This document shows, in pieces, positions 1 to 64,000 of a stretch of DNA of 64,000 bases. The notes under the pieces were generated by a model. That model made no database searches. It was given only the letters and a program-made list of their open reading frames with translations, and was not told the origin of the DNA. Position 1 is the stretch's first letter, and every line of letters begins with the position of its first letter. This stretch comes from Chloranthus sessilifolius (Eukaryota > Streptophyta > Magnoliopsida > Chloranthales > Chloranthaceae): contig CM037598.1 in assembly GCA_021018995.1 (NCBI GenBank), forward strand, positions 42,710,685-42,774,684. Reading direction: 5' to 3'. The position numbers were made by a program, and so were the translations under genes.

Positions 1-207
1 GCATGTGGAGGATCAAGAGACTATTGCGGATCTTATCTTGTTGACATGCAAGGACTTGATGTACTACTTGGCATGAATTTCCTATGTGCATATCATGCCA
101 GCGTAGATTGTCTACGGAAAGTAGTCACTTTCCGTCCACCCAGACAGAAATCTTTTCGGTTCATTGGCGAGAAAGGGAAGGTAGCACCGATCATCTCTAT
201 AGTATGA
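1..207 (+). pseudogene. Retropepsin C-terminal part (element A)
   Basis: The translation contains DVLLGMNFL, matching the conserved hydrophobic-GMD/N-x-L strand near the end of Ty3 retropepsins, followed by the linker typical between protease and RT in chromoviruses. The catalytic D-S/T-G lies upstream of the window. An in-frame TGA at 205-207 separates this piece from the RT frame that continues from 217, so the polyprotein is broken here. Its role would be to cleave Gag-Pol. Recognised by homology of the surrounding pol order; the corresponding region of element B (35006-35332) reads the same motif. Confidence 0.75.
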
Positions 208-216
208 GCTGAGCGG

Positions 217-1650
217 ATGATGAAGAATGGATGTGAGGGAAATCTAGCATTCCTGCAAGAGAAAGAGGAAGCAAAGAACGTTATTTCCAATATCCCAATT
301 GCCTATGAGTTTGAGGACATATTTCCTGATGAGTTACCAGGCTTGCCACCAAATCGGGAGGTCAAATTTGCTATTGACTTAGCTCCAGGCACAGAACCAG
401 TTTCCAAAGCTCCATACCGAATGGCCCCAGCTGAACTGAAGGAGTTGAAGGAGCAATTACAAGAACTGCTAGATAAGGGCTTTATAAGGCCAAGTGTGTC
501 CCCTTGGGGAGCACTGCTCTTGTTCGTTAAGAAGAAAGACGGGTCGATAAGACTTTGCATTGACTACCATCAGTTGAACAAGCTCACGATCAAGAACAAA
601 TACCCTTTGCCCAGGATCGACGATCTATTCGACCAATTGCAAGGGGTAAAGTTCTTTACAAAGATTGACTTGAGATCCAGGTATCATCAACTTAAGGTGA
701 AGGTCGAAGATGTGCAGAAGACAGCATTCAGGACTAGATATGAGCATTACGAATTCCTAGTGATGTCTTTTGGCTTGACGAATGCACCAGCCTCGTTTAT
801 GGACCTCATGAATCGGGTCTTTAAACAACACCTTGATACATGCGTAGTGGTGTTTGTGGATAATATTCTTATTTATTCAAAGACCAGAGAAGAACACGAA
901 CATCATTTGTGCATTGTCTTACAGACCCTCCGTGAACACCAGTTGTATGCCAAACTCAGGAAATGTGAATTCTGGCTAGAACAAGTGAGTTTTCTTGGTC
1001 ACGTAGTATCACAAGCAGGCGTGACTATTGATCCGGCAAAGATTGAGGCAGTGTTAGATTGGGAACAACCCAAGACCATGATGGAGATTCGTAGTTTCCT
1101 CAGTCTAGCTGGATATTACTGTCGCTTTGTGGAAGGTTTCTCCAAGATTTCAGGACCACTCACCCGACTTACAAGGAAGAACACAAAATTTGAGTGGGCC
1201 AAGGAATGTGAAGAGAGCTTCCAAGAACTTAAGAAACGGCTTACCTCCGGCCCAGTGTTGGCTATTCCATTAGGCAATGGGGGATTTACTGTTTATAGTG
1301 ATGCGTCATATGGTGGTTTGGGCTGTGTACTCAATCAAAGTTGTAAGGTCATAGCCTATGGGTCAAGATAGTTGAAAGAGCATGAGAAGAACTACCCGGC
1401 GCACGATCTAGAGTTAGCCGCAGTGATATTTGTGCTTAAAATTTGGAGGCATTACCTATATGGTGAGACCTTTGAGATCTTCACGGACCACAAAAGCCTC
1501 AAGTATTTGTTTACGCAGAAAGAATTGAATATGAGGCAACGGCGGTGGATTGAGTTTCTCAAGGACTACGACTGCACTATACAATATCACCCAGGTAAAG
1601 CTAACGTCGTCGCTGACGCGTTGAGTAGGAAGAATACAGCTCAGTTGTAG
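217..1650 (+). pseudogene. Reverse transcriptase and RNase H (element A)
   Basis: Copies genomic RNA into DNA and removes the RNA strand. RT motifs are seen in order: [13 protein letters not shown] (about 410-450), [15 protein letters not shown] (about 525-565), [14 protein letters not shown] (about 600-640), FFTKIDL and [12 protein letters not shown] (about 765-805). The catalytic box, usually F/YVDD, reads FVDN near 855, so the second catalytic aspartate is lost. RNase H begins near 1290 ([14 protein letters not shown]) and continues past an in-frame TAG at 1369-1371 ([40 protein letters not shown]). The frame ends at TAG 1648-1650. With the mutated active site and the stop this copy cannot make an active enzyme. 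Confidence 0.95.
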
Positions 1651-1659
1651 TCTCATTGC

Positions 1660-3026
1660 GAGACTTCGACGATGGAAATTATTGGAAGACATTTCGTTGT
1701 ATGATAAGAACATTGAAGTCAAGGATACTAGGGTACTGTTGGCAAATCTCACGATCAGACCAACTATTTTTTATCACATTTATGAACTCCAGATGAAAGA
1801 CCCAGAGCTGGTGAGGATACATCAAAAGGTGACTACAGATGAAAGGGGGGATTTTTCAGTCAAAGAAGATGGATCATTACTATTCCGTGGTCGCTTATGC
1901 ATACCTATGGATGCCGAGCTAAGGTAGACCATATTGGACAAAGCTCATAAGTCCAAGTATGCCATTCATCAGGGCGGTACTAAGATGTACCAGGATTTTG
2001 CGAAAGTGTTATTAGTGGAGAGGATTGAAGAAAGACGTCATGGAATATGTGTCAAAGTGTCTGGTGTGTCAACAAGTAAAGGTGGATCATTGACACCCAG
2101 CAGGTCTATTACAACCTCTACCAATACCAGAGTGGAAGTGGGAGTCCATTTCTATGGACTTCATTGTGGGATTACCAAGGACAATGAGACGCCACAATGC
2201 AATATGGGTGGTAGTGGATCGATTGACGAAGTCGGCTCACTTTCTACCCTACAATACGACATACACTTCAAGCAAGTTGGCAGAGTTATATATGAAAGAA
2301 ATTGTGAGACTCCGCGGTATTCCTACAAGCATTGTGTCCGATCGTGATCCACTGTACACATCAGTATTCTGGCAAAGATTCCAAAAAGGTATGGGTACAA
2401 GATTGGACTTTAGTTTCACATTTCATCCACAGACCGATGGTCAGACAGAGAGAGTCAATCAGATTATTGAAGATATGTTGTGAGCATGCATGATTGATTT
2501 TCAAGGATCATGGGATCAGCACCTTCCGATGATAGAATTTGCATATAACAATAGCTTTCAGCAAAGCATTGGGATGGCTCCATATGAGGCATTATATGGA
2601 CGGAGATGCAGGTCGCTGATCAATTCGGTGGAAATGGGCGACAGAATTGTGTTGGGACTGGAAGTCATCAAGAAAAATGCTAAGACCATCCGTATTATAC
2701 GAGAAAGAATCAGCACGGCGCAGAGTCGCCAGAAGAGCTATGCAGATATTAAGCACTCAAGCATGGACTTTCAAGTGGGAGGAGATCACGTGTTTGTAAA
2801 GATATCCCCAATGAAGGGTGTGATGCACTTTGGAAAGTGTGGAAAGTTGAGTCCTCGCTTTATTGGACCATTCGAGGTATTGGGGAGAGTGGGTGAAGTT
2901 GCATATAGGGTCGCATTACCCCTGCAACTTGATAGAGTGCACGACGTATTTCACGTTTCAATGTTGCGGAAATATGTGCGAGACCCAACTCATATCCTTG
3001 ATGCACCACCTGTGAAAGTTTATTAG
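1660..3026 (+). pseudogene. Integrase (element A)
   Basis: Inserts the cDNA into the host genome. The N-terminal zinc-binding region begins near 1934 (AHKSKYAIHQGGTKMYQDF) but a frameshift near 2000 garbles the second half of the H-H-C-C finger. The catalytic core is clear from 2154: MDFIVGLPRTM carries the first [16 protein letters not shown] the second, and DGQTERVNQIIEDML the E. A TGA at 2481-2483 interrupts the frame, which resumes in register (DFQGSWDQHLPMIEFAYNNS, YEALYGRRCRS). The C-terminal part (KLSPRFIGPFEVLGRVGEVA, FHVSMLRKYV) matches the GPF/Y module. Further stops lie at 1925-1927 and 3024-3026. Confidence 0.93.
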
Positions 3027-3203
3027 GATCTGGCGGTCATTGAAGAACCAGTGCAAATTTTAGATCGAACTGAGCAAGTGTTGCGCACAAAACGGATTCC
3101 TTTGGTGTTAGTCCAATGGAAAAATTTCTCTAGAGAGGAAGCAACGTGGGAACGCAAAGCCTAGATTCGCGCCCAACATCCTTCATTGTTTGAAGAATCA
3201 TGA
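3027..3203 (+). pseudogene. Chromodomain at the integrase C-terminus (element A)
   Basis: Reading on from the TAG at 3024-3026, the same frame gives DLAVIEEPVQILDR, then LRTKRIPLVLVQWKN, then EEATWERKA, and a stop at 3201-3203. This is the three-strand plus helix pattern of plant chromovirus chromodomains, which bind modified histone tails and direct integration into heterochromatin (family knowledge). A further in-frame TAG lies near 3162. The domain explains the assignment of A as a chromovirus and is matched in element B at 32065-32229. Confidence 0.88.
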
Positions 3204-3349
3204 GAAAGAGAAAATTTTATAATGGTCCTTTGTGATCAAATTATATATACATACTTTGAATGATCAATGACAAGGATGAATTGAATGTTAAAGCATGAGA
3301 ACGATAAAGAAAATTCAAAAATACAAAAAAATTATGTTGTTCTGCTGAT

Positions 3350-3766
3350 TTGATCGATCGAAGTTTATTTTTGTTCGATCGAATACGATTTCGATTGATC
3401 GAGGTGTAAATCGACCGATCAAAATCACCTTGGCAGAAAGTCATTTTCCCTGTATTTTAAAAGTTTATTGAATTCGTTCGATCGAATTTACTTTCGATCG
3501 ATCGAATTTATTTTCGATCGGACGAAAGAAATTTTGTTCGACCAGAAAATTTTGTAGGCTTGACAAGCTCGATCGATCGAAAAATATTTGTTCGATCGAA
3601 TTTGAACATATCGATCGATCGAATTAAAACTCGTTCGATCGAAATGAGAGGCCCCTTTTTCCTAATGCTACTCTCGACCGATCGAAATGAGTTTTGATCG
3701 ATCGAAATCAAAGTGAATTCTTTATAAGTCGGATTTCGACCGATCGAAATGAATTCGATCGATCGA
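3350..3766. repeat. Palindrome array A1 (TCGA-N4-TCGA), upstream of extra ORF
   Basis: At least 15 copies of a 12-bp palindrome TCGATCGATCGA, its variant TCGACCGATCGA or the 10-bp form TTCGATCGAA. Examples start at 3350, 3374, 3391, 3411, 3477, 3494, 3514, 3537, 3569, 3591, 3611, 3634, 3674, 3694, 3736 and 3755. Within clusters, neighbouring centres are 18-23 bp apart, about two DNA helical turns. The flanks between sites are not conserved. The array lies between the chromodomain and the extra ORF. The same palindrome fills part of this element's LTR (6284-6689). Confidence 0.93.
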
Positions 3767-3774
3767 ATTTTGCA

Positions 3775-3786
3775 TATATATATAAA
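3775..3786 (+). promoter_or_regulatory. TATA-box candidate for the extra ORF of element A
   Basis: TATATATATAAA sits directly after palindrome array A1 and about 220 bp before the ATG at 4006. No other strong TATA is seen between pol and that ATG. If used, the extra ORF would have its own transcript with the array just upstream. Position and sequence only; no transcript evidence. Confidence 0.4.
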
Positions 3787-4005
3787 CCGCATTTTAAAGT
3801 TCATTTTTTTTTCAAAATTTTGGGGTTTTCGTTCGGGTTTTTGCATTGGAGCATCATACGAACAATCAATTGCGCTAGATCCTTTGAGGAATCGAATCCA
3901 AATCGCCTCAAAGTGGTAAACCTTTAAATTTCGATTCTTAATTTCTTGCCTTTGGTTGAAAATTTTCTTCTTTGATTAAAACCCTCATTTTGCTTTTCTT
4001 AGACC

Positions 4006-5428
4006 ATGGCACCTAAGAAGAAGGCTACCACTTCTAAAACCCCTACATCGAAGCGACCCAAGATCACACTGGGTCCTTCGCAACCACCAAAACCTCCACC
4101 ACCCCAACCACCTGCCGAGCAACCGGTTGCTCCGCAAACTCCCCAGCATGACCAACCAAGCGAATGGTGGGCCGACAAGGGTTTTGCCCATGTGTACACC
4201 ATCGATCCAGCCTTATTCGAGACACCCAATGTGCCCGGCATTGACGCTTAGGCACTTGAATTTAGGCAAGGCGGGATTGGATAATCTTCTCAAACCCCTT
4301 CATCAGTACTATTACCCGTGCCTCGTGCACTTGTTTTACCAAAAGATGTTTGATGGCCCTGACCCTAATACCGTTTGCACCAAAGTCAATGGGAAGACAT
4401 ATGTTTTTACCCACGGATTGGCTTGCCGAGCGTTGGAATGTTTTGACGGGTATGGCGAGGGGATTGACTTGTTACCCCCAAATCCCCCAAATTTGACCCA
4501 TACTTTTGTCACCGAGTGGATGACTGGGGGACTAGTTGCACCGGGTCGAGCCATTAGGCAAGCCCATTTGCAGAGCTATATGTGGATGCTTGACACAATC
4601 TTCAAGTGCAATCTCTACCCGATCCGCCATAAGATTGAGAGACTAGCGGTGTTGATGGAAGCCCTATTCGCGGCTTTTCAAGGTAAATGGTTTGATGCCG
4701 CCGCTATGATTTTTGAGGGAATCAAGCATGGGAGGAAGAAGCTATTGGCAGGGGCAGAAAAGCTCGAGGAGTATACACCGTATGCCAGTTTGGTCTCGGC
4801 TATGTTTGATGAGTACACTGTGACCTCCGTCCACAAGATCTCCTCCTGGGAGCCTAAGTCCTGTGACAATGTGGTGTTCTACACCTTTAAGCATTGGAGG
4901 AAGACCTATAACCAGCTGAAACCACATCTACAGCCAGCCCCTCAACCGCCTCCTGTCCCTCCTCAACCACATGATGCACCTGCTCAGGACGCACCACTAC
5001 CTGACCAACCTGCTCCTGAGGCTCTTGTCCCCGATCCGCCTGAGGTTATCCCTCCAGTTCACCAACCTTCCGACATACCGATGCCGCCAGTCCATCAAGC
5101 AGCCCCGATAAGCAATGAGATGTTGGCTGCTCTCATCCAAGAGAGCAAACGCTAGCTCAATCAACGCCTGGACTACTACGAGCTGCTCGTGGAGGATGTG
5201 TTGCATGCCATGTACCCTACTGAATATGCCCAGAGGATGGCGGCCATGATTGCGTGGGTATTCGGTGCTTCTACGGTAGACACTGCTGCTGAGGATCCAT
5301 GGCCTGATGAGATGACCAGTGGGGATCACACCGACGAGGAGCCGGAGGATGTAGTGGATCCTACTAGTCCGACGAATCCTGCTAGAGTGGCTGGAGCGTC
5401 TGGAGGAGCTGCTATTGGGGGATCATGA
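4006..5428 (+). pseudogene. Extra ORF downstream of pol, plant-transposon-protein-like (element A)
   Basis: Starts at ATG 4006 in good context (ACCATGG). It has a basic, Pro-rich N-terminus (MAPKKKATTSKTPTSKRPK, nuclear-localisation-like), then a globular core (LDNLLKPLHQYYYPCLVHLF, SYMWMLDTIFKCN, EALFAAFQGKWFDAAAMIF), a Pro-rich linker near 4930-5110, and an acidic tail. A frameshift near 4245 and an in-frame TAG at 5153-5155 break it. The core resembles the domain labelled 'putative plant transposon protein' in plant databases (from memory, moderate confidence); its biochemical role is unknown. A homologue lies at the same place in element B (30026-31463), sharing the WMLD-x(3)-KC-x-L-x-P and PYA-x-LV motifs. 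No transmembrane or signal sequence is seen, so it is not env-like. Confidence 0.75.
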
Positions 5429-5732
5429 GCTTGAGAGTGTTTCTTTTTAAAAATTTCAATTTTTGGGCAATGTGTATAAATTTTTTTAACTATTATGGCA
5501 TGGCTGCCCCGATGTTTTTTTTTCATAATCATGCTAACCTTTCTTTGATGATGCGCCTGAATTTAATCTACTAGCATGTATTGTGTGGAGACTGTGCGTC
5601 TGTGTGTGTGATGCGATCTTATAGCGACATGGACTGTTTAGCCATGTATGGTACCTTACGAGGTAACCCTTCATGTGTCATGCCGCACACTAGGACAATT
5701 TTTGAGGACAAAAATTCCTAAGGTGGGGAGGA
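5429..5732 (+). other. 3' untranslated region and polypurine tract of element A
   Basis: Noncoding, ending in the purine-rich AAGGTGGGGAGGA just before the LTR start TGTAATGTCCC. The preceding GAGGACAAAAATTCCTAAGG matches the 3' end of element B (on its minus strand). This is where plus-strand DNA synthesis would be primed. Otherwise nothing recognised. Confidence 0.8.
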
Positions 5733-5908
5733 TGTAATGTCCCAAACATTTTAAAACCTTGATCTGCAGGCGTGATGCGTGCTGGACGGTTCGCACGTCC
5801 AGAATCCAATGGATGGGATTTGACATATGTAAGCTAGGTTGTGGGTTAGTGCACTCTCGTACACCCAACATTGGTGCAGCTGTTTTATGCCTAAGCCTAG
5901 GACTCAAG

Positions 5909-5914
5909 TATAAG
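5909..5914 (+). promoter_or_regulatory. TATA-box candidate in LTR A
   Basis: AGTATAAGAGAGGAATT, about 175 bp into the LTR. A second candidate, ACATATATAAGCAGG at 6430-6444, lies inside the palindrome array. The first has the more usual position for a promoter at this LTR type and matches the spacing seen in B, S and D (array 350-490 bp downstream of a TATA-like site). Confidence 0.4.
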
Positions 5915-6283
5915 AGAGGAATTAAATGCCTCATTTAGGTATTGCATTCAACACCTCAGTTATTGCTGATCATAGGGAGTTAAGAGAAAAGAGGGACAGA
6001 TTCGAGATTTAAATGTTGATTGCATACGAGAACAATCCGTTCTCGAAGCTTGTAGTGATCTAATTAGAGCGACGAACGAGCTGTTGTTCTTTTGGTAAAT
6101 CCAAGTCAGATCTAGAGGCTAGGATTAGAGATTTAGAGGAAATCAAGGGATGAAAATTTGATCGAGATCTTGAAATTATGTCGTTAACTGTTTCTACATA
6201 AATTTAGATCACGGGAGCTTAAGAAATCGAGTGTAACTTGATGTAGAGGGGGAAAACCCTTAAACGGGTGATTTCTGTTCATT

Positions 6284-6689
6284 TCAACCGATCGAAATTG
6301 AGTTCGATCGATCGAAATGGACTTAAAATGTGACAACTTCGAAGTATGAGGAAATTCATTGGATCAAAGTCAAATTTGATCGAATGAAATGGGTTCGATC
6401 GATCGAATCTCACACTCGATCGATCAAAACATATATAAGCAGGAACGTGGAAAAACCCTCTGTGAGAACTCGATCAATCAAAATACATTCGATCGATCAA
6501 ATTATGAATTTTTGACCGATCAAAGTAAGATTCGTTCGATCGAAATGTGTGATAGCTAAATTGCTTTTGGAAGATTCGACCGATCGACCGAAAGGGGATT
6601 CATTCGATCGAAGTAGGTTTGATTTTTTGGCTTCCAGGAGAGCTCGACCGATCGAATTTAGCTCTCGAAATTGGGATTCGATCGATCGA
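6284..6689. repeat. Palindrome array A2 in LTR A
   Basis: Same TCGA-N4-TCGA family as array A1. Sites start at 6284, 6304, 6376, 6395, 6416, 6470, 6489, 6512, 6534, 6576, 6603, 6644 and 6678. Paired sites are spaced 19-23 bp. N4 is TCGA or CCGA, as in A1, while the other elements use other N4 words. Between sites the sequence is unrelated. Confidence 0.93.
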
Positions 6690-8057
6690 AATTCCTAGAT
6701 TCAGAATTTTGGTAAGTTTTGACAGCGAGATTTTGAAGGGAGTTATCCTAACATGTTTTGCACTATTCTAATGAGTGAACATTGGATCTTATATTTTAGG
6801 TGACTTGGTATGGTATGATGAGAGGGCTAACCCAAACGGCGGTTTGAGCTAGTGCAGGTTAAGATCTTGAGGTAAGGAACACTTGATACCATGTGCATTG
6901 TTACGTTAACATCTGTGTGTTATGAGGTGATTGTTTCTTTGAATGGATTATACGTGTGGTTACGAATAGAATTTGGAAGGACATGGACATCCATACGTTC
7001 TCGATTCATGCATGAGTTGCGTAATCTTTCGAGATTCAATCTATTGTGTTGTGAAAATATCTTCACACTTCTTTCCGAGCTTTGATCTAAATTATAATTA
7101 TCACTTTACACGGCTATGAGCTATATGTACGCACTTCGATTTAAGGTTTTATGTGAATACCCAACCGGTACCGCGGCTAATCCGTACACCTTTATGCAAT
7201 GTGTTTTGTGACTCCTACCGCATGACTGTAAATATGTTCGGCCAAGTGTCCAACTTTATGGGACCTTGGATATATGTGAAAATGGTTCATATGAGCGACG
7301 ATGGTGGGTATTCCATCGGGGCCTTGAGGCTATAGCTCCTCATTCTATTACTTTAAGCATACCACTTTAAAATTTTCTTTTCTTGTATTGGAAGAAGATG
7401 TGGACCTATCTCTTTTGAAATTTTGAATAAGCTTTGTACCTATGTTTCATGCCATGATCATACACTGTGCATACGTCCCGATTATTCTGTTTCATTATGC
7501 CATACGATTTATGTTGCCGTTACAATATGCATGCTATGAGTTTTTCCTTACTGAGCTTTGATGAAGCTCGTTCTTCAACTATATGTCACAGGTTTAGGTG
7601 AAGGCGTTGACACCAGGATTTTCGAGAGGGAAGTTTCTGAGCTTGCTTCGGGGGAGGACTTGGAGGAGATTCACCCTGAGAGCTGCTTTCTTCGTACTAG
7701 GCCAGAGTAGGTTCGGCCCTAGGATTCAGGATGTGTGGTTTAACGTTGGTTATAAAGGATGTAAATTTTTTAGATGATTGTACTTCTTTTGGTGAACCAT
7801 GTTTCGGTAAGGTACGGTCCTTACCGGGGGTTCTTGTTGGTTCTTTTTCCATAAGGAATCATATGGAACTAGAACCGTCATTTTGAGATTTGATGAATAG
7901 TACTAGTTCTTTTTTTTACTTTGATGATTCATTGGATATGATTATGCTTTGTTTTTCGTTGCGCAACTGTACGTTAAGTGCTTCGTTCGGGGGCTCGGCC
8001 TTAGTGCCAACCCACTGACGGCACGAGCTTCGGGGTGTCGAAACTCGGGTTGTCACA

Positions 8058-10991
8058 TATTTTTTGCCTTCTAGCTATTTGAATAAATGTTGTTGTAGTA
8101 TTTTGCATTTTTGCATAAATGAGGCAGTAGCTTGCATTTTTCTTTTTAAATTTGCATATTCCATTCACTTTGCTTGAATAATGTACTGTTGCAGTTTTTG
8201 AATTTTTGTAGATTTAGAGCAGTGGCCACAAGTGGAGCCTATGGATTGCAGCTGGAGCTGATTTGCCTGAGTTTGCATTCCCTTCTCCCTTGTTTGTAGT
8301 GTCAATTTTTCATTCTTTAAAACCAGCAACTCTGTTGTGTTTTCTATTGTTTTTGTTCTTATTTTCTATAGTTTTCAGAATTTAAGGCATGCTGATTTTT
8401 TTTTGTAAAATAACAAACCAAATAAAAAAAAAATTAAAAGAAATTGTAAACACAAATAAAAATTTCAGATTTGTTTTTCCTCATTTGTATTCTTCAGCAA
8501 TAATAAATAAGGTCTACTGTTGATCCCAACTAATCCAAAATAAATAAAAAAATAGAAAATTATAAAAACATAAAAAAAATTTCAGATGGACTATTTTCCT
8601 CTGCTTTCATTCATAAACCCCCATCTAGAACTGTTGAGATCATGTTTTTAAATTTTGAAGATTCATCAAGGTTAATAAATAGTGGATCATATTTTTGCTT
8701 TGTAAATTCAATGGAGCCTCTGATTTTATTTACTTTCAAGTCCTTTCACCATTAATGGGTCTCAGCTGTGTATGAATCCTGCTTTTTACTGTGTGCATTC
8801 ATGCTTTATTACTTTAAAATATTTTCTGATTCGTACACATCATCAACACAAGGCTCAGTTTTATGAATCTTGCTTTTCACTGTGTGTTATTTTTGCTGAT
8901 CATTTTTCAAATTCACATAGAATCATAAGTGATAAACTGGTTCATCCTTTTGGATCACAAATTTCTCTTAGCACAGGTGACTCAGGGTTTTGCCGTAGGA
9001 TTTTCTATTTTAGGATTTTAGTTTAAATTCTGTTCTTAAACTACTGATTTTTCTTTCTTAGATTAATATGTGTCCTAGTTTTACTGATTTTCTGCATTTT
9101 TGTATGATTGTATTAAGTTTCTAACTTTGTTTTCCTATTTTTGTATATGAAATTCTATTTTAGCTGCAATTTTTTTTATATTTGTATATCATTTTTTCCA
9201 TTTTTCTGTTCATATACTCAGTTTTGCACTTTTATTTCCTGCTGCATATAGTTTTTTCTTGCTTATTTTTCTCATTTTTACCCCGCTGCCCCTGGTTACT
9301 CAGTGTGTAAACATTGAGGACAATGTTCATCTTAGGTTTGGGGGTATGGCAGGTGTGCCAATGGAATAAGTTAATGCTAGTGCAGCTATGTTGAATAATT
9401 TTTTGAAATAAAGTGATTTCCAACCTGATTTTTTTGAAAAAGAGGAAATTAAAAACTTTTTAAAACTAATATGTGTTGTAGTTCTAACATTTTTCATGAA
9501 GAAAATGTCAAGAATTTTCAAAAATTGATGCTTAGTGAACTTGAAAAGAGAGAAACTTATAAGAATAACCCCCAGGAATTTGATGGAAGACCATACCTAG
9601 TGAGATTTGGGCCTGAGAACTTTTTCTTTAAGGAGTGTTTTGGCAATTTTTCTGCTCTAAGGATTGATTGAATCTAATCTTGCTCACTAAAAGTTAGACA
9701 AATCCAAACTAAAACAGCTTGACAGCATTTCATGACTTTGAGGGCATGAAGTAAGGCCATCCTTTGGATAGTTTGAGCTTAAAATCCTTACCCTTTGAAC
9801 TGCCCTTGATACACCCCATTCGAGCCTTAAAAATCTAAGTTTTTCTTTGATAAAAACCAGAAAATTTGAACCTAAAACTCAGTGACCTGATGCAGCCTGA
9901 CCCTCACTATGAGATTTCAGAAGGTAAAGGTGAAGGAGTTGAAGAAGGTAGAGCTAGTTTGACATTTGATGGAAGGAGAAGAAAACACATTTGAAGGCAG
10001 TTGTGTATCAGATGTATAGCCGTGACATTCCAGCCCATAAAAAAAAAAAAGAGAAGAAAAATACAAAAGAAAAGCATACAAAAAGAAAAAGAAAAATAGA
10101 AAAGTGAAACAAAAAGAGTGAGAAAGAGAAGTCATTTTATTGAAAGATTGAAAAGAGGATTAGGAATTGATCACTTCAAATCTAAAAATTCACGAAGTAG
10201 ATGAAATTGTGCTGAAATGAAGAAGGTGTGTGTACCACCTCCCTACCTTACTGATTTCTCAATTTTGGATCCCATTCTACACTTTCATTCTTTATAAACC
10301 TCACCCATAAGTCACATTACAACCCAATAAGAAGACCTTACTGATCTGAAATGGATTGAGTTGTCATATCAAGATGAGGATCTGTGTAATCTATGGTGAA
10401 AAGAGTTAGAAAATTTTAAGATATTAGAGTAATGCCTATGCTCATTCTTCAGTCTTATTTGATAGTTGTAACTGCTCTTAAACTATGTGAACTGATGCAC
10501 CCTTCTATTTTTGTTGTGAGTGACAGCCCTGGTAAGACTTGGGTCTGAAATAAAGTTTTTTGGGGGCATTATCAAAATAGAATTCTCAATTTGATGGTAA
10601 ACTCTTTTTTAATTTTCATGCACAATGCCTTGACATGAGCTGGTTGATTGTGAAAGAATTACATTAGAATTTCAATTTTAAACTGTTGATTTTCTGTTGA
10701 GAATCCTCTAAAAATTGAATGAACAAGGTGTGGAATGAATTTTATTTTGGTTAAATTTTATTTTTAACATACTACATTGATATTAATTGAGTCATTGGAG
10801 AAGTTTGTGGGTACCTTCACTAAAAACCCTCAGGAGACCACTCCTCCACTAGGGATCACCTAGGGGTTTAAAAGGCTTGGTGCATGTGCCAAATGCACCC
10901 GTGTTCCCTACGAAAGTGGCATTTAGTTGTGTACGTTAGTTGTTTTAAATTTTACTTTGCTCAAGAATTAGTAAAGGTTAGGTTTGGGGTG
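8058..10991 (+). mobile_element. Element H internal 3' noncoding region (Athila-like)
   Basis: AT-rich, with no coding frame that I can support. A landmark is the 9310-9350 stretch 'acattgaggacaatgtt' followed by AGGTTTGGGGGT, a purine-rich block that I recall from Athila-type Ty3 elements. The region ends in a second purine block (10973-10989) directly before an LTR start at 10992. Poly-A/T and AAAG-rich tracts occur at 8390-8460 and 10040-10130. Lineage assignment is from these landmarks only. Element A is inserted at its left edge. Confidence 0.6.
10973..10989 (+). other. Polypurine tract of element H
   Basis: AAAGGTTAGGTTTGGGG lies immediately before the LTR start TGTTGAG at 10992, as expected for the primer of plus-strand synthesis. 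Confidence 0.65.
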
Positions 10992-12713
10992 TGTTGAGCA
11001 CTGATTTTTACCATTTTATGCTCGTTAAACCTGGATTTTCCTATTTAATAATTGCATTTTAGTGTTGTTTTGCAGTAAAGAAGAAATTACAGCCTTAGTG
11101 CTGTTTTCCAGTAAAAAGTGCTAATAAGGAGAGTTTTGGAATCAGTCAACAGCTGGGAATGAGGAAGCAAACAGCAGCAGCATTCAAACTTTTGAAAAGC
11201 AACACATGGAAGAGCAATAGTGCAGCCATGTGGTTCTGCACAATAGTACAATCATGGGAGTAGCCATGAGGTCAAAATAGATCCAGAGAAGCTGAACCTC
11301 TTGATGGATTGCTAAACCCCCTCTTGCACCCATCAAAAGCAGCTCCAACATTTCCAAATGTAGCAGCAATTTACTCAAGCTCTTAAGAGCTACAGCAAGG
11401 AAGACTATGCAGACTTAATGCTTACTCCCCAGCCAACCTGTCGATCTTTAGAGCTCTCAATCTCAGCACCTATCAAAGAGTCCAGCTCCCCAAATCAAAT
11501 GCATTTCATCTTGTAGATTTCAGTAAGAGGAGTACCTATTGGGCAATCCATGCATTGCACCATTAGACCTCTCGAAATGCACCCATGCAAGTCTGCATTT
11601 AATTCCATCGAATGCAAGAAGCAGCTGTTTCAGCACCTCTCAAGAACCCCAATGCATTCAGCATCCTATAGAATGGAGTAGCACACTTGACTTGTTTAGA
11701 AGTTGGGTTCAACATCTATTAAATGGAAGTGCACTTGGCTTCAGCATCAACAGCTGCCTGTCTAGTTGCACCAATGTCCATTAAGCTCTCGAGTGGATAC
11801 TCTTTAGCTCCAAGCAGTCCAATCTGTCGAGAAGATAGTGCAGCAAGTTCTTTGAACCTGTTGATAGCAACTACAACTATCCTCACGACTTGAAGAGATA
11901 CCCAACATGTCGACTTGTGCTGCTTACATCCTCTCGAAGAGTGCAACATGAAACCATTGTACCCATCGAGCACTTCAGTGCAGTGCCCGGCCAACTTCTC
12001 TAACAGCAAGCCAACTCCCTGTAGAACCTGACGACCTTATAACCTTTGGCCCCAGCAACTTCTCAAACAGCAGCAATGATCCTCACAACGACACACCTTG
12101 AGCTGCTGCTGTAAATGCATCATGTCGACACCTTCATCTGCCCATTAAATATCCCACATCCTCTCGACCAGCAGCTTGCAATATCTAATCAGTCCTCTCG
12201 AGAACTTCAAGCCACAACTCCAGCAACCTCCCATTGTACCTGTTGACATTTACATGGCACCTACAGGAAACCTCTCGACCAGCATTCAACCTCCCACATC
12301 TGTCTAGCAATCCTATCGAGAAGGGCAACCTGTCGAGCGGCATTTTAAGTGCAGTACAGCCTACCTGTCGAGATCTGAGTTTGCACTTTCAGATCCTGTC
12401 GAACACCAGCCCCATCCCCACGAAGAGACACCTGGAGCTGCTACCTTTTGAATCTCCAACTCCCATCCTCTCAAAATACACCACTACACCGCCTTCAACC
12501 TCTCGACACCTTACCTGAAGCTGACATGGGTCTGAAACCAAGTTGCTGTAATGAACTTCAAATTAGTCCTCAGCCACCTTTCACACGGGGAGGCACATAA
12601 CTCCTTCAAGCTGATCCAGTTCGGGCCCCACCAAACGCCAATGAATTCCAGCTATCCATTTTTAGGGAATATTGCAGTTGCAACCATTTAAAGGAGCACT
12701 TACAAGAGGCCAG
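10992..12713 (+). repeat. Element H 3' LTR, part 1 of 3
   Basis: Starts TGTTGAGCACTG after a polypurine tract; the start resembles solo LTR G (TGTTGAGAACTG) and E (TGATGAGCAGTG). It is cut at 12713 by element C, resumes at 26269, is cut again by element B at 27358, and ends ...CCGCAACA at 39813. Assembled length is about 3.1 kb. The inverted ends TGTTG/CAACA support this three-part model. A possible decayed target duplication of C is GCCAG (12709-12713) versus ACCAA (26269-26273), differing by two G-to-A changes. Confidence 0.7.
11438..12507. repeat. CCTSTCGA motif cluster in LTR H
   Basis: About 18 scattered copies of CTCTCGA or CTGTCGA (for example near 11438, 11570, 11787, 11825, 11932, 12123, 12162, 12196, 12273, 12331, 12366, 12397 and 12501). 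Spacing is irregular (17 to over 100 bp), unlike the phased arrays of the other elements. It may be an older, decayed version of the same kind of array. Confidence 0.6.
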
Positions 12714-13053
12714 TGTTGGTACGCACTTTTTCTGGGTTCCTTTTGGTCCCCGAAAAGAGTGGCCCAATTCTGTCCTAAGCAAACTCTGGCAATGGCGATG
12801 ATGGAGTAATAAATTAGGAAATATTAAATGCTGAAATTAAAGAGGCAAATTTTACCTGAGAAGATGCGATCGCTAGCTGCAGATATTTATCGACACTACA
12901 ACACGTCACTGATCACGCTTTAAGGGGAGCGGGGGCTTATAGGTTGAACTCCTTTACTGAATCATCCATAGGCGAACGTCAGCAGCTGTGGGTTGCCTTT
13001 AGTGTAACTGGTTTGGTTTTCCTATTCTTTTTGGGATTTTATTCAACTTGGTC

Positions 13054-13325
13054 TCGTAATCTTATTGAGAATCTGATTAAGAAAGGGTCTCCTAATTCCA
13101 CTAGGAGTCTAATTTTAAAAAGGTCTTTCGATTCTACTAGAAATCTAATTAATTTAAATATCTTAATTCTATTAGAAATCCAATTAATTAAGTCTCCTAA
13201 TCTTATTAAAAGTCTAATTAATTTAAATGTCTTAATCCTATTAAAAATCTAATTAATTAAGTCTCCTAATCCTACTAGGAGCCTAATTAATTTAAATATC
13301 CTAATTTTAATTTGAAATTGAATTA
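13054..13325. repeat. Minisatellite of about 35 bp, 8 units
   Basis: Eight degenerate units of TCTCCTAATCCTATTAGGAG followed by TCTAATTAATTTAAA, starting near 13054, 13089, 13124, 13162, 13194, 13231, 13263 and 13300. The first half of the unit is nearly self-complementary (CTCCTA...TAGGAG). It lies in the transcribed part of the C LTR if the TATA at 14056-14063 is used. Confidence 0.75.
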
Positions 13326-14055
13326 ATTTAGAAAAAAGGGGTTTGGGCCTGCTATGCTAAGGAGGATTGGCCCCGTTCCCGGGCACCCTCAGTAAGCTCC
13401 CTTGGGCAAATCGGATGACTAAAATTGAGAATAGACTGAATTTTTGGACCATGAAATAGTGTTTTGGACTTTTGACAGTTGATTTCGGAATGATAAATAT
13501 GAATTAAATTGTAAACCTAGAATTATAAGATTAAAACTATATTTAGAATTTTTTAGAAATATTAAAATAAGAAACTAAAATTAAGACTAAATTTTTAAGA
13601 CCGAATTCGGGTCTGAAATCGAGAAATCAGGCCGTATTATTAAGGACTGGTTCTAAATCGAAGGATTAGAACTAGAGATTAATGATAGGACTATAAATCG
13701 AGATTTTAGAACCGAATTAAGTCTAAGATTAGTATAGTGGACCGATAGATTAAGGACTGGTTCTAGAAACAGAGAACTAGAACCAGATATATGGAATTTT
13801 GGTCTGAATGGGGTGCTACGGTCTAAACTGAAAATAAAAATTAATAGAACTCCTAGATCTAGAGATTAGAAGCTATGGTTGCGAATTAAAAGATTAAATC
13901 CTTACCTAGGGTCGGGGGCTGCAGAGATAAATCTCGAAACCATGATTAAGATGCTCTATGGGTTGATTCTCTGAGTTTTCTGGTTTCCGAATCCCAAAAA
14001 AATTTGTTCTCTCTCGAAAAATTGCCAGCCTCCTCTCTCTTTTCGAGAAAAAAAA

Positions 14056-14063
14056 CTTTTATA
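14056..14063 (-). promoter_or_regulatory. TATA-box candidate in LTR C
   Basis: The minus strand reads AACCTATAAAAGTTT, about 650 bp into the LTR. The GCGC quartets and hairpins lie upstream of it in the sense direction. The 5' LTR copy (25681-26268) lacks this region. Confidence 0.5.
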
Positions 14064-14094
14064 GGTTTTCCTTCAATTATGTGCCCTATTTCAG

Positions 14095-14487
14095 GCGTTT
14101 AATTAAATTATGCATCAATTTTCTGGCGCTTAATCGCTTTGAGTCGATCACCGACTCAGTGAGCGATCGGCTGACTTGCTCAGCGAGTTTCCCAGTCCTA
14201 ATAAAATTAGGGCTAATTGTGCGCATAATGGCAATTGCGCAATCTAATTAAGCGTTTAGTCATAAGCGCTTAATCAAGGGAACTTAAGGGTTAAGGGTAA
14301 TGAGACTAGGTCAGGTGTAGGCCAATTGCGCGTTGGTTTTGTGGCGCTCAATCTGATCGCGCGTCTGATTTTAGGCGCGTGATCGAGTCTCGAACAAGTC
14401 TGAGAAAGGATGTTTGGTCTGAAAGGGGGACTGACTGCGCGTTTGTGGTATCGCGCGCAATCAAATTACGCGTGGGGTTTCAAGCGC
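14095..14487. repeat. GCGC quartet array in LTR C
   Basis: GCGC cores embedded in GCGCTTAAT or ATTGCGCAA words occur in groups of four: 14221, 14237, 14252, 14266; 14328, 14344, 14359, 14375; and 14437, 14453, 14469 (CGCG), 14484. Spacing within groups is 14-18 bp, about 1.5 helical turns. A looser pair lies at 14095 and 14126. The 5' copy keeps most sites. Similar GCGC words recur in the 3' noncoding part (15258-17330). Confidence 0.75.
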
Positions 14488-14531
14488 TTAATGCAAGGTT
14501 GTCCGGGTCTGGTCTCTAGAATGAAATGCAA

Positions 14532-14674
14532 GACTATTGTTTCAGTCTGCATTCTGACTATATATTATTGTTTCAGTATATAGTTTTCCCACGTCCGGAT
14601 TTGAGCCACAAAGCTATTGTTTCAGCCATGTACTATTGTTTCAGTGCATGATTTCCATATCATGCACTGAAACA
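14532..14674. repeat. Constant-loop hairpins around ATTGTTTC in LTR C
   Basis: ATTGTTTC occurs at 14536-14543, 14567-14574, 14616-14623 and 14635-14642. Each is flanked by a different inverted repeat, so the loop is constant and the stem varies: AGACT/AGTCT, CTATATATT/AGTATATAG, GCT/AGC and CATGTACT/AGTGCATG. In addition TGTTTCAGTGCATGAT (14637-14652) is a perfect 16-bp inverted match to 14659-14674. The other LTR (26056-26179) keeps four hairpins, one with a perfect 11-bp stem. Confidence 0.8.
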
Positions 14675-15257
14675 AAACATATTTCAAGAAGGAAAAATAG
14701 GGGCGTCTACAGATGCTCCTCTTCAACGCGCTCTTACAAAGTAAGAACACGTCAAAGAAGTAGACACCCTTCATTCAAGGTGTCTTCTCGTTTCTCTTGG
14801 GAATTCACAAATGTTAATTGGTGATGCTGACATGACATGTTTTGCTTTCTTATCTATCAGTGCAAGCAAAAATGAAGCATTTGAAGGGCAAATGGTAGCT
14901 GTTGAAGGGCACATTCCGGGTTTGTGGGTGCATGGTGCATCCCGTCACATGGCGCGAGCTAACAAAGGGATTTTACGCAATCGAGGTACCAGGGCGTCAA
15001 TCAAATGTCCAAAATAAGGTCCAAGGACCGATAATAAAAGAAGAGATAAATATCTTATAATGTCGAAGGCTTTTGTTAGTCATGTCAGACTGAGTACATC
15101 ATTGCTCACACCAATGCGCGTTAGGCATTCCTTTTTTAATAGGCATTTGTAAATTCTTAGGTTGAATATATCCAATGTTCAATTTCCCAGGGGAATAATT
15201 GGTCAATTAGGGCTAGTAATTAAAGTGTGTTTTTGTTTTTTTAGGAGGTATGCTCAA

Positions 15258-15560
15258 TTGAATTCTGCGCAGTGGCGTGTGCGCTTGATCCATTTGGAGT
15301 TCGGAGGTCAGTAAATTGGGAATTTTAATGCTAATGTGTCTAAACTAATGATTCTACGTAGTGGAGTGTGCGCTTGATCCAATTCTGCACAGTGGGATAT
15401 GCGCTTGATTGTAAGTTCAGGCGTTGGTCTGCAAATTGGGTAGTCTAGGTTGGGTATTCTAGTCCTAATGTGTCTGAACCAATGATTCTGCATAGTGGAG
15501 TATGCGCTTAATCCAATTCTACGCAATGGAATATGTGCTCGATTGCAAGTTCAGGCGGTC
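15258..15560. repeat. Tandem repeat of about 130 bp
   Basis: Two and a half copies of a unit beginning ATTCTGCGCAGTGG and including TGTGCGCTTGATCC and TTCAGGCG, starting near 15260, 15348 and 15481. Each unit holds two GCGC-type words, so it may be derived from the same motif family as the LTR quartets of element C. Confidence 0.7.
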
Positions 15561-16143
15561 TTAGGAGTTAAAGGTCAGGTTTAAGTATAATTTATTATGC
15601 GCGGGTGATGGGGCACTTAATCAAAAATTTTGGTATTTAAAGAAAGGTTTCTTAAAGAAAGGTGAGTTGGGTCTATTTATTTTATTGCTTTGTTCTTCTT
15701 TTCTTCTTTTTTTGGTTGTTTTTTTTTTCTTTTGAAGTAAGATATTTTGTTTTTGTGAAATATAAAGGTTTTTTTTTTTTTTTTGAAATAAAGAGGTTTT
15801 GAGATTTTAACTTAAGATAATTCGATGGTAAAACAGTAAAAAACGTGGCTTCCAAGACGTCGTTGAGCAGATCCACCGATACTGGATTTGTGGACCCAAC
15901 CGTTATTGTAGTTGTCAAGACGACACTTGGTATGCCGAATACTACATCTAACCTTCTCGATGAATACTGATGATCATCTCTTATGGAAGGACTACAGTGA
16001 CTCACGAATTGAGAGAGACGAGTTTTGAAAACATTTGATTTAATCATAGCTAACTATATTTATAGGCAATATCGAGTAATTAAAAAAAGTGGATAGTACT
16101 TACCTGAGGGTGATACTTACCTATATCGGTGGTGTTGTAGTGT

Positions 16144-16885
16144 CGCGATGGGACTTCACGGTTATTGCTGTGATGCAGTGTTCTCGGTGTGATGTCATGA
16201 CTGAACTTTTGGAGATTTTTTCTCTTTAGGCCTACCGTGGCAGGGCTTGGAGGTTGTGATGTAATATCTTGGGAGAAATAACGTCGTGATGGGACTTGAG
16301 GGTTGATTCGGAAGAGAGAGAGAGAGAGTTTGTTGCCTTAGCAATGGGACATGACTGAGCTTTCCCTCTTTTCGTTATATGGTGTGGCATGCACTGCCCA
16401 AGCCTTCTTCCGTTTTCAGGTAGTGAGGTTTGCGATGGGACGTCAGCTGGATGTAGTTAGCGATGGGACATTGGTAAGATGTTATTTGCATGATGGAACG
16501 TTGTTGTCTTTCTTTGGTGAATCTTGAGTTACGGAAGAAACCGTGTTGCATTGTGATTGATTTCATTTTTGGGCAGTTTGTTTTCGGCTTTTCGTGACGG
16601 TGTTATGAGGGTATGGCTAATTTATTGCGATGGGATTGGGTATTGAGGTGACATAGCGTGTGTGCCTGTTATCGCAGTGGGGTCTTCCTTCTTTGGTGGG
16701 GTCATGAGAGCATTGTGGTAAGGGGCGTGTGTCTTGCCACGAGGGGATTAAGGGGTGATTGACGCTATAGGACGGGTGAGTATGTCTTTTTTTCCTTTCT
16801 CTTTTTTGGGACAGCCTTTGAGGCTACGCGATGGGACAAAAGGGTGTGACCACGACGTGATAAAAGAATCTTAGCCGCGATGGGA
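16144..16885. repeat. Dispersed GCGATGGGAC repeats
   Basis: About nine copies of GCGATGGGAC or close variants (near 16145, 16282, 16341, 16433, 16460, 16629, 16829 and 16878), often followed by TT or AT. Spacing is irregular. They do not lie in a coding frame. Confidence 0.65.
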
Positions 16886-19800
16886 CAAAAGGGTCATGAG
16901 GGAATAAATTTCATCCAAAATTAGGTATTACGCGCCAGTTTTCAAGCACTCAATAAGATTGCACGCTTGTGTTCAGGCGTGCGATCTCAGACTTGACAGG
17001 TCATTTATGCGTGGGTGTGTGTGCGTGTATTTGGATTATGCGCTATGGTCCATGCACGTGATTGAGGCGTCACCTGATCATCGTACAGTAACATATAGTC
17101 AATGTACAAGTGACCTTTCGTAGTGTGCGTATACAGTGTGTCATTTGATTGGTTTGTGCGGCCCATGGACTGTGCATGATCGGAGCGTCATGCAGATGGC
17201 GCGGGCGATGGTTTAATTGCGCGCTCGGGTCAGAGCTTGTATTTCAAATTGTGTGCCACTTGAGTGGCGCGTGATCTAATTAAGTGCATGTGTCCTAGCG
17301 CATGATTGAGTCTGTACTCTATATATGCGAAAGAACTTTTATTTGTTTTTTCATTCTGATTTAGTCTCGAGTTTTGACCTTTTTGTGTATTTTTTGTTCT
17401 GAAGCTCGTGTTTTAATAATATCGAGCGATCTAACAGTCCGATTGGGATGTCGTTTCTTCCTATATTCATTATTTTGCATGATCTTCGTCCCAAGGTGAT
17501 GCTCGTGGATAGCGTTATTCTGGGAATGGGCGGCATTGGGAATGAGTGCGCTTGTCTTGACATCGATCCTTTTTAAGGAGCAGTGAAGGCAGCATTGAAG
17601 CGATGGCGGTGGAGGAGGCGAAGATGGTGGAAGAGCAGGAGTAAAAAGTGGCGGGATGTGTTTCCCAACCAATCCTTCCTGAAGCCTCCGATTGGATGCT
17701 CCGAGTAAAATTTGCTCCTTGCTTCGTTTCAGTTTTGAACCCAGTCTTCGTTTTGAGTTGTAGGTTAAAGTTTTAGGTTTTCATTTTGAGTTGTATATTC
17801 AGGAGGTATACCTCCGATGATATTGTGTAAAAAAAGTTTATTAAATGAAAGGTTATTTTATTTATTATGTTTGCTTTACTCCTTTAATTTTGTGATCGGT
17901 TAACTTTTATTGTCATGATGAAGGAATGAGTCCTGCGTTTAGGATTAAGGTTTGTTTGTTTTGTTCTTATGTTTGAATTTAGGATGGCACTTGTTAGATA
18001 GGTATAAATTTGGATTTAATTTTGTAAATGTTCTAGATGAGTGTTAGATGTTTTAATCCTATTGGTTCATCTATTTTTGAGTGGATTGGTGTTTCATAGG
18101 GGGTTAAGCGTTGTATGATCATTGGCTCATCTATGTTTGCCATAGATTTAATTAGATGGAGGATATTTGTGAGGGGAGGGTGACACTTGTTATTTTGTGA
18201 TTTAGGAGGTGTATGCTATCAATAGAGGCTAAGGGGCTTGGTTTTGTTTTGAATTTTGTTTCTAAACTTAGGATTTAAAAGTTTGGGGCATTTTTAGTTT
18301 CTAATATATTTTCTTCCTTTTTTATTTTCCATCCCGGGTATTAAATCCTAAGAGGTTTGTAACTATTTTTTTTTTTTTCTTTATTGCTGAGAATGAGCGA
18401 TATTTTTCTCTTATTGTGTTTATTTCATTTATGTTTGTTTATGTTTGTCGTTGTATGTTACGTTAGAGGGGGAATGGGTAGTATTAGAGTATGGTGTTTA
18501 TTTTCGAGTGTATCTCTGTTGTTCTGTTTCAGGTGTTCGTTTTGGGGTCCCATGGCAGAAAAGTAAGAACTAAAATTTTTTTTTTTTAAATGCCCCAGTT
18601 TGGGGTATTCAAGGTGGGGAAGCAAGAACTAAATTGAAAAAATTTAAAAATATCCCAGTTTGGGGTATCGGTCTTGTGACCTGAGTATCGCCACCAAGGT
18701 GCTAGCGCTCTTAAAAAAAATGCCCCAGTGTCAAGTGAGAGTGGGACTTTCATCGACCTCACAGATGTCCTGGAGTGTATTAGTAATGATCCCATGTTGG
18801 GAAGTAGTCCGATTATTTTGGCCACATGGCTGGCTTGATTTTGGTAAGTGCTGAGCAATCATTATGTATTGTATTTTTCAACAAGGATTGAGGGGAATGG
18901 TAGAGAAATAGTGATTGTATCACTTGTCATTCGAGAGTTTTCGATTTTATTCTTAAAGAGATTTTGAAAATCATTTGACTCATTGTCTGAAAAGAAAATA
19001 AAGGTGAAGAGGAGGTAAGGTTTATTGATCTGAGGGTAGCTTCTTATTCAACCAAATTTTGAAATAGTAGTCAACTACTTTCTTCTCGGGCGAATAATGC
19101 GATGATATAACTGAGCTCTCCGTCATGGTCCAGTACCATCAAAGTCTCAAATTCCATAGTTAGCAGGAGTTTTGTCCTCCTCCCACCACCGTATGATGAT
19201 ATCTAATAGTGTGAAGATATTAGGGAGGCCCTCGCAGTTTGCTTATACTTTCCTAATAAGATTACCAGGAATGCCCTCACAATTTGCTTATGCTTCCCTG
19301 AATTCATTGACTATTCATTCATCGTATAGCTCTCGCTCGATTGTGTTTCTTTTCTATATATTTTTTTGAAACAACCTACTAACGCAAGAATTGTGAGGTT
19401 TGATGGAACATTACATTTTTATTTTTTCTGCTCTAACATCGACTCCAATGGCTAGGAGGTTGTACGAGAATCCAAAGTTTCCTATATTTCAAAAAGAGAG
19501 TTTCATGATCCACTGGCCCTTTCGATCAACTTGCCCAAATAGGAGGGTGGTCAATGAGTCAGATGATACCCAAAATAGTTATAAAAATAATGACCTACGA
19601 CTGGCGAATACCTTGTGATGACTGTGAGGATGATAGGTATATAGGTATGTTTGTTTAGGCTAGGAGACATGATGGTCATTGAGTTATGACTCCAAGGGTC
19701 AGAAAATCCTTCCCCTGTGGCTGTTTCCTAGGCATGTTGCCAAGATAATATAAGTAGTTCTCTTATGGGTTTGATTTCCTCCAGGTGAGGTGGTTGTATA

Positions 19801-20081
19801 GGCACTTTTTCCTTAGCACTAGCTCCCCGACTTCAAGTTCTTAGTCGAGTATTAGTTTGAAGGGTTTGGGGCATAGAAAAGTATTTTTGTTTTCAAATAT
19901 TTATGTTTTGGGCATTTATACTTTTAGTTTTTTTTTTATACTTTTCTATATTTTTATTTTTTTCGTATTAATTTTTTGTTATTACTATTGTGTTACAGTA
20001 CAGCATCAGTTCCTTAGGCAGGGGATTGAGTCAGGAAGTCCGCTTGGTGCGACATGTTGGATGGTCAAAGTGACCGTTTGA

Positions 20082-22156
20082 TTAGATAATATTATTTCGG
20101 GGTCCTCGATCCCTTTCAATCTGATTAATCTGGGATGAGAGTGAGGTTATGTTCAGGTTTGTGCTTTGGGTGGTATAGGGTTTATCAAAATAAGTGTGGT
20201 GTCGTTTGATTTCTTCCTTCGATAGGTCTTTAGTGTCCGGGGTCTCCTTATCGGGAGGGACCTTCATTTGTTTTTCGACGGAGTGAGGCATCTCGTAGAG
20301 ATGAAGCATAGAGTTGTTAAAGAGTTCTTCGGGGTCATTTGCGGGTGGTTGAAAAGTTGTTTACGAGTGAAGTTGGAGTGGAAACTGTTGAGAGGGACGG
20401 TAGTATTGTAAAGGTAGTGATAAGATAAGGCAGAGGTAGAGTAGGAAGAGGAGACACGAAGGTGTAGGCCAAGGTTGACCTTTCCTACGTGTGGGGCGGT
20501 TCAGTTTTGTGTGATTACGCTTGTTTGGTTTGATTCGCACTTTGGGTTTATCGTGAGGTTGTTTTAAAGTTTTATTTATAATTTTTCGAGGAGGTTGGCT
20601 ATCAGAAGTTTGACATAGTAGTTTTGTCACCGATTGGGGTTCGATGAAGGTTTTGATTATGAGGTCCACAGAGATTTGGATTTGATGATTAGAAGCGATT
20701 TTAGTTGTGACGTTGATTTAATGTTTTGATGGGATTTGAGGTATGTTGATTTGGATGGTGATTGGTGTCATAAGATTTAAGTTTGGTTTGATTTTGAAAG
20801 TGGGAGCAATGATCAACTCCTTGATAGGTTTTGTGGTAGGCTCAAAGATGAGTGGGGTTGGCGTTGTAGGAATAGATTCGGTTTTAGTACCAGGTTCGTG
20901 TTTGATAACAGGCTCAAGTTCAATGATGGGTTCAAGTTTGATGATGGGCTTGTGTTCGGTGATTGGTTTAGGTTCGACAGTAGGTTCAGGTTCGACTATG
21001 GGTTCAGATTTGATGGCGGGTTCGCCTTTCATGGTGGGTTCGAGCTTGTGGATGGGTGCTGGGTCGTTGATAGGTTCGAGTCTAGGTTCGAAGATTGGTT
21101 TATGTTCGATGATCGGTTTGGTTTCGTGTCTGATGACAGGTTCAAGTTTGATCATGGGTTCAGGTTCGTTGATAGATTCATGTTTGAGGATAGGTTTAGG
21201 TTTGATAATAGATTTAGATTCAATAATAGGTTTAGTTTTGATAGTAGGTTTAGGTTTGATGCTAAGTTTAGGTTTAGGTTTGATGATAAGTTTAGGTATG
21301 ATAATAGGTTTGAGTTTGGGGTTCAGTTTCGTGGTCGGTGGAACGGTAAGTTCAATAGTGGGTTTAAGTTCTTGTTTCAGAGTTGAGGGGATGATAAGTT
21401 CTGTGGCGAATTTTGTAGGGGTTGATCCATGAGTTGGTTTTGATGTCGGTTTAGTGATTGACTCTGAAGTAAGTGAAATGGGTGGTTCGGAGGTATGTTT
21501 GGTAACAAATTCAGGTTCGAGATCTTGTTCTGAAGTTGGTGAGGTGGTAGTGAGTTTAGCTTCCAAAGTGGGTGTAGAAGTTGATTCGAGAGTTGATTCT
21601 GAGGTTAGTGGGGTGATGTGCTTGTTGTTGAGTTCAAGTTTTAAAGCAGGTGTAGGGATTGATTCAGGGACTTGTTTTGAGATAGGTGGGGCAATGTGTT
21701 TGAAAATGAGTTTGGGTTTAGGGGTTAGTTTTGGAGTTGATTTGGAAGGGAGAGGGCTAGTGATTTTGGGGGTACATTGGATTACGGGTTTGGATTTAGA
21801 GTGTAGTTTTGTGATTGGTTTAAGTATGAATGGCGTCGTATAATACTGATTTATTGGTTCGAAAGCTACTCCTAGAGTCAGCACGTGAGTTTGTTCGGGG
21901 GTAGTTTGCGTCATTTGTTTAGGTGTCTACTCAGAGAATGTGGGGGTTGATTTGTTTGTTGGAAGGTTATTGGATTTAAGGGTAGGTTGAGTTGGCTCAG
22001 AGATAAGCGCGTTGAGCTCGATGATGAGTTTGGTGATGGGCTGAGTTAGCTTAGGGGTGGAGTCGGTGACATGTTGGATTTTAGTGATCTTGGTAATCGG
22101 TTCAGGGCGAAAGGTAACTTCGCGTTTATAGGTGTGTGGGATAGTGTCGGTTGGTT
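20082..22156 (-). pseudogene. C-terminal repetitive part of the element C gag-like frame
   Basis: A long minus-strand frame (about 400 codons at 20718-21914, with extensions either side) encodes a low-complexity chain rich in Pro, Lys, Glu, Thr and Ile. It has repeated units of the type EPIIKPEP, PKPIIEH and TSE(S/Q)TLE. It looks like a tandemly expanded linker rather than an enzyme; no zinc knuckle, protease or RT motif is seen. It continues the gag core found at 24022-25502, from which it is separated by solo LTR G. The last part (20082-20309, for example HTYFDKPYTTQSTN) ends at a stop next to noncoding DNA. The plus-strand Gly/Ser-rich frames here are its complement and are not counted. 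Confidence 0.55.
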
Positions 22157-22417
22157 GTAAGTGTTGAGAACTGGAAAATACCATTTTTCACCCCTTAATC
22201 TGGGCCTTGATAGACCCTTAAGAGAACTAAATAAGTGTTTTAAGTGCTTATGTTGCAGCTAACAATAAAGACGGGCTTAACCATAAAAGCAGCTTAAAAG
22301 TGCCAATAAGATGACAATCCATGTCAATCCAAAGGAAGAAAGTGAAGAAACAACCTCATCAGCTGTTGAAAGGTCTGAATAGAAGAAGCAAAGACTTGGA
22401 AGAGAAGTATGGAACAA

Positions 22418-22660
22418 TTCGAACAGAAAAATGCACTACAGAGTCCTTTTCGCAAAGAACCTATACTTTTCGCAAAGAACCTGAAACTCTGCGAAAAGGA
22501 ATAAAACTCCAGGCGTAGCATTCGAAGAGCATTTGAACTATTCGAAGAGAGGATTGAACTTTGCGAAAAGAAGAAAACACAATTCGAACAGAACCAGAAC
22601 ATTGCGAAAGGAGCTTCAAGAGTCACAACACTTTGCGAAAAGGCCCCTAAGCTGTGCGAA
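22418..22660. repeat. Phased TTCGAA/TTGCGAA array in LTR G
   Basis: Eleven sites in two forms: palindromic TTCGAA, and TTCGCAA in either orientation, usually within CTTTTCGCAAAG. Centres are at 22420.5, 22452, 22472, 22492, 22523.5, 22543.5, 22564, 22585.5, 22605, 22636 and 22657. Gaps are 31.5, 20, 20, 31.5, 20, 20.5, 21.5, 19.5, 31 and 21 bp, all close to two or three helical turns. The intervening sequence is not repeated. Confidence 0.9.
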
Positions 22661-22882
22661 GAGGCATTCTGGAGATTCGTAGCTTTAACAAGGGCAATTC
22701 AGTAATTTGTTACACGCGTCCCAATACATTTTAAAACCTAGGGACATTCCAGAGGGTTCTAAGCATGAAGCGAAGGAATATTCCACCCCATGTGAGCACC
22801 TAAAGAGGGAATAACTTGGCGGGAACTTCTAGAAACTCTAACAAACTTTCAAAATGCATAATAGAATTGATACCTTTTTCAC

Positions 22883-23029
22883 CTGATTGGTTGAACCAAA
22901 TCAAGGAATTCTGATTGGCCAGAACAGATCTAGATCCCCGTGCTCGACTACCATTGGTCAATACAGATCTGAGAACCTCTGATTGGTTGATACACATATG
23001 AGCTGGACCTGGGGAAAGCTATAAATAGA
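22883..23029 (+). promoter_or_regulatory. CCAAT boxes and TATA box of LTR G
   Basis: CTGATTGG (inverted CCAAT) occurs at 22883-22890, 22911-22918 and 22979-22986, with CCATTGG at 22951-22957. These precede CTATAAATAG at 23019-23028. Element H has the same layout at 26581-26690, so this is a conserved LTR promoter. The phased array lies about 360-600 bp upstream of the TATA. Confidence 0.65.
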
Positions 23030-24021
23030 TGAAGCATTTGCCCAATTGGGGCATCCAGATTTTGAGTTTCATTTCTAATCCCCCATTTCCCAGCCAGAAA
23101 GCTTGTCTGCAATCCTTGTAATAGCCTACTTTGTACTTGCATTTGAGAGTTGTGAGATACTGCTGTAACTCAAAGGAGAGTTTGCATCCAAGACTGCAAA
23201 TCTGAGAGCTGTTTAAGCTGTGCTCTGTAATTGTAATGGTGGATTTTAAAAGGTTGCTGTAAACTATGCATTCTCCATTGGACTCATGTCAAGGGTTCCC
23301 TCTGATCTCCTCAGTACATTAGACTCCTTTAGATTCATTGTTTTGCATGCAATTTCCCTTGATTCATTAATCCTGTGAGAATTAGTATTGGTAACCTAAT
23401 CTCTCACGGCATTTGTAGTGATGCTTCTTGTTCTAAACTAAGGCTTTGGATTAAAGACTATTGGATGGTTTGTGGCCATTAAAGTGGACAGACCATAGCC
23501 ATAAGCTTAAACCTAATCCTTAAATTAGATTTATTTCTCTTACATCTGCACTTGTAGCCAGATGAAGATTGGATCATCTCTCAGTTGAGCTGCAGTCATT
23601 CTCATTAGTTTTCAAGGACCAAATCAAAGTTAGATATTACTTCTCCATTTTTTGTATAAGTTTACCTCAAACGTTTCCCCAACTCAGATCTGGATCACTT
23701 AGTTTAATTTTTACTTTTATCATTTTGTTAATGTGACAAATTCAACCTCCCATCTTATGTGCTTTGTAGATAGGATCAGAGGTCAGATCTGGTAGCTCAG
23801 ATCTGGAGGTTTATCTTAAATTTTAAATCAATTCCCTGTGGACAATCTTTTACTCACTTACATTTAAAACTTGCTACAATTGGCCCTGATCTTGCAGGCT
23901 AATTATGTTCTCTCTGTGATGATATTTTCTTATTCTTTTTAATATTCAGTACAATGCATCATTTGCAAGTATGATTTCAAAACACAAATAAATCATGCAC
24001 ACTTAGAGCAACAACAGTAAG

Positions 24022-25502
24022 TGAATAGTATGGTCTTGCTCTGAGGGAGGTTCAATTCTTTGGATCAGGCTAGTTTGGTGGAATGGGGCAGGGGTAAATG
24101 AGTGTACGGTCTCGTATGCGAGTTGAGTTTGATCAAACAATGGGTTGTAATTGGTGGTGTTAGTTTGCGTGTCGTTGGGGCACTTGTTTCGGTCATAGTA
24201 CGGGTTCATGTATTGGTTGGTGTATAGTGGTTGGTCTTGATCAGGGTATAGAGGTTGGTTATAGTCAGGGTGCAGGTTCGTGTAGAGGTCTTGAGCTTGG
24301 TCATATAGGTGGTATGGTTAAGGATTAGTTTGGTTTTGTTCTTGGTTTGCAATGATTTTTTTGAAGTCTATTGCTTCGTTTAGGGTATTTGTCTTGGGGT
24401 TGTTGGAGGAGGGTCCGTTGGATGTTAAGGTAGGAGGACTGAGGTTTCCATTCATCAGTCAACATTCTATGCGTGAGGCGCATTGATAAAGGCTAGCGAG
24501 GTCATGATAGTCGCTTAGGATGAGAACGCTTCGAAGAGGCTCTCGAGAATTAGTAATCATGACTTCTATCGCATTGCTTTCTTTTATTTGATTCTACGTT
24601 CGAGCGGTAAGTTTTCTCCAACGGTTGGCGAATGTCGAGAAGTCTTCATCATCCTCTTATCTTGTGTGCATCAAGTCAGCGAGACTGATTTCTTTATGAG
24701 TCAGGCACTAGTATTGATCTAGGAATTTGTCAGCTAAGTCTTCAAATGCCTCAATTTCAGCTAAAGGTAAGGCCACGAACCAGCCAAGGGCTTCTCCTTC
24801 TAGTGATCTTACAAAGTAATGGATCAGGAGCCCATGATTGGTGCAGATTGGTCGACAGTCATTGCAGAATAGGGCCAAGTGGTGCTTTAGGTTTCCCATA
24901 CCGTTATATTTGTTAAATTTTGGAAGTTTAAAACTAGCGGGTACAGTGAAGTCGATGACTCGGCAAAATTTGTCGAATCCAAAAGTGTGACTAGAGCATT
25001 CTTTGTTAGCCATGTAGTCATCTAGAAATTGGTGAAGGTTGTTTATGTTTACGGCGGTATCTTTTCTAGGTGCCTTGGGAGAGGGTTGTCCTCGGCAGTT
25101 ATTGCCATAGAAGGTATGAGAGGTATATGTGTTATGTGTCGAGGGAGTCGGAGAATGTGGAGGAATCGGCGTCTTTTCCTCTTGTCTGTTCCTCGGAGTA
25201 ACTTGTTTTTGGGACCTGAGCCAAGCGTCGACTTCTTTTCCTTCTTTTGTGAGTGCACTGGGAGTGTGGTCCATAACTTGACTATCGGGGTAGCTTTTCT
25301 CAGTACCATTTTCTTTAGTGCTATTACTATGATTTGTATTTCATGGAGCGAAGGGGTATTTTTCGCTCTCATTAACCATGTTTACCCGAGCACGACGCTG
25401 GGCTGTCCATGAAGACGGCCTAACGTTATACTCGAGGTCGCTATGGGAGCCCCATACGGGTGGGTCGTTATCATTAAAGTTCAACTTTTCGATGTCGGCC
25501 AT
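24022..25502 (-). pseudogene. Gag core (element C)
   Basis: Structural protein of the virus-like particle. Reading the minus strand from a likely start MADIEKLNF at 25502, through a frameshifted Arg/Pro-rich stretch (25049-25372), the gag core is clear at 24708-25000: FKLPKFNKYNGMGNLKHHLA, CNDCRPICTNHGLLIHYFV, SLEGEALGWFVALPL and FEDLADKFLDQY. This is the retrotransposon gag fold of plant Ty3 elements. A further part after a stop (SLADLMHTR, FSTFANRWRKLTARTN) fits its C-terminal helices. Next comes a Tyr/Pro/Gln-rich tail (YNQPLYPDQDQ, MNPYYDRN) that runs into solo LTR G. No zinc knuckle is seen. Several stops and shifts make it non-functional as given. Confidence 0.82.
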
Positions 25503-25680
25503 TTTAAAATAGTTTTTTTTTTTTTGAAAGAGTTTATTCATGCGCAAGTGTGTGTAGAAAAGTGATAAAGCGAAACAAAATAAAAATTAAAATAAAAAGT
25601 GAAAAATATAAACCAAAATAAAGCAAAAAAAGTAGAAAACCAAATTAATTAAACCAGGACAACCATAGCAAAAAAGAGTC

Positions 25681-26268
25681 CCTGGTTTAATTGAATTACG
25701 CGTCTGTTTCCTGGCGCTTAATCGCTTTGAGTCGGTCACCAACTCAGTGAGCGATCGGCTGACTTACTCAGCGAGTTTCCCAATCCTAACAAAATTAGGG
25801 CTAATTGCGGGCGTAATGGCAAGTGCGCAATCTGATTAAGCGTTTAGTCATAAGTACTCGCTTTGTGGCACTCAATCCGATCGCGCGTCTGATTTCAGGT
25901 GCATGATCGAGTCTCGAACAGGTCTGAGAAAGGAGGTTTGGTCTGAAAGGGGGACTGATTGCGCGTTTGTGGTATGGCGCGCAATTGAATTACGCGTGGG
26001 GTTGCAGGCACTTAATTCGGGATTGTCCGGGTCTGGTCTCTAGAATGAAATGCAAGACTATTGTTTCAGTTTGCATTCCAACTATATACTATTATTTCAG
26101 TATATAGTTTTCCCACGTCAGGATCTGAGCCACAAAGCTATTGTTTCAGCCTGTATTCAGCCATATACTATTGTTTCAGTGCATGGTTCACATATCAGTA
26201 TTAAAAAGAAGGTCAAAGGTTGACCAAACAAAACATATTCCGAGAAGGCAAAATGGGGGGTGTCTACA
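25681..26268 (-). repeat. 5' LTR of element C, truncated
   Basis: Matches 14090-14711, including the GCGC words and ATTGTTTC hairpins, and begins (minus strand) TGTAGACACCCCCCATTTTG at 26268. It lacks about 70 bp present in the 3' copy. It also lacks everything from the TATA inward, and no primer-binding site is seen before gag at 25502, so R, U5 and the primer site were probably deleted. The copy could not start a normal genomic transcript. Confidence 0.75.
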
Positions 26269-27358
26269 ACCAACAAGGGCTATGATGGGAATTTAATGAA
26301 GCAAAAGGGGGGCTGTTTTGGAAATAGCTGCAGCAAAGAGTATTTTGGGGCAGCTAATAGGATGATTAATGTGTGAATATTCTCAGCAGTTCGGGCAAGT
26401 ATTTTTAGTGTGCAACTGAAGATATTTTTGGGTCTCATAGACAAAATATTAAATGGAGAGCAGGGGCATTTTTGGGGAACTCCAAAGCAAAAGAGAGATC
26501 TGCACATGGGCAATAACTGAATTTCAAATATTTGGCGGGAATGCAAACTACTTTAGCTACAGAACTGGATCTCCCACTCTTCTCTGATTGGTTGAAATGC
26601 TAAACCAGGGATTAGCATAGATTGAAATGGAAAACTCTCCTCTGATTGGCTGCAATCCAAAGCACTTGGATCACTGTATATGTATAAATAAGACTCCTTG
26701 CTGCTATAATTTCTCAGCAAGGAATCCATAGAATAACTTAGGTTCTCCTTAGCTCATTTAGGTTTAGTTTAGCTTTTATTTTTCCTTTTTTTCTTCCCCA
26801 TTCTCTCTTTAATCCAACCTGTTGGAATAGATCTAGATAAGCAGTCCAGTGCTGGTTTGTAATTATAAAATTGAGGGTTTCAAATGCTTTGTGAATAGAT
26901 TAGATGTTGCACAGATTGTAGATCTGAGCTCAATAGGCTGTAAATTTTACAATTACAGTAATTGTGGTTTTTAAAGGTGATTCTGATCTAAATTTCACTT
27001 TTTCGTATTTGATTTCTCTGGATTAGATATTCCTGTGGATGCTTGAGCTTGTAACCTGGCACCCACAACATCTGCAATACTTTTCCTGTTCCAATCGAGA
27101 TCCTTGAATTGGAACAATCTCTGGGATGATTAGTGACCCTTCGAGTGGACAGATCATAGCCCTAGGATTGCTTCAATTCTTTGATTGAGATTAGATTTTT
27201 ATACCTTGCATCTGAGCTTGTAATCAGATGAGGGATTGTAGCAAATCAGTTCTATGTTTTGCCTTTGAATCAATTGATTTGCAATGAGAATTAATCCCTA
27301 GTTGCCTATTTCACACCATTTTCTACTTTATTTTACCATCCATCTCCTTCAATCTTAT
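26269..27358 (+). repeat. Element H 3' LTR, part 2 of 3
   Basis: Continues LTR H after element C: the AACAAGGGC here has its counterpart in LTR G at 22689. It holds inverted CCAAT boxes (CTGATTGG near 26583 and 26642) and TATAAATA at 26683-26690. The GTGGACAGATCATAGCC near 27147 matches GTGGACAGACCATAGCC in LTR G. It is cut at 27358 by element B; the target site CTTAT is at 27354-27358. Confidence 0.72.
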
Positions 27359-29817
27359 TGTAACAGCCCGGATTTCCATCTCCAGAAATCCGTGCCGTTA
27401 GGATCATACTCTGGATGATCCCGGATCGATCACACGTGTCCGCGCATATAGCGAAAGCTAGGTGGACACATCCGAGCAGCGGTAGTCTGAGTCAAACAAT
27501 TTCTACACTAAATACACGTCAACAATATTTAAATGTAAAGAAAAACATACACATTCCCAAAAAGGAACCAGGAAGAACCATCGGTGATGGACGTACATCA
27601 CCCAAACAATGGTTCCCGATAGTGGTTCCGAAATGGAATGTGGACTAACATAAACTAAATAAACGTAGAATCATATATGTATATACAAGGTGGCCACCAG
27701 GCACACAATAGTCCAAAAGATCAACTACGGATAAAACTTCTCACGGGCGTCCGTCTCCTGATCCTCCGCTTTCCGCCTCGGGATCCGGTGATAGTCCGGG
27801 TCACTCTCGTTGCAGAATGCATCGAACCTAAAAAGATTTCAGAAAGCGGGGTGAGCTACATCATAGCTCAATAGAAAAACCATCTAAATGAATTGAATAT
27901 GGATCATGCTATCTCATGAAGACAAATTCAGATCATGTACTCAAAACAAATCAGTTAAAAGCTGGGAACTTTATGCAAGATGTCAGATGTCATGCAGATA
28001 TATTATCAGAGTACTTAAAGTGTGTCTATTTAACTTAAGAAACTCCGTTATAGCACAGAGTAACAGAATGTCAGATAGGAAACCCCAACCAATCGTTCAC
28101 ATGAACAATTGTGAAAGTGCAACAATGCCTCATCTATGGAGTGCAATTGCTTAAGGATTACAAGCAGATGCACAAGTGTGCGAGCATCGGATATACGCGG
28201 GTCGGTGGGGATCATCTGGTTTAAATCATCAAATCACATACATATATACCTCACGGATCGGATAGCGAAAATCGAAGCGATTTGGGGATACGAATCGAGA
28301 AGCAAATCCAAGATAGCAGGAATTTATGATATGCATACATGCTTGTTAAAAACAGAAATCAGGGCACAGATATAAAATAAACATGAAATCATACTCAAAA
28401 GCAGTTTAGGTTGGTTTTCCCCTACCTCAGATCAGTTTATCTTCTAAGCAAATCCAAAGCTTTTTCGACGTGTCAGGGTTTATCCTATACCATAGGCACA
28501 GTACATTAAGTGTTAGGAGTGTCAGAGAATTACCCGGCACCACATCCGGGGTGTCTACTTTATAAAGTCAAGACAGACAAAAACAGGGTAAGTGATCGAT
28601 CACCAACCTCATTGATCGATCACCACCCACTGTAGATCGATCACCACCTTGGTGATCGATCACCAACCTGCTTATCTCTCTCTCAACACAGTCAAGGTTG
28701 ATCGATCACCACCTTGGTGATCGATCACCAACCCTCCTGTAGATCGATCACCACCTTGGTGATCGATCACCAATGCAATTTCAAAAACTCCCCCCTTCTG
28801 TCCACATCAATTTCTTATACAGATTGATCGATCACCATCCTCATTGTAGATCGATCACCACCTTGGTGATCGATCACCAACCCTCCTGTAGATCGATCAC
28901 CACCTTGGTGATCGATCACCAACTCCCTTGTAGATCGATCACCACCTTAGTGATCGATCTACAACTCGGGCAAGAACTTCCTAGCTTCTGGGGTCTCTGT
29001 TCCCCATAAGGCTTATACAGATTGATCGATCACCAGTCCTTGGTGATCGATCATAACCCTCGATGATCGATCACCACCCTATGGTGATCGATCACCAATA
29101 ACGAAAAAGTCATTAATGGAGTTCACCTCCCATCCATTTTTTATCTCCCTCCACTAATGGTTGTTCAATCACCATTAATACTTCATAAATACACCCTCTA
29201 AACTATCCTTTAACCCTATTTATCCTACACAACTCACCTTGTTCGTGGGTTCCTTGAGGTTCCGGCAATGACCCGAAAAGAGGGTCTCAAACCTAGATCT
29301 CGGAGCTCCTCCTCGATCCGGATCCGGCGAGAAGCTCTTCAGCTCTGGTTCGACAGATCAAGGCCTCTCACACCAATCTCAAACCCCAAATAACTCAATC
29401 ACCTTGGTCTAGCTACTCTAGCTTAGGAATCCCTCATCTTCACTCTTGCTAACCCTTTTCTTCTCTCTCAAAGGATCTCTTTAACACTTTCTTAGCACAA
29501 TCTCCAACCTATGGAGCAATTAGGGCAAGGGGATGAAGGAGAAGAAGAGTGGAAGTCTCTCCTCTCTTGTCTCCCTTCCTTCCTCTATAAGCTACCTCCT
29601 CACAGCAGAATTTATGTTTTGCCCTTGGTGCCCGCTCCGGTGTGAAGCATGAACACAGTTGCTTCCGCGCAACGTGTTCCACCTACCCTCTACACATCTA
29701 GGATCTAGATGAAATTGCACACGTGATCTCATCTCATCACGGTGCCACATTATTTAAACTAATATAACCCTAAAGTTTTTGAATGAACCTTGGATCACAA
29801 TGATCGAGGTCGTTACA
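27359..29817 (-). repeat. 3' LTR of element B
   Basis: 2,459 bp. The first ~340 bp on the + strand and the last ~600 bp are nearly identical to the other copy at 37043-39509, while the middle shows dozens of small indels at CAG/CTG/CG. It contains 19 phased palindromes. A TATA-like CTTATAGAGGAAGG lies on the minus strand near 29582-29595. Confidence 0.95.
28594..29095. repeat. Palindrome array B2 (TGATCGATCA) in 3' LTR of B
   Basis: Nineteen sites with core GATCGATC, starting at 28594, 28614, 28635, 28654, 28700, 28719, 28742, 28761, 28826, 28849, 28868, 28891, 28910, 28933, 28952, 29024, 29045, 29065 and 29086. In the middle (28826-28952) the gaps alternate 23 and 19 bp, giving a 42-bp tandem unit that holds one GGTGATCGATCACC and one TAGATCGATCACC. 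Elsewhere gaps are 19-23 bp. Confidence 0.95.
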
Positions 29818-29832
29818 TTATCCCCCCCTTAG
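29818..29832 (-). other. Polypurine tract of element B
   Basis: The minus strand reads CCTAAGGGGGGGATAA immediately before the 3' LTR start TGTAACGACC. Confidence 0.88.
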
Positions 29833-30025
29833 GAATTTTCGTCCTCGAAAATGTCTAAGAGGTGTATTTAGGGATTTTGTAGTTCGAAAAACTTACATGC
29901 TAACTAATACAGAATAATTCGTCTATGTGTTATGCAGGGTAATTAAAACACTTACGGAGTTTACACATATCAGGCATGAATAATGAAAGTATTAACAGAA
30001 TTTATGAGGTATGCAATGAATATAA

Positions 30026-31463
30026 TTAGAGAGATGTACACATATAAATGGCTAATAAGCTATAGTAGTATGGTAATACAGGGGGCATCGGATGGGCGGC
30101 GTCATCGAGCGTCGATCTGGCCGAACGCGAGCGGTGAATGATAGTCACGTGGATCCACCCGGTCTTGTGAGCGTGCGCGATCATCGGCGTGGGCGTCGTG
30201 TGGCATAAAGGTCTTTGCATGACTAGCTCATGCATACCAGCGTGATAGTCCGGGCGACGATGCATCTGTCTGAACGCCTCAACGCCATCCGGCCTCTCGT
30301 GGATGCGGTGGTTGCTCTCCACCAACTTCATGAAGCATAAGCGGTGACATTGCCGGAGGAAGGCGGGGAGGGGAGGGTGATGATGGTGATCGGCGTGGTG
30401 GAGCGAGGCTGGTCGGCGGATGGCTGGGGTGGTGGGTCCTGTGGTGGCTCGCCCTCTGTGGTCACGGCACCGGGTGAACCCTACCTTTCTGATGGGGAAT
30501 GGGCTCAGCCGCGCCCTCCTCCTCCTCAGGAAGACGCTTAACCAACAAGTTGTAGCTCTTTGTCCAGTCTTTCAGGTGAAAGACCTTAGTGTTGTTTTCC
30601 AAACGGGGCTCGTGGGGAGCCAAGACGTAGGCCTCGCGTAGGGCAGCATACTGCTCTACGAGCTTGGTGACGAGGCGTGCATAGGGGATCTGTTTCTTCG
30701 CTCCAGATCGCCCCTTCTCAGACATCAGGTCATTGGCATTTATGATGCCATCAATGACCAGATCTGCCATAGAGAACCAACGGTTCTCATAGGCGGAGAA
30801 TAGTGCTTGTTGCACTACTCCAGTCCGTGAGGACTTGTGCAGGAAAGGGTTGAGGGCACACTTGATGTAGGTATCAAGCATCCACAACCGGTCAGGTAGT
30901 TGGGCCCTAGAAATGGATTGGCCCCTACCGTGTTGGCCTTGGGTCATCTTGGTGACCACATCGGCATAGGGTACCTCCTTGACGTACGGAGGCTCGAGGC
31001 CACTGGTCTCGATGTACGCGGACGGGCATTGAAGTGCCGCCGCGACATGGAAATGGTTAAATTTATATTCAAGGCCATCGATGGTTGTGACGAGTCGATG
31101 GCGACTATCACCCCATTTGAGATTTTGAAAGAAAAGCCGTACAATACGTGGGCAATAATGGTCATGGAAGGGCGCGAGCAAGGGTTTAAGCCCTAGCTTT
31201 TGTATGTAACCCTTGGCCCAAGCCATTTCGGGTCGGTCCTCATAGAGTGAGGACACAAAAACGCATTCCGGTAGGAAGGTTTTGGAAGCCCACCACGGGT
31301 TGGGGACTTCACGCTCAATGGGGAGCGGCGCGGATGCGGGAACGGGTGGGGTAGAGGTCGAAACCGGTGCCATGGGTGGCATGGATGATTTGGAATAGAA
31401 GCGATGCAGATGAGGCAGATGTGGGTACCTTCTGTGAAGGATTCTTCGTATGCGTGGTCCCAT
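30026..31463 (-). pseudogene. Extra ORF downstream of pol (element B)
   Basis: Starts at ATG 31463 (ACCATGG context, MGPRIRRILHRRYPHLP), with an open frame to a stop at 30462. The core shows WWASKTFLPECVFV, LGLKPLLAPFHDHYCPRIVR, LWMLDTYIKCALNPF, QALFSAYENRWFSMADLVID and IPYARLVTKLVEQY, aligning with the extra ORF of element A (4006-5428). After the stop, a shifted frame (30026-30331, LVESNHRIHERPDGVEAF) resembles A's C-terminal helical part, so the original protein was probably longer. The core resembles the 'putative plant transposon protein' domain (recalled, not searched). No membrane segment, zinc finger or known catalytic motif is seen. It lies between palindrome array B1 and the polypurine tract. 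Confidence 0.75.
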
Positions 31464-31694
31464 GGTATAGATTTGGGTTAAAATGCTAAGAAAGGAATCA
31501 AAGATCAAGGAAATGGAAGATTTACGGTGAATGAGGCGACGCACCTCAAATCGAGCGAGAACGAAACGAAATCGCGGAGAATAGTCGGAAAATGGTTGGG
31601 GAAGGTCGAAACCGCAAGCCCTTTGGTCTCTAGCAGTTGTGATGTTGCAAATGACCCTTGAACTCCCTCCTTTTAACTTTTAACGCCCATTGGT

Positions 31695-31889
31695 GATCGA
31701 TCACGGCCCATTGGTGATCGATCACGGGAGAATCTTCAAGTCCCAATCAAGTCATTGATCGATCACCAAGTTGTGTAGATCGATCACGGGTCCTGTAGAT
31801 CGATCACCACTTGGTGTAGATCGATCACGCCCATTGGTGATCGATCACCGCTTGTGTAGATCGATCACCACCTTGGTGTAGATCGATCA
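31695..31889. repeat. Palindrome array B1, upstream of the extra ORF of B
   Basis: Nine GATCGATC cores starting at 31695, 31716, 31757, 31778, 31798, 31819, 31839, 31859 and 31881. Gaps are 21, 41, 21, 20, 21, 20, 20 and 22 bp. Flanks read GGTGATCGATCACG or TGTAGATCGATCAC, as in the LTR arrays. It lies 230-430 bp upstream of the extra ORF start in the sense direction. Confidence 0.95.
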
Positions 31890-32064
31890 GCGATGCGGGA
31901 CCACCACATTTCATCCGATCGGTCTCCCTAATATTGTGATCCGGATTTTGAGACTACCGATTCATACACGCTATCTGAGCGTTCCCAAAAGAGAAATTCA
32001 TCAAGTGCATGCTCACACATCAATCTATAATTCTTAGACGAAGTATAGAGGCTTACCTTTCTTA

Positions 32065-32229
32065 TCAAGTGAACAGATGCGGATACTGTTCACGGATTTC
32101 GGTTGCTCTCTCCCAAGTGGCTTCGGCGTCTGAATGATTTCTCCACTTGACTAGTACCAGCGGGATTAATTTAGTCCGCAGGACTTGATGTCGACGATCC
32201 AAAATAGCAATCGGTTCCTCAATCGTCAT
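32065..32229 (-). pseudogene. Chromodomain (element B)
   Basis: The minus strand reads MTIEEPIAILDRRHQVLR, then TKLIPLVLVKWRNHSDAEA, then TWERATEIREQYPHLFT and a stop. This is the chromodomain fold expected at the end of chromovirus integrases. It lies one frame off the integrase frame, which stops at 32219, so a single indel near 32230 separates them. It would bind heterochromatic histone marks and target insertion. Confidence 0.9.
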
Positions 32230-33480
32230 ATCCTCCACGAAGCTCTATCGGTTGGAAATCCAAGACGTGAGTCGGATCGCGTACGTAATGGCGCAGCATG
32301 GATACGTGGAATACGTTATGCATGCTTGCTAACTGCGGTGGTAAGGCGATCCGATATGCTACCTCGCCAACTCGTCCAAGTACTTCAAATGGTCCAATGT
32401 ATCGAGGACTTAGCTTTCCGCGTTTCCCAAAACGCATGACGCCCTTGGTTGGTGAAATTTTCACAAACACCTTGTCTCCAACCTAAAAACAAGGGTCAAT
32501 TCTTTCGTAGTTTAATTTTAACCATGGTCATATATCATTAATGTAATTTATTATACCTGAAATTCCACTTGTGTTCGGTGAAGATCGGCATAGCTCTTTT
32601 GGCGACTTTGGGCCATTTTTAACCTTTCACGTATTACTCTAACCGTTTCAGTGGTACTATCCACCATTTCTGGTCCCAAGACAAGCTTCTCGCCGATTTC
32701 TTCCCAGTTCAATGGAGACTTGCATCGACGTCCATATAAGGCTTCATAAGGTGCCATCCCAATGCTCGACTGATAGCTGTTATTGTACGCGAACTCGATC
32801 AGAGGTAAGTGTTGATCCCATGAGCCATGAAAGTCTAACATACATGCTCGCAACATATCCTCTATTATCTGGTTCACTCTCTCGATCGCCCATCACATCG
32901 AGGATGAAGCTGAAATTGAACTCAATTTTGTACCCATGCCTTCTTGGAATCGTCGCCAAAACTGCGACGTATACAGAGGATCTCTATCACACACGATGCT
33001 GACAGGTATGCCATGTAATCGAACTATTTCTTTCAAATATAACTCGGCTAGTTTGTTGGCTATAATTGTAGTCCGATACGGCAGAAAATGTGCGGATTTC
33101 GTCAAACGGTCAACAATAACCCAAATTGCATTGTTCTTTCTCAGTGTACTCGGTAATCCTAGAATAAAGTCCATAGAAATGGCTTCCCATTTCCACTCTG
33201 GTACTGGCAAGGGTTGTAACAAACTTCTTTGGATTCGATGATCTACTTTCACCGCGCATCAAACACAGAAACATACTCCGCCACATCCTTCTTTAATCCT
33301 CTCCACCAAAAACTTCGTTTGAGATCTTGGTACATCTTGGTGCTACCCGGATGTATAGCATATGTAGATTTATGCGCTTCTTCCAAAATTGTGTCCTTTA
33401 GATCTTTTGTATCCGATATGCATGTCCGATCTCGAAATAGCAAGGTGCCATCATCCTTAATAGAAAAATCAGGCCTTATC
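32219..33480 (-). pseudogene. Integrase (element B)
   Basis: Zinc-binding N-terminus near 33330-33270 ([20 protein letters not shown]), then a frameshift. The catalytic core (33252-32893) shows [13 protein letters not shown] with the first D and [15 protein letters not shown] with the second. The segment with the catalytic Glu (near 32885-32915) is garbled exactly at two Gln (CAG) codons, which shifts frame. It resumes as MNQIIEDMLRACMLDFHGS, YEALYGRRCKS and, at 32470-32219, ISPTKGVMRFGKRGKLSPRY and VFHVSMLRHYV. Broken as given, but errors at CAG sites may exaggerate the damage. Confidence 0.92.
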
Positions 33481-33639
33481 CCATTGATCACATCTCTTCT
33501 AATCGTCATGAGCTCGTCATCGACCATTTGGAGTTTACGTATATTGTCAAACAAGGTGGGCCGTATCACAATGGTGGCCATCAAAGTACCTGAACCCTTA
33601 ACATCAATCAACGTATCACATAAGGCCAGGTCTTCCAAT

Positions 33640-34905
33640 AAATGCCACCTTTGCACTCTGGTGATCAAATGTGCCAATTGAGCTGAAGACTTCCTGCTCA
33701 AAGCATCCGCCACCACATTGGCTTTTCCAGGGTGATACTGGATGGAACAATCGTAGTCTTTTAAGAACTCCATCCACCTGCGCTGTCGCATGTTCAAGTC
33801 CTTTTGTGTAAACAAGTACTTTAGGCTTTTGTGGTCGGTGTAGATGTCAAATGTCTCACCGTATAAGTAGTGCCTCCAAATTTTCAGAGCAAAGATCACC
33901 GCTGCTAACTCCAAGTCATGAGTCGGGTAGTTCTTCTCATGTTCCTTCAGTTGTCTAGAGCCATATGCGATAACCTTCTTGTGCTGGTTGAGGACGCAAC
34001 CTAACCCACTATACGATGCGTCGCTGTAGATAGCAAAGCCTCCTCTGCCAGAAGGTATAGCTAGCACTGGTGCTGTAGTTAGACGCGTCTTCAATTCCTG
34101 GAAACTCTTCTCGCATTGTTCCGTCCAATCAAACTTAGCACTTTTCTTTGTGAGCTGAGTAAGCGGACTCGATAGTTTAGAGAATCCTTCTACAAACCGC
34201 CTGTAGTACCCTGCCAAACCAAGAAAACTACGGACCTCCATCCTTTGTCTTAGGCTGTTCCCAATTCACAACCGCCTCGATCTTTGTGGGATCTACCGTT
34301 ATACCCTTTGCGGAGACGATATGGCCTAAGAAACTCACTTGGTTCAACCAAAACTCGCACTTGCCGAGCTTTGCGTATAATTTGTGTTCTCTAAGGGTCC
34401 GCAACACCACATGTAGATGTTCTTCGTGTTCCTCCTTTGTCTTGGAATAGACAAGAATGTCGTCTACGAAAACAACCACCGACTTGTCCAAGTGTGGTTT
34501 AAATATATGATTCATCGTCCATAAATGATGCGGGTGCATTCATCAATCCAAATGGCATAACTAAGAACTCATAGTGCCCATATCTGGTTCTGAACGCTGT
34601 CTTCTCCACATCTTCAGTCTTGACCCGTAATTGATGGTAACCTGATCTCAAGTCAATCTTCGTAAAGAACCTCGCTCCTTGCAATTGATCAAATAGATCG
34701 TCGATCCTAGGAAGCGGGTAACGATTCTTAATCGTCAACTTATTCAACTGCCGATAATCAATGCATAAGCGCATTGAGCCGTCTTTCTTTCTGACAAACA
34801 ACACTGGCGCTCCCCAAGGAGACACACTTGGCGAATAAATCCCTTGTCAAGCGGTTCTTGCGCTTGTTCCTTCAACTCTTGCAATTCTGGTGCCATCCGT
34901 CACGG
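33640..34905 (-). pseudogene. Reverse transcriptase and RNase H (element B)
   Basis: RT motifs: [64 protein letters not shown] and the intact catalytic [13 protein letters not shown]. RNase [39 protein letters not shown] and [20 protein letters not shown], ending [11 protein letters not shown]. Frame breaks occur near 34840 (before MSPWGAP), near 34510 (a CTG codon reduced after ASFMD) and near 34240. Catalytic residues visible in the pieces are present. Confidence 0.94.
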
Positions 34906-34929
34906 AGCCTTAGAATCGGTTACGTGCTC

Positions 34930-35598
34930 GGAGCTAAATTAATTGCAAACTCAACCTCTCTAAGCGATGGTAATCCGGGCAATTCCTCGAAATACATCGG
35001 GATACTCACACGACGTGAATATCGGATAGCACATTTGTTTCTTCCCGTTGTTCTTGTAGAAAAGCCACATATCCGCTGCATCCATTCTTCATCATCTTTT
35101 CCGCCCGAATCGCGGATATCAACGGGGCCACCTTAGATTTTTCCCCAAGGAATTTAAATGATCGTCGCTTAGGTGGACGAAAAACCACTATCTTTCGAAG
35201 GCAATCCACACTTGCGCGGTATGCGGATAGCCAGTCCATTCCCATAATGACGTCAAATCCCTTCATATCTAACAGAATCAAATCTGCCTGTGTCTCATGT
35301 TCTTCCACTGCCACTATCACTGACTTGCACACGGTGAGTGCGTTCAGATATTACCGTGGGCCGACACGCCAAAATAAAGTCTAATTGTTCTGGAGTGGCA
35401 CCCAATTTCTTAGTAAATTGAGATCGTATAAAGGAGTGCGTAGAGCCTGGATCTATCAAGGCTCGTGCACTGTAAAAGCAAATGTCGCAACTCCTACACA
35501 AATTCAGTTCACCTATACGCCAAGTCCAGTGTTACTTCAAACGTTTAAAATATGCATGCATACATATATTATTTACATCATAATTACTCAATAATTTC
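34930..35598 (-). pseudogene. Retropepsin (element B)
   Basis: Minus-strand pieces at 35295-35501 (ALIDPGSTHSFIRSQF, with DPG in place of the usual D-S/T-G) and 35006-35332 (KGFDVIMGMDWLSAYRASVD) form an aspartic protease split by a frameshift near 35320. It follows gag after a short gap and precedes RT, the usual order. Pro for Ser/Thr at the active site could reduce activity or reflect the family variant. Confidence 0.82.
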
Positions 35599-35652
35599 TA
35601 TATTTTTCAAAATTCTTAATTCATTATATCAATAAACCACATTCATTGAATT

Positions 35653-36936
35653 TCAATTCATACCTTGGATGACATCATTCGATGTCAGAGCATCGGTCGC
35701 GGTGACGGCATAAGCTCGACCGTGGACTATTGGTCGAGATGATCTCTGTGTTGATACCGATCCTGACCGCTCCTTGCTCTCCTCAGGGCAATTCCTAACC
35801 AAGTGACCCATCTTGCCACACCTGAAGCATGCCCCTGTCTCTCTCCGGCAGTCCTCTGTCTTGTGTGGTTTCCCACACTTTGCACATATCGCGGCCGGAG
35901 TGAAGGATGAGACCCTTGAAGGTCCCTGTGTCACTGAGGCCCCGCTACCAGAAGATCCAGCTGGTCTGAATGATCTAGAAGGCGTAGGTGTTACTGCCCT
36001 CTGGTAGGAACTTGGACCCGAAGATATCGCCGGTCGAGGGTGCGTAGGGTATCTCGGAGGTCTGGAATATCTAGCCCTCTTGTTTTGCTCTGCATCCTGA
36101 GATTGCCCTTGGAATGGTCTCTCTCTCGCCTGCTTGTCTCTCCAAGAAAACTGCTTTTGATTCTCCTCTTCGGCTATGAGAGCCTTGGCCATGACTCCCT
36201 CATACGTCTCCATTTCCCACATGGCGACGTCTTTTTGTAGATTCTGTCTAAGGCCAAGTTGAAACTTTCTGGCTCTCATCAACTCTGTGGCTACATGCTG
36301 AGGAGCAAACCTAGCCAACCTGTCAAACTCCGCTCCATAGTCTCTCACCGACATGGCGCCTTGCTTCAACTCTATGAATTTCACTTCCCATTGGTGCCTC
36401 ACAATTTTCGGGAAGTATTTGTGGTAAAACACCTCCGTGAACTCCTCCCATGTCCAAGGAGTGTGAGGGAATTCTCTTTGTCGATTTTGTGACACCGACT
36501 TCCACCATGGTCCGGCGTCACCATCAAGTTTGAAAGTGGCCCAACGCACTTTCTCCTCATCACTGCATTGTAGTACCTCGAAGAGCTTTTCCATCTCTTC
36601 AATCCATCCTTCCGCCTCTATGGGATCCGTTTGACCCGAGAAGTTAGGAGGTCTCATTCTCCTAAACTCCGCAAATCCACCAGGCTGATGGTGTGGTCTA
36701 GCTGCCTGTTGAGCCAACGCAGCTGTTTGTTGAGCGACGTTGGTAGCTAATGCTTCCAACACCTGCTCCATCCTCTCCTCATTTCTTCTTCTTCCTCCTC
36801 TTGGTCCCACCGGAACCACATTTGGCTGCGAGAGAAATTCTAAACCCCGCGACGTGACCTCTGGCACATCCCTCAGGGGAATCTCTCTCTGTCCTGCTCT
36901 ACCTCCACTATGCCCTCCTCTGAACTTAGGGCCCAT
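35653..36936 (-). CDS. Gag polyprotein with CCHC zinc knuckle (element B)
   Basis: Open frame of 427 codons from MGPKFRGGHSGG. Residues about 95-260 form the retrotransposon gag core (MRPPNFSGQTDPIEAEGWIE, WATFKLDGDAGPWWKSV, FTEVFYHKYFPKIVRHQWEV, FIELKQGAMSVRDYGAEFDR). A Ser/Pro-rich linker follows, then a zinc knuckle CFRCGKMGHLVRNC (C-x2-C-x4-H-x4-C) near residue 372, preceded by a partial second knuckle (CAKCGKPHKTEDC). It packages element RNA in cytoplasmic particles. It is the only full-length element gene in the window without a break, and starts about 110 bp after the primer site. Confidence 0.95.
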   Translation of the reverse strand: MGPKFRGGHSGGRAGQREIPLRDVPEVTSRGLEFLSQPNVVPVGPRGGRRRNEERMEQVLEALATNVAQQTAALAQQAARPHHQPGGFAEFRRMRPPNFSGQTDPIEAEGWIEEMEKLFEVLQCSDEEKVRWATFKLDGDAGPWWKSVSQNRQREFPHTPWTWEEFTEVFYHKYFPKIVRHQWEVKFIELKQGAMSVRDYGAEFDRLARFAPQHVATELMRARKFQLGLRQNLQKDVAMWEMETYEGVMAKALIAEEENQKQFSWRDKQARERPFQGQSQDAEQNKRARYSRPPRYPTHPRPAISSGPSSYQRAVTPTPSRSFRPAGSSGSGASVTQGPSRVSSFTPAAICAKCGKPHKTEDCRRETGACFRCGKMGHLVRNCPEESKERSGSVSTQRSSRPIVHGRAYAVTATDALTSNDVIQGMN

Positions 36937-37022
36937 ACTGGTCTGTCATTGTAAAAACAACAACATTGATCAGTACATAGATTGTGAAAACAATCCTCTC
37001 TAAACCCGTAGTTCAACCTACT

Positions 37023-37040
37023 GTCTAGGCTTTGATACCA
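37023..37040 (-). other. Primer-binding site of element B (tRNA-iMet type)
   Basis: Two bases after the 5' LTR end the minus strand reads TGGTATCAAAGCCTAG. This is complementary to the 3' end of plant initiator tRNA-Met (usual consensus TGGTATCAGAGC), with one mismatch. Confidence 0.9.
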
Positions 37041-37042
37041 AC

Positions 37043-39509
37043 TGTAACAGCCCGGATTTCCATCTCCAGAAATCCGTGCCGTTAGGATCATACTCTGGAT
37101 GATCCCGGATCGATCACACGTGTCCGCGCATATAGCGGAAGCTAGGTGGACACATCCGAGCAGCGGTAGTCTGAGTCAAACAATTTCTACACTAAATACA
37201 CGTCAACAATATTTAAATGTAAAGAAAAACATACACATTCCCAAAAAGGAACCAGGAAGAACCATCGGTGATGGACGTACATCACCCAAACAATGGTTCC
37301 CGATAGTGGTTCCGAAATGGAATGTGGACTAACATAAACTAAATAAACGTAGAATCATATATGTATATACAAGGTGGCCACCAGGCACACAATAGTCCAA
37401 AAGATCAAAAGCAAAACTCGTCTACACTACGTCTGCTCTCCTCTCGCCTCGGCCTCGGGATCCGGCCGATAGTCCGGTCACTCTTGGGCATTGCAGCCTC
37501 AGAACCTAAAAAGATTTCAAAAAGCAGGGTGAGCTACATCATAGCTCAATAGAAGAAAAACCATCTAAATGAATTGAATATGCAGATCATGCTATCTCAT
37601 AATAGAAGACAAATCCAGATCATGTACTCAAAACAAATCAGTTAAAAGCTGGGAACTTTATGCAAGATGTCAGATGTCATGCAGATATATTATCAGAGTA
37701 CTTAAAGTGTGTCTATTTAACTTAAGAAACTCCCGTGACTGTATAGCACGGAGTAAACAGGAATGTCCGATAGGAAACCCCAACCAATCGTCGTTCACAT
37801 GAACAATTGTGAAAGTGCAACAATGCCTCATCTATGGAGTGCAATTGCGCCGAGGATTACAAGCAGGTGCACAAGTGTGCCAGGCATCGGATACCTGCCG
37901 TCGGTGGGGATCATCTGGTTTAAATCATCAAATCACATACATATATACCTCACAGATCAGATAGCAGAAATCAGAAGCAGATTTCAGGATACGAATCAGG
38001 AAACAGAAATCAAAGATAGCAGGAATTTATGATATGCATACATGCTTGTTAAAAGCAATCGAGACGATATAAAATAAACATGAAATCATACTCAAAAGCG
38101 TTTAGGTTGGTTTTCCCTACCTCGAGATCAGTTTATCTTCTAAGCAAATCCAAAGCTTTTTCGGCGTGTCGTGGTTTATCCTATACCATGACGCGATTAC
38201 ATTAAGTGTTAGGAGTGTCGAGAATTACGGCACCACATCCGGGTGTCTACTTTATAAAGTCAAGAGAATAAAAAAGCAGGGTAAGTGATCGATCACCAAC
38301 CTCATTGATCGATCACCACCCATCAGATCGATCACCACCTTGGTGATCGATCACCAACTGCTTATCTCTCTCAACACAGGTCAAGGTTGATCGATCACCA
38401 CCTTGGTGATCGATCACCAACCTCCTCAGATCGATCACCACCTTGGTGATCGATCACCAATGCAATTTCAAAACTCCCCCTTCATCACATCAATTTCTTA
38501 TACAGATTGATCGATCACCATCCTCATTGTAGATCGATCACCACCTTGGTGATCGATCACCAACCCTCCTGTAGATCGATCACCACCTTGGTGATCGATC
38601 ACCAACTCCCTTGTAGATCGATCACCACCTTAGTGATCGATCTACAACTCGGGCAAGAACTTCCTAGCTCGGGGTCTCATTTCCCCATAAGGCTTACTCT
38701 GATTGATCGATCACCAGTCCTTGGTGATCGATCACCAACCCTCAGTGATCGATCACCACCCTATGGTGATCGATCACCAATGACAGAAAAGCTGTCATTA
38801 ATGGAGTTCACCTCCCATCCATTTTTTATCTCCCTCCACTAATGGTTGTTCAATCACCATTAATACTTCATAAATACACCCTCTAAACTATCCTTTAACC
38901 CTATTTATCCTACACAACTCACCTTGTTCGTGGGTTCCTTGAGGTTCAATGACCCAAAAGAGGGTCTCAAACCTAGATCTGGAGCTCCTCCTCGATCCGG
39001 ATCCGTGAGAAGCTCTTCACCGGTTCGGATCAAGGCCTCTCACACCAATCTCAAACCCCAAATAACTCAATCACCTTGGTCTAGCTACTCTAGCTTAGGA
39101 ATCCCTCATCTTCACTCTTGCTAACCCTTTTCTTCTCTCTCAAAGGATCTCTTTAACACTTTCTTAGCACAATCTCCAACCTATGGAGCAATTAGGGCAA
39201 GGGGATGAAGGAGAAGAAGAGTGGAAGTCTCTCCTCTCTTGTCTCCCTTCCTTCCTCTATAAGCTACCTCCTCACAGCAGAATTTATGTTTTGCCCTTGG
39301 TGCCCGCTCCGGTGTGAAGCATGAACACAGTTGCTTCCGCGCAACGTGTTCCACCTACCCTCTACACATCTAGGATCTAGATGAAATTGCACACGTGATC
39401 TCATCTCATCACGGTGCCACATTATTTAAACTAATATAACCCTAAAGTTTTTGAATGAACCTTGGTTTCCGTGCCGGGCACGCGGATCACAGCAGTCGGG
39501 GTCGTTACA
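37043..39509 (-). repeat. 5' LTR of element B
   Basis: 2,467 bp, pair of 27359-29817. A TATA-like CTTATAGAGGAAGG (minus strand) lies near 39254-39267. Palindrome array B3 occupies 38287-38779 with the same site order as the other LTR, about 480 bp downstream of the TATA-like site in the sense direction. Confidence 0.95.
38287..38779. repeat. Palindrome array B3 in 5' LTR of B
   Basis: Copy of array B2: 19 GATCGATC cores flanked by GTG/CAC or TAG/CAC, spaced 19-23 bp. Site cores are unchanged between the two LTRs even where the intervening bases differ (for example CTGTAGATC versus ATCAGATC). Confidence 0.93.
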
Positions 39510-39813
39510 CTTATAGATTTAGTTTTATATTTCAGTTTTGTAAATTAGATCTAGTGACACCCGAAAAACTCCCTTTCTTTCTTAGTTTAGGCTAGAATTG
39601 CCAGATCTGTAGCCAGATCTAGAGGTCTACTGTACACCTCTTAGGTTTTAAATCACTACTCCCTGTGGGACAAACTCTTACTTATCAAAACTTGCTACAA
39701 ATGGACCCTGTATCTTGCAGGTCTAGGATAATTTTTAGTGTGCTGATTCAACCCTCTTTTTAATTTATTTTATTTTCCTTTACAAAAAATTAGCACATGA
39801 AAAATCCGCAACA
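39510..39813 (+). repeat. Element H 3' LTR, part 3 of 3
   Basis: Continues LTR H after element B. CTCCCTGTGGGACAAACTC and AACTTGCTACAAATGGACCC match the 3' end of solo LTR G, and the end ...CCGCAACA is inverted to the start TGTTG. The next bases, TTAGG, also occur at the matching site in the intact LTR of element F (55247-55251). H therefore appears inserted in F's 3' LTR, with its other end upstream of the window. Confidence 0.7.
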
Positions 39814-41216
39814 TTAGGCACCCGATCAACCCGCTTAATGCGGTCTCTACTTATGGCCAAAACAAAAATAACATAAAAGAAGCAAAACTATCCTTCCTCT
39901 TGCCTTAGGGCACCAAAATCCTATTTCTGTCCCTCCATTCCTACCAGAATTTCAGCGGTGTAACAGCACAAATGTGAGGATAGAGGAAGAACAAAGAAGG
40001 TAGAGGAGTAGAGGGGAGAGCCGAAGCTCTCGGGCCCTTGTTGCATTACTGTGGATCCTTGCGTAGACGTGCTTCAATGAGCTTCCAATGGCTTGTATGG
40101 TTAGAACAAGGGTTCTAACTCTTAGGGTTTGATAGCTAAGAGGTAGAGAAGGAAGGCTAGAGGATGGCTCTCACCTAAACAAGGGGATTTTTGAGGAAAG
40201 GTAAGGTCTAAAGAAGGTTTGAGAATTCTGGAATTTGTATGCAAAAGGGAGCACCAAAGGAAGAGGGAGCTTCTTTCTTAACCTTCTTTCTTAGGAAAAT
40301 TTTCAAGCCCTTTCAAAGGGAGGGGTACCTCTCTATTTATAGAAAAAGGAGAGGGTAGGAGGATGATTAGAGGCTGAATTGGTTTATCAATTCGGTAATC
40401 TAGCATCTAAGGTTTCATATGTTTTCAAGAGCTTGGAAAAGTGTGAAGGTTACTTCAATGGTGGATAAGGAAGGGTACAACAGACTAAGTGAAACACACC
40501 CAGGGCATGAAGATGGTCAACAATTCAAATAGAGAAGTACAACAAGTCAAATAGAGAGGTACACTTGAGGGTTGCAAATAGGATAAGGAAGGGTACAACA
40601 GAATAAGTGAAATACACCCAGGGCATCAAGATGGTCAACAAGTCAAACCCCAAAGATGAAATTCGAGCAAAAAACTCAGGGTTACTATTGCTAAACTTGG
40701 CACAACTAATAGATGCGCCAGGCAAAGGTACAGTAAAACAGTGCATGGGAAGTTGCAAGGTTGTGGGGGGACCCACTTAAACTTGGCGCAACTAATACTT
40801 GCGCAAAGCCATTTCTTCCCTGAAATGGCTTGGCGCATGTATTACATGCACCAAATTCATATGGATCCTCCACCCAAAACCCTAATTTTGTCAAAAAATT
40901 TAGAACGCGATATCTTTAGATGTACATCTCCGAATGAGATGATTCTTAGCTTGTCAGAAAGCTGGAGACTTCTACTTTTCAATGGTATATGATTCAATTG
41001 TAGTAGAATATTTCTACTAGTTCCGATGCACCAGTCTTCGACCATTGCCCGGGAAGGTTAGGTTTAGGGTTCGAAAGGGGTTCTAAAGATTCGGGATGGG
41101 TTCTAAGGGATCCAGGGTGATTCCTAAGGTTACGATACCTACCATTAGAAGCTCAGAAGTGCACCACTCTCAAAATATGTTTCAATCAGGCCTTGGGCAA
41201 AATCTGGGTGTCTACG
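39814..41216 (-). repeat. 3' LTR of element F, truncated by H
   Basis: Matches 55247-56594. The part equivalent to 55050-55246 is missing because H was inserted. Its terminal base has changed, so the minus strand begins CGTAGACACCC instead of TGTAGATAC. A minus-strand TATA box CTATAAATAG lies at 40333-40342. The purine-rich AAAGAGGGGTATC just upstream (sense) is the polypurine tract. Confidence 0.88.
40698..40853. repeat. TGGCGCA-N9-TGCGCCA palindromes in 3' LTR of F
   Basis: Three 23-bp imperfect palindromes at 40698-40720, 40784-40806 and 40831-40853. Arms are TGGCGCA and TGCGCCA, with GCGC cores 16 bp apart, and the inner 9 bases are also roughly symmetric (GTATTAC type). They lie about 350-500 bp upstream of the LTR TATA in the sense direction. 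Copies in the other LTR are at 56056-56078, about 56140-56163 and 56188-56210. Confidence 0.85.
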
Positions 41217-43944
41217 ATACCCCTCTTTGGTATCCGATCACTAATGATCGAATACCAAATAGAAGTGACATCTGAAGAGGCCCAAGGCATCACTGACGGG
41301 TCTGTTGTATTCAAAATGAACCTCAAACATCAGCTGGGTAACATGGTGAGTAAAAAAAACTCGGTATGTCGAGAAAAATGTCCGTTCCTCAAGGTTATCG
41401 ATCCCCAAGTGCTTAGCGACATTACTAGGCATAACCGAGATGGAGCGAGTTGCAAAAGCGCAATATGCTGAGAAAAATGTCTGCTTCTTGAGATAATTGA
41501 AGATGTTTGATGCTCAAGTTTCATTCTGAATAAAATAGCTCTATGAGTGAGGGTGATCGACCCATACTTAAAGATAGGCACAAGATAAATGCGCAAAGGT
41601 CCACAGTGTGTGTCCAATCCTATGAGGCATTGATTGCCCCATTTGACCAACCACGGGTGTCCCTACACGAGGTAGGGTTCGAGATATTTGGGTGAACCAA
41701 TCGATCCCAAAGTTAATTTAGCACAACTACCCGAGTGGAGCGAATATTGATGTCGCAATGTTTTTTGGAAGTGTGTGCCATTTTTGATAAAGTGCCCTAG
41801 ATCAACATTACCTAGAGTATCCAACTTCAAATAAAACTGAACAGATCCGGCCAAAATTGGGTGCCTACCGAAGGAGGCGCTCAATCTTGGTCTCCGTCAA
41901 CGATGATCTTATTATTGAACAATTATACAAAAACATGCACTCATCATGATAGATAAAAACAAAGGGGAATGGAAGTCCCGACCCAAAACTCATTCGAGTA
42001 TAATTTACGAGAATAAACGACCATCCAACGGATACCCAGACACAAGGCGTACACTTTACAGGGACATCATACAAATGCAAGTTTTAAGCCTGCACCCTTA
42101 AACGAGCCCTTCGGAATGCATATTTGAACATAGTCATTCGATAGGTAATTTCCTTTTTGACAGGTTGGTTTTAACCAACAATTGACCTTTTTCTGAGGAA
42201 TCTGAAGCTTAAGACACTTAAGTTCACGTGAATCCAAAAACAGAGCGCTCAGCGTAAAGATTTAGCAGTGGAATCAACCTGATCGAAACATTGACCGTTT
42301 GATCAGGATTGACACCATTGCTCCTACTTTAAAGTAGGATCCAAAGATCCATGGTGAACCTTAGACTCAAGACGTTAAATTATCACAGCTGCATTGCAGA
42401 TAAAATATTAATATTTTATCGCATTGGGGCACGCATATGCATAATAAAAAGTGTCACGAAAACACAGATTTCTTTTTTTCTTTTTCAAATAATTATTTTT
42501 TCCAGTTTTTTTTAATAGACCGACGTCTATGGAGAGATGCTTCATTTGATTTGTCCATTGCCGAGAGGTTGCTGACTTCGAGGCTTTGATCCATTTTTAT
42601 GTTCCTGCACATTTCTCAAGAAAATGTTAGTCTTTTTTTTATTTATAGAGGTAACATATGCATCCTAAATAACAGAAGGAGAAGCAAACTTTTACCTTCA
42701 CTCCTTTTTTTTCTTTTTTTTTTAAAGATTTATATATATTTTTTTATTTTTTAGATTTTTTTATTTTGTTTATTTATTTTGAGATTGAAGTACGATGCCA
42801 TAAATATGTACATTGGCATAAAAAAAGAGTGTATATTGTTTAGAATTTTTCAGATTTTTTATTTTTGGTTGTTTTTTCTTTCTTTTCTTCTTTTTTTTGT
42901 TTGATGCCTAAACAGTGAGACGAAATAACGGGTCCCATTTTGAGCATAGACGGATCCGAGTGAGGTTCAACATTTTTTATCGAGAACGGAATGTCTATCC
43001 CTTTGGGTCGAATCAACCTTTCATCCTTACCTCGGGTCATATGTTTTACGGTGCGGCATAAAGATATACCTGATCAAGATCTGATTTGAGTTAACATGAG
43101 TGGCCCAAATGAAGATCAGAGCTCGGGATTGTAACCAAGGGAGTAACTAAAATTTTTCTCCTTTTCTTTTTTTCTTTCACAACATTTTTTTTAACCTTTC
43201 ACTCACAATGCCCAAGACGGGTTTTTTCATGCCCATTGTTGCCCTCTTTTTTACTCGTAGCACCTTTTCAGGTTTTCACTATGTCCATGGGTATGCATTT
43301 TTATCCCAGGCGCCTTTTCAGGTTTGCACCTGTTCCGTACAAACTCGCTGTTTTTATCCATAGGCGCCATTTTGGGTTTTCACCACGCCCTTTTGCTTTG
43401 AGCTTGTATTTTTTTATTTTCTATTTTATTTCCCTTTTATTTTATCAAAAGTCATGACACAGACGTCGATTCCGTCATAGCCGGCCAGATGAAATTCTTT
43501 GATTGTCTCACTGCTTGGCTCGTGCTGACTCGACGGATGTTGTGACTACTCGTGGACCTTAAAGAAGGCTTTATTCAGGGATGTATCTTGGCCATGGGTA
43601 AGGTTAGGATTTTTGAAGATATTCTGGGTTTAAAAGGTTTTCTTGATAGGATTCTAGTTGCCATAATACACTTCTTTCTTGGGGAATTTTGACTGTACAT
43701 GTCCCATTTTCTTTTCTACACATTTTTTTTAATTCTTTTGCTTTTCTTTTCAAACATCCTCTTTTTGGAATTTTATTTTTCTGAATTTTTTTGGATTTAA
43801 TAGTAACTCTTTTTCTATTTTTTTTATTGGTATTATACACACACATTTTATTTTTAAGGGGGGGGGTTGTAAAATAATGGCCGACGAAATGATGGCCTCT
43901 TTGTAAAGTATCCTTGAGCAGTCGCGTATCCATTTCTGTCAATA
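41217..43944 (-). other. 3' noncoding region of element F
   Basis: About 2.7 kb between integrase and the 3' LTR with no supported frame. It is AT-rich with T tracts at 42460-42510 and 42640-42780. A short repeat block is at 43219-43390. Long noncoding 3' regions are usual in Tat elements. Confidence 0.7.
43219..43390. repeat. Short repeats GGCGCCTTTTCAGGTTT
   Basis: Three or four copies of a unit like GGCGCCTTTTCAGGTTTTC followed by ACYATGYCC, near 43260, 43311 and 43365. Similar stretches occur in the 3' regions of Tat elements (recalled). Function unknown. Confidence 0.6.
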
Positions 43945-45250
43945 GTTACCTTATCACGAAGACCTAGGAGTAGAATCGTCGGATATATCCAGTGTTGAGG
44001 GGCTCAGGAAAGTAATCTTCGTCCATAGTGGCGAGGCGGATCGTGTATCCTGGAAGCACTTCTTGGATGACATAAGGTCCTTCTCAATTGGGCTTAAATT
44101 TTCCTCTCGGATCAGCATGAGGGACGGGAAGATTTTCTTGAGTACCGTGTCTCTCACCTTCAAATCTCGACAGTGGGCACGTTTGTTGTAAGCACGTGCG
44201 ATTCGCCCTTGATACACTTGGGTATGACACAAGGCAAGGAGCCTTTTCTTGTCTAGCAAGCTCAACTGCTCAAAACGGGATCTCTCTTACTTCGAGTAAG
44301 CCAGACTCCATGAGAAAGTAGAGCGACTGTACTTCAACTTCAACTGGAAGGACAGCCTTAGTTCCATACACAAGGGAGAATGGTGTTGCCCCTGTAGCGG
44401 TGTGGATCGATGTTTTGTAGGCCCATAAAGCGAATGGTAACATTTCGCTCCAATCTTGATAAGTGACAACCATCTTCTCAAGGATGTGGATGACCATTCT
44501 GTTGGCAGCTTCCATGGCCCCATTGGTTTGTGGCCGATAAGGTGACGAGCGATGGTGTTTGATTTTGTACTACTCACAGAAGGCCCTGATGCACTTGTTC
44601 GAGAAGTTTGTGCCATTATCAATGATAATATCCTTGAGTATGCCAAACCAGCAAACTATATTGCTCTTGATGAATTTCTCGACGTGATCGGTATTGATGT
44701 TTGTGTAGGATGTTGCCTCTACCCATTTGGTGAAGTACTGAATGGCAACAAGGATGAACTGATGTCCGTTTGATGCTTTTAGATTGACTTTTCTGACGAC
44801 GTCGAGGCCTCAAGTAGCAAATGGCCATGGAGTGGTCATGTTGTGAAGATCTATAGCTGGAGCGTGTATCAGACTGGAGTACTCTTGACATTTGTAGCAT
44901 TTCCAAACGTGTTTGCAACAATCAGATTCCATAGTAGTCCAGAAGTATCCTTGGCGTAAATTCTTTTTAGCGAGCATATGGCCATTGATGTGGGCACCGC
45001 ATACTCCCTCGTGAATCTCCTTCATGATGTTTGTTGCCTCGCCTTCAATCAGGCATCGGAGTAGAATATTGTTATATGACCACTTATAAAGACACTCGTC
45101 GCAGATGACGTAGTTTGCTGCTAAACATTGAATGGTCCGTCTATCCTCCCTGGCCGTCCCCTCCGAGAAAGTGCGGGTCTCGAGGAAATTCTTGATATCT
45201 GAGAACCATGGCGGCTCATCATTAGCCTTTGTGGGTTCTTTAATCAATAG
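43945..45250 (-). pseudogene. Integrase (element F)
   Basis: Zinc-binding domain at 45060-44880: EIHEGVCGAHINGHMLAKKN, then KHVWKCYKCQ (H-H-C-C). The core has IIDNGTNF (second Asp) and YRPQTNGAMEAANRM (Glu) near 44530, and FALWAYKTSIHTATGATPFS near 44400. The C-terminal part (43954-44265, RIARAYNKRAHCRDLKVRDT) matches the end of Tat integrases. Frameshifts near 44810, 44640 and 44270 and stops such as that after IRAFCE break it. Confidence 0.9.
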
Positions 45251-45487
45251 GCAAAAGGCTGGCTCGTTCCTCTATTCAATCATGATTGGCTTCATCTCGA
45301 CACCATACGGGATTTCTACCATTGATGCCAAAGTTGCTAACGCGCCGACGAAGAGATTCCTTATCCACGAGACGTAAGAGAATGTGACATCCTCGAAGTA
45401 GGCTATCAAATCTTTGAGGTGTTCATGGTAAGGGATCAATTTCTCATCCTTTGTCTTCCAATCTCCATTTTTCTGGCATATGATTAA

Positions 45488-46240
45488 TTATGAATTACCA
45501 AATACCCTAAGATGGGTTACCTTCAAGTCAAGTGTCGCTTGCAGTCCAGCAACACAGGCCTCATATTCAGCCATGTTGTTAGTACAAGGGAAATTGAGCT
45601 TGATAGAAACTGGTACGTGAGATCCTTTTGTCAAGATCAGAATGGCGCTAACTCCTTGACCTTCGGCATTCGCTGCCCCATCGAAGTGCATTACCTAGAA
45701 TTCCTCCGTCTCTACTGTAACGTCCTCTGTCATGAATAGGATATCTGCATCTAGGAATTCAATTCTTAAAGGCTCAAAATCGAGTAAAGGATTCTCGGTA
45801 AGATGATCGACGAGTGCTTGCCCCTTGATTGATTTTTGAGTCACGTACGTGATATGGAATTCGGATAGTAAGAGCTATCAGCATGCCGTCCACCCAGTGA
45901 GAGCTGGCTTTCGAACAGGTACTTCAATGGATCCATGCGAGTGAGGAGTAGCACTGCTTGGGATAACAAGTAATGGCGGAGCCTTTGGGTGGCCCATACA
46001 AGAACCAAGCATGCTTTCTCCAGATGGGAATAACGCGTCTCGTAGTCAATAAATTTCTTGCTCAGATAATAGATGGCCTACTCTCTTCTTCATGTTTTGT
46101 CGTGCTGTCCTAGGACACATCCCATCGAAACTTTCATCATGGAGAGATACATTAGGAGTGATCTCCCCGACTAGGGTGGTACTAATACTGGAGGGTTGAG
46201 AAGGTATCCCTTAATTTTATCGAATGCCGCTTGACAGTCG
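45488..46240 (-). pseudogene. RNase H and archaeal-type RNase H (element F)
   Basis: The first RNase H at about 46230-45870 reads MKVSMGCVLGQHD, then KKFIDYETRYSHLEKACLV and ATQRLRHYLL. The second, at 45691-45488, reads MHFDGAANAEGQGVSAILI (catalytic DG-x2-N-x2-G), then LNFPCTNNMAEYEACVAGL (Glu-rich helix). This second domain is the archaeal-like RNase H found in Tat-clade elements and is the best clade marker here. Stops lie between and within the domains. Confidence 0.85.
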
Positions 46241-46555
46241 TTGTTCCATTCAATGGGAGAATCTTTCCCTAGTAACTTGAAGATCGACATGCAGATTGAA
46301 GTGAGTTGTGTAATGAACCGACTGATATATTATATCCTGCCCAAGAATCCTTTGACCTCTTTCTCAGTAGATGGTGGTGGCATTTTCATGGTGGCCTTTA
46401 CTTTGATTGGGTCAACCTTGATACCTCTCCTACTAACAATGAAGCCCAATTAGTATCCCCAACATGGCACCAAATGCATATTTCTGAGGATTCAGACATA
46501 ACCTATATTTTCTCAGCTTCTCAAACAGCCTTTCGAGGTTTATCAAATGATCACT

Positions 46556-46807
46556 TCACTCTGGTGACTTGACTATCATGTCGTCGATGTATACCTCGAT
46601 TTCTCGATGCATCATGTCGTGGAATAGTACAGTCATAGCTCTCTGGTATGTTGCACCGACATTCTTCAACCCGAACGGCATAATACGGTAGCAAAAAGTT
46701 CCCCAGGGAGTGATGAATGATGTCTTCTCTCGGTCTGCCTCTGCCATCTTGATTTGATTATATCCAGAGAATCCGTCCATGAATGATACATCCTGTGCTT
46801 AGCAGTG
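46556..46807 (-). pseudogene. Reverse transcriptase, catalytic half (element F)
   Basis: MDGFSGYNQIKMAEADREKT, FCYRIMPFGLKNVGATYQRA, DMMHREIEVYIDDMIVKS: the YIDD catalytic motif is intact. The frame is interrupted at 46808-46812 by solo LTR E; the upstream half continues at 48606. A frameshift lies next to the junction (after ...TAKHRM). Confidence 0.93.
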
Positions 46808-47199
46808 TTATCTGATGAGCAGTGAAATATGGTGATATTTCACCCCTAAATACCTACATTTAGCTATACAATGAAGGCTATCTGATGAGAATTACTAGAT
46901 TTGAAGTGTTTCAGGTAAATACTAGCCAAGTGCAGAAAACAGCCCAAGAATTCTAAAAATAATGTCAAAACACTGCAACTTTGGGTCATCGAGAACTTGA
47001 TGTACCTTGCAGCTCAATTTGAACCATCCAGACGGCTGAATTATGAAATTGTCAAAACACAAACACTGTAGATATTTCTGTCAACTTTCTAACGCCGTAA
47101 GACTCATGTCAATCCGAGTTCGGAGTAGAAAGCTATGGCCAAAATACCAAAGCAGTGTCGGATGTAAAAGTGGGCTGAAATTCACGAAAATCTGGGAGG

Positions 47200-47331
47200 T
47201 CGATGCATCGACCCTTTTGCTCGATTAATTGAGGGGCAACAGTAGTCTAACACGGAATTGACTCTTTAAAGCAGATTTTTAGAGATTCTTTGCAGGGTTG
47301 ATGCATCGACCCTGACTTTTCGAGTTGGGAC
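47200..47331. repeat. Paired TCGA-N4-TCGA sites in LTR E
   Basis: Two pairs: TCGATGCATCGA at 47200 with TCGATTAATTGA at 47221 (21 bp), and TTGATGCATCGA at 47298 with the decayed TCGAGTTGGGAC at 47320 (22 bp). They lie just upstream of the TATA-like site at 47350. Architecture matches the chromovirus arrays with a different N4 word (TGCA). Confidence 0.75.
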
Positions 47332-47834
47332 ACTTCTGCGACTTGGATACTATTTAAAGCCAAATCAAACACTTCGAGAGAATTTTTAGAAGAATTTCAA
47401 GGGATTAATTAATTTTTAGAGAGTTAGTTTCAGTTTTTCTTTTTCATAGTCAGACGTAGAGATAGAGAGTTTTTATTATTCTTTTTGAGAGCTTTGTTCC
47501 TTTAACTTTTCAGTATTCATTCCTTCAGTTTATTATTTTTATTCAGTTGATTTCTACATTAATTTCGTTTCTGAAGATCATCGTACTTGTGGATCAAATA
47601 ATTTTCTATTAAAGTTTGAGGTATTTTTATTTAATTAAATTGATGTTATTTTCTCTTCCTTATTTATTTATGTCATTTAATTACAGCATGTGTGGCTAAA
47701 TTCTTAAGGATGGGGATCTAATGATTCCCATCTGAGGGATGTACTTTTAATAATATAAATTTAGGATTAAAATATGAGATCTTATTTTATGGTTGTTATG
47801 TTATCACGAACGGATGAAATCCCCGCCACTAACT

Positions 47835-48158
47835 GGGATCGAGTGTGCCGAGCCATGCCCTGGATCTCAGATCTGTGACAGTAATTTTATCCCAATCATT
47901 ATTATGGTCTTTTTGCTTTCATCGTGTGGATTTAATTACGATTATGATTCGGGATCGAGTGTGCCGAGCCATGCCCTGGATCTTGGATCTGTAATGGTAA
48001 GTTTATCATAATTACTCCCTAATCTGAAATCAAGTGTGTCGACCCATGCCCTTGATTTCAGATCTATGGTGGTATTCTTGTTGGAATTTTCACCCAGTTT
48101 GGGGATGATATTTATTTGCATCTGAGATCAAGTGTGCCGAGCCATGCCCTTGATCCCA
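47835..48158. repeat. Four hairpin repeats with constant loop in LTR E
   Basis: Units at 47835-47870, 47950-47985, 48025-48060 and 48122-48158. The core TGTGCCGAGCCATGCC (TGTGTCGACCCATGCC in unit 3) is nearly constant and is flanked by inverted stems that change together: GATCGAG/CTGGATC, the same again, TGAAATCAAG/CTTGATTTCA (perfect 10 bp), and GATCAAG/CTTGATC. AT-rich spacers of about 40-80 bp separate the units. Confidence 0.85.
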
Positions 48159-48605
48159 AATATATATATGAAAATCATCTCTGAAGTTAAGTCCTGATTG
48201 CAGGGATGCAACATGGAACCTATCAGGGTTTTGACTATTTATCCTCCATAAAAGATGTTTTTCTTCAATGGTATATCTCATAGTTTAATCCTCAAATTTG
48301 TATTATGGGAAGAACAGACCAAAGATGGGAGGATTTAGTATCTTCATCTTTATCTTCATCTTTACCTTTATTTTTGAATTATCAATTAAGTTTTAGTTTG
48401 TAGTCAGTAATTGTCATCTCACAAAACTAGATCATAATATTGGTAGGGCACTGTTGGATCTCAGTAGATTTTTGGAATTACTGTCTTGTCTTTTTAGATC
48501 TTTCAAAAATAGTCCTCGTGGGAACGATCTCGTACTCTGCACCCACTATATACAATCTGATTCATGCGCTTGCGAGTAAAACATTACAATTAAAAAATCA
48601 CATCA

Positions 48606-49276
48606 TTATCGACCAAGATGTCGTCGATGTGTGGTAACGAGAAATCATCCTTCGGGCTCGCTTTGTTCAAGTTTCTGAAATCAATGCACATACGGACCTT
48701 TCCATCCTTCTTCGGCACTGGAATGATATTGGCTAGTCACTGAGGGTATTTGGAGACCATGAGGAATCCTGCATCATATTGGTTGATGACCTCATCCTTG
48801 ACTTTCAGCATCCACTCGAGTAAGAGTCGTCTCAACTTCAGCTTGACTGGCTTGATATCAGGGTAGAGTGGTAACTCATGCTCGACCGAATCGGTGTCCA
48901 AACCAGGCATATCCTTGTATGACCATGCAAAGACGTCTTGATATGACCGAAGGAAATTGATCATGCTTTTTCTTTCCTCGGGAGACAATGATGTTCCGAT
49001 CTTGGTGATTCTTGGAATCTTCTCAGTCCCTAGATTGACATCCTCAGTTTCCTCAGCAATAGGGGTAGGACCATGCTTAAAGTCGGCAAACCATTCAAGG
49101 AGTTCATTGGGGGGCTCCTCAGTAAAGATTTCCTCATCCAAACTCATGACTCCAACCTCTTCTTGTATTTCTACAGTAAAGGGGTCGATTTCACGTGGGA
49201 CGGGATTTTCGATTAAGGCATCATTTTCTTTGATTTTATTTGAAATTTTGAAAGACAAACTTTTTGGATTTTGCAT
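48606..49276 (-). pseudogene. RT N-terminal half and pol leader (element F)
   Basis: The minus strand from 49276: acidic leader (MQNPKSLSFKISNKIKENDA), then SYQDVFAWSYKDMPGLDTDS, the conserved pre-RT motif of Tat elements. It continues EHELPLYPDIKPVKLKLRR, a stop at 48737-48739 and, in the same frame, ANIIPVPKKDGKVRMCIDFR, NKASPKDDFSLPHIDDILVD, ending at the insertion of solo LTR E. Confidence 0.9.
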
Positions 49277-49926
49277 TTTTTCTATGTTTTTGGGATTTTT
49301 ATTTTCTTCATAAATGGGCTCTTAGCAGAGCGAGTCCCTATATATACACGGTATGGCCTGCCAAGGGCTTATCTCACTTTTTATAGGTTATTTTCTTTAG
49401 AAAACGGGTGCCATATTTCAAGCCACTTGCCACTTTCAGAGTTTCGGGCATAAACACCTAATTACGTACCTGTGATGCGACTCCTTTTACCGTTTTGGAT
49501 GGAGGAGGCTGCTTGATGGGATTCTTTGGAGTCAGCCTCCAGCATGTCGATCATGGATTCGTCTAAGATTCTGTCCTCAAACATCAATAAAGACTTTTGG
49601 TGGTTCACCACGAGGGGATATTATGCAGGTATGAAACATTGCTCCTCAAATAGGGACAGAGCGGCCAGGTCTATTTCCAAGTTGGGAGGGATGATCTGAG
49701 GATAGTTAAGGTGGACAGGGGGTGCTGGCTTGTGCGGGGTTAACTGCGCAGCCCCATCCCTATCTATTTTTATGATCCCTACACTTACAAAAGTATTTCG
49801 AATATGAGGTCTGGGACGGGGCTTATCTTCTAAGTTGATTCCCCGGGCTCTAGCAGCTGCTGTGGCTCGGGCTTTTTCTTTGGCCTCTCGGATCTCTTCT
49901 TCTATGGGCTTGTAACCTAACTCAAA

Positions 49927-50819
49927 TTAGACCTGTTCTCCACCTTTAGCCTTGACTGGCTCTCTCCTACCTTGTAACCGAGGACCCAATCCCCTTCCTT
50001 TCTGATAGCCCCACTTTTGGAGCATGGCCACTATCCCTATTATTCTGCCCCCAGTTTTTTGAGTGATGCTTTCCGAGGGATCCGGGACTACAGCTGATAC
50101 CTCGTATTCAAAATTGTAGAGGTCGGTATCCTCAATTGTATGTGGCACCTCTAGCACTTTTGGGTTCTCAATGTTGTGGGTGGCCTTTTCCTTCTCATCG
50201 TGTCCCTCACCTATGATGGTGATAATTTTCTGCCTGGACACAAACTTGAGCTTCTGATACAACGTTGACAGTACCAAGGTCGCCCTAATAACAAATTGAA
50301 GGAGGATTTGATGTCCATTACTTGAAATAGTATGGAGAATGTCATTGGCCCAATTACTAGCTCAAGATCAACTTCTCCCATTATTTCCCTTCTCGTATTA
50401 TTAAAACCTCTGGCGCTGGTTCTTGTTGGTCTCAATATGCACGGATCTACCCCTATTTTGGTGGCGGTTCTCAAAGGGCATACATTTAGAGCCGACCCAT
50501 TATCTATTAATACCAAGGGGATTATCATGTTTCCACATTCTATAATTATATTGAGGGATTTAGAATGACTATTTCCCTCCTCTTGTAAATCCGCATTCGA
50601 AAAGGAGATGGCATTGGGAGCCATCACTTGTCCAATTATCTGCCTGACTTCATCTGGGCTCACCTGAAGAGACACATGCGCATTCTTTAACGCCCCCATT
50701 AGTGCTTGAAAATGATGTGGGGATGTCATCAATAAGTCCCAGACCGTGATGTGGGTCAGCATCCTTTTCAACTGGGTTTCCAATATGTGTTCTTTGCTCA
50801 TTTTCTCGAATGAGTTCAC
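49927..50819 (-). pseudogene. Retropepsin and G-patch segment (element F)
   Basis: 50211-50819 contains the aspartic protease: PLVLIDNGSALNVCPL (D-N-G active site as usual for Tat), VDLELVIGPMTFSILFQVM and FNLLLGRPWY. An overlapping frame, 49927-50277, continues LYQKLKFVSRQKIITIIGEG and contains MLQKWGYQKGRGLGPRLQGR, a G-patch-like glycine motif that may bind nucleic acid. A frameshift near 50270 separates the two. The remaining gap to 49276 encodes a Pro-rich linker with stops. Confidence 0.85.
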
Positions 50820-51615
50820 TGCACCTATATCTTTCTTCCCCTTTGGTTGGGCTTGTGCTGCTGCTGATGCCTCTAGCTGCCTAGAGATCTTCTCAGATCT
50901 GGTAACAAAATCCGCTACCTCTTCTCTGCTACTGTCGGCGTTAACATTCGTCTATTAATAAATGAGTGGGACCTGATGAGGATTGTAAGTTAATCCTGAA
51001 ATCTGAAATTGAGTGGCTACCGATATCTGATGCGCTTGTACTGATGACTCAGGAAGGGTGGGTAAAACCTGGTTCAACTCGGTGATGGATGGGCGGGTGT
51101 CGAAAGTAGGTTAGGTTGCGGTGATGAGGTTTGCTGGTGGTTGTGTCAGGGGTAATGGGGTAGGGGTGGACCATTGATAATTAATAGGTGGTGGTTGGGT
51201 ATAGGGGACCTGATGGGCTATTGGTTAATTGGTGGGGGTGGCAGTGTAGAGTTGATAGGCGTTAATTTGTAGAGTCAATAGGAGTGGGTAATGGGAAATA
51301 AGCCCTAAGATCTAAGGGTTCTATTTGTGGTGTGGGGTTGGAAAAGTACTCTGCCAAATTCAAGGGTTCAATCACCCCAATACTTCTATCTGCCCAGTCT
51401 CTCTGTAATGGGGCCATAAAAGTTTCCTAACTGTAAATGTAATATGACGAGTCAAACTCAAATTCTCCATCACCTTCTTCGATCATACCGACCATGGGTC
51501 TCGGACCTGCCCCTCCGGGAGGGTGTGGGGCAGCAATACTTGGTGTATGTTAGCATGCTGGGTGGCTTGAGGAAGTGTCGGGGGGATGATTTTACCGGTC
51601 TCATTTAAATCTTGT

Positions 51616-53703
51616 ATTACGTGCTTTAATGGGAAGCAGCGATCGGTTTGGTGACCCGGATGTTGATGAAAATTACAGTGAGTGTTGGGTCATAGTTCCT
51701 TGGGATGGGACTTGGACGAGGTTGTGGTTGAAGGGTTGTGACTAATCTCTTTTCTATTAATACAGGTAAAAGTACATTCAGTGATTGCCCTAAAAGTACT
51801 AGAGCTGGCTGGGCAGTTTTCAATTAAAACGGGATCATATTAGTGTTGGGTCGGGTGTTGGAAATATTCTGAACATTGGCTCCTGCTCTTTTCTCATTTC
51901 TCTGTTCAGAAAACCTTCTGACCTTGCTGGCTCCACCAGGTACGTTCTTGCTCAGACGACCTTCCCTGATAGCAGACTTGAGGTGTGCAATGGGATTGCC
52001 AATGTTGTTGTATTTATCAAAAATCGGCATTTTAAATTTTGGGGGCAGTGGGACCTCAGCAAATAAACACTAGTCTGAGAAGTCCGTGGCATGGATTTCG
52101 GCTCCACCCATTTCAACAGCTATTTCTGAATTTTGTCTAGCTACTTTTTCAACTGCTCTGACTCCTTAGACAAGGGGGATACCCTTTCAGCAATCGATCA
52201 GGATTCACTCTGTGCTACCAGGGGATTGGTTATTATGGGAGGAGGATTAATGTTGGCCAATGTCGTGGAATAAGCCCCACTGCTCCTGATCTCGTCCTCT
52301 TCATACTGTTGGTCTGCATAGGGTGAAGTGAGGGCGAGATTCTCATGTTGTTGTTGCATAGACTGAATGGGGATGGACTGAATGGGGATCGGATGAGACC
52401 ATTGAATGTGAAGGAAATTTTATGGAGTGATGGGATGAGTGGAAGTTAGATTTTGGGGTGGGTCCTGATGGGGCCATTGGGAATGGGGAATGGCTTGAAG
52501 ATAGCTTTGGGGTGTAGGGGCATGGATAAATTGGGGTTGATGTAGGGCATGGGTTTGAACTGGGTATGAGGGTTGTGGGTGAGTAAAATTTTGGAGGAAT
52601 TGTGAAAGGTATGGGTGCGAGGCTCCAAAGTTTGGGCCTTGTTGGGTTTGGGCGTAGGGTAAAGAGCTCTGATGGGTTTGGGCCAAAAAACATTGGGAAG
52701 GTTGAGCCATGAAGCATTGGGAGGGTTGGGCCATGAGGCTTAGGCTTGGTGGGTCTGGCCCATTGGGCCTTGGATGGTATGGATGATGGGGGGTTGATGG
52801 GGGTCATGGGGAAATGAGGCATGGAGGCTTGATAGGGTATGGAATGGATTTAGGGATGTGTGGTGTGGATGAGAGGTGTTGTCTTGGGAGGCTTTCCAAC
52901 TAGTGTAGGCATGGACCATCTCCTCCATTATGGCCATTGGAGAGGGATTGGATGGAGATGGTCTATCTAAGGGATGATGGGGTATGGATGGGATGAAAGT
53001 GGTGCGGAAATTAAACATGGCCCTGGTAAATTTGGGCATGACCTGGGTAAATTGTGGGATAGGGGGTGGGCTGGAGAAATTAGGTGGGGCATTGATGAAT
53101 GTGGGTGAATTGGGTATATATTGGGATGATGAGGGATGGGGTATGGATGTGGGGGATGAGAGAGAAAAGCTGGTCATGGCCCTGGTAAAAATGGGCATGA
53201 CCTGGGTAGATGGAGAGATGTATGGGGGATTGGTAAAATCAGATGCGGCATGGGTAGATGCGGGTGAATTGGGTATGTGTTGGGAAAATGGGAAATGGGG
53301 CATGGTAGTGAAGGCGAGAAATTGGGTTGGGTTTTGAACGGGTGTGGATGGAATATGGGATGGGTTAGGAATGGCCAAGGACGGGAGAACGGCATGGCTT
53401 GGGAAAATGATGGGGAATGGGGGATTGGATTTTGGATATTTTGAGAGGTGGCAGATGGGAAGATAGGTGCACCAAAAGGCCCACTGATGGTGAATGGGGA
53501 TTGGGTAAGGGGGATGGATGTGAAAACTTCTTCCACGTGGGAATGAATTCGGGAATGTGGCGGGGATAAGTTGGGATCGGCGTATGCCGGATCCATTGCC
53601 CACGACATGGCTTGGTGGCAGGTGGGGTATGGGTGCCTCGGATGGGTCCGTAAAGTTTCCTCCTTCTTCCCATACGGGATGACGGAGGTGAAGGCAATTC
53701 CAT
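51616..53703 (-). pseudogene. Gag (element F), internally deleted
   Basis: Starts near 53703 (MELPSPPSSRMGRRRKLYGP). A long Pro/Ser/His-rich N-terminal part contains a duplicated ~55-residue unit (IPNSPTFINAPPNFSSPPPI and a sister copy). The gag core begins MPIFDKYNNIGNPIAHLK at 52030, but passes directly to SAIREGRLSKNVPGGASK, skipping the helical middle normally present (about 150 residues in related gags, from memory). The C-terminal part (PIPRNYDPTLT near 51690, then CNFHQHPGH and LKHVIQDL in other frames) matches the end of Tat gag. Multiple stops. The plus-strand Gly/Met-rich frames are its complement. Confidence 0.8.
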
Positions 53704-54089
53704 TATGCCGGCACCATAAATCCCTATTTTAGTTTTTTTGATTATTTAATTTTTTGGAATTTTTTATAAATGAAATGATTTAAGGATTTTGGGGCCTTTG
53801 AATTCCCGTCTCGGGTGGCTTTCGTACCCTAAATAAGTCTCGCGGCAAGACCTCGATGTGCTTCAGAAGAATCAAAGGGAAGCCCTTTGATCTATTGAAG
53901 GCATGAAGATCGATGCAAACAATCCGATCCCCTGGAGCGGGTAAAAAAGAACTCACCTTTCTTTGACCGATGGGGGCGTATTGGGTGTCAGATAATACGG
54001 AACCTAAAGAGAGGTGCTAAATCACTAATTGGGGAATTCGGGATGGTGAGATAGGCCACGGATTCGGGTTGCACTACCTAAAACAGGCT

Positions 54090-54207
54090 TGGCGCAAGTA
54101 CTAGATGCGCCAAGAAAAATTGCTCAGATTCTAAGCTTGGCGCATGTATTAGTTGCGCCAGAGCAAAACTGGGTAATTTTGGCTTGGCGCATGAATTAGT
54201 TGTGCCA
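54090..54207. repeat. TGGCGCA-N9-TGCGCCA palindromes upstream of gag in F
   Basis: Three 23-bp palindromes at 54090-54112, 54138-54160 and 54185-54207 (third with TGTGCCA), centres 48 and 47 bp apart. They lie between the primer site and gag in the sense direction. The same palindrome is in both LTRs of F and not in the other elements. Confidence 0.9.
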
Positions 54208-55029
54208 GGCAAGACAATGGGGTCAAACAGGTTTGACAGCAGAAACAATAGCCCGAAATGAGTCTCTTTTTTGGGTTTTTCTAGAAGTTATGCTTCCAGG
54301 GACAACTTGCTTAATTGCAGCGGGTCTCTCCTCACCGAACCTAAGGGATACAAGGCCGATCCAGGTCCACTAATGCTCTCTCCCACGGGTTTTAAGCTTT
54401 GTAACGAGATAGGTTACCCACCCGATATACCTCCAGCGCAAGCGCTGTCTCAGATACTAGGTGGGCTGGTACTTTTCTGAATTATCACCACTAGGGGATG
54501 CCGCCGTACTAAGAATCGGGTGTTTGTATCTTTGCCTAGAAAAACCCAACACTTGAAAATCTAACCCTGTAAAATTCAATTAAGTCCCCTTTCTTGGTTC
54601 AATTTTAATTTTTAATTTTTAGAGAAGTTTTCTTTAAAGTCCAAAAATGGGTGGTGATGGTCCTGTGCCGCCTCTACGGGCCAGCGTCTACTGATAGTAT
54701 ATGATCGCGAGAAAGTAAATGCGCACGTAGTCCGGCTAAATGGATAAGGCGTGTAAATGACGAAAAAATTAAAGAAATATAAAGACAAAGAGCAAGTAGG
54801 CTCGCCAATCAACTAAGGCATGCAAATGACGGGAAGAGTAAGGAATTTTAAAGAGGATGCGCAAGTTGGCCCGCCAATCAACTAAGGCTCATAAATGTCG
54901 TAAAAGTAGGGGTGAGAAAATTAACGAAATCATAGGGGTGAGTAAAAAAAATAAAAAAATAAACAGTAATAAGGTTAGTGAAATGAAATAAAAAGGTCAA
55001 AATTCAAGGGGAAGCTCTACTAGCTACTT

Positions 55030-55045
55030 CCCAGCAGAGTCGCCA
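55030..55045 (-). other. Primer-binding site of element F
   Basis: The minus strand reads TGGCGACTCTGCTGGG four bases after the LTR end. This TGG-starting motif is common directly after LTRs of Tat elements; the tRNA it pairs with is not assigned here. Confidence 0.7.
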
Positions 55046-55049
55046 TCTA

Positions 55050-56594
55050 TGCAACCGTGGGAATTGTGACGATCCCGTCGCGACGATGCGCACTCGTAAA
55101 AAATTTTGAGTCGCCACCAGGAGCTTTTGGTGTCCCGGGAAACCTAAATCAATATTAAATGCATTGAAGTACCAAATATGACTCTGATTCACCGGTCTAT
55201 GCTAAAGGTTCTTGGGTAGGGGCTTTGGTTATCGATCAGGAAGGTGTTAGGCACCCGATCAACCCGCTTAATGCGGTCTCTACTTATGGCCGAAATAAAA
55301 ATAATATAAAAGAATAAAAAATGTCCTTCCTCTTTCCCTAGGGCACCAAAATCTTATTTGTATCCCTCCACTCCTACCGAAATTTTGGCAGTGTAACGGC
55401 ACAAATGCGAGGATAGAGGAAGAACAAAGAAGGTAGAGGAGTAGTGGGGAGAGCCGGAGCTCTCGGACCCTTGTTGCACCATTGTGAATCCTTGTGTAGA
55501 CGTGCTTTAGTGAGCTTCAATTGGCTTGTATGGTTAGAACAAGGATTCTAACTCTTAGGGCTTGATTGCTAAGAGGTAGAGAATGAAGACTAGAGGATGG
55601 CTCTCACCCAAACTAGGAGATTTTTGAGGAAAGGTAAGGTCTAAAGAAGGTTTGGGAATTATAGAATTTGTATGCAAAAGGGGGCACCAAAGGGAGAGGG
55701 AGCTTCTTTCTTAATCTTCTCTCTTAGAAAAATTTTCAAGCCCTTTCAAAGGGAGGGGTACCTCTCTATTTATTAGAAAAGGAGAAGTTAGGAGGATGCT
55801 TAGAGGCTAAATTGGTTTATCAATTAGGTAATCTAGCATCTAAGGTTTTTTAGGTTTTTAAGAGCTTGGAATAGTGTGAAGGTTACTCCAATGGTGGATG
55901 ATAGGATAGTGTTTCAAATCACTTGAGGGTTGCAAATAAGATAAGGAAGGGTGCAACAAAACAAGTGAAACACACCCAAGGCATCAAGATGGTTAACAAG
56001 TCAAACCCCAAAGATGAAATTCGAGTAAAAATCCTAGTGTTACTGTAGCTAAACCTGGCGCAACTAATAAATGCACCAGACAAAGGTACAGTAAAACAGT
56101 GCATGGGAAGTTGCAAGGTCGCGGGGGGACCCACTTAAACCTAGAGCAACTAATACTTGCGCCAAGCCATTTTTTCCCAGAAATGGCTTGGCACATGTAT
56201 TACATGTGCCAAATTCATATGGATCCTCCACCCAGAACTCTGATTTTGCCGAAAAATTCAGAACGCAATATCTTTCGATATACAGCTCCGAATGAGTTGA
56301 TTCTTGGCTTGTCGGAAACCTGACGACTTCTACTTTTCAATGGTATATGATTCAATTGCAATAGAAGATTTCAGCTAGTCCCGGTGCACCACTCTTCGAC
56401 CATTGCTTAGGAAGGTTAAGTTTAGGGTTTGAAAGGGGTTCTAAAGATTCGGGATGGGTTCTAAGGGATTGGGATGAGCTCTAAGGGATCCAGGGTGATT
56501 CCTAAGGTTACGATACCTACCATTGGAAGCTCGGAATTGCGCCTCTCTCGAAATGTGTTTCGATCGGGCCTTGAGCCAAATCTAAGTATCTACA
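55050..56594 (-). repeat. 5' LTR of element F
   Basis: 1,545 bp; on the minus strand starts TGTAGATACTTAG at 56594 and ends ...GGTTGCA at 55050, next to the primer site. It matches 39814-41216. It carries palindromes at 56056-56078, about 56140-56163 and 56188-56210. The TATA seen in the 3' copy is altered here (near 55770). Confidence 0.88.
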
Positions 56595-56689
56595 GAGATT
56601 TTACATAGTTTGGGAAATGAATTAAGAAACTAAAATTCCTGAATATGAACATAGAGCGGTGCTCCTGCTCACGCCACCGGATCGCGAGG

Positions 56690-57545
56690 CATGATAGCCG
56701 AGGGAAGGGCCGAGGGGCATGACCGGTACCCATTTTAGAAGGGTAGCTGTCTTTGCTCCTACCCAATTATTGAAGGCGTCAACACTATAAATTCATTGAC
56801 TGCATTAAATCAGATGATGGAGATCGATTTGCCTTATAAAATCAACATCTGGCTGTTTGATGGTTCGCCATGATCTTGAGATTAATTATATTGGAAGAAT
56901 GGAACGAAAAATGATCTCCATCATTTGATTTAAAGCAGTTAATGGTTTAATAAAAACAAATATGAGTTGAGAAGGAATCTCCAATTGCAAATGAAGGTAC
57001 CGTTCTTTTAAAATTGTGTGCAGTAAAAATGAAATTTGTGTGTGCGGGTAATGGCTCCCTATGATGTATTTTAGAAGGATACTTTTCTTTGCACCTATTT
57101 TCTTTGCACCTACCTAATTACTGAGGGCACCAACATTGTAAATCTATTGTATTAACTCAGATGATGGGGATCGACTTTCATCCCAATCTTCAACATGATT
57201 AATCTTGGCACCACCATGGGTGTAGCATCAGATCATCAATTTTGTATTTCATGTGGCACAGATCCCAAAATGTAATCCTAAAATCAAGTTTAAGCACGAT
57301 GTCTCCCATATGATTTTTGAGTCAATTTTTTGGGACCTGCGCAATGTGGAATACAAAAATGACGGTTTGATGGTACGCCCATGGTGTCAACTTCAATTGT
57401 GTTGAAGATTGGGATGACTGGGATGAAAATCAATCTCCATCATCCAATGATTCCGATTCACTATTGTCAATGGGTTTACAGTGTAGGCTCCCTTAGTACT
57501 TTGGTAGGCCCGAACAGAGCTTCCCATTCTACCATTGAATCAAGT
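56690..57545. mobile_element. Two MITE-like long inverted-repeat elements
   Basis: Copy 2 (about 57055-57545): arms 57100-57225 and 57375-57500 are inverted matches containing CAGATGATGGGGATCGA, TTCATCCCAATCTTCAACA and CACCATGGG. Copy 1 (about 56690-57010) has related arms, with GATGATGGAGATC near 56812 and its inverse GATCTCCATCATTTGA at 56911. No coding sequence. Family not assigned (long arms, no clear terminal duplication); exact ends uncertain. Confidence 0.65.
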
Positions 57546-57863
57546 TTGTAATTAGTTAGTGGGCAGCCGATCACAACACAATCTCGTTTCATCAATAGGC
57601 ATCAACTTTGGGACCTGCATAGATTTTTAACCTCTCCAAAATTCGAGTAGGTATACTTACAACTAAGGCTGTCAATAGGGCCTGGCTGGGTCGCATGCTC
57701 GGCCCTAAAATCTTAGGGCTAGGGCTGGAAAATAAGGTATAAAACAGGGTAGGGGTAGGCCCTCGAAACCAAAAGCCTGTTGTCCGTCGGGCCGATTAAG
57801 GGCTTGACAATTTAACGCTTGTAAACCCAGCCTGACTTGTGGATCTCTCTTAATTATATATAT
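57546..57863. other. Short unassigned repeat-like stretch
   Basis: The 57660-57863 part is rich in GGGC/GCCC words (for example TAGGGCCTGGCTGGG) and resembles the end of the window (63975-64000, AAGCCCGAAGCCCGACCTGA). This may be a GGCC-rich interspersed repeat in which LTR D is inserted. No gene seen. Confidence 0.35.
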
Positions 57864-59681
57864 TGTCACGACCCAAAATTCTATCCAATCTTAAGGGCCT
57901 AGAATTACATGTTATGACACTGCACGCTTGTTATAGTGATGAGCGGACATACATACAAGTCATAAAGTGCCTTCTACAATGAGATCGAGAAGTTTGAAAG
58001 AACAACTTATAATAATTAGCTCAAGAGTAAAAGAAAAATACGTAAATGACCATTGATAAAGTAAAATTATTAGCCACGCATCTATGATAGAAAATAATTA
58101 AAGTTTTACGTAGGGTAAAATCACCTCATACGTAAACACATACGATATATGAATGAGCAAAATCAAATAATAACAAGCCTCTCAAGTAATATAATCATGT
58201 TTAGAACTAAAGAAACTCTCAAGGCTCATAATAATCCACTGGATCTACTCTTTCATCCAGGTGGTAGCCGATGTCTTCATCCTCATAAGCCGCCTCAGGT
58301 ATAGATGCATCCACGTCGTTCATAGTAGAGTAATCAGTGTTCTCACCTAAAACTGTTAGATTTAGTGGAGTGAGTTTACTTAGTCACGTAAAATCAGTGG
58401 GTTGCACAATCGATCCATCATAGCCTACCCAAGTGATCGTCTGTGCAACCGCGTGAGTGAAAGTGATCTATAAAATAAAATCAAACAACTATATGTGATT
58501 ACAATAATATCTATGAACTCATAACATACCAATCGAAACTGAAAGACTTAGCGTAGAATGAAATATATCTAATGCATCAATTCCTTATTTATGTTCTTAT
58601 CTGTCTGGTCAACTTATCCTACGTGTTATTTCTTATATCTTATCATAGCTCCATATGCCTACACAACGTACTTTACATCTCACTTAACTTACATAGATGA
58701 CATGTGTCAGTGCCGCTGTTCGAGCCTACAACACGAGGTCTACGTGTAGAAAATCACCTAACCTCTGTATCCTATCATATATCACTATCCAGCCCCGATG
58801 AGATTGCATGCATTTAAAGCAATGCCCCATTATGTTCGTGACATTGTCATATCATAATGTCTTGAGACTGTCTTGGCTATAGACATTAGATCTTGTTGTA
58901 GCACACAAGACATGGGACATGTAGAAACTTATTTTATATTTTATTGGCCTTCACAGTGTATCTTATCTTATCTCATGTATCATTTCTCATCCTTTATTCA
59001 TGACTTATTTTAGAGTGACCCACGGTACGATAGGCTTCACTAAATCACACTTTCCAACGAATGCGTTCCGTAGTAACTTATATGTACTTCATACGTCAGC
59101 CCATACTCCCATAGAGGTATTACATCCGTATATGGATGCCTACATTATAAATTTTACGTGACCGTAAAGGAAATCCCACCATGACGAAGGCTTAGAAGTT
59201 GTTTGTCTTACCTTATTTTTTAATCCTATGATATATATGCCCTAGCGCATTCCTACGATGATGGATATGATGCGTACTGATGAAAATACGTAATGCAATA
59301 TGTATCATATACCACCCAAGAACGTATCTTGATAATTGAAATACACGAATGATGATGAACATATACGAGTACAATTTAATAAATTAGTAGTCAAACAAGA
59401 AGTATAGCAGTTTGACTTTAAGCATCACGTATAAAGTCTTGAATTATAAATATATGGTACGATGCAGAACGGGAAGTATAGTATAACATAAAAATTTATA
59501 TGTAGAGGAAGTAATTACCACACTGGAGGTATAAGCATTGAAATAGTGGTAATCGTTAATGGACTTACTTTGCTATTTGTCTCATTAACTTAGATACTCG
59601 TGACGTTCAAGTTGAAAGATGAGCATTTACACCTAAGTATTTTTGTTCCATGATTGAGTTCGAATACTCTTACTCTGACGT
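57864..59681 (-). repeat. Chromovirus-type LTR D, part 1
   Basis: Starts TGTCACGACCCAAAATTC on the + strand, which corresponds to the sense-strand end of chromovirus LTRs (compare the end of LTR A). It is interrupted at 59681 by solo LTR S and resumes at 62218. AT-rich, no gene. The far end is not located with confidence (somewhere between about 63660 and the window end). Confidence 0.6.
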
Positions 59682-62212
59682 TATGACAGCCCGGATTTTC
59701 GACACCTCGAAACTCGTGCCATCAGTATGATCATCTTGACCATGCCCCTTGGCTAAGCACGGAACACTAGTATATCAAGCAATATAAATGGACTGAAAAT
59801 GATAACAATGATTGCAGAAATAATTTACTCTTTAAATACTGATCAAAAGACGGTACTACCTTCATGCCCCTGCACGAATGGAGAACCGATCCGAACCATC
59901 GATGATCGTCGATCATCACAGATGGTTCGCCCCAAAAGAATAATCTCATAATTTAATTACATTGTTTAACAAAAACAAGGCTTGACATACCAAGCCGTAC
60001 CAAACAAGCTCACAAAAACTCTCAAAGATGCACAACGGAGTCCTCTAGAAGAAGTCCTCAGGAGGTGGCTCTAACTCGTCACCAGGCACAAGGTCCGAGT
60101 CACCAGGGTCAACGTCCCCTGAAGCCTCAGCAGCTGCTAATAACGGACCTGCGACGTATAGTCTAAAGGGTGAGCTACATCCTAGCTCAATAGGGAACAA
60201 AACACAGTGAACATATAGATTAAAACCTCACATATATTCCATGATATGCTTATGCATGATGTATCTATGCAGTTGCTGAGAAAAACAGTTGAAAAGGAAT
60301 CACATTTTGCTGGTAGTTTACACATGTCTTTTAATTTATCATGAATGGCACTGAATAGGCCTAAAGCAAAACTTAACCTTTCAACTTAAGTAATCCCCGA
60401 GCAATATAGCATCGAGCCCCGTTGAGATACCCTTCATCGTCATCTATATAGACAGTTTTTAAACGTATTCCCTGGGAATACAAATAGTACCCAAGCCCCT
60501 TTCCCCTGGGGATCGATGGTTGGGTTTCAACTTATCTCAATTCAACACCCCTGGGGTGTGCTTCTTGTCTGAGATAAGCCTCATCAGCTTACGATTTCGC
60601 CGCAGACGGTCCACGGATATCACCTTGCGCCACGTCGTGGGTATCCCGCCACGTCGGTGGGGTATCCTATCAAACCTCAAATAACGAAAATATCAGGTGC
60701 TTTACATATAGTTATTTACTGTGTAAGTGTGGTATCTTATATTAGTTAGACCTTATCAGACATTATTCAATCTTAGATGCATCCCTGGGATGTATCTATT
60801 CACTTGCATCACAACTGATGCTCTTATTACTTCACTTTCCTCATCCCCTAGGGATGGCTCATTATTAGATGCTATTATTGATGTCACATACACACACTTT
60901 TCACAAAACTTTAAGCAATAAAACAGTTTTCAGTTTGATTCTATATCACTACATACATGCTCTTGCAAATTAAAGTACATGTTCAAGGTGTTCCCTACCT
61001 CAAGTCTCTGATAAGTCACGCATCAAGGTCCCACGTGGCTCCTTGTGCCCAAGTTCACACGTACCACCTATGGTACAACATAACACATGCAACACATCAT
61101 TAAAGATGTAACAAGGAAGGTCCAAGACCCTCCAAGAATCTCCAAGTCAAACTCAAAAGTCAACAAAAATTGGCACAGTCGATTAATCGAACTCCAAGGT
61201 CGATCAATCGAATCTGGTTCGATTAATCGACTCCCAAAATCGATTAATCGAAATTCAAAGTCGATTAATCGATTCGCAAAATCGATTAATCGAGATTCCC
61301 ATTCGATTAATCGAATCCCCATTCGATTAATCGAAATTCTCTACTCCATCCATTCGATTCTCAATTCGAGTAATCGAATTCCCAAAATCGATTAATCGAT
61401 CCCAATTTGATTAATCAAAATTCGAAATCGATTAATCGAAATCCCATTTCGATTAGTAGATTTCCCCAGGTTCTCTTTCCTCCATCCACTGGAGTCCACT
61501 GGAGGTTCTCAGTCGATTAATCGACTCCAAAATCGATTAATCGAAAATCAAAGTCAATTAATCGAAACTCAGTTCGATTAATCGAATTCGGGCTCTTTGA
61601 CTTTTCAACTTCCTGGCGAAAATCGATTAATCGAATTGGCCAGATTCAGCCACTTTTTGGGCTGCTCTTCCCAATCTTTTCCTACTCTTTTTTCTTTATT
61701 TTTCTAAGCCTTTATCCTATAATTTAAACCATTCTTAACTACAATGAACTCACATAACTTATGCATTGAATTTACAAGGATTTTACCTTCAATCAATTCC
61801 AAATTGATTAGATCTAATGGTTGGAAAGGCTAGGGTTCCAACTTTTGGCTCTAACGGAAATCCCTCGCTTCGAATCCGGCCTTAAATGCTCGAATCCCCC
61901 CTTCCAATCAGCTGCAATAACTCCTCTCTCTCTCTCTTTCTCTTCTTTACTCTCCTTCAACAACAAAAACAATTGATTTTAAGGTTATTAAACCCTTTTA
62001 TCTCTCCTCTAGCTTGTGTGTTGAGCACATAACCAGAATAGGTGTATGTGACTCTGAATTTCGTCACGTTCCACACATTCACTTAATTTCTCACATCTCA
62101 TCCGTTCATCATATCCTACATCATCTAGTGAACTCCTACATGGTCAAACCTATGACCAGTCGGGCACAGATCCCGAGGTCACTGTTTAACGCGAAATTTT
62201 CAGGATATTACA
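59682..62212 (-). mobile_element. Solo LTR S with 5-bp target duplication GACGT
   Basis: 2,531 bp; begins TATGACAGCCCGGATTTTCG (+ strand, original TG changed to TA) and ends GGATATTACA, flanked by GACGT at 59677-59681 and 62213-62217. The start aligns with the LTR ends of A and B, so it is a minus-sense chromovirus LTR. It contains 18 phased palindromes. A minus-strand TATA-like GAGATAAAAGGG lies at 61993-62004. Confidence 0.9.
61179..61634. repeat. Phased TCGATTAATCGA array in LTR S
   Basis: Eighteen sites (13 with exact CGATTAATCG) starting at 61179, 61200, 61219, 61240, 61261, 61282, 61303, 61323, 61366, 61388, 61407, 61428, 61449, 61513, 61533, 61554, 61574 and 61623. In the first eight the gaps are 21, 19, 21, 21, 21, 21 and 20 bp. 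Most later gaps are 19-22 bp or close to multiples of 21. Spacers are unrelated. Confidence 0.96.
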
Positions 62213-62217
62213 GACGT

Positions 62218-63780
62218 AGTTATATCTATGTAACTTATGGACTAACTTGTATTGAATAGAGCCTTGTTTTGGGCCCTAAGAGGCACTCACATCCTTAATA
62301 GGATTGTAGGAGTCTTAATAAAGGTAACGGTCATTATCATTGTGTCCGAGAGACTAAAAAATTATAAGTTCACGTCCTCAATCGCCTAAATCGAATGTCT
62401 ACGTTAAAATATATCATTAATCCAATTTTAGTTTTAAAAGAAAAATATAGTCTGAGAACTATCAATCTTGACTAGTTTAAGTCCCATCTCGGCCTATCAA
62501 GGTTTCAGAAGAAAGAAGAAGTAGAAAAAGAATCAATCTCGACTGATCGAAGTTTCATCTCGACATGTCGAAATTTTAGAAGAAATTAGAGGCATAGTTG
62601 ATCTCGACTGGTCAAGTTCCATCTCGACATGTCGAGATTCCAGAGGGAAACAAAAGAGAGTCAATCTCAATTGGTTGAGTTCCATCTCGACCTGTCGAGA
62701 TTAGAGAACAGAAAGAAGAAAACATAAAGAAAACCAATCGGTCGAATTTGGATTTTGACCTGTCGAGCTCAAAAAGGAAAATTTGATGAAAGGGCAACCT
62801 CGACTGGTCGAATTGGATTTCGATCGGTCGAGATTACCCAAAAGAGGATGAAAAAGCCTTATCCAAACTCGACTGGTTGAGTTTGTATCTCGACCCGTCG
62901 ATTTTCATAGAGAAGATAAATCTTGGTTGGTCGAGATTGAATCTCGATCTGTTGAGATTAGTTATTTAGGAACAAGTCGAGTTTGGCAGCAAATCAGAGA
63001 TTTCCTTCTCTCTCAATTATAATTAGGGTTGTTTTAGGGTTTTCATTTTAAGTAAGCTAAATAATCTATGATGGATTGAGGGGCACCCAACCGTTGAAGC
63101 GTGAACAATGATTTTACGATAGTTCGGGTTGACGTGGATCGATGGTCGGAGCGTCGATTTTGCTCGAGTATTCTCGCAAATAACTTCCTTTACAACAGAA
63201 TATGTCGTAGTGATGAGGAACCTCGTTGGTGGGTGATTGAGCTCTAGAAAAGAATGTTCGGATCACCGCTATGATGGTGGTCCAACTCATGGTTTTGCTA
63301 GGGTTGTGGATCTCGTTTAAGGAAGAAGAAGACGGTGAATGCGGGTGGTGATTGGATTGCATTTTTACAGCGAAAGAATAATGCGAAATTGAGAGAGCCC
63401 AAGAGGGAGAGAGAAAATTTTCTTTCTCTCAAGACTCGTTTGTATATATATATAAGAGGTAGGTAGAGAGAGAGTCCAGTTAGAAAAATTGACTTGCCAA
63501 TAAGGTAGGAGTCCATAAAGACTCTAATTGATTGCAAATCAATCCTATTAATGATGAGATTTAATTGTCCTGGTTGCTTAAGACAATAGGTCTCTTCGGA
63601 TTCGATTATCATCTTTGGTGCAAATCAAATCTTATTTCAAAAATTTCTTTATTTTAATTGTGTAGGCTATGATAAGTGCCCCGCCTATCTATCACCATAA
63701 CACAAGTCAAAAGGAACTCGAGTCATAACACATACTAAATATACTAATATAAGAATATAAAATACATTATACTATTACAG
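62218..63780 (-). repeat. Chromovirus-type LTR D, part 2
   Basis: Continues LTR D after solo LTR S; the outer boundary is a guess. It holds paired palindromes (62539-62955) and a TATA-like run at 63442-63455 (on the minus strand CTTATATATATATACAAACG), about 490 bp upstream of the array in the sense direction. A CT/GA-rich stretch flanks it. Confidence 0.5.
62539..62955. repeat. Paired TCGA-N4-TCGA palindromes in LTR D
   Basis: Seven pairs. The first member is usually CTCGACTGGTCGA and the second ATCTCGACATGTCGAGAT or CTCGACCTGTCGAG. Starts: 62539/62560, 62604/62624, 62667/62687, 62734/62755, 62800/62820, 62869/62890 and 62923/62944. Within-pair spacing is 20 or 21 bp in every pair; pairs are 63-69 bp apart except the last (54 bp). 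Confidence 0.93.
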
Positions 63781-64000
63781 TCAAATTATTAAATAGCACT
63801 CAATATTATCGTTAAATTTATCAAACATTGTAAGAGTATTTTAATAATTTAAATATTTATAAAGAGAGATCTTTGGATTTTTTTTTTCATTCAGAACATT
63901 TTTCTCTATCTCTAATGAAAAAATTTATCATGAAGAAAAATTTATAAGAAGTTTTTAAAAAATAATCATAACTAATAAAGCCCGAAGCCCGACCTGAGCT
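63781..64000. other. AT-rich end of window
   Basis: AT-rich DNA with no gene, ending in GCCC-rich words (63981-64000) similar to 57660-57863. It could be the flank of LTR D. Nothing further can be supported. Confidence 0.3.

What the first reader, a model, noticed from the sequence alone, without database searches (positions are those of the whole stretch)
3350..62955. Family-specific palindrome arrays with shared helical phasing across most retroelement families
Seen: seven or eight element families here each carry their own short palindrome in arrays, and the word differs between families but is constant within one. Chromovirus LTRs use TCGA-N4-TCGA with N4 = TCGA/CCGA (A), TTAA (S), CATG/CTGG (D), or TGATCGATCA (B). 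G uses TTCG(C)AA and E uses TCGA-TGCA-TCGA. Centres are 19-23 bp apart (two turns; 31 bp in part of G), while spacer sequence is not conserved. Known: constant spacing with free spacers is typical of arrays bound cooperatively on one DNA face. VANDAL transposons pair fast-evolving VANC proteins with family-specific short motifs to escape silencing. Inference: these arrays are sites of a diversifying recognition system, element-encoded or host, acting in anti-silencing, self-regulation or host repression. I know of no description of this for plant Ty3 elements.
Basis: partly seen in the sequence, partly recalled or inferred. Interest (0 to 1): 0.93.

Follow-up and report, generated by a model that had tools for sequence, protein, structure and literature searches.

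The report
Self-addressed promoter palindromes in plant retrotransposons
Several families of jumping genes in this plant genome each carry their own short mirror-image DNA word, repeated about every two turns of the helix, beside an extra gene of their own, which suggests that this extra gene makes a protein that reads the word and controls that family only.

Summary
The arrays are real and genome-wide. TCGATTAATCGA occurs 241,617 times in the window's genome, against 55 for the reversed word; two other words give 64,441 v 79 and 14,269 v 10. Neighbours are mostly 19-23 bp apart (85 of 133) and spacers are near background.

The new point is the partner. In elements A and B an array lies just upstream of a post-pol ORF, and a second array of the same word lies downstream (in B, in both LTRs). 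The two ORFs are homologous (33%), in or near Pfam Transposase_32. Of 38 ORF copies examined, 35 have an array upstream, and each ORF clade has its own word. The ORF is under purifying selection (median dN/dS 0.06-0.29). The module occurs in chromovirus, Athila-like and Ty1/copia elements.

Best reading: the ORF encodes a dimeric DNA-binding regulator of its own and the LTR promoter, working like foamy-virus Tas or VANDAL VANC. Binding is not shown. Arrays at both positions were already described in copia Sireviruses (PMC2829016), so this is a new variant. Homology to VANC's DUF1985 was tested and not supported.

The parts
5..3200 (+). Element A: pol (RT, RNase H, integrase, chromodomain-like end), 5' part outside the window
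   Evidence: blastn 68% to element B pol; Pfam RVT_1, rve (below cut-off), SH3_Tf2-1; the end matches B's chromodomain stretch at 69%
3349..3766 (.). Element A internal palindrome array, half-site TTCGATC, 15 sites, mostly 19-23 bp apart
3773..3787 (+). TATA-like box starting 13 bp after the centre of the last palindrome of A's internal array
   Evidence: sequence
4006..5155 (+). Element A extra ORF (Transposase_32-like). Broken by a frame change in this copy; the N-terminal and domain pieces were read separately and not joined
6281..6690 (.). Element A downstream array (putative 3' LTR), same word as the internal array
   Evidence: LTR status is inferred because the partner LTR lies outside the window
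27359..29793 (-). Element B 3' LTR (2435 bp, 93% identical to the 5' LTR)
28592..29097 (.). Element B 3' LTR array, half-site GGTGATC, 19 sites
28556..28568 (-). TATA box (CTTTATAAAG) starting 32 bp after the last palindrome centre in B's 3' LTR
30462..31463 (-). Element B extra ORF from its first likely ATG, 333 aa, open; remote Transposase_32 relative
   Evidence: 120 other genome copies scored at 82-97% identity
31694..31891 (.). Element B internal array, same word as its LTR arrays, between pol and the extra ORF
32068..35308 (-). Element B pol, ending in a chromodomain (PF00385, 31.5 bits, cut-off 25.1)
35653..36945 (-). Element B gag
   Evidence: Pfam Retrotrans_gag, Ty3_capsid, zf-CCHC
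37043..39465 (-). Element B 5' LTR; a tRNA-iMet-type primer site (recalled motif) follows it
38286..38779 (.). Element B 5' LTR array, 19 sites, TATA box starting 33 bp after the last centre
61179..61634 (.). Family S array, half-site TTCGATT, 18 sites
62488..62956 (.). Family D array, interrupted palindrome CTCGAC-NN-GTCGAG, 14 sites at <=3 mismatches
22418..22661 (.). Family G array, TTCGAA / TTTGCGAA words at 20 and 31 bp steps
46604..47309 (.). Claimed family E: only about three TCGATGCATCGA-like sites; weak

Best explanation
Each array is a promoter-proximal operator for a protein encoded by the element itself, the Transposase_32-type ORF between pol and the 3' LTR. The protein most likely binds as a dimer (palindromic half-sites of 6-7 bp), many dimers in line on one face of the helix. 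It acts on two promoters: an internal one just upstream of its own ORF (autoregulation), and the LTR promoter that makes the genomic RNA. Because each family has its own word, the protein serves its own family only, or non-autonomous kin that carry the word. The sign is most likely positive: activation or removal of silencing. Each retroelement word listed here holds one or more CpG, so binding may also be sensitive to or protective against methylation. SHOWN: words, two-turn spacing, positions, ORF homology, purifying selection, clade-word match. INFERRED: that the ORF product binds the word, that it dimerises, that the arrays are promoters, and the sign of the effect.
For: (1) Adjacency: 35 of 38 ORF copies examined have a dense one-word array upstream: 19 of 20 PF20167 hits, 7 of 8 A relatives, 6 of 6 B relatives, the window's A and B, and L018; misses L026, L054 and the remnant in L017. 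(2) Specificity: in the 20-locus table each of the 19 has 5-11 sites of one word and none of the other eight, except single stray matches in L037, L038 and L042. On a tree of 33 of these ORFs (L017, L026, L028, L032, L054 left out) the seven words need 6 changes, the least possible; shuffled mean 19.6. (3) Two separate arrays of one element share the word in 5 of 6 families looked at (A, B, C1, C2, C4), while spacers match across the two arrays at 0.25-0.35 against 0.25-0.28 background. (4) The word stays constant in the A clade down to 69% protein identity, median dS 1.33. (5) The ORF is constrained: median dN/dS A 0.10, B 0.06, C1 0.16, C2 0.29. (6) TATA-like boxes start 10-40 bp after the last palindrome in 16 of 43 arrays, against 6% of random points. 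(7) The ORFs begin with a basic stretch in A, B and C1 (+5 to +7 in 25 residues; only +2 in C2). (8) The module occurs in three element lineages.
Against: No binding data. No recognised DNA-binding domain: Pfam gives only Transposase_32 over its cut-off, and that not for A, B or L018; a solved-structure search with the ORF alignment found nothing better than E 0.29; the fold model was useless (pLDDT 36). By the pattern used, no TATA-like box follows B's internal arrays (0 of 7), C2 arrays (0 of 5) or A's downstream array, and only 3 of 13 C1 internal arrays have one. Family C3 shows no array in the 3 kb downstream of its ORF. Clade-word congruence alone could be common descent. B2 and C2 words are not clean single clades on the tree, because B1 and C4 nest in or beside them. 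All copies come from one genome; no relative was found elsewhere.
Confidence: 0.55

Rival explanations
1. The arrays are sites for host transcription factors (stress or developmental). The extra ORF is an unrelated structural or envelope-like protein that merely needs a promoter, so both promoters of an element use the same host factor.
For: LTR repeats bound by host factors are the usual case for plant retroelements (general knowledge). The Sirevirus paper recovered mainly stress-factor sites in the PLACE database for its palindromes (PMC2829016, section 9).
Against: At least seven words, one per ORF clade, would need several host factors, each adopted by both promoters of one lineage.
Confidence: 0.22
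2. The palindromes act as RNA: transcribed arrays fold into hairpins that feed or dodge small-RNA silencing. Clusters of LTR palindromes in maize Sireviruses are small-RNA hotspots.
For: Reported for maize Sireviruses (Bousios 2016, not held; known here through passages of PMC10760457 and PMC5311732).
Against: Two-turn spacing (85 of 133 at 19-23 bp) is a double-helix property not needed for RNA pairing. A fixed word, rather than any palindrome, is kept. Some arrays lie just upstream of a TATA-like box (16 of 43). Not tested with RNA data; it could still be a side effect.
Confidence: 0.1
3. The arrays are CpG-dense nucleosome or methylation elements whose exact word does not matter beyond CpG and symmetry.
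For: CpG observed/expected is 0.81-3.07 in 11 arrays against 0.65 in the 17-stretch sample.
Against: Family words are specific over 6-7 bp per half-site and persist at high synonymous divergence.
Confidence: 0.07
4. Simple tandem duplication of a chance palindrome, spread by copy number, without function.
For: TRF finds 42-bp higher-order units in B and S; L019 in the sample is a plain repeat of about 29-30 bp.
Against: Spacers sit near background while cores do not; two separate arrays per element share the word; arrays sit at the same place in 35 of 38 ORF copies.
Confidence: 0.03

Closest known systems
Repeated motifs (RM) of Ty1/copia Sireviruses, Bousios et al. 2010, PMC2829016 (passages, sections 9 and 10 read)
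   Same: Family-specific palindromes in high copy number, clustered in the LTR upstream of a TATA box and, in the nine ENV-bearing elements with RMs, upstream of the ENV-like gene. Usier's GTCGGACGTCCGAC is close to C1's ACGGACGTCCGT, and Tnd-1's ACAATCGATTGT to C4's TCAATCGATTGA.
   Different: There the motif was called Sirevirus-specific, with a CGG-CCG core in all but Tnd-1, and no binder was named in the parts seen. Here the same layout is found in chromovirus and Athila-like Ty3 elements with other cores, and is tied to a homologous ORF whose clades match the words.
VANC proteins and their motif arrays in Arabidopsis VANDAL transposons, Hosaka et al. 2017, PMC5735166 (abstract and Results read); Sasaki et al. 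2023, PMC10398659 (abstract read)
   Same: Element-encoded protein; family-specific short motifs at high density in non-coding parts of the element that encodes it; fast divergence of both.
   Different: VANDALs are DNA transposons. VANC21's YAGTATTAY is not palindromic and is arrayed in one orientation. VANC carries DUF1985/DUF287; no homology to the ORF here was detected.
Foamy virus transactivator Tas (Bel1), e.g. PMC4929722 (abstract read) and PMC8670036 (start of abstract in a search listing)
   Same: Element-encoded regulator that acts on the LTR promoter and on an internal promoter (its place just upstream of the tas ORF is recalled).
   Different: Animal retrovirus; sequence homology not tested here; whether Tas sites form such arrays was not looked up.
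Additional ORFs of plant LTR elements: Athila and Tekay aORFs in sunflower (PMC11728184, passages); Retand TRP28 ORFs with family-specific tandem repeats (PMC11963269, passages and Discussion)
   Same: A partial Transposase_32 match in a sense 3' aORF of an Athila element, with predicted nuclear localisation; for Retand, a DNA-binding, regulatory role is proposed for post-pol ORFs.
   Different: 'palindrom' has 0 occurrences in PMC11728184, and no word-ORF clade link is reported in the passages seen of either paper. Retand ORFs are mainly antisense.

Membership tests
Sirevirus repeated-motif system (window elements A and B) | Ty1/copia pol | tested here: not met
   Ty3 pol; B ends in a chromodomain
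Sirevirus repeated-motif system (clade C1 elsewhere in the genome) | Ty1/copia pol | tested here: met
   PF07727 RVT_2 E 2e-50 upstream of L028; a 20-residue RNase H end shared by L027 and L031; other C1 copies not tested
Sirevirus repeated-motif system | Palindromic arrays in the LTR upstream of a TATA box and upstream of the post-pol ORF | tested here: met
   B: both places, TATA after both LTR arrays. A, C1, C2, C4: both places with the LTR inferred; TATA-like box after the downstream array in C1 and C4, not in A or C2
Sirevirus repeated-motif system | CGG-CCG core | tested here: inconclusive
   Met in C1 (ACGGACGTCCGT); not met in A, B, C2, C3, C4
Pfam PF20167 Transposase_32 | Score over the curated cut-off of 45 bits | tested here: inconclusive
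   Met for the C1, C2, C3 representatives tested (54-65 bits). Not met for A (17-18 bits), B (12 bits) and L018 (no hit), which are joined to them by BLASTP, hmmsearch and tree
VANC / VANDAL anti-silencing | DUF1985-bearing protein | tested here: not met
   hhalign of 15 ORFs against 14 DUF1985 domains of the same genome: probability 0.3%, E 0.19; no DUF1985 hit in Pfam scans
VANC / VANDAL anti-silencing | Protein binds the motif and removes DNA methylation | not testable with these tools
   Needs binding and bisulfite data
Chromovirus (A and B) | Chromodomain at the end of pol | tested here: met
   B: PF00385 31.5 bits, cut-off 25.1; A by 69% identity to that stretch
Foamy virus Tas-type switch | Element-encoded regulator acting on the LTR and on an internal promoter | not testable with these tools
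   Layout agrees; activity unknown

The most novel reading that the evidence does not exclude
The so-called envelope-like or additional gene of many plant retrotransposons, in copia and Ty3 lineages alike, is the element's own transcription factor. It drives itself and the LTR through a private palindromic address, so that co-resident families form mutually blind regulatory channels, and protein and address diversify together. This would unify Sirevirus motifs, Athila ORFs and chromovirus extra ORFs as one ancient module.
Probability: 0.42. Interest if true: 0.92.

Novelty: new variant of a known kind. Interest (0 to 1): 0.78.

Why it matters
The functions of plant retrotransposon env-like and additional ORFs are called unknown or debatable in the passages seen (PMC11728184), and no binder of the Sirevirus palindromes is named in the parts of PMC2829016 read. 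A tight match between ORF clade and palindrome word gives a direct, cheap test for both: express the ORF and ask whether it reads the word beside it. If true, it explains how many related families stay separately regulated in one nucleus, adds a self-encoded promoter switch to plant retroelements, and offers a set of natural sequence-specific binders with known targets.

Tried and rejected
E as an array family: about three sites, not accepted. Homology of the ORF to VANC's DUF1985: a shared hairpin-helix look led nowhere in profile comparison. Fold of the B ORF with A as its only partner: pLDDT 36, not used for any fold search. Relatives outside this genome: none in the 5.8-billion-protein set for B (3821 candidates) or L030 (300 candidates), none in viral contigs for L030. 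Six array words in the literature: 22 papers, of which the 15 listed are bacterial or animal studies by title (7 not seen). Two fixed B1/B2 differences in the ORF stretch compared (A97E, K116R) beside a change of outer flank (GGTGATC to ATTGATC) are too few to argue from. Helical phasing of distances >=28 bp: P 0.11 with a free period. Genome counts for the C1 and B words could not be obtained (C1; B: 111, 128; all unanswered). A wider random sample of 80 stretches was planned and dropped. The C3 downstream array was not found in 3 kb. The plant species was not identified (15 large contigs, 2.17 Gb).

Full report
CHECKING THE OBSERVATION. The window lies in a 2.17-Gb genome with 15 large contigs. 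Perfect 12-bp palindromes that are not pure A/T number 58 against a shuffled mean of 15.8, and they cluster in a way none of 20 shuffles does. Arrays A, B, S, D and G are present where claimed; E is not convincing. Within arrays, core positions are nearly invariant and spacer positions near background (the core figure is helped by site selection). Neighbour distances fall at 19-23 bp in 85 of 133 cases over 12 arrays, seven from the window and five from elsewhere; in 38 of 41 distances up to 32 bp of TCGATTAATCGA among the first listed places on contig C1; and, for TCAATCGATTGA, in 31 of 34 distances up to 35 bp at 21-23 bp, 28 of them exactly 22. Longer distances are in phase on average, but not beyond doubt.

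GENOME SCALE. Exact counts against the reversed word: TCGATTAATCGA 241,617 v 55, TCAATCGATTGA 64,441 v 79, TTCGATCGATCGAA 14,269 v 10. Six of those 17 hold such arrays, with five words; two others hold plain tandem repeats; one shuffle of each holds none.

ANATOMY. Element B is complete in outline on the minus strand: LTRs of 2.4 kb at 93% identity, gag, pol with a chromodomain, then an array, an open ORF of 333 codons, and the 3' LTR with its own array. Element A, cut by the window edge, has the same order: pol, array, TATA-like box, an ORF (broken by a frame change in this copy), then a downstream array. The two ORFs share 33% identity over 225 residues and fall near Pfam Transposase_32, below its cut-off.

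THE ORF AND ITS WORD. A search of the genome with that Pfam model had 13,856 first-look candidates and scored 150, all over the cut-off; searches with the B and A ORFs had 46,724 and 46,503 first-look candidates, 121 and 132 scored (first-look numbers are not confirmed copies). I fetched 20 of the 150 PF20167 hits, picked for spread in length and model range, with 1.4 kb upstream. Nineteen have an array of 5-11 sites of one word, and that word follows the ORF clade: ACGGAC (13 loci, clade C1), GTCGATT (4, C2), GCCTCG (2, C3), written as half-sites. The exception, L026, has lost homology upstream of the ORF. Of the A relatives, 8 of 132 scored were fetched; 7 carry the A word and L054 has no array. 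Of the B relatives, 6 of 121 were fetched; all six carry a B word, in two forms differing in the outer flank. L018 from the arbitrary sample adds an ORF 37% identical to a C2 ORF with the word GTCAATC (C4). The remnant in L017 has no array by the same criterion. In all, 35 of 38. On a tree of 33 of these ORFs (L017, L026, L028, L032 and L054 left out) the seven words need six changes, the minimum; B2 and C2 are not clean clades by themselves.

TWO ARRAYS, ONE WORD. Downstream of the ORF a second array of the same word was found in A, B, C1 (3 sites, L046), C2 (4 sites, L047) and C4 (L018), and not in C3 (L048, 3 kb). Between the two arrays of an element, cores agree at 0.89-0.96 and spacers at 0.25-0.35, with background 0.25-0.28. 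Only in B is the second array proven to be in the LTR. Ordinary reverse transcription does not copy an internal array into an LTR (general knowledge), so a shared word with unrelated spacers points to a common reader.

PROMOTER POSITION. A TATA-like box begins 10-40 bp after the last palindrome in 16 of 43 arrays (6% at random points). By group: A internal 6 of 8, A downstream 0 of 1, B LTR 2 of 2, B internal 0 of 7, C1 internal 3 of 13, C1 downstream 1 of 1, C2 0 of 5, C3 2 of 2, C4 2 of 4. Copies within a family are not independent, and the pattern misses weaker A/T boxes.

LINEAGES. C1 sits in a Ty1/copia element where tested: PF07727 RVT_2 at E 2e-50 in the stretch upstream of L028, and a 20-residue end of the same RNase H in L027 and L031. 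C2 and C4 share an integrase end of the Athila type (that name is recalled from its sequence; Pfam gave no hit; L042 and L018 are 52% identical there). A and B are chromoviruses. C3 was not placed. So the ORF-plus-array module spans copia and two Ty3 lineages. The ORF evolves under constraint, median dN/dS 0.06 to 0.29 over 99 pairs with computable dS above 0.05 (single pairs up to 0.56).

MECHANISM. The economical reading is a self-encoded, family-private promoter switch. A palindrome implies a two-fold symmetric reader; a 20-22 bp step puts readers on one face; two sites of action suit a regulator of its own gene and of the genomic promoter. I rate the element-encoded reader at 0.55, and within it activation or anti-silencing as likelier than repression, because selection on the element favours expression and because the words keep CpG in a CpG-poor background (0.81-3.07 v 0.65). 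Host-factor reading is the main rival.

WHAT IS KNOWN. Bousios et al. 2010 (PMC2829016) reported palindromic repeats in Sirevirus LTRs ahead of a TATA box, and ahead of the ENV-like gene in the nine motif-bearing elements that have one. That is the same architecture, described as Sirevirus-specific and without a known binder in the parts I read. The C1 clade looks like a member of that kind. What this work adds is the extension to Ty3 lineages, the identity of the partner ORF as one homologous family in both superfamilies, and the clade-by-clade match of ORF and word. VANC (PMC5735166) is the functional model, but a homology test failed. The absence of earlier reports rests on nine searches of an open-access library, with most subscription papers missing.

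Noticed in passing
window 49930-50361 (-): A G-patch domain (31.5 bits, over cut-off) overlapping the protease-like region of a Ty3 element at 44-51 kb; an RNA-binding module next to the protease.
   Followed up: no
L019 3173-4123: A tandem repeat of about 29-30 bp whose unit holds the palindrome GCACCTAGGTGC (28 sites at <=1 mismatch); unlike the retroelement arrays, its spacing is nearly fixed.
   Followed up: partly
L022 3754-4267: Four palindromes exactly 171 bp apart, likely a 171-bp satellite.
   Followed up: no
genome G000: DUF1985, the VANC domain, has 4,046 first-look candidates here, 150 scored over the cut-off; VANC-like transposons may be common too, and their own target arrays were not looked at.
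   Followed up: partly
window 20718-21926: A long stretch open on both strands, made of 18-bp repeats (KPxxxPEPxx / GSG type), beside the G array.
   Followed up: no
window 13015-13331: A 35/69-bp A/T-rich tandem repeat outside any retroelement recognised here.
   Followed up: no
window 54085-54212: A 48-bp tandem repeat with TTGCGCC / TGCGCA words, perhaps another palindrome array.
   Followed up: no
L010, L021: A further word, CTCGCTCGAGCGAG, in arrays with 21-22 bp steps; its element and ORF were not identified.
   Followed up: partly
L059-L062: A B subfamily whose word differs from B only in the outer flank (ATTGATCGATCAAT instead of GGTGATCGATCACC) while the ORF stretch compared differs at only two fixed residues.
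   Followed up: partly
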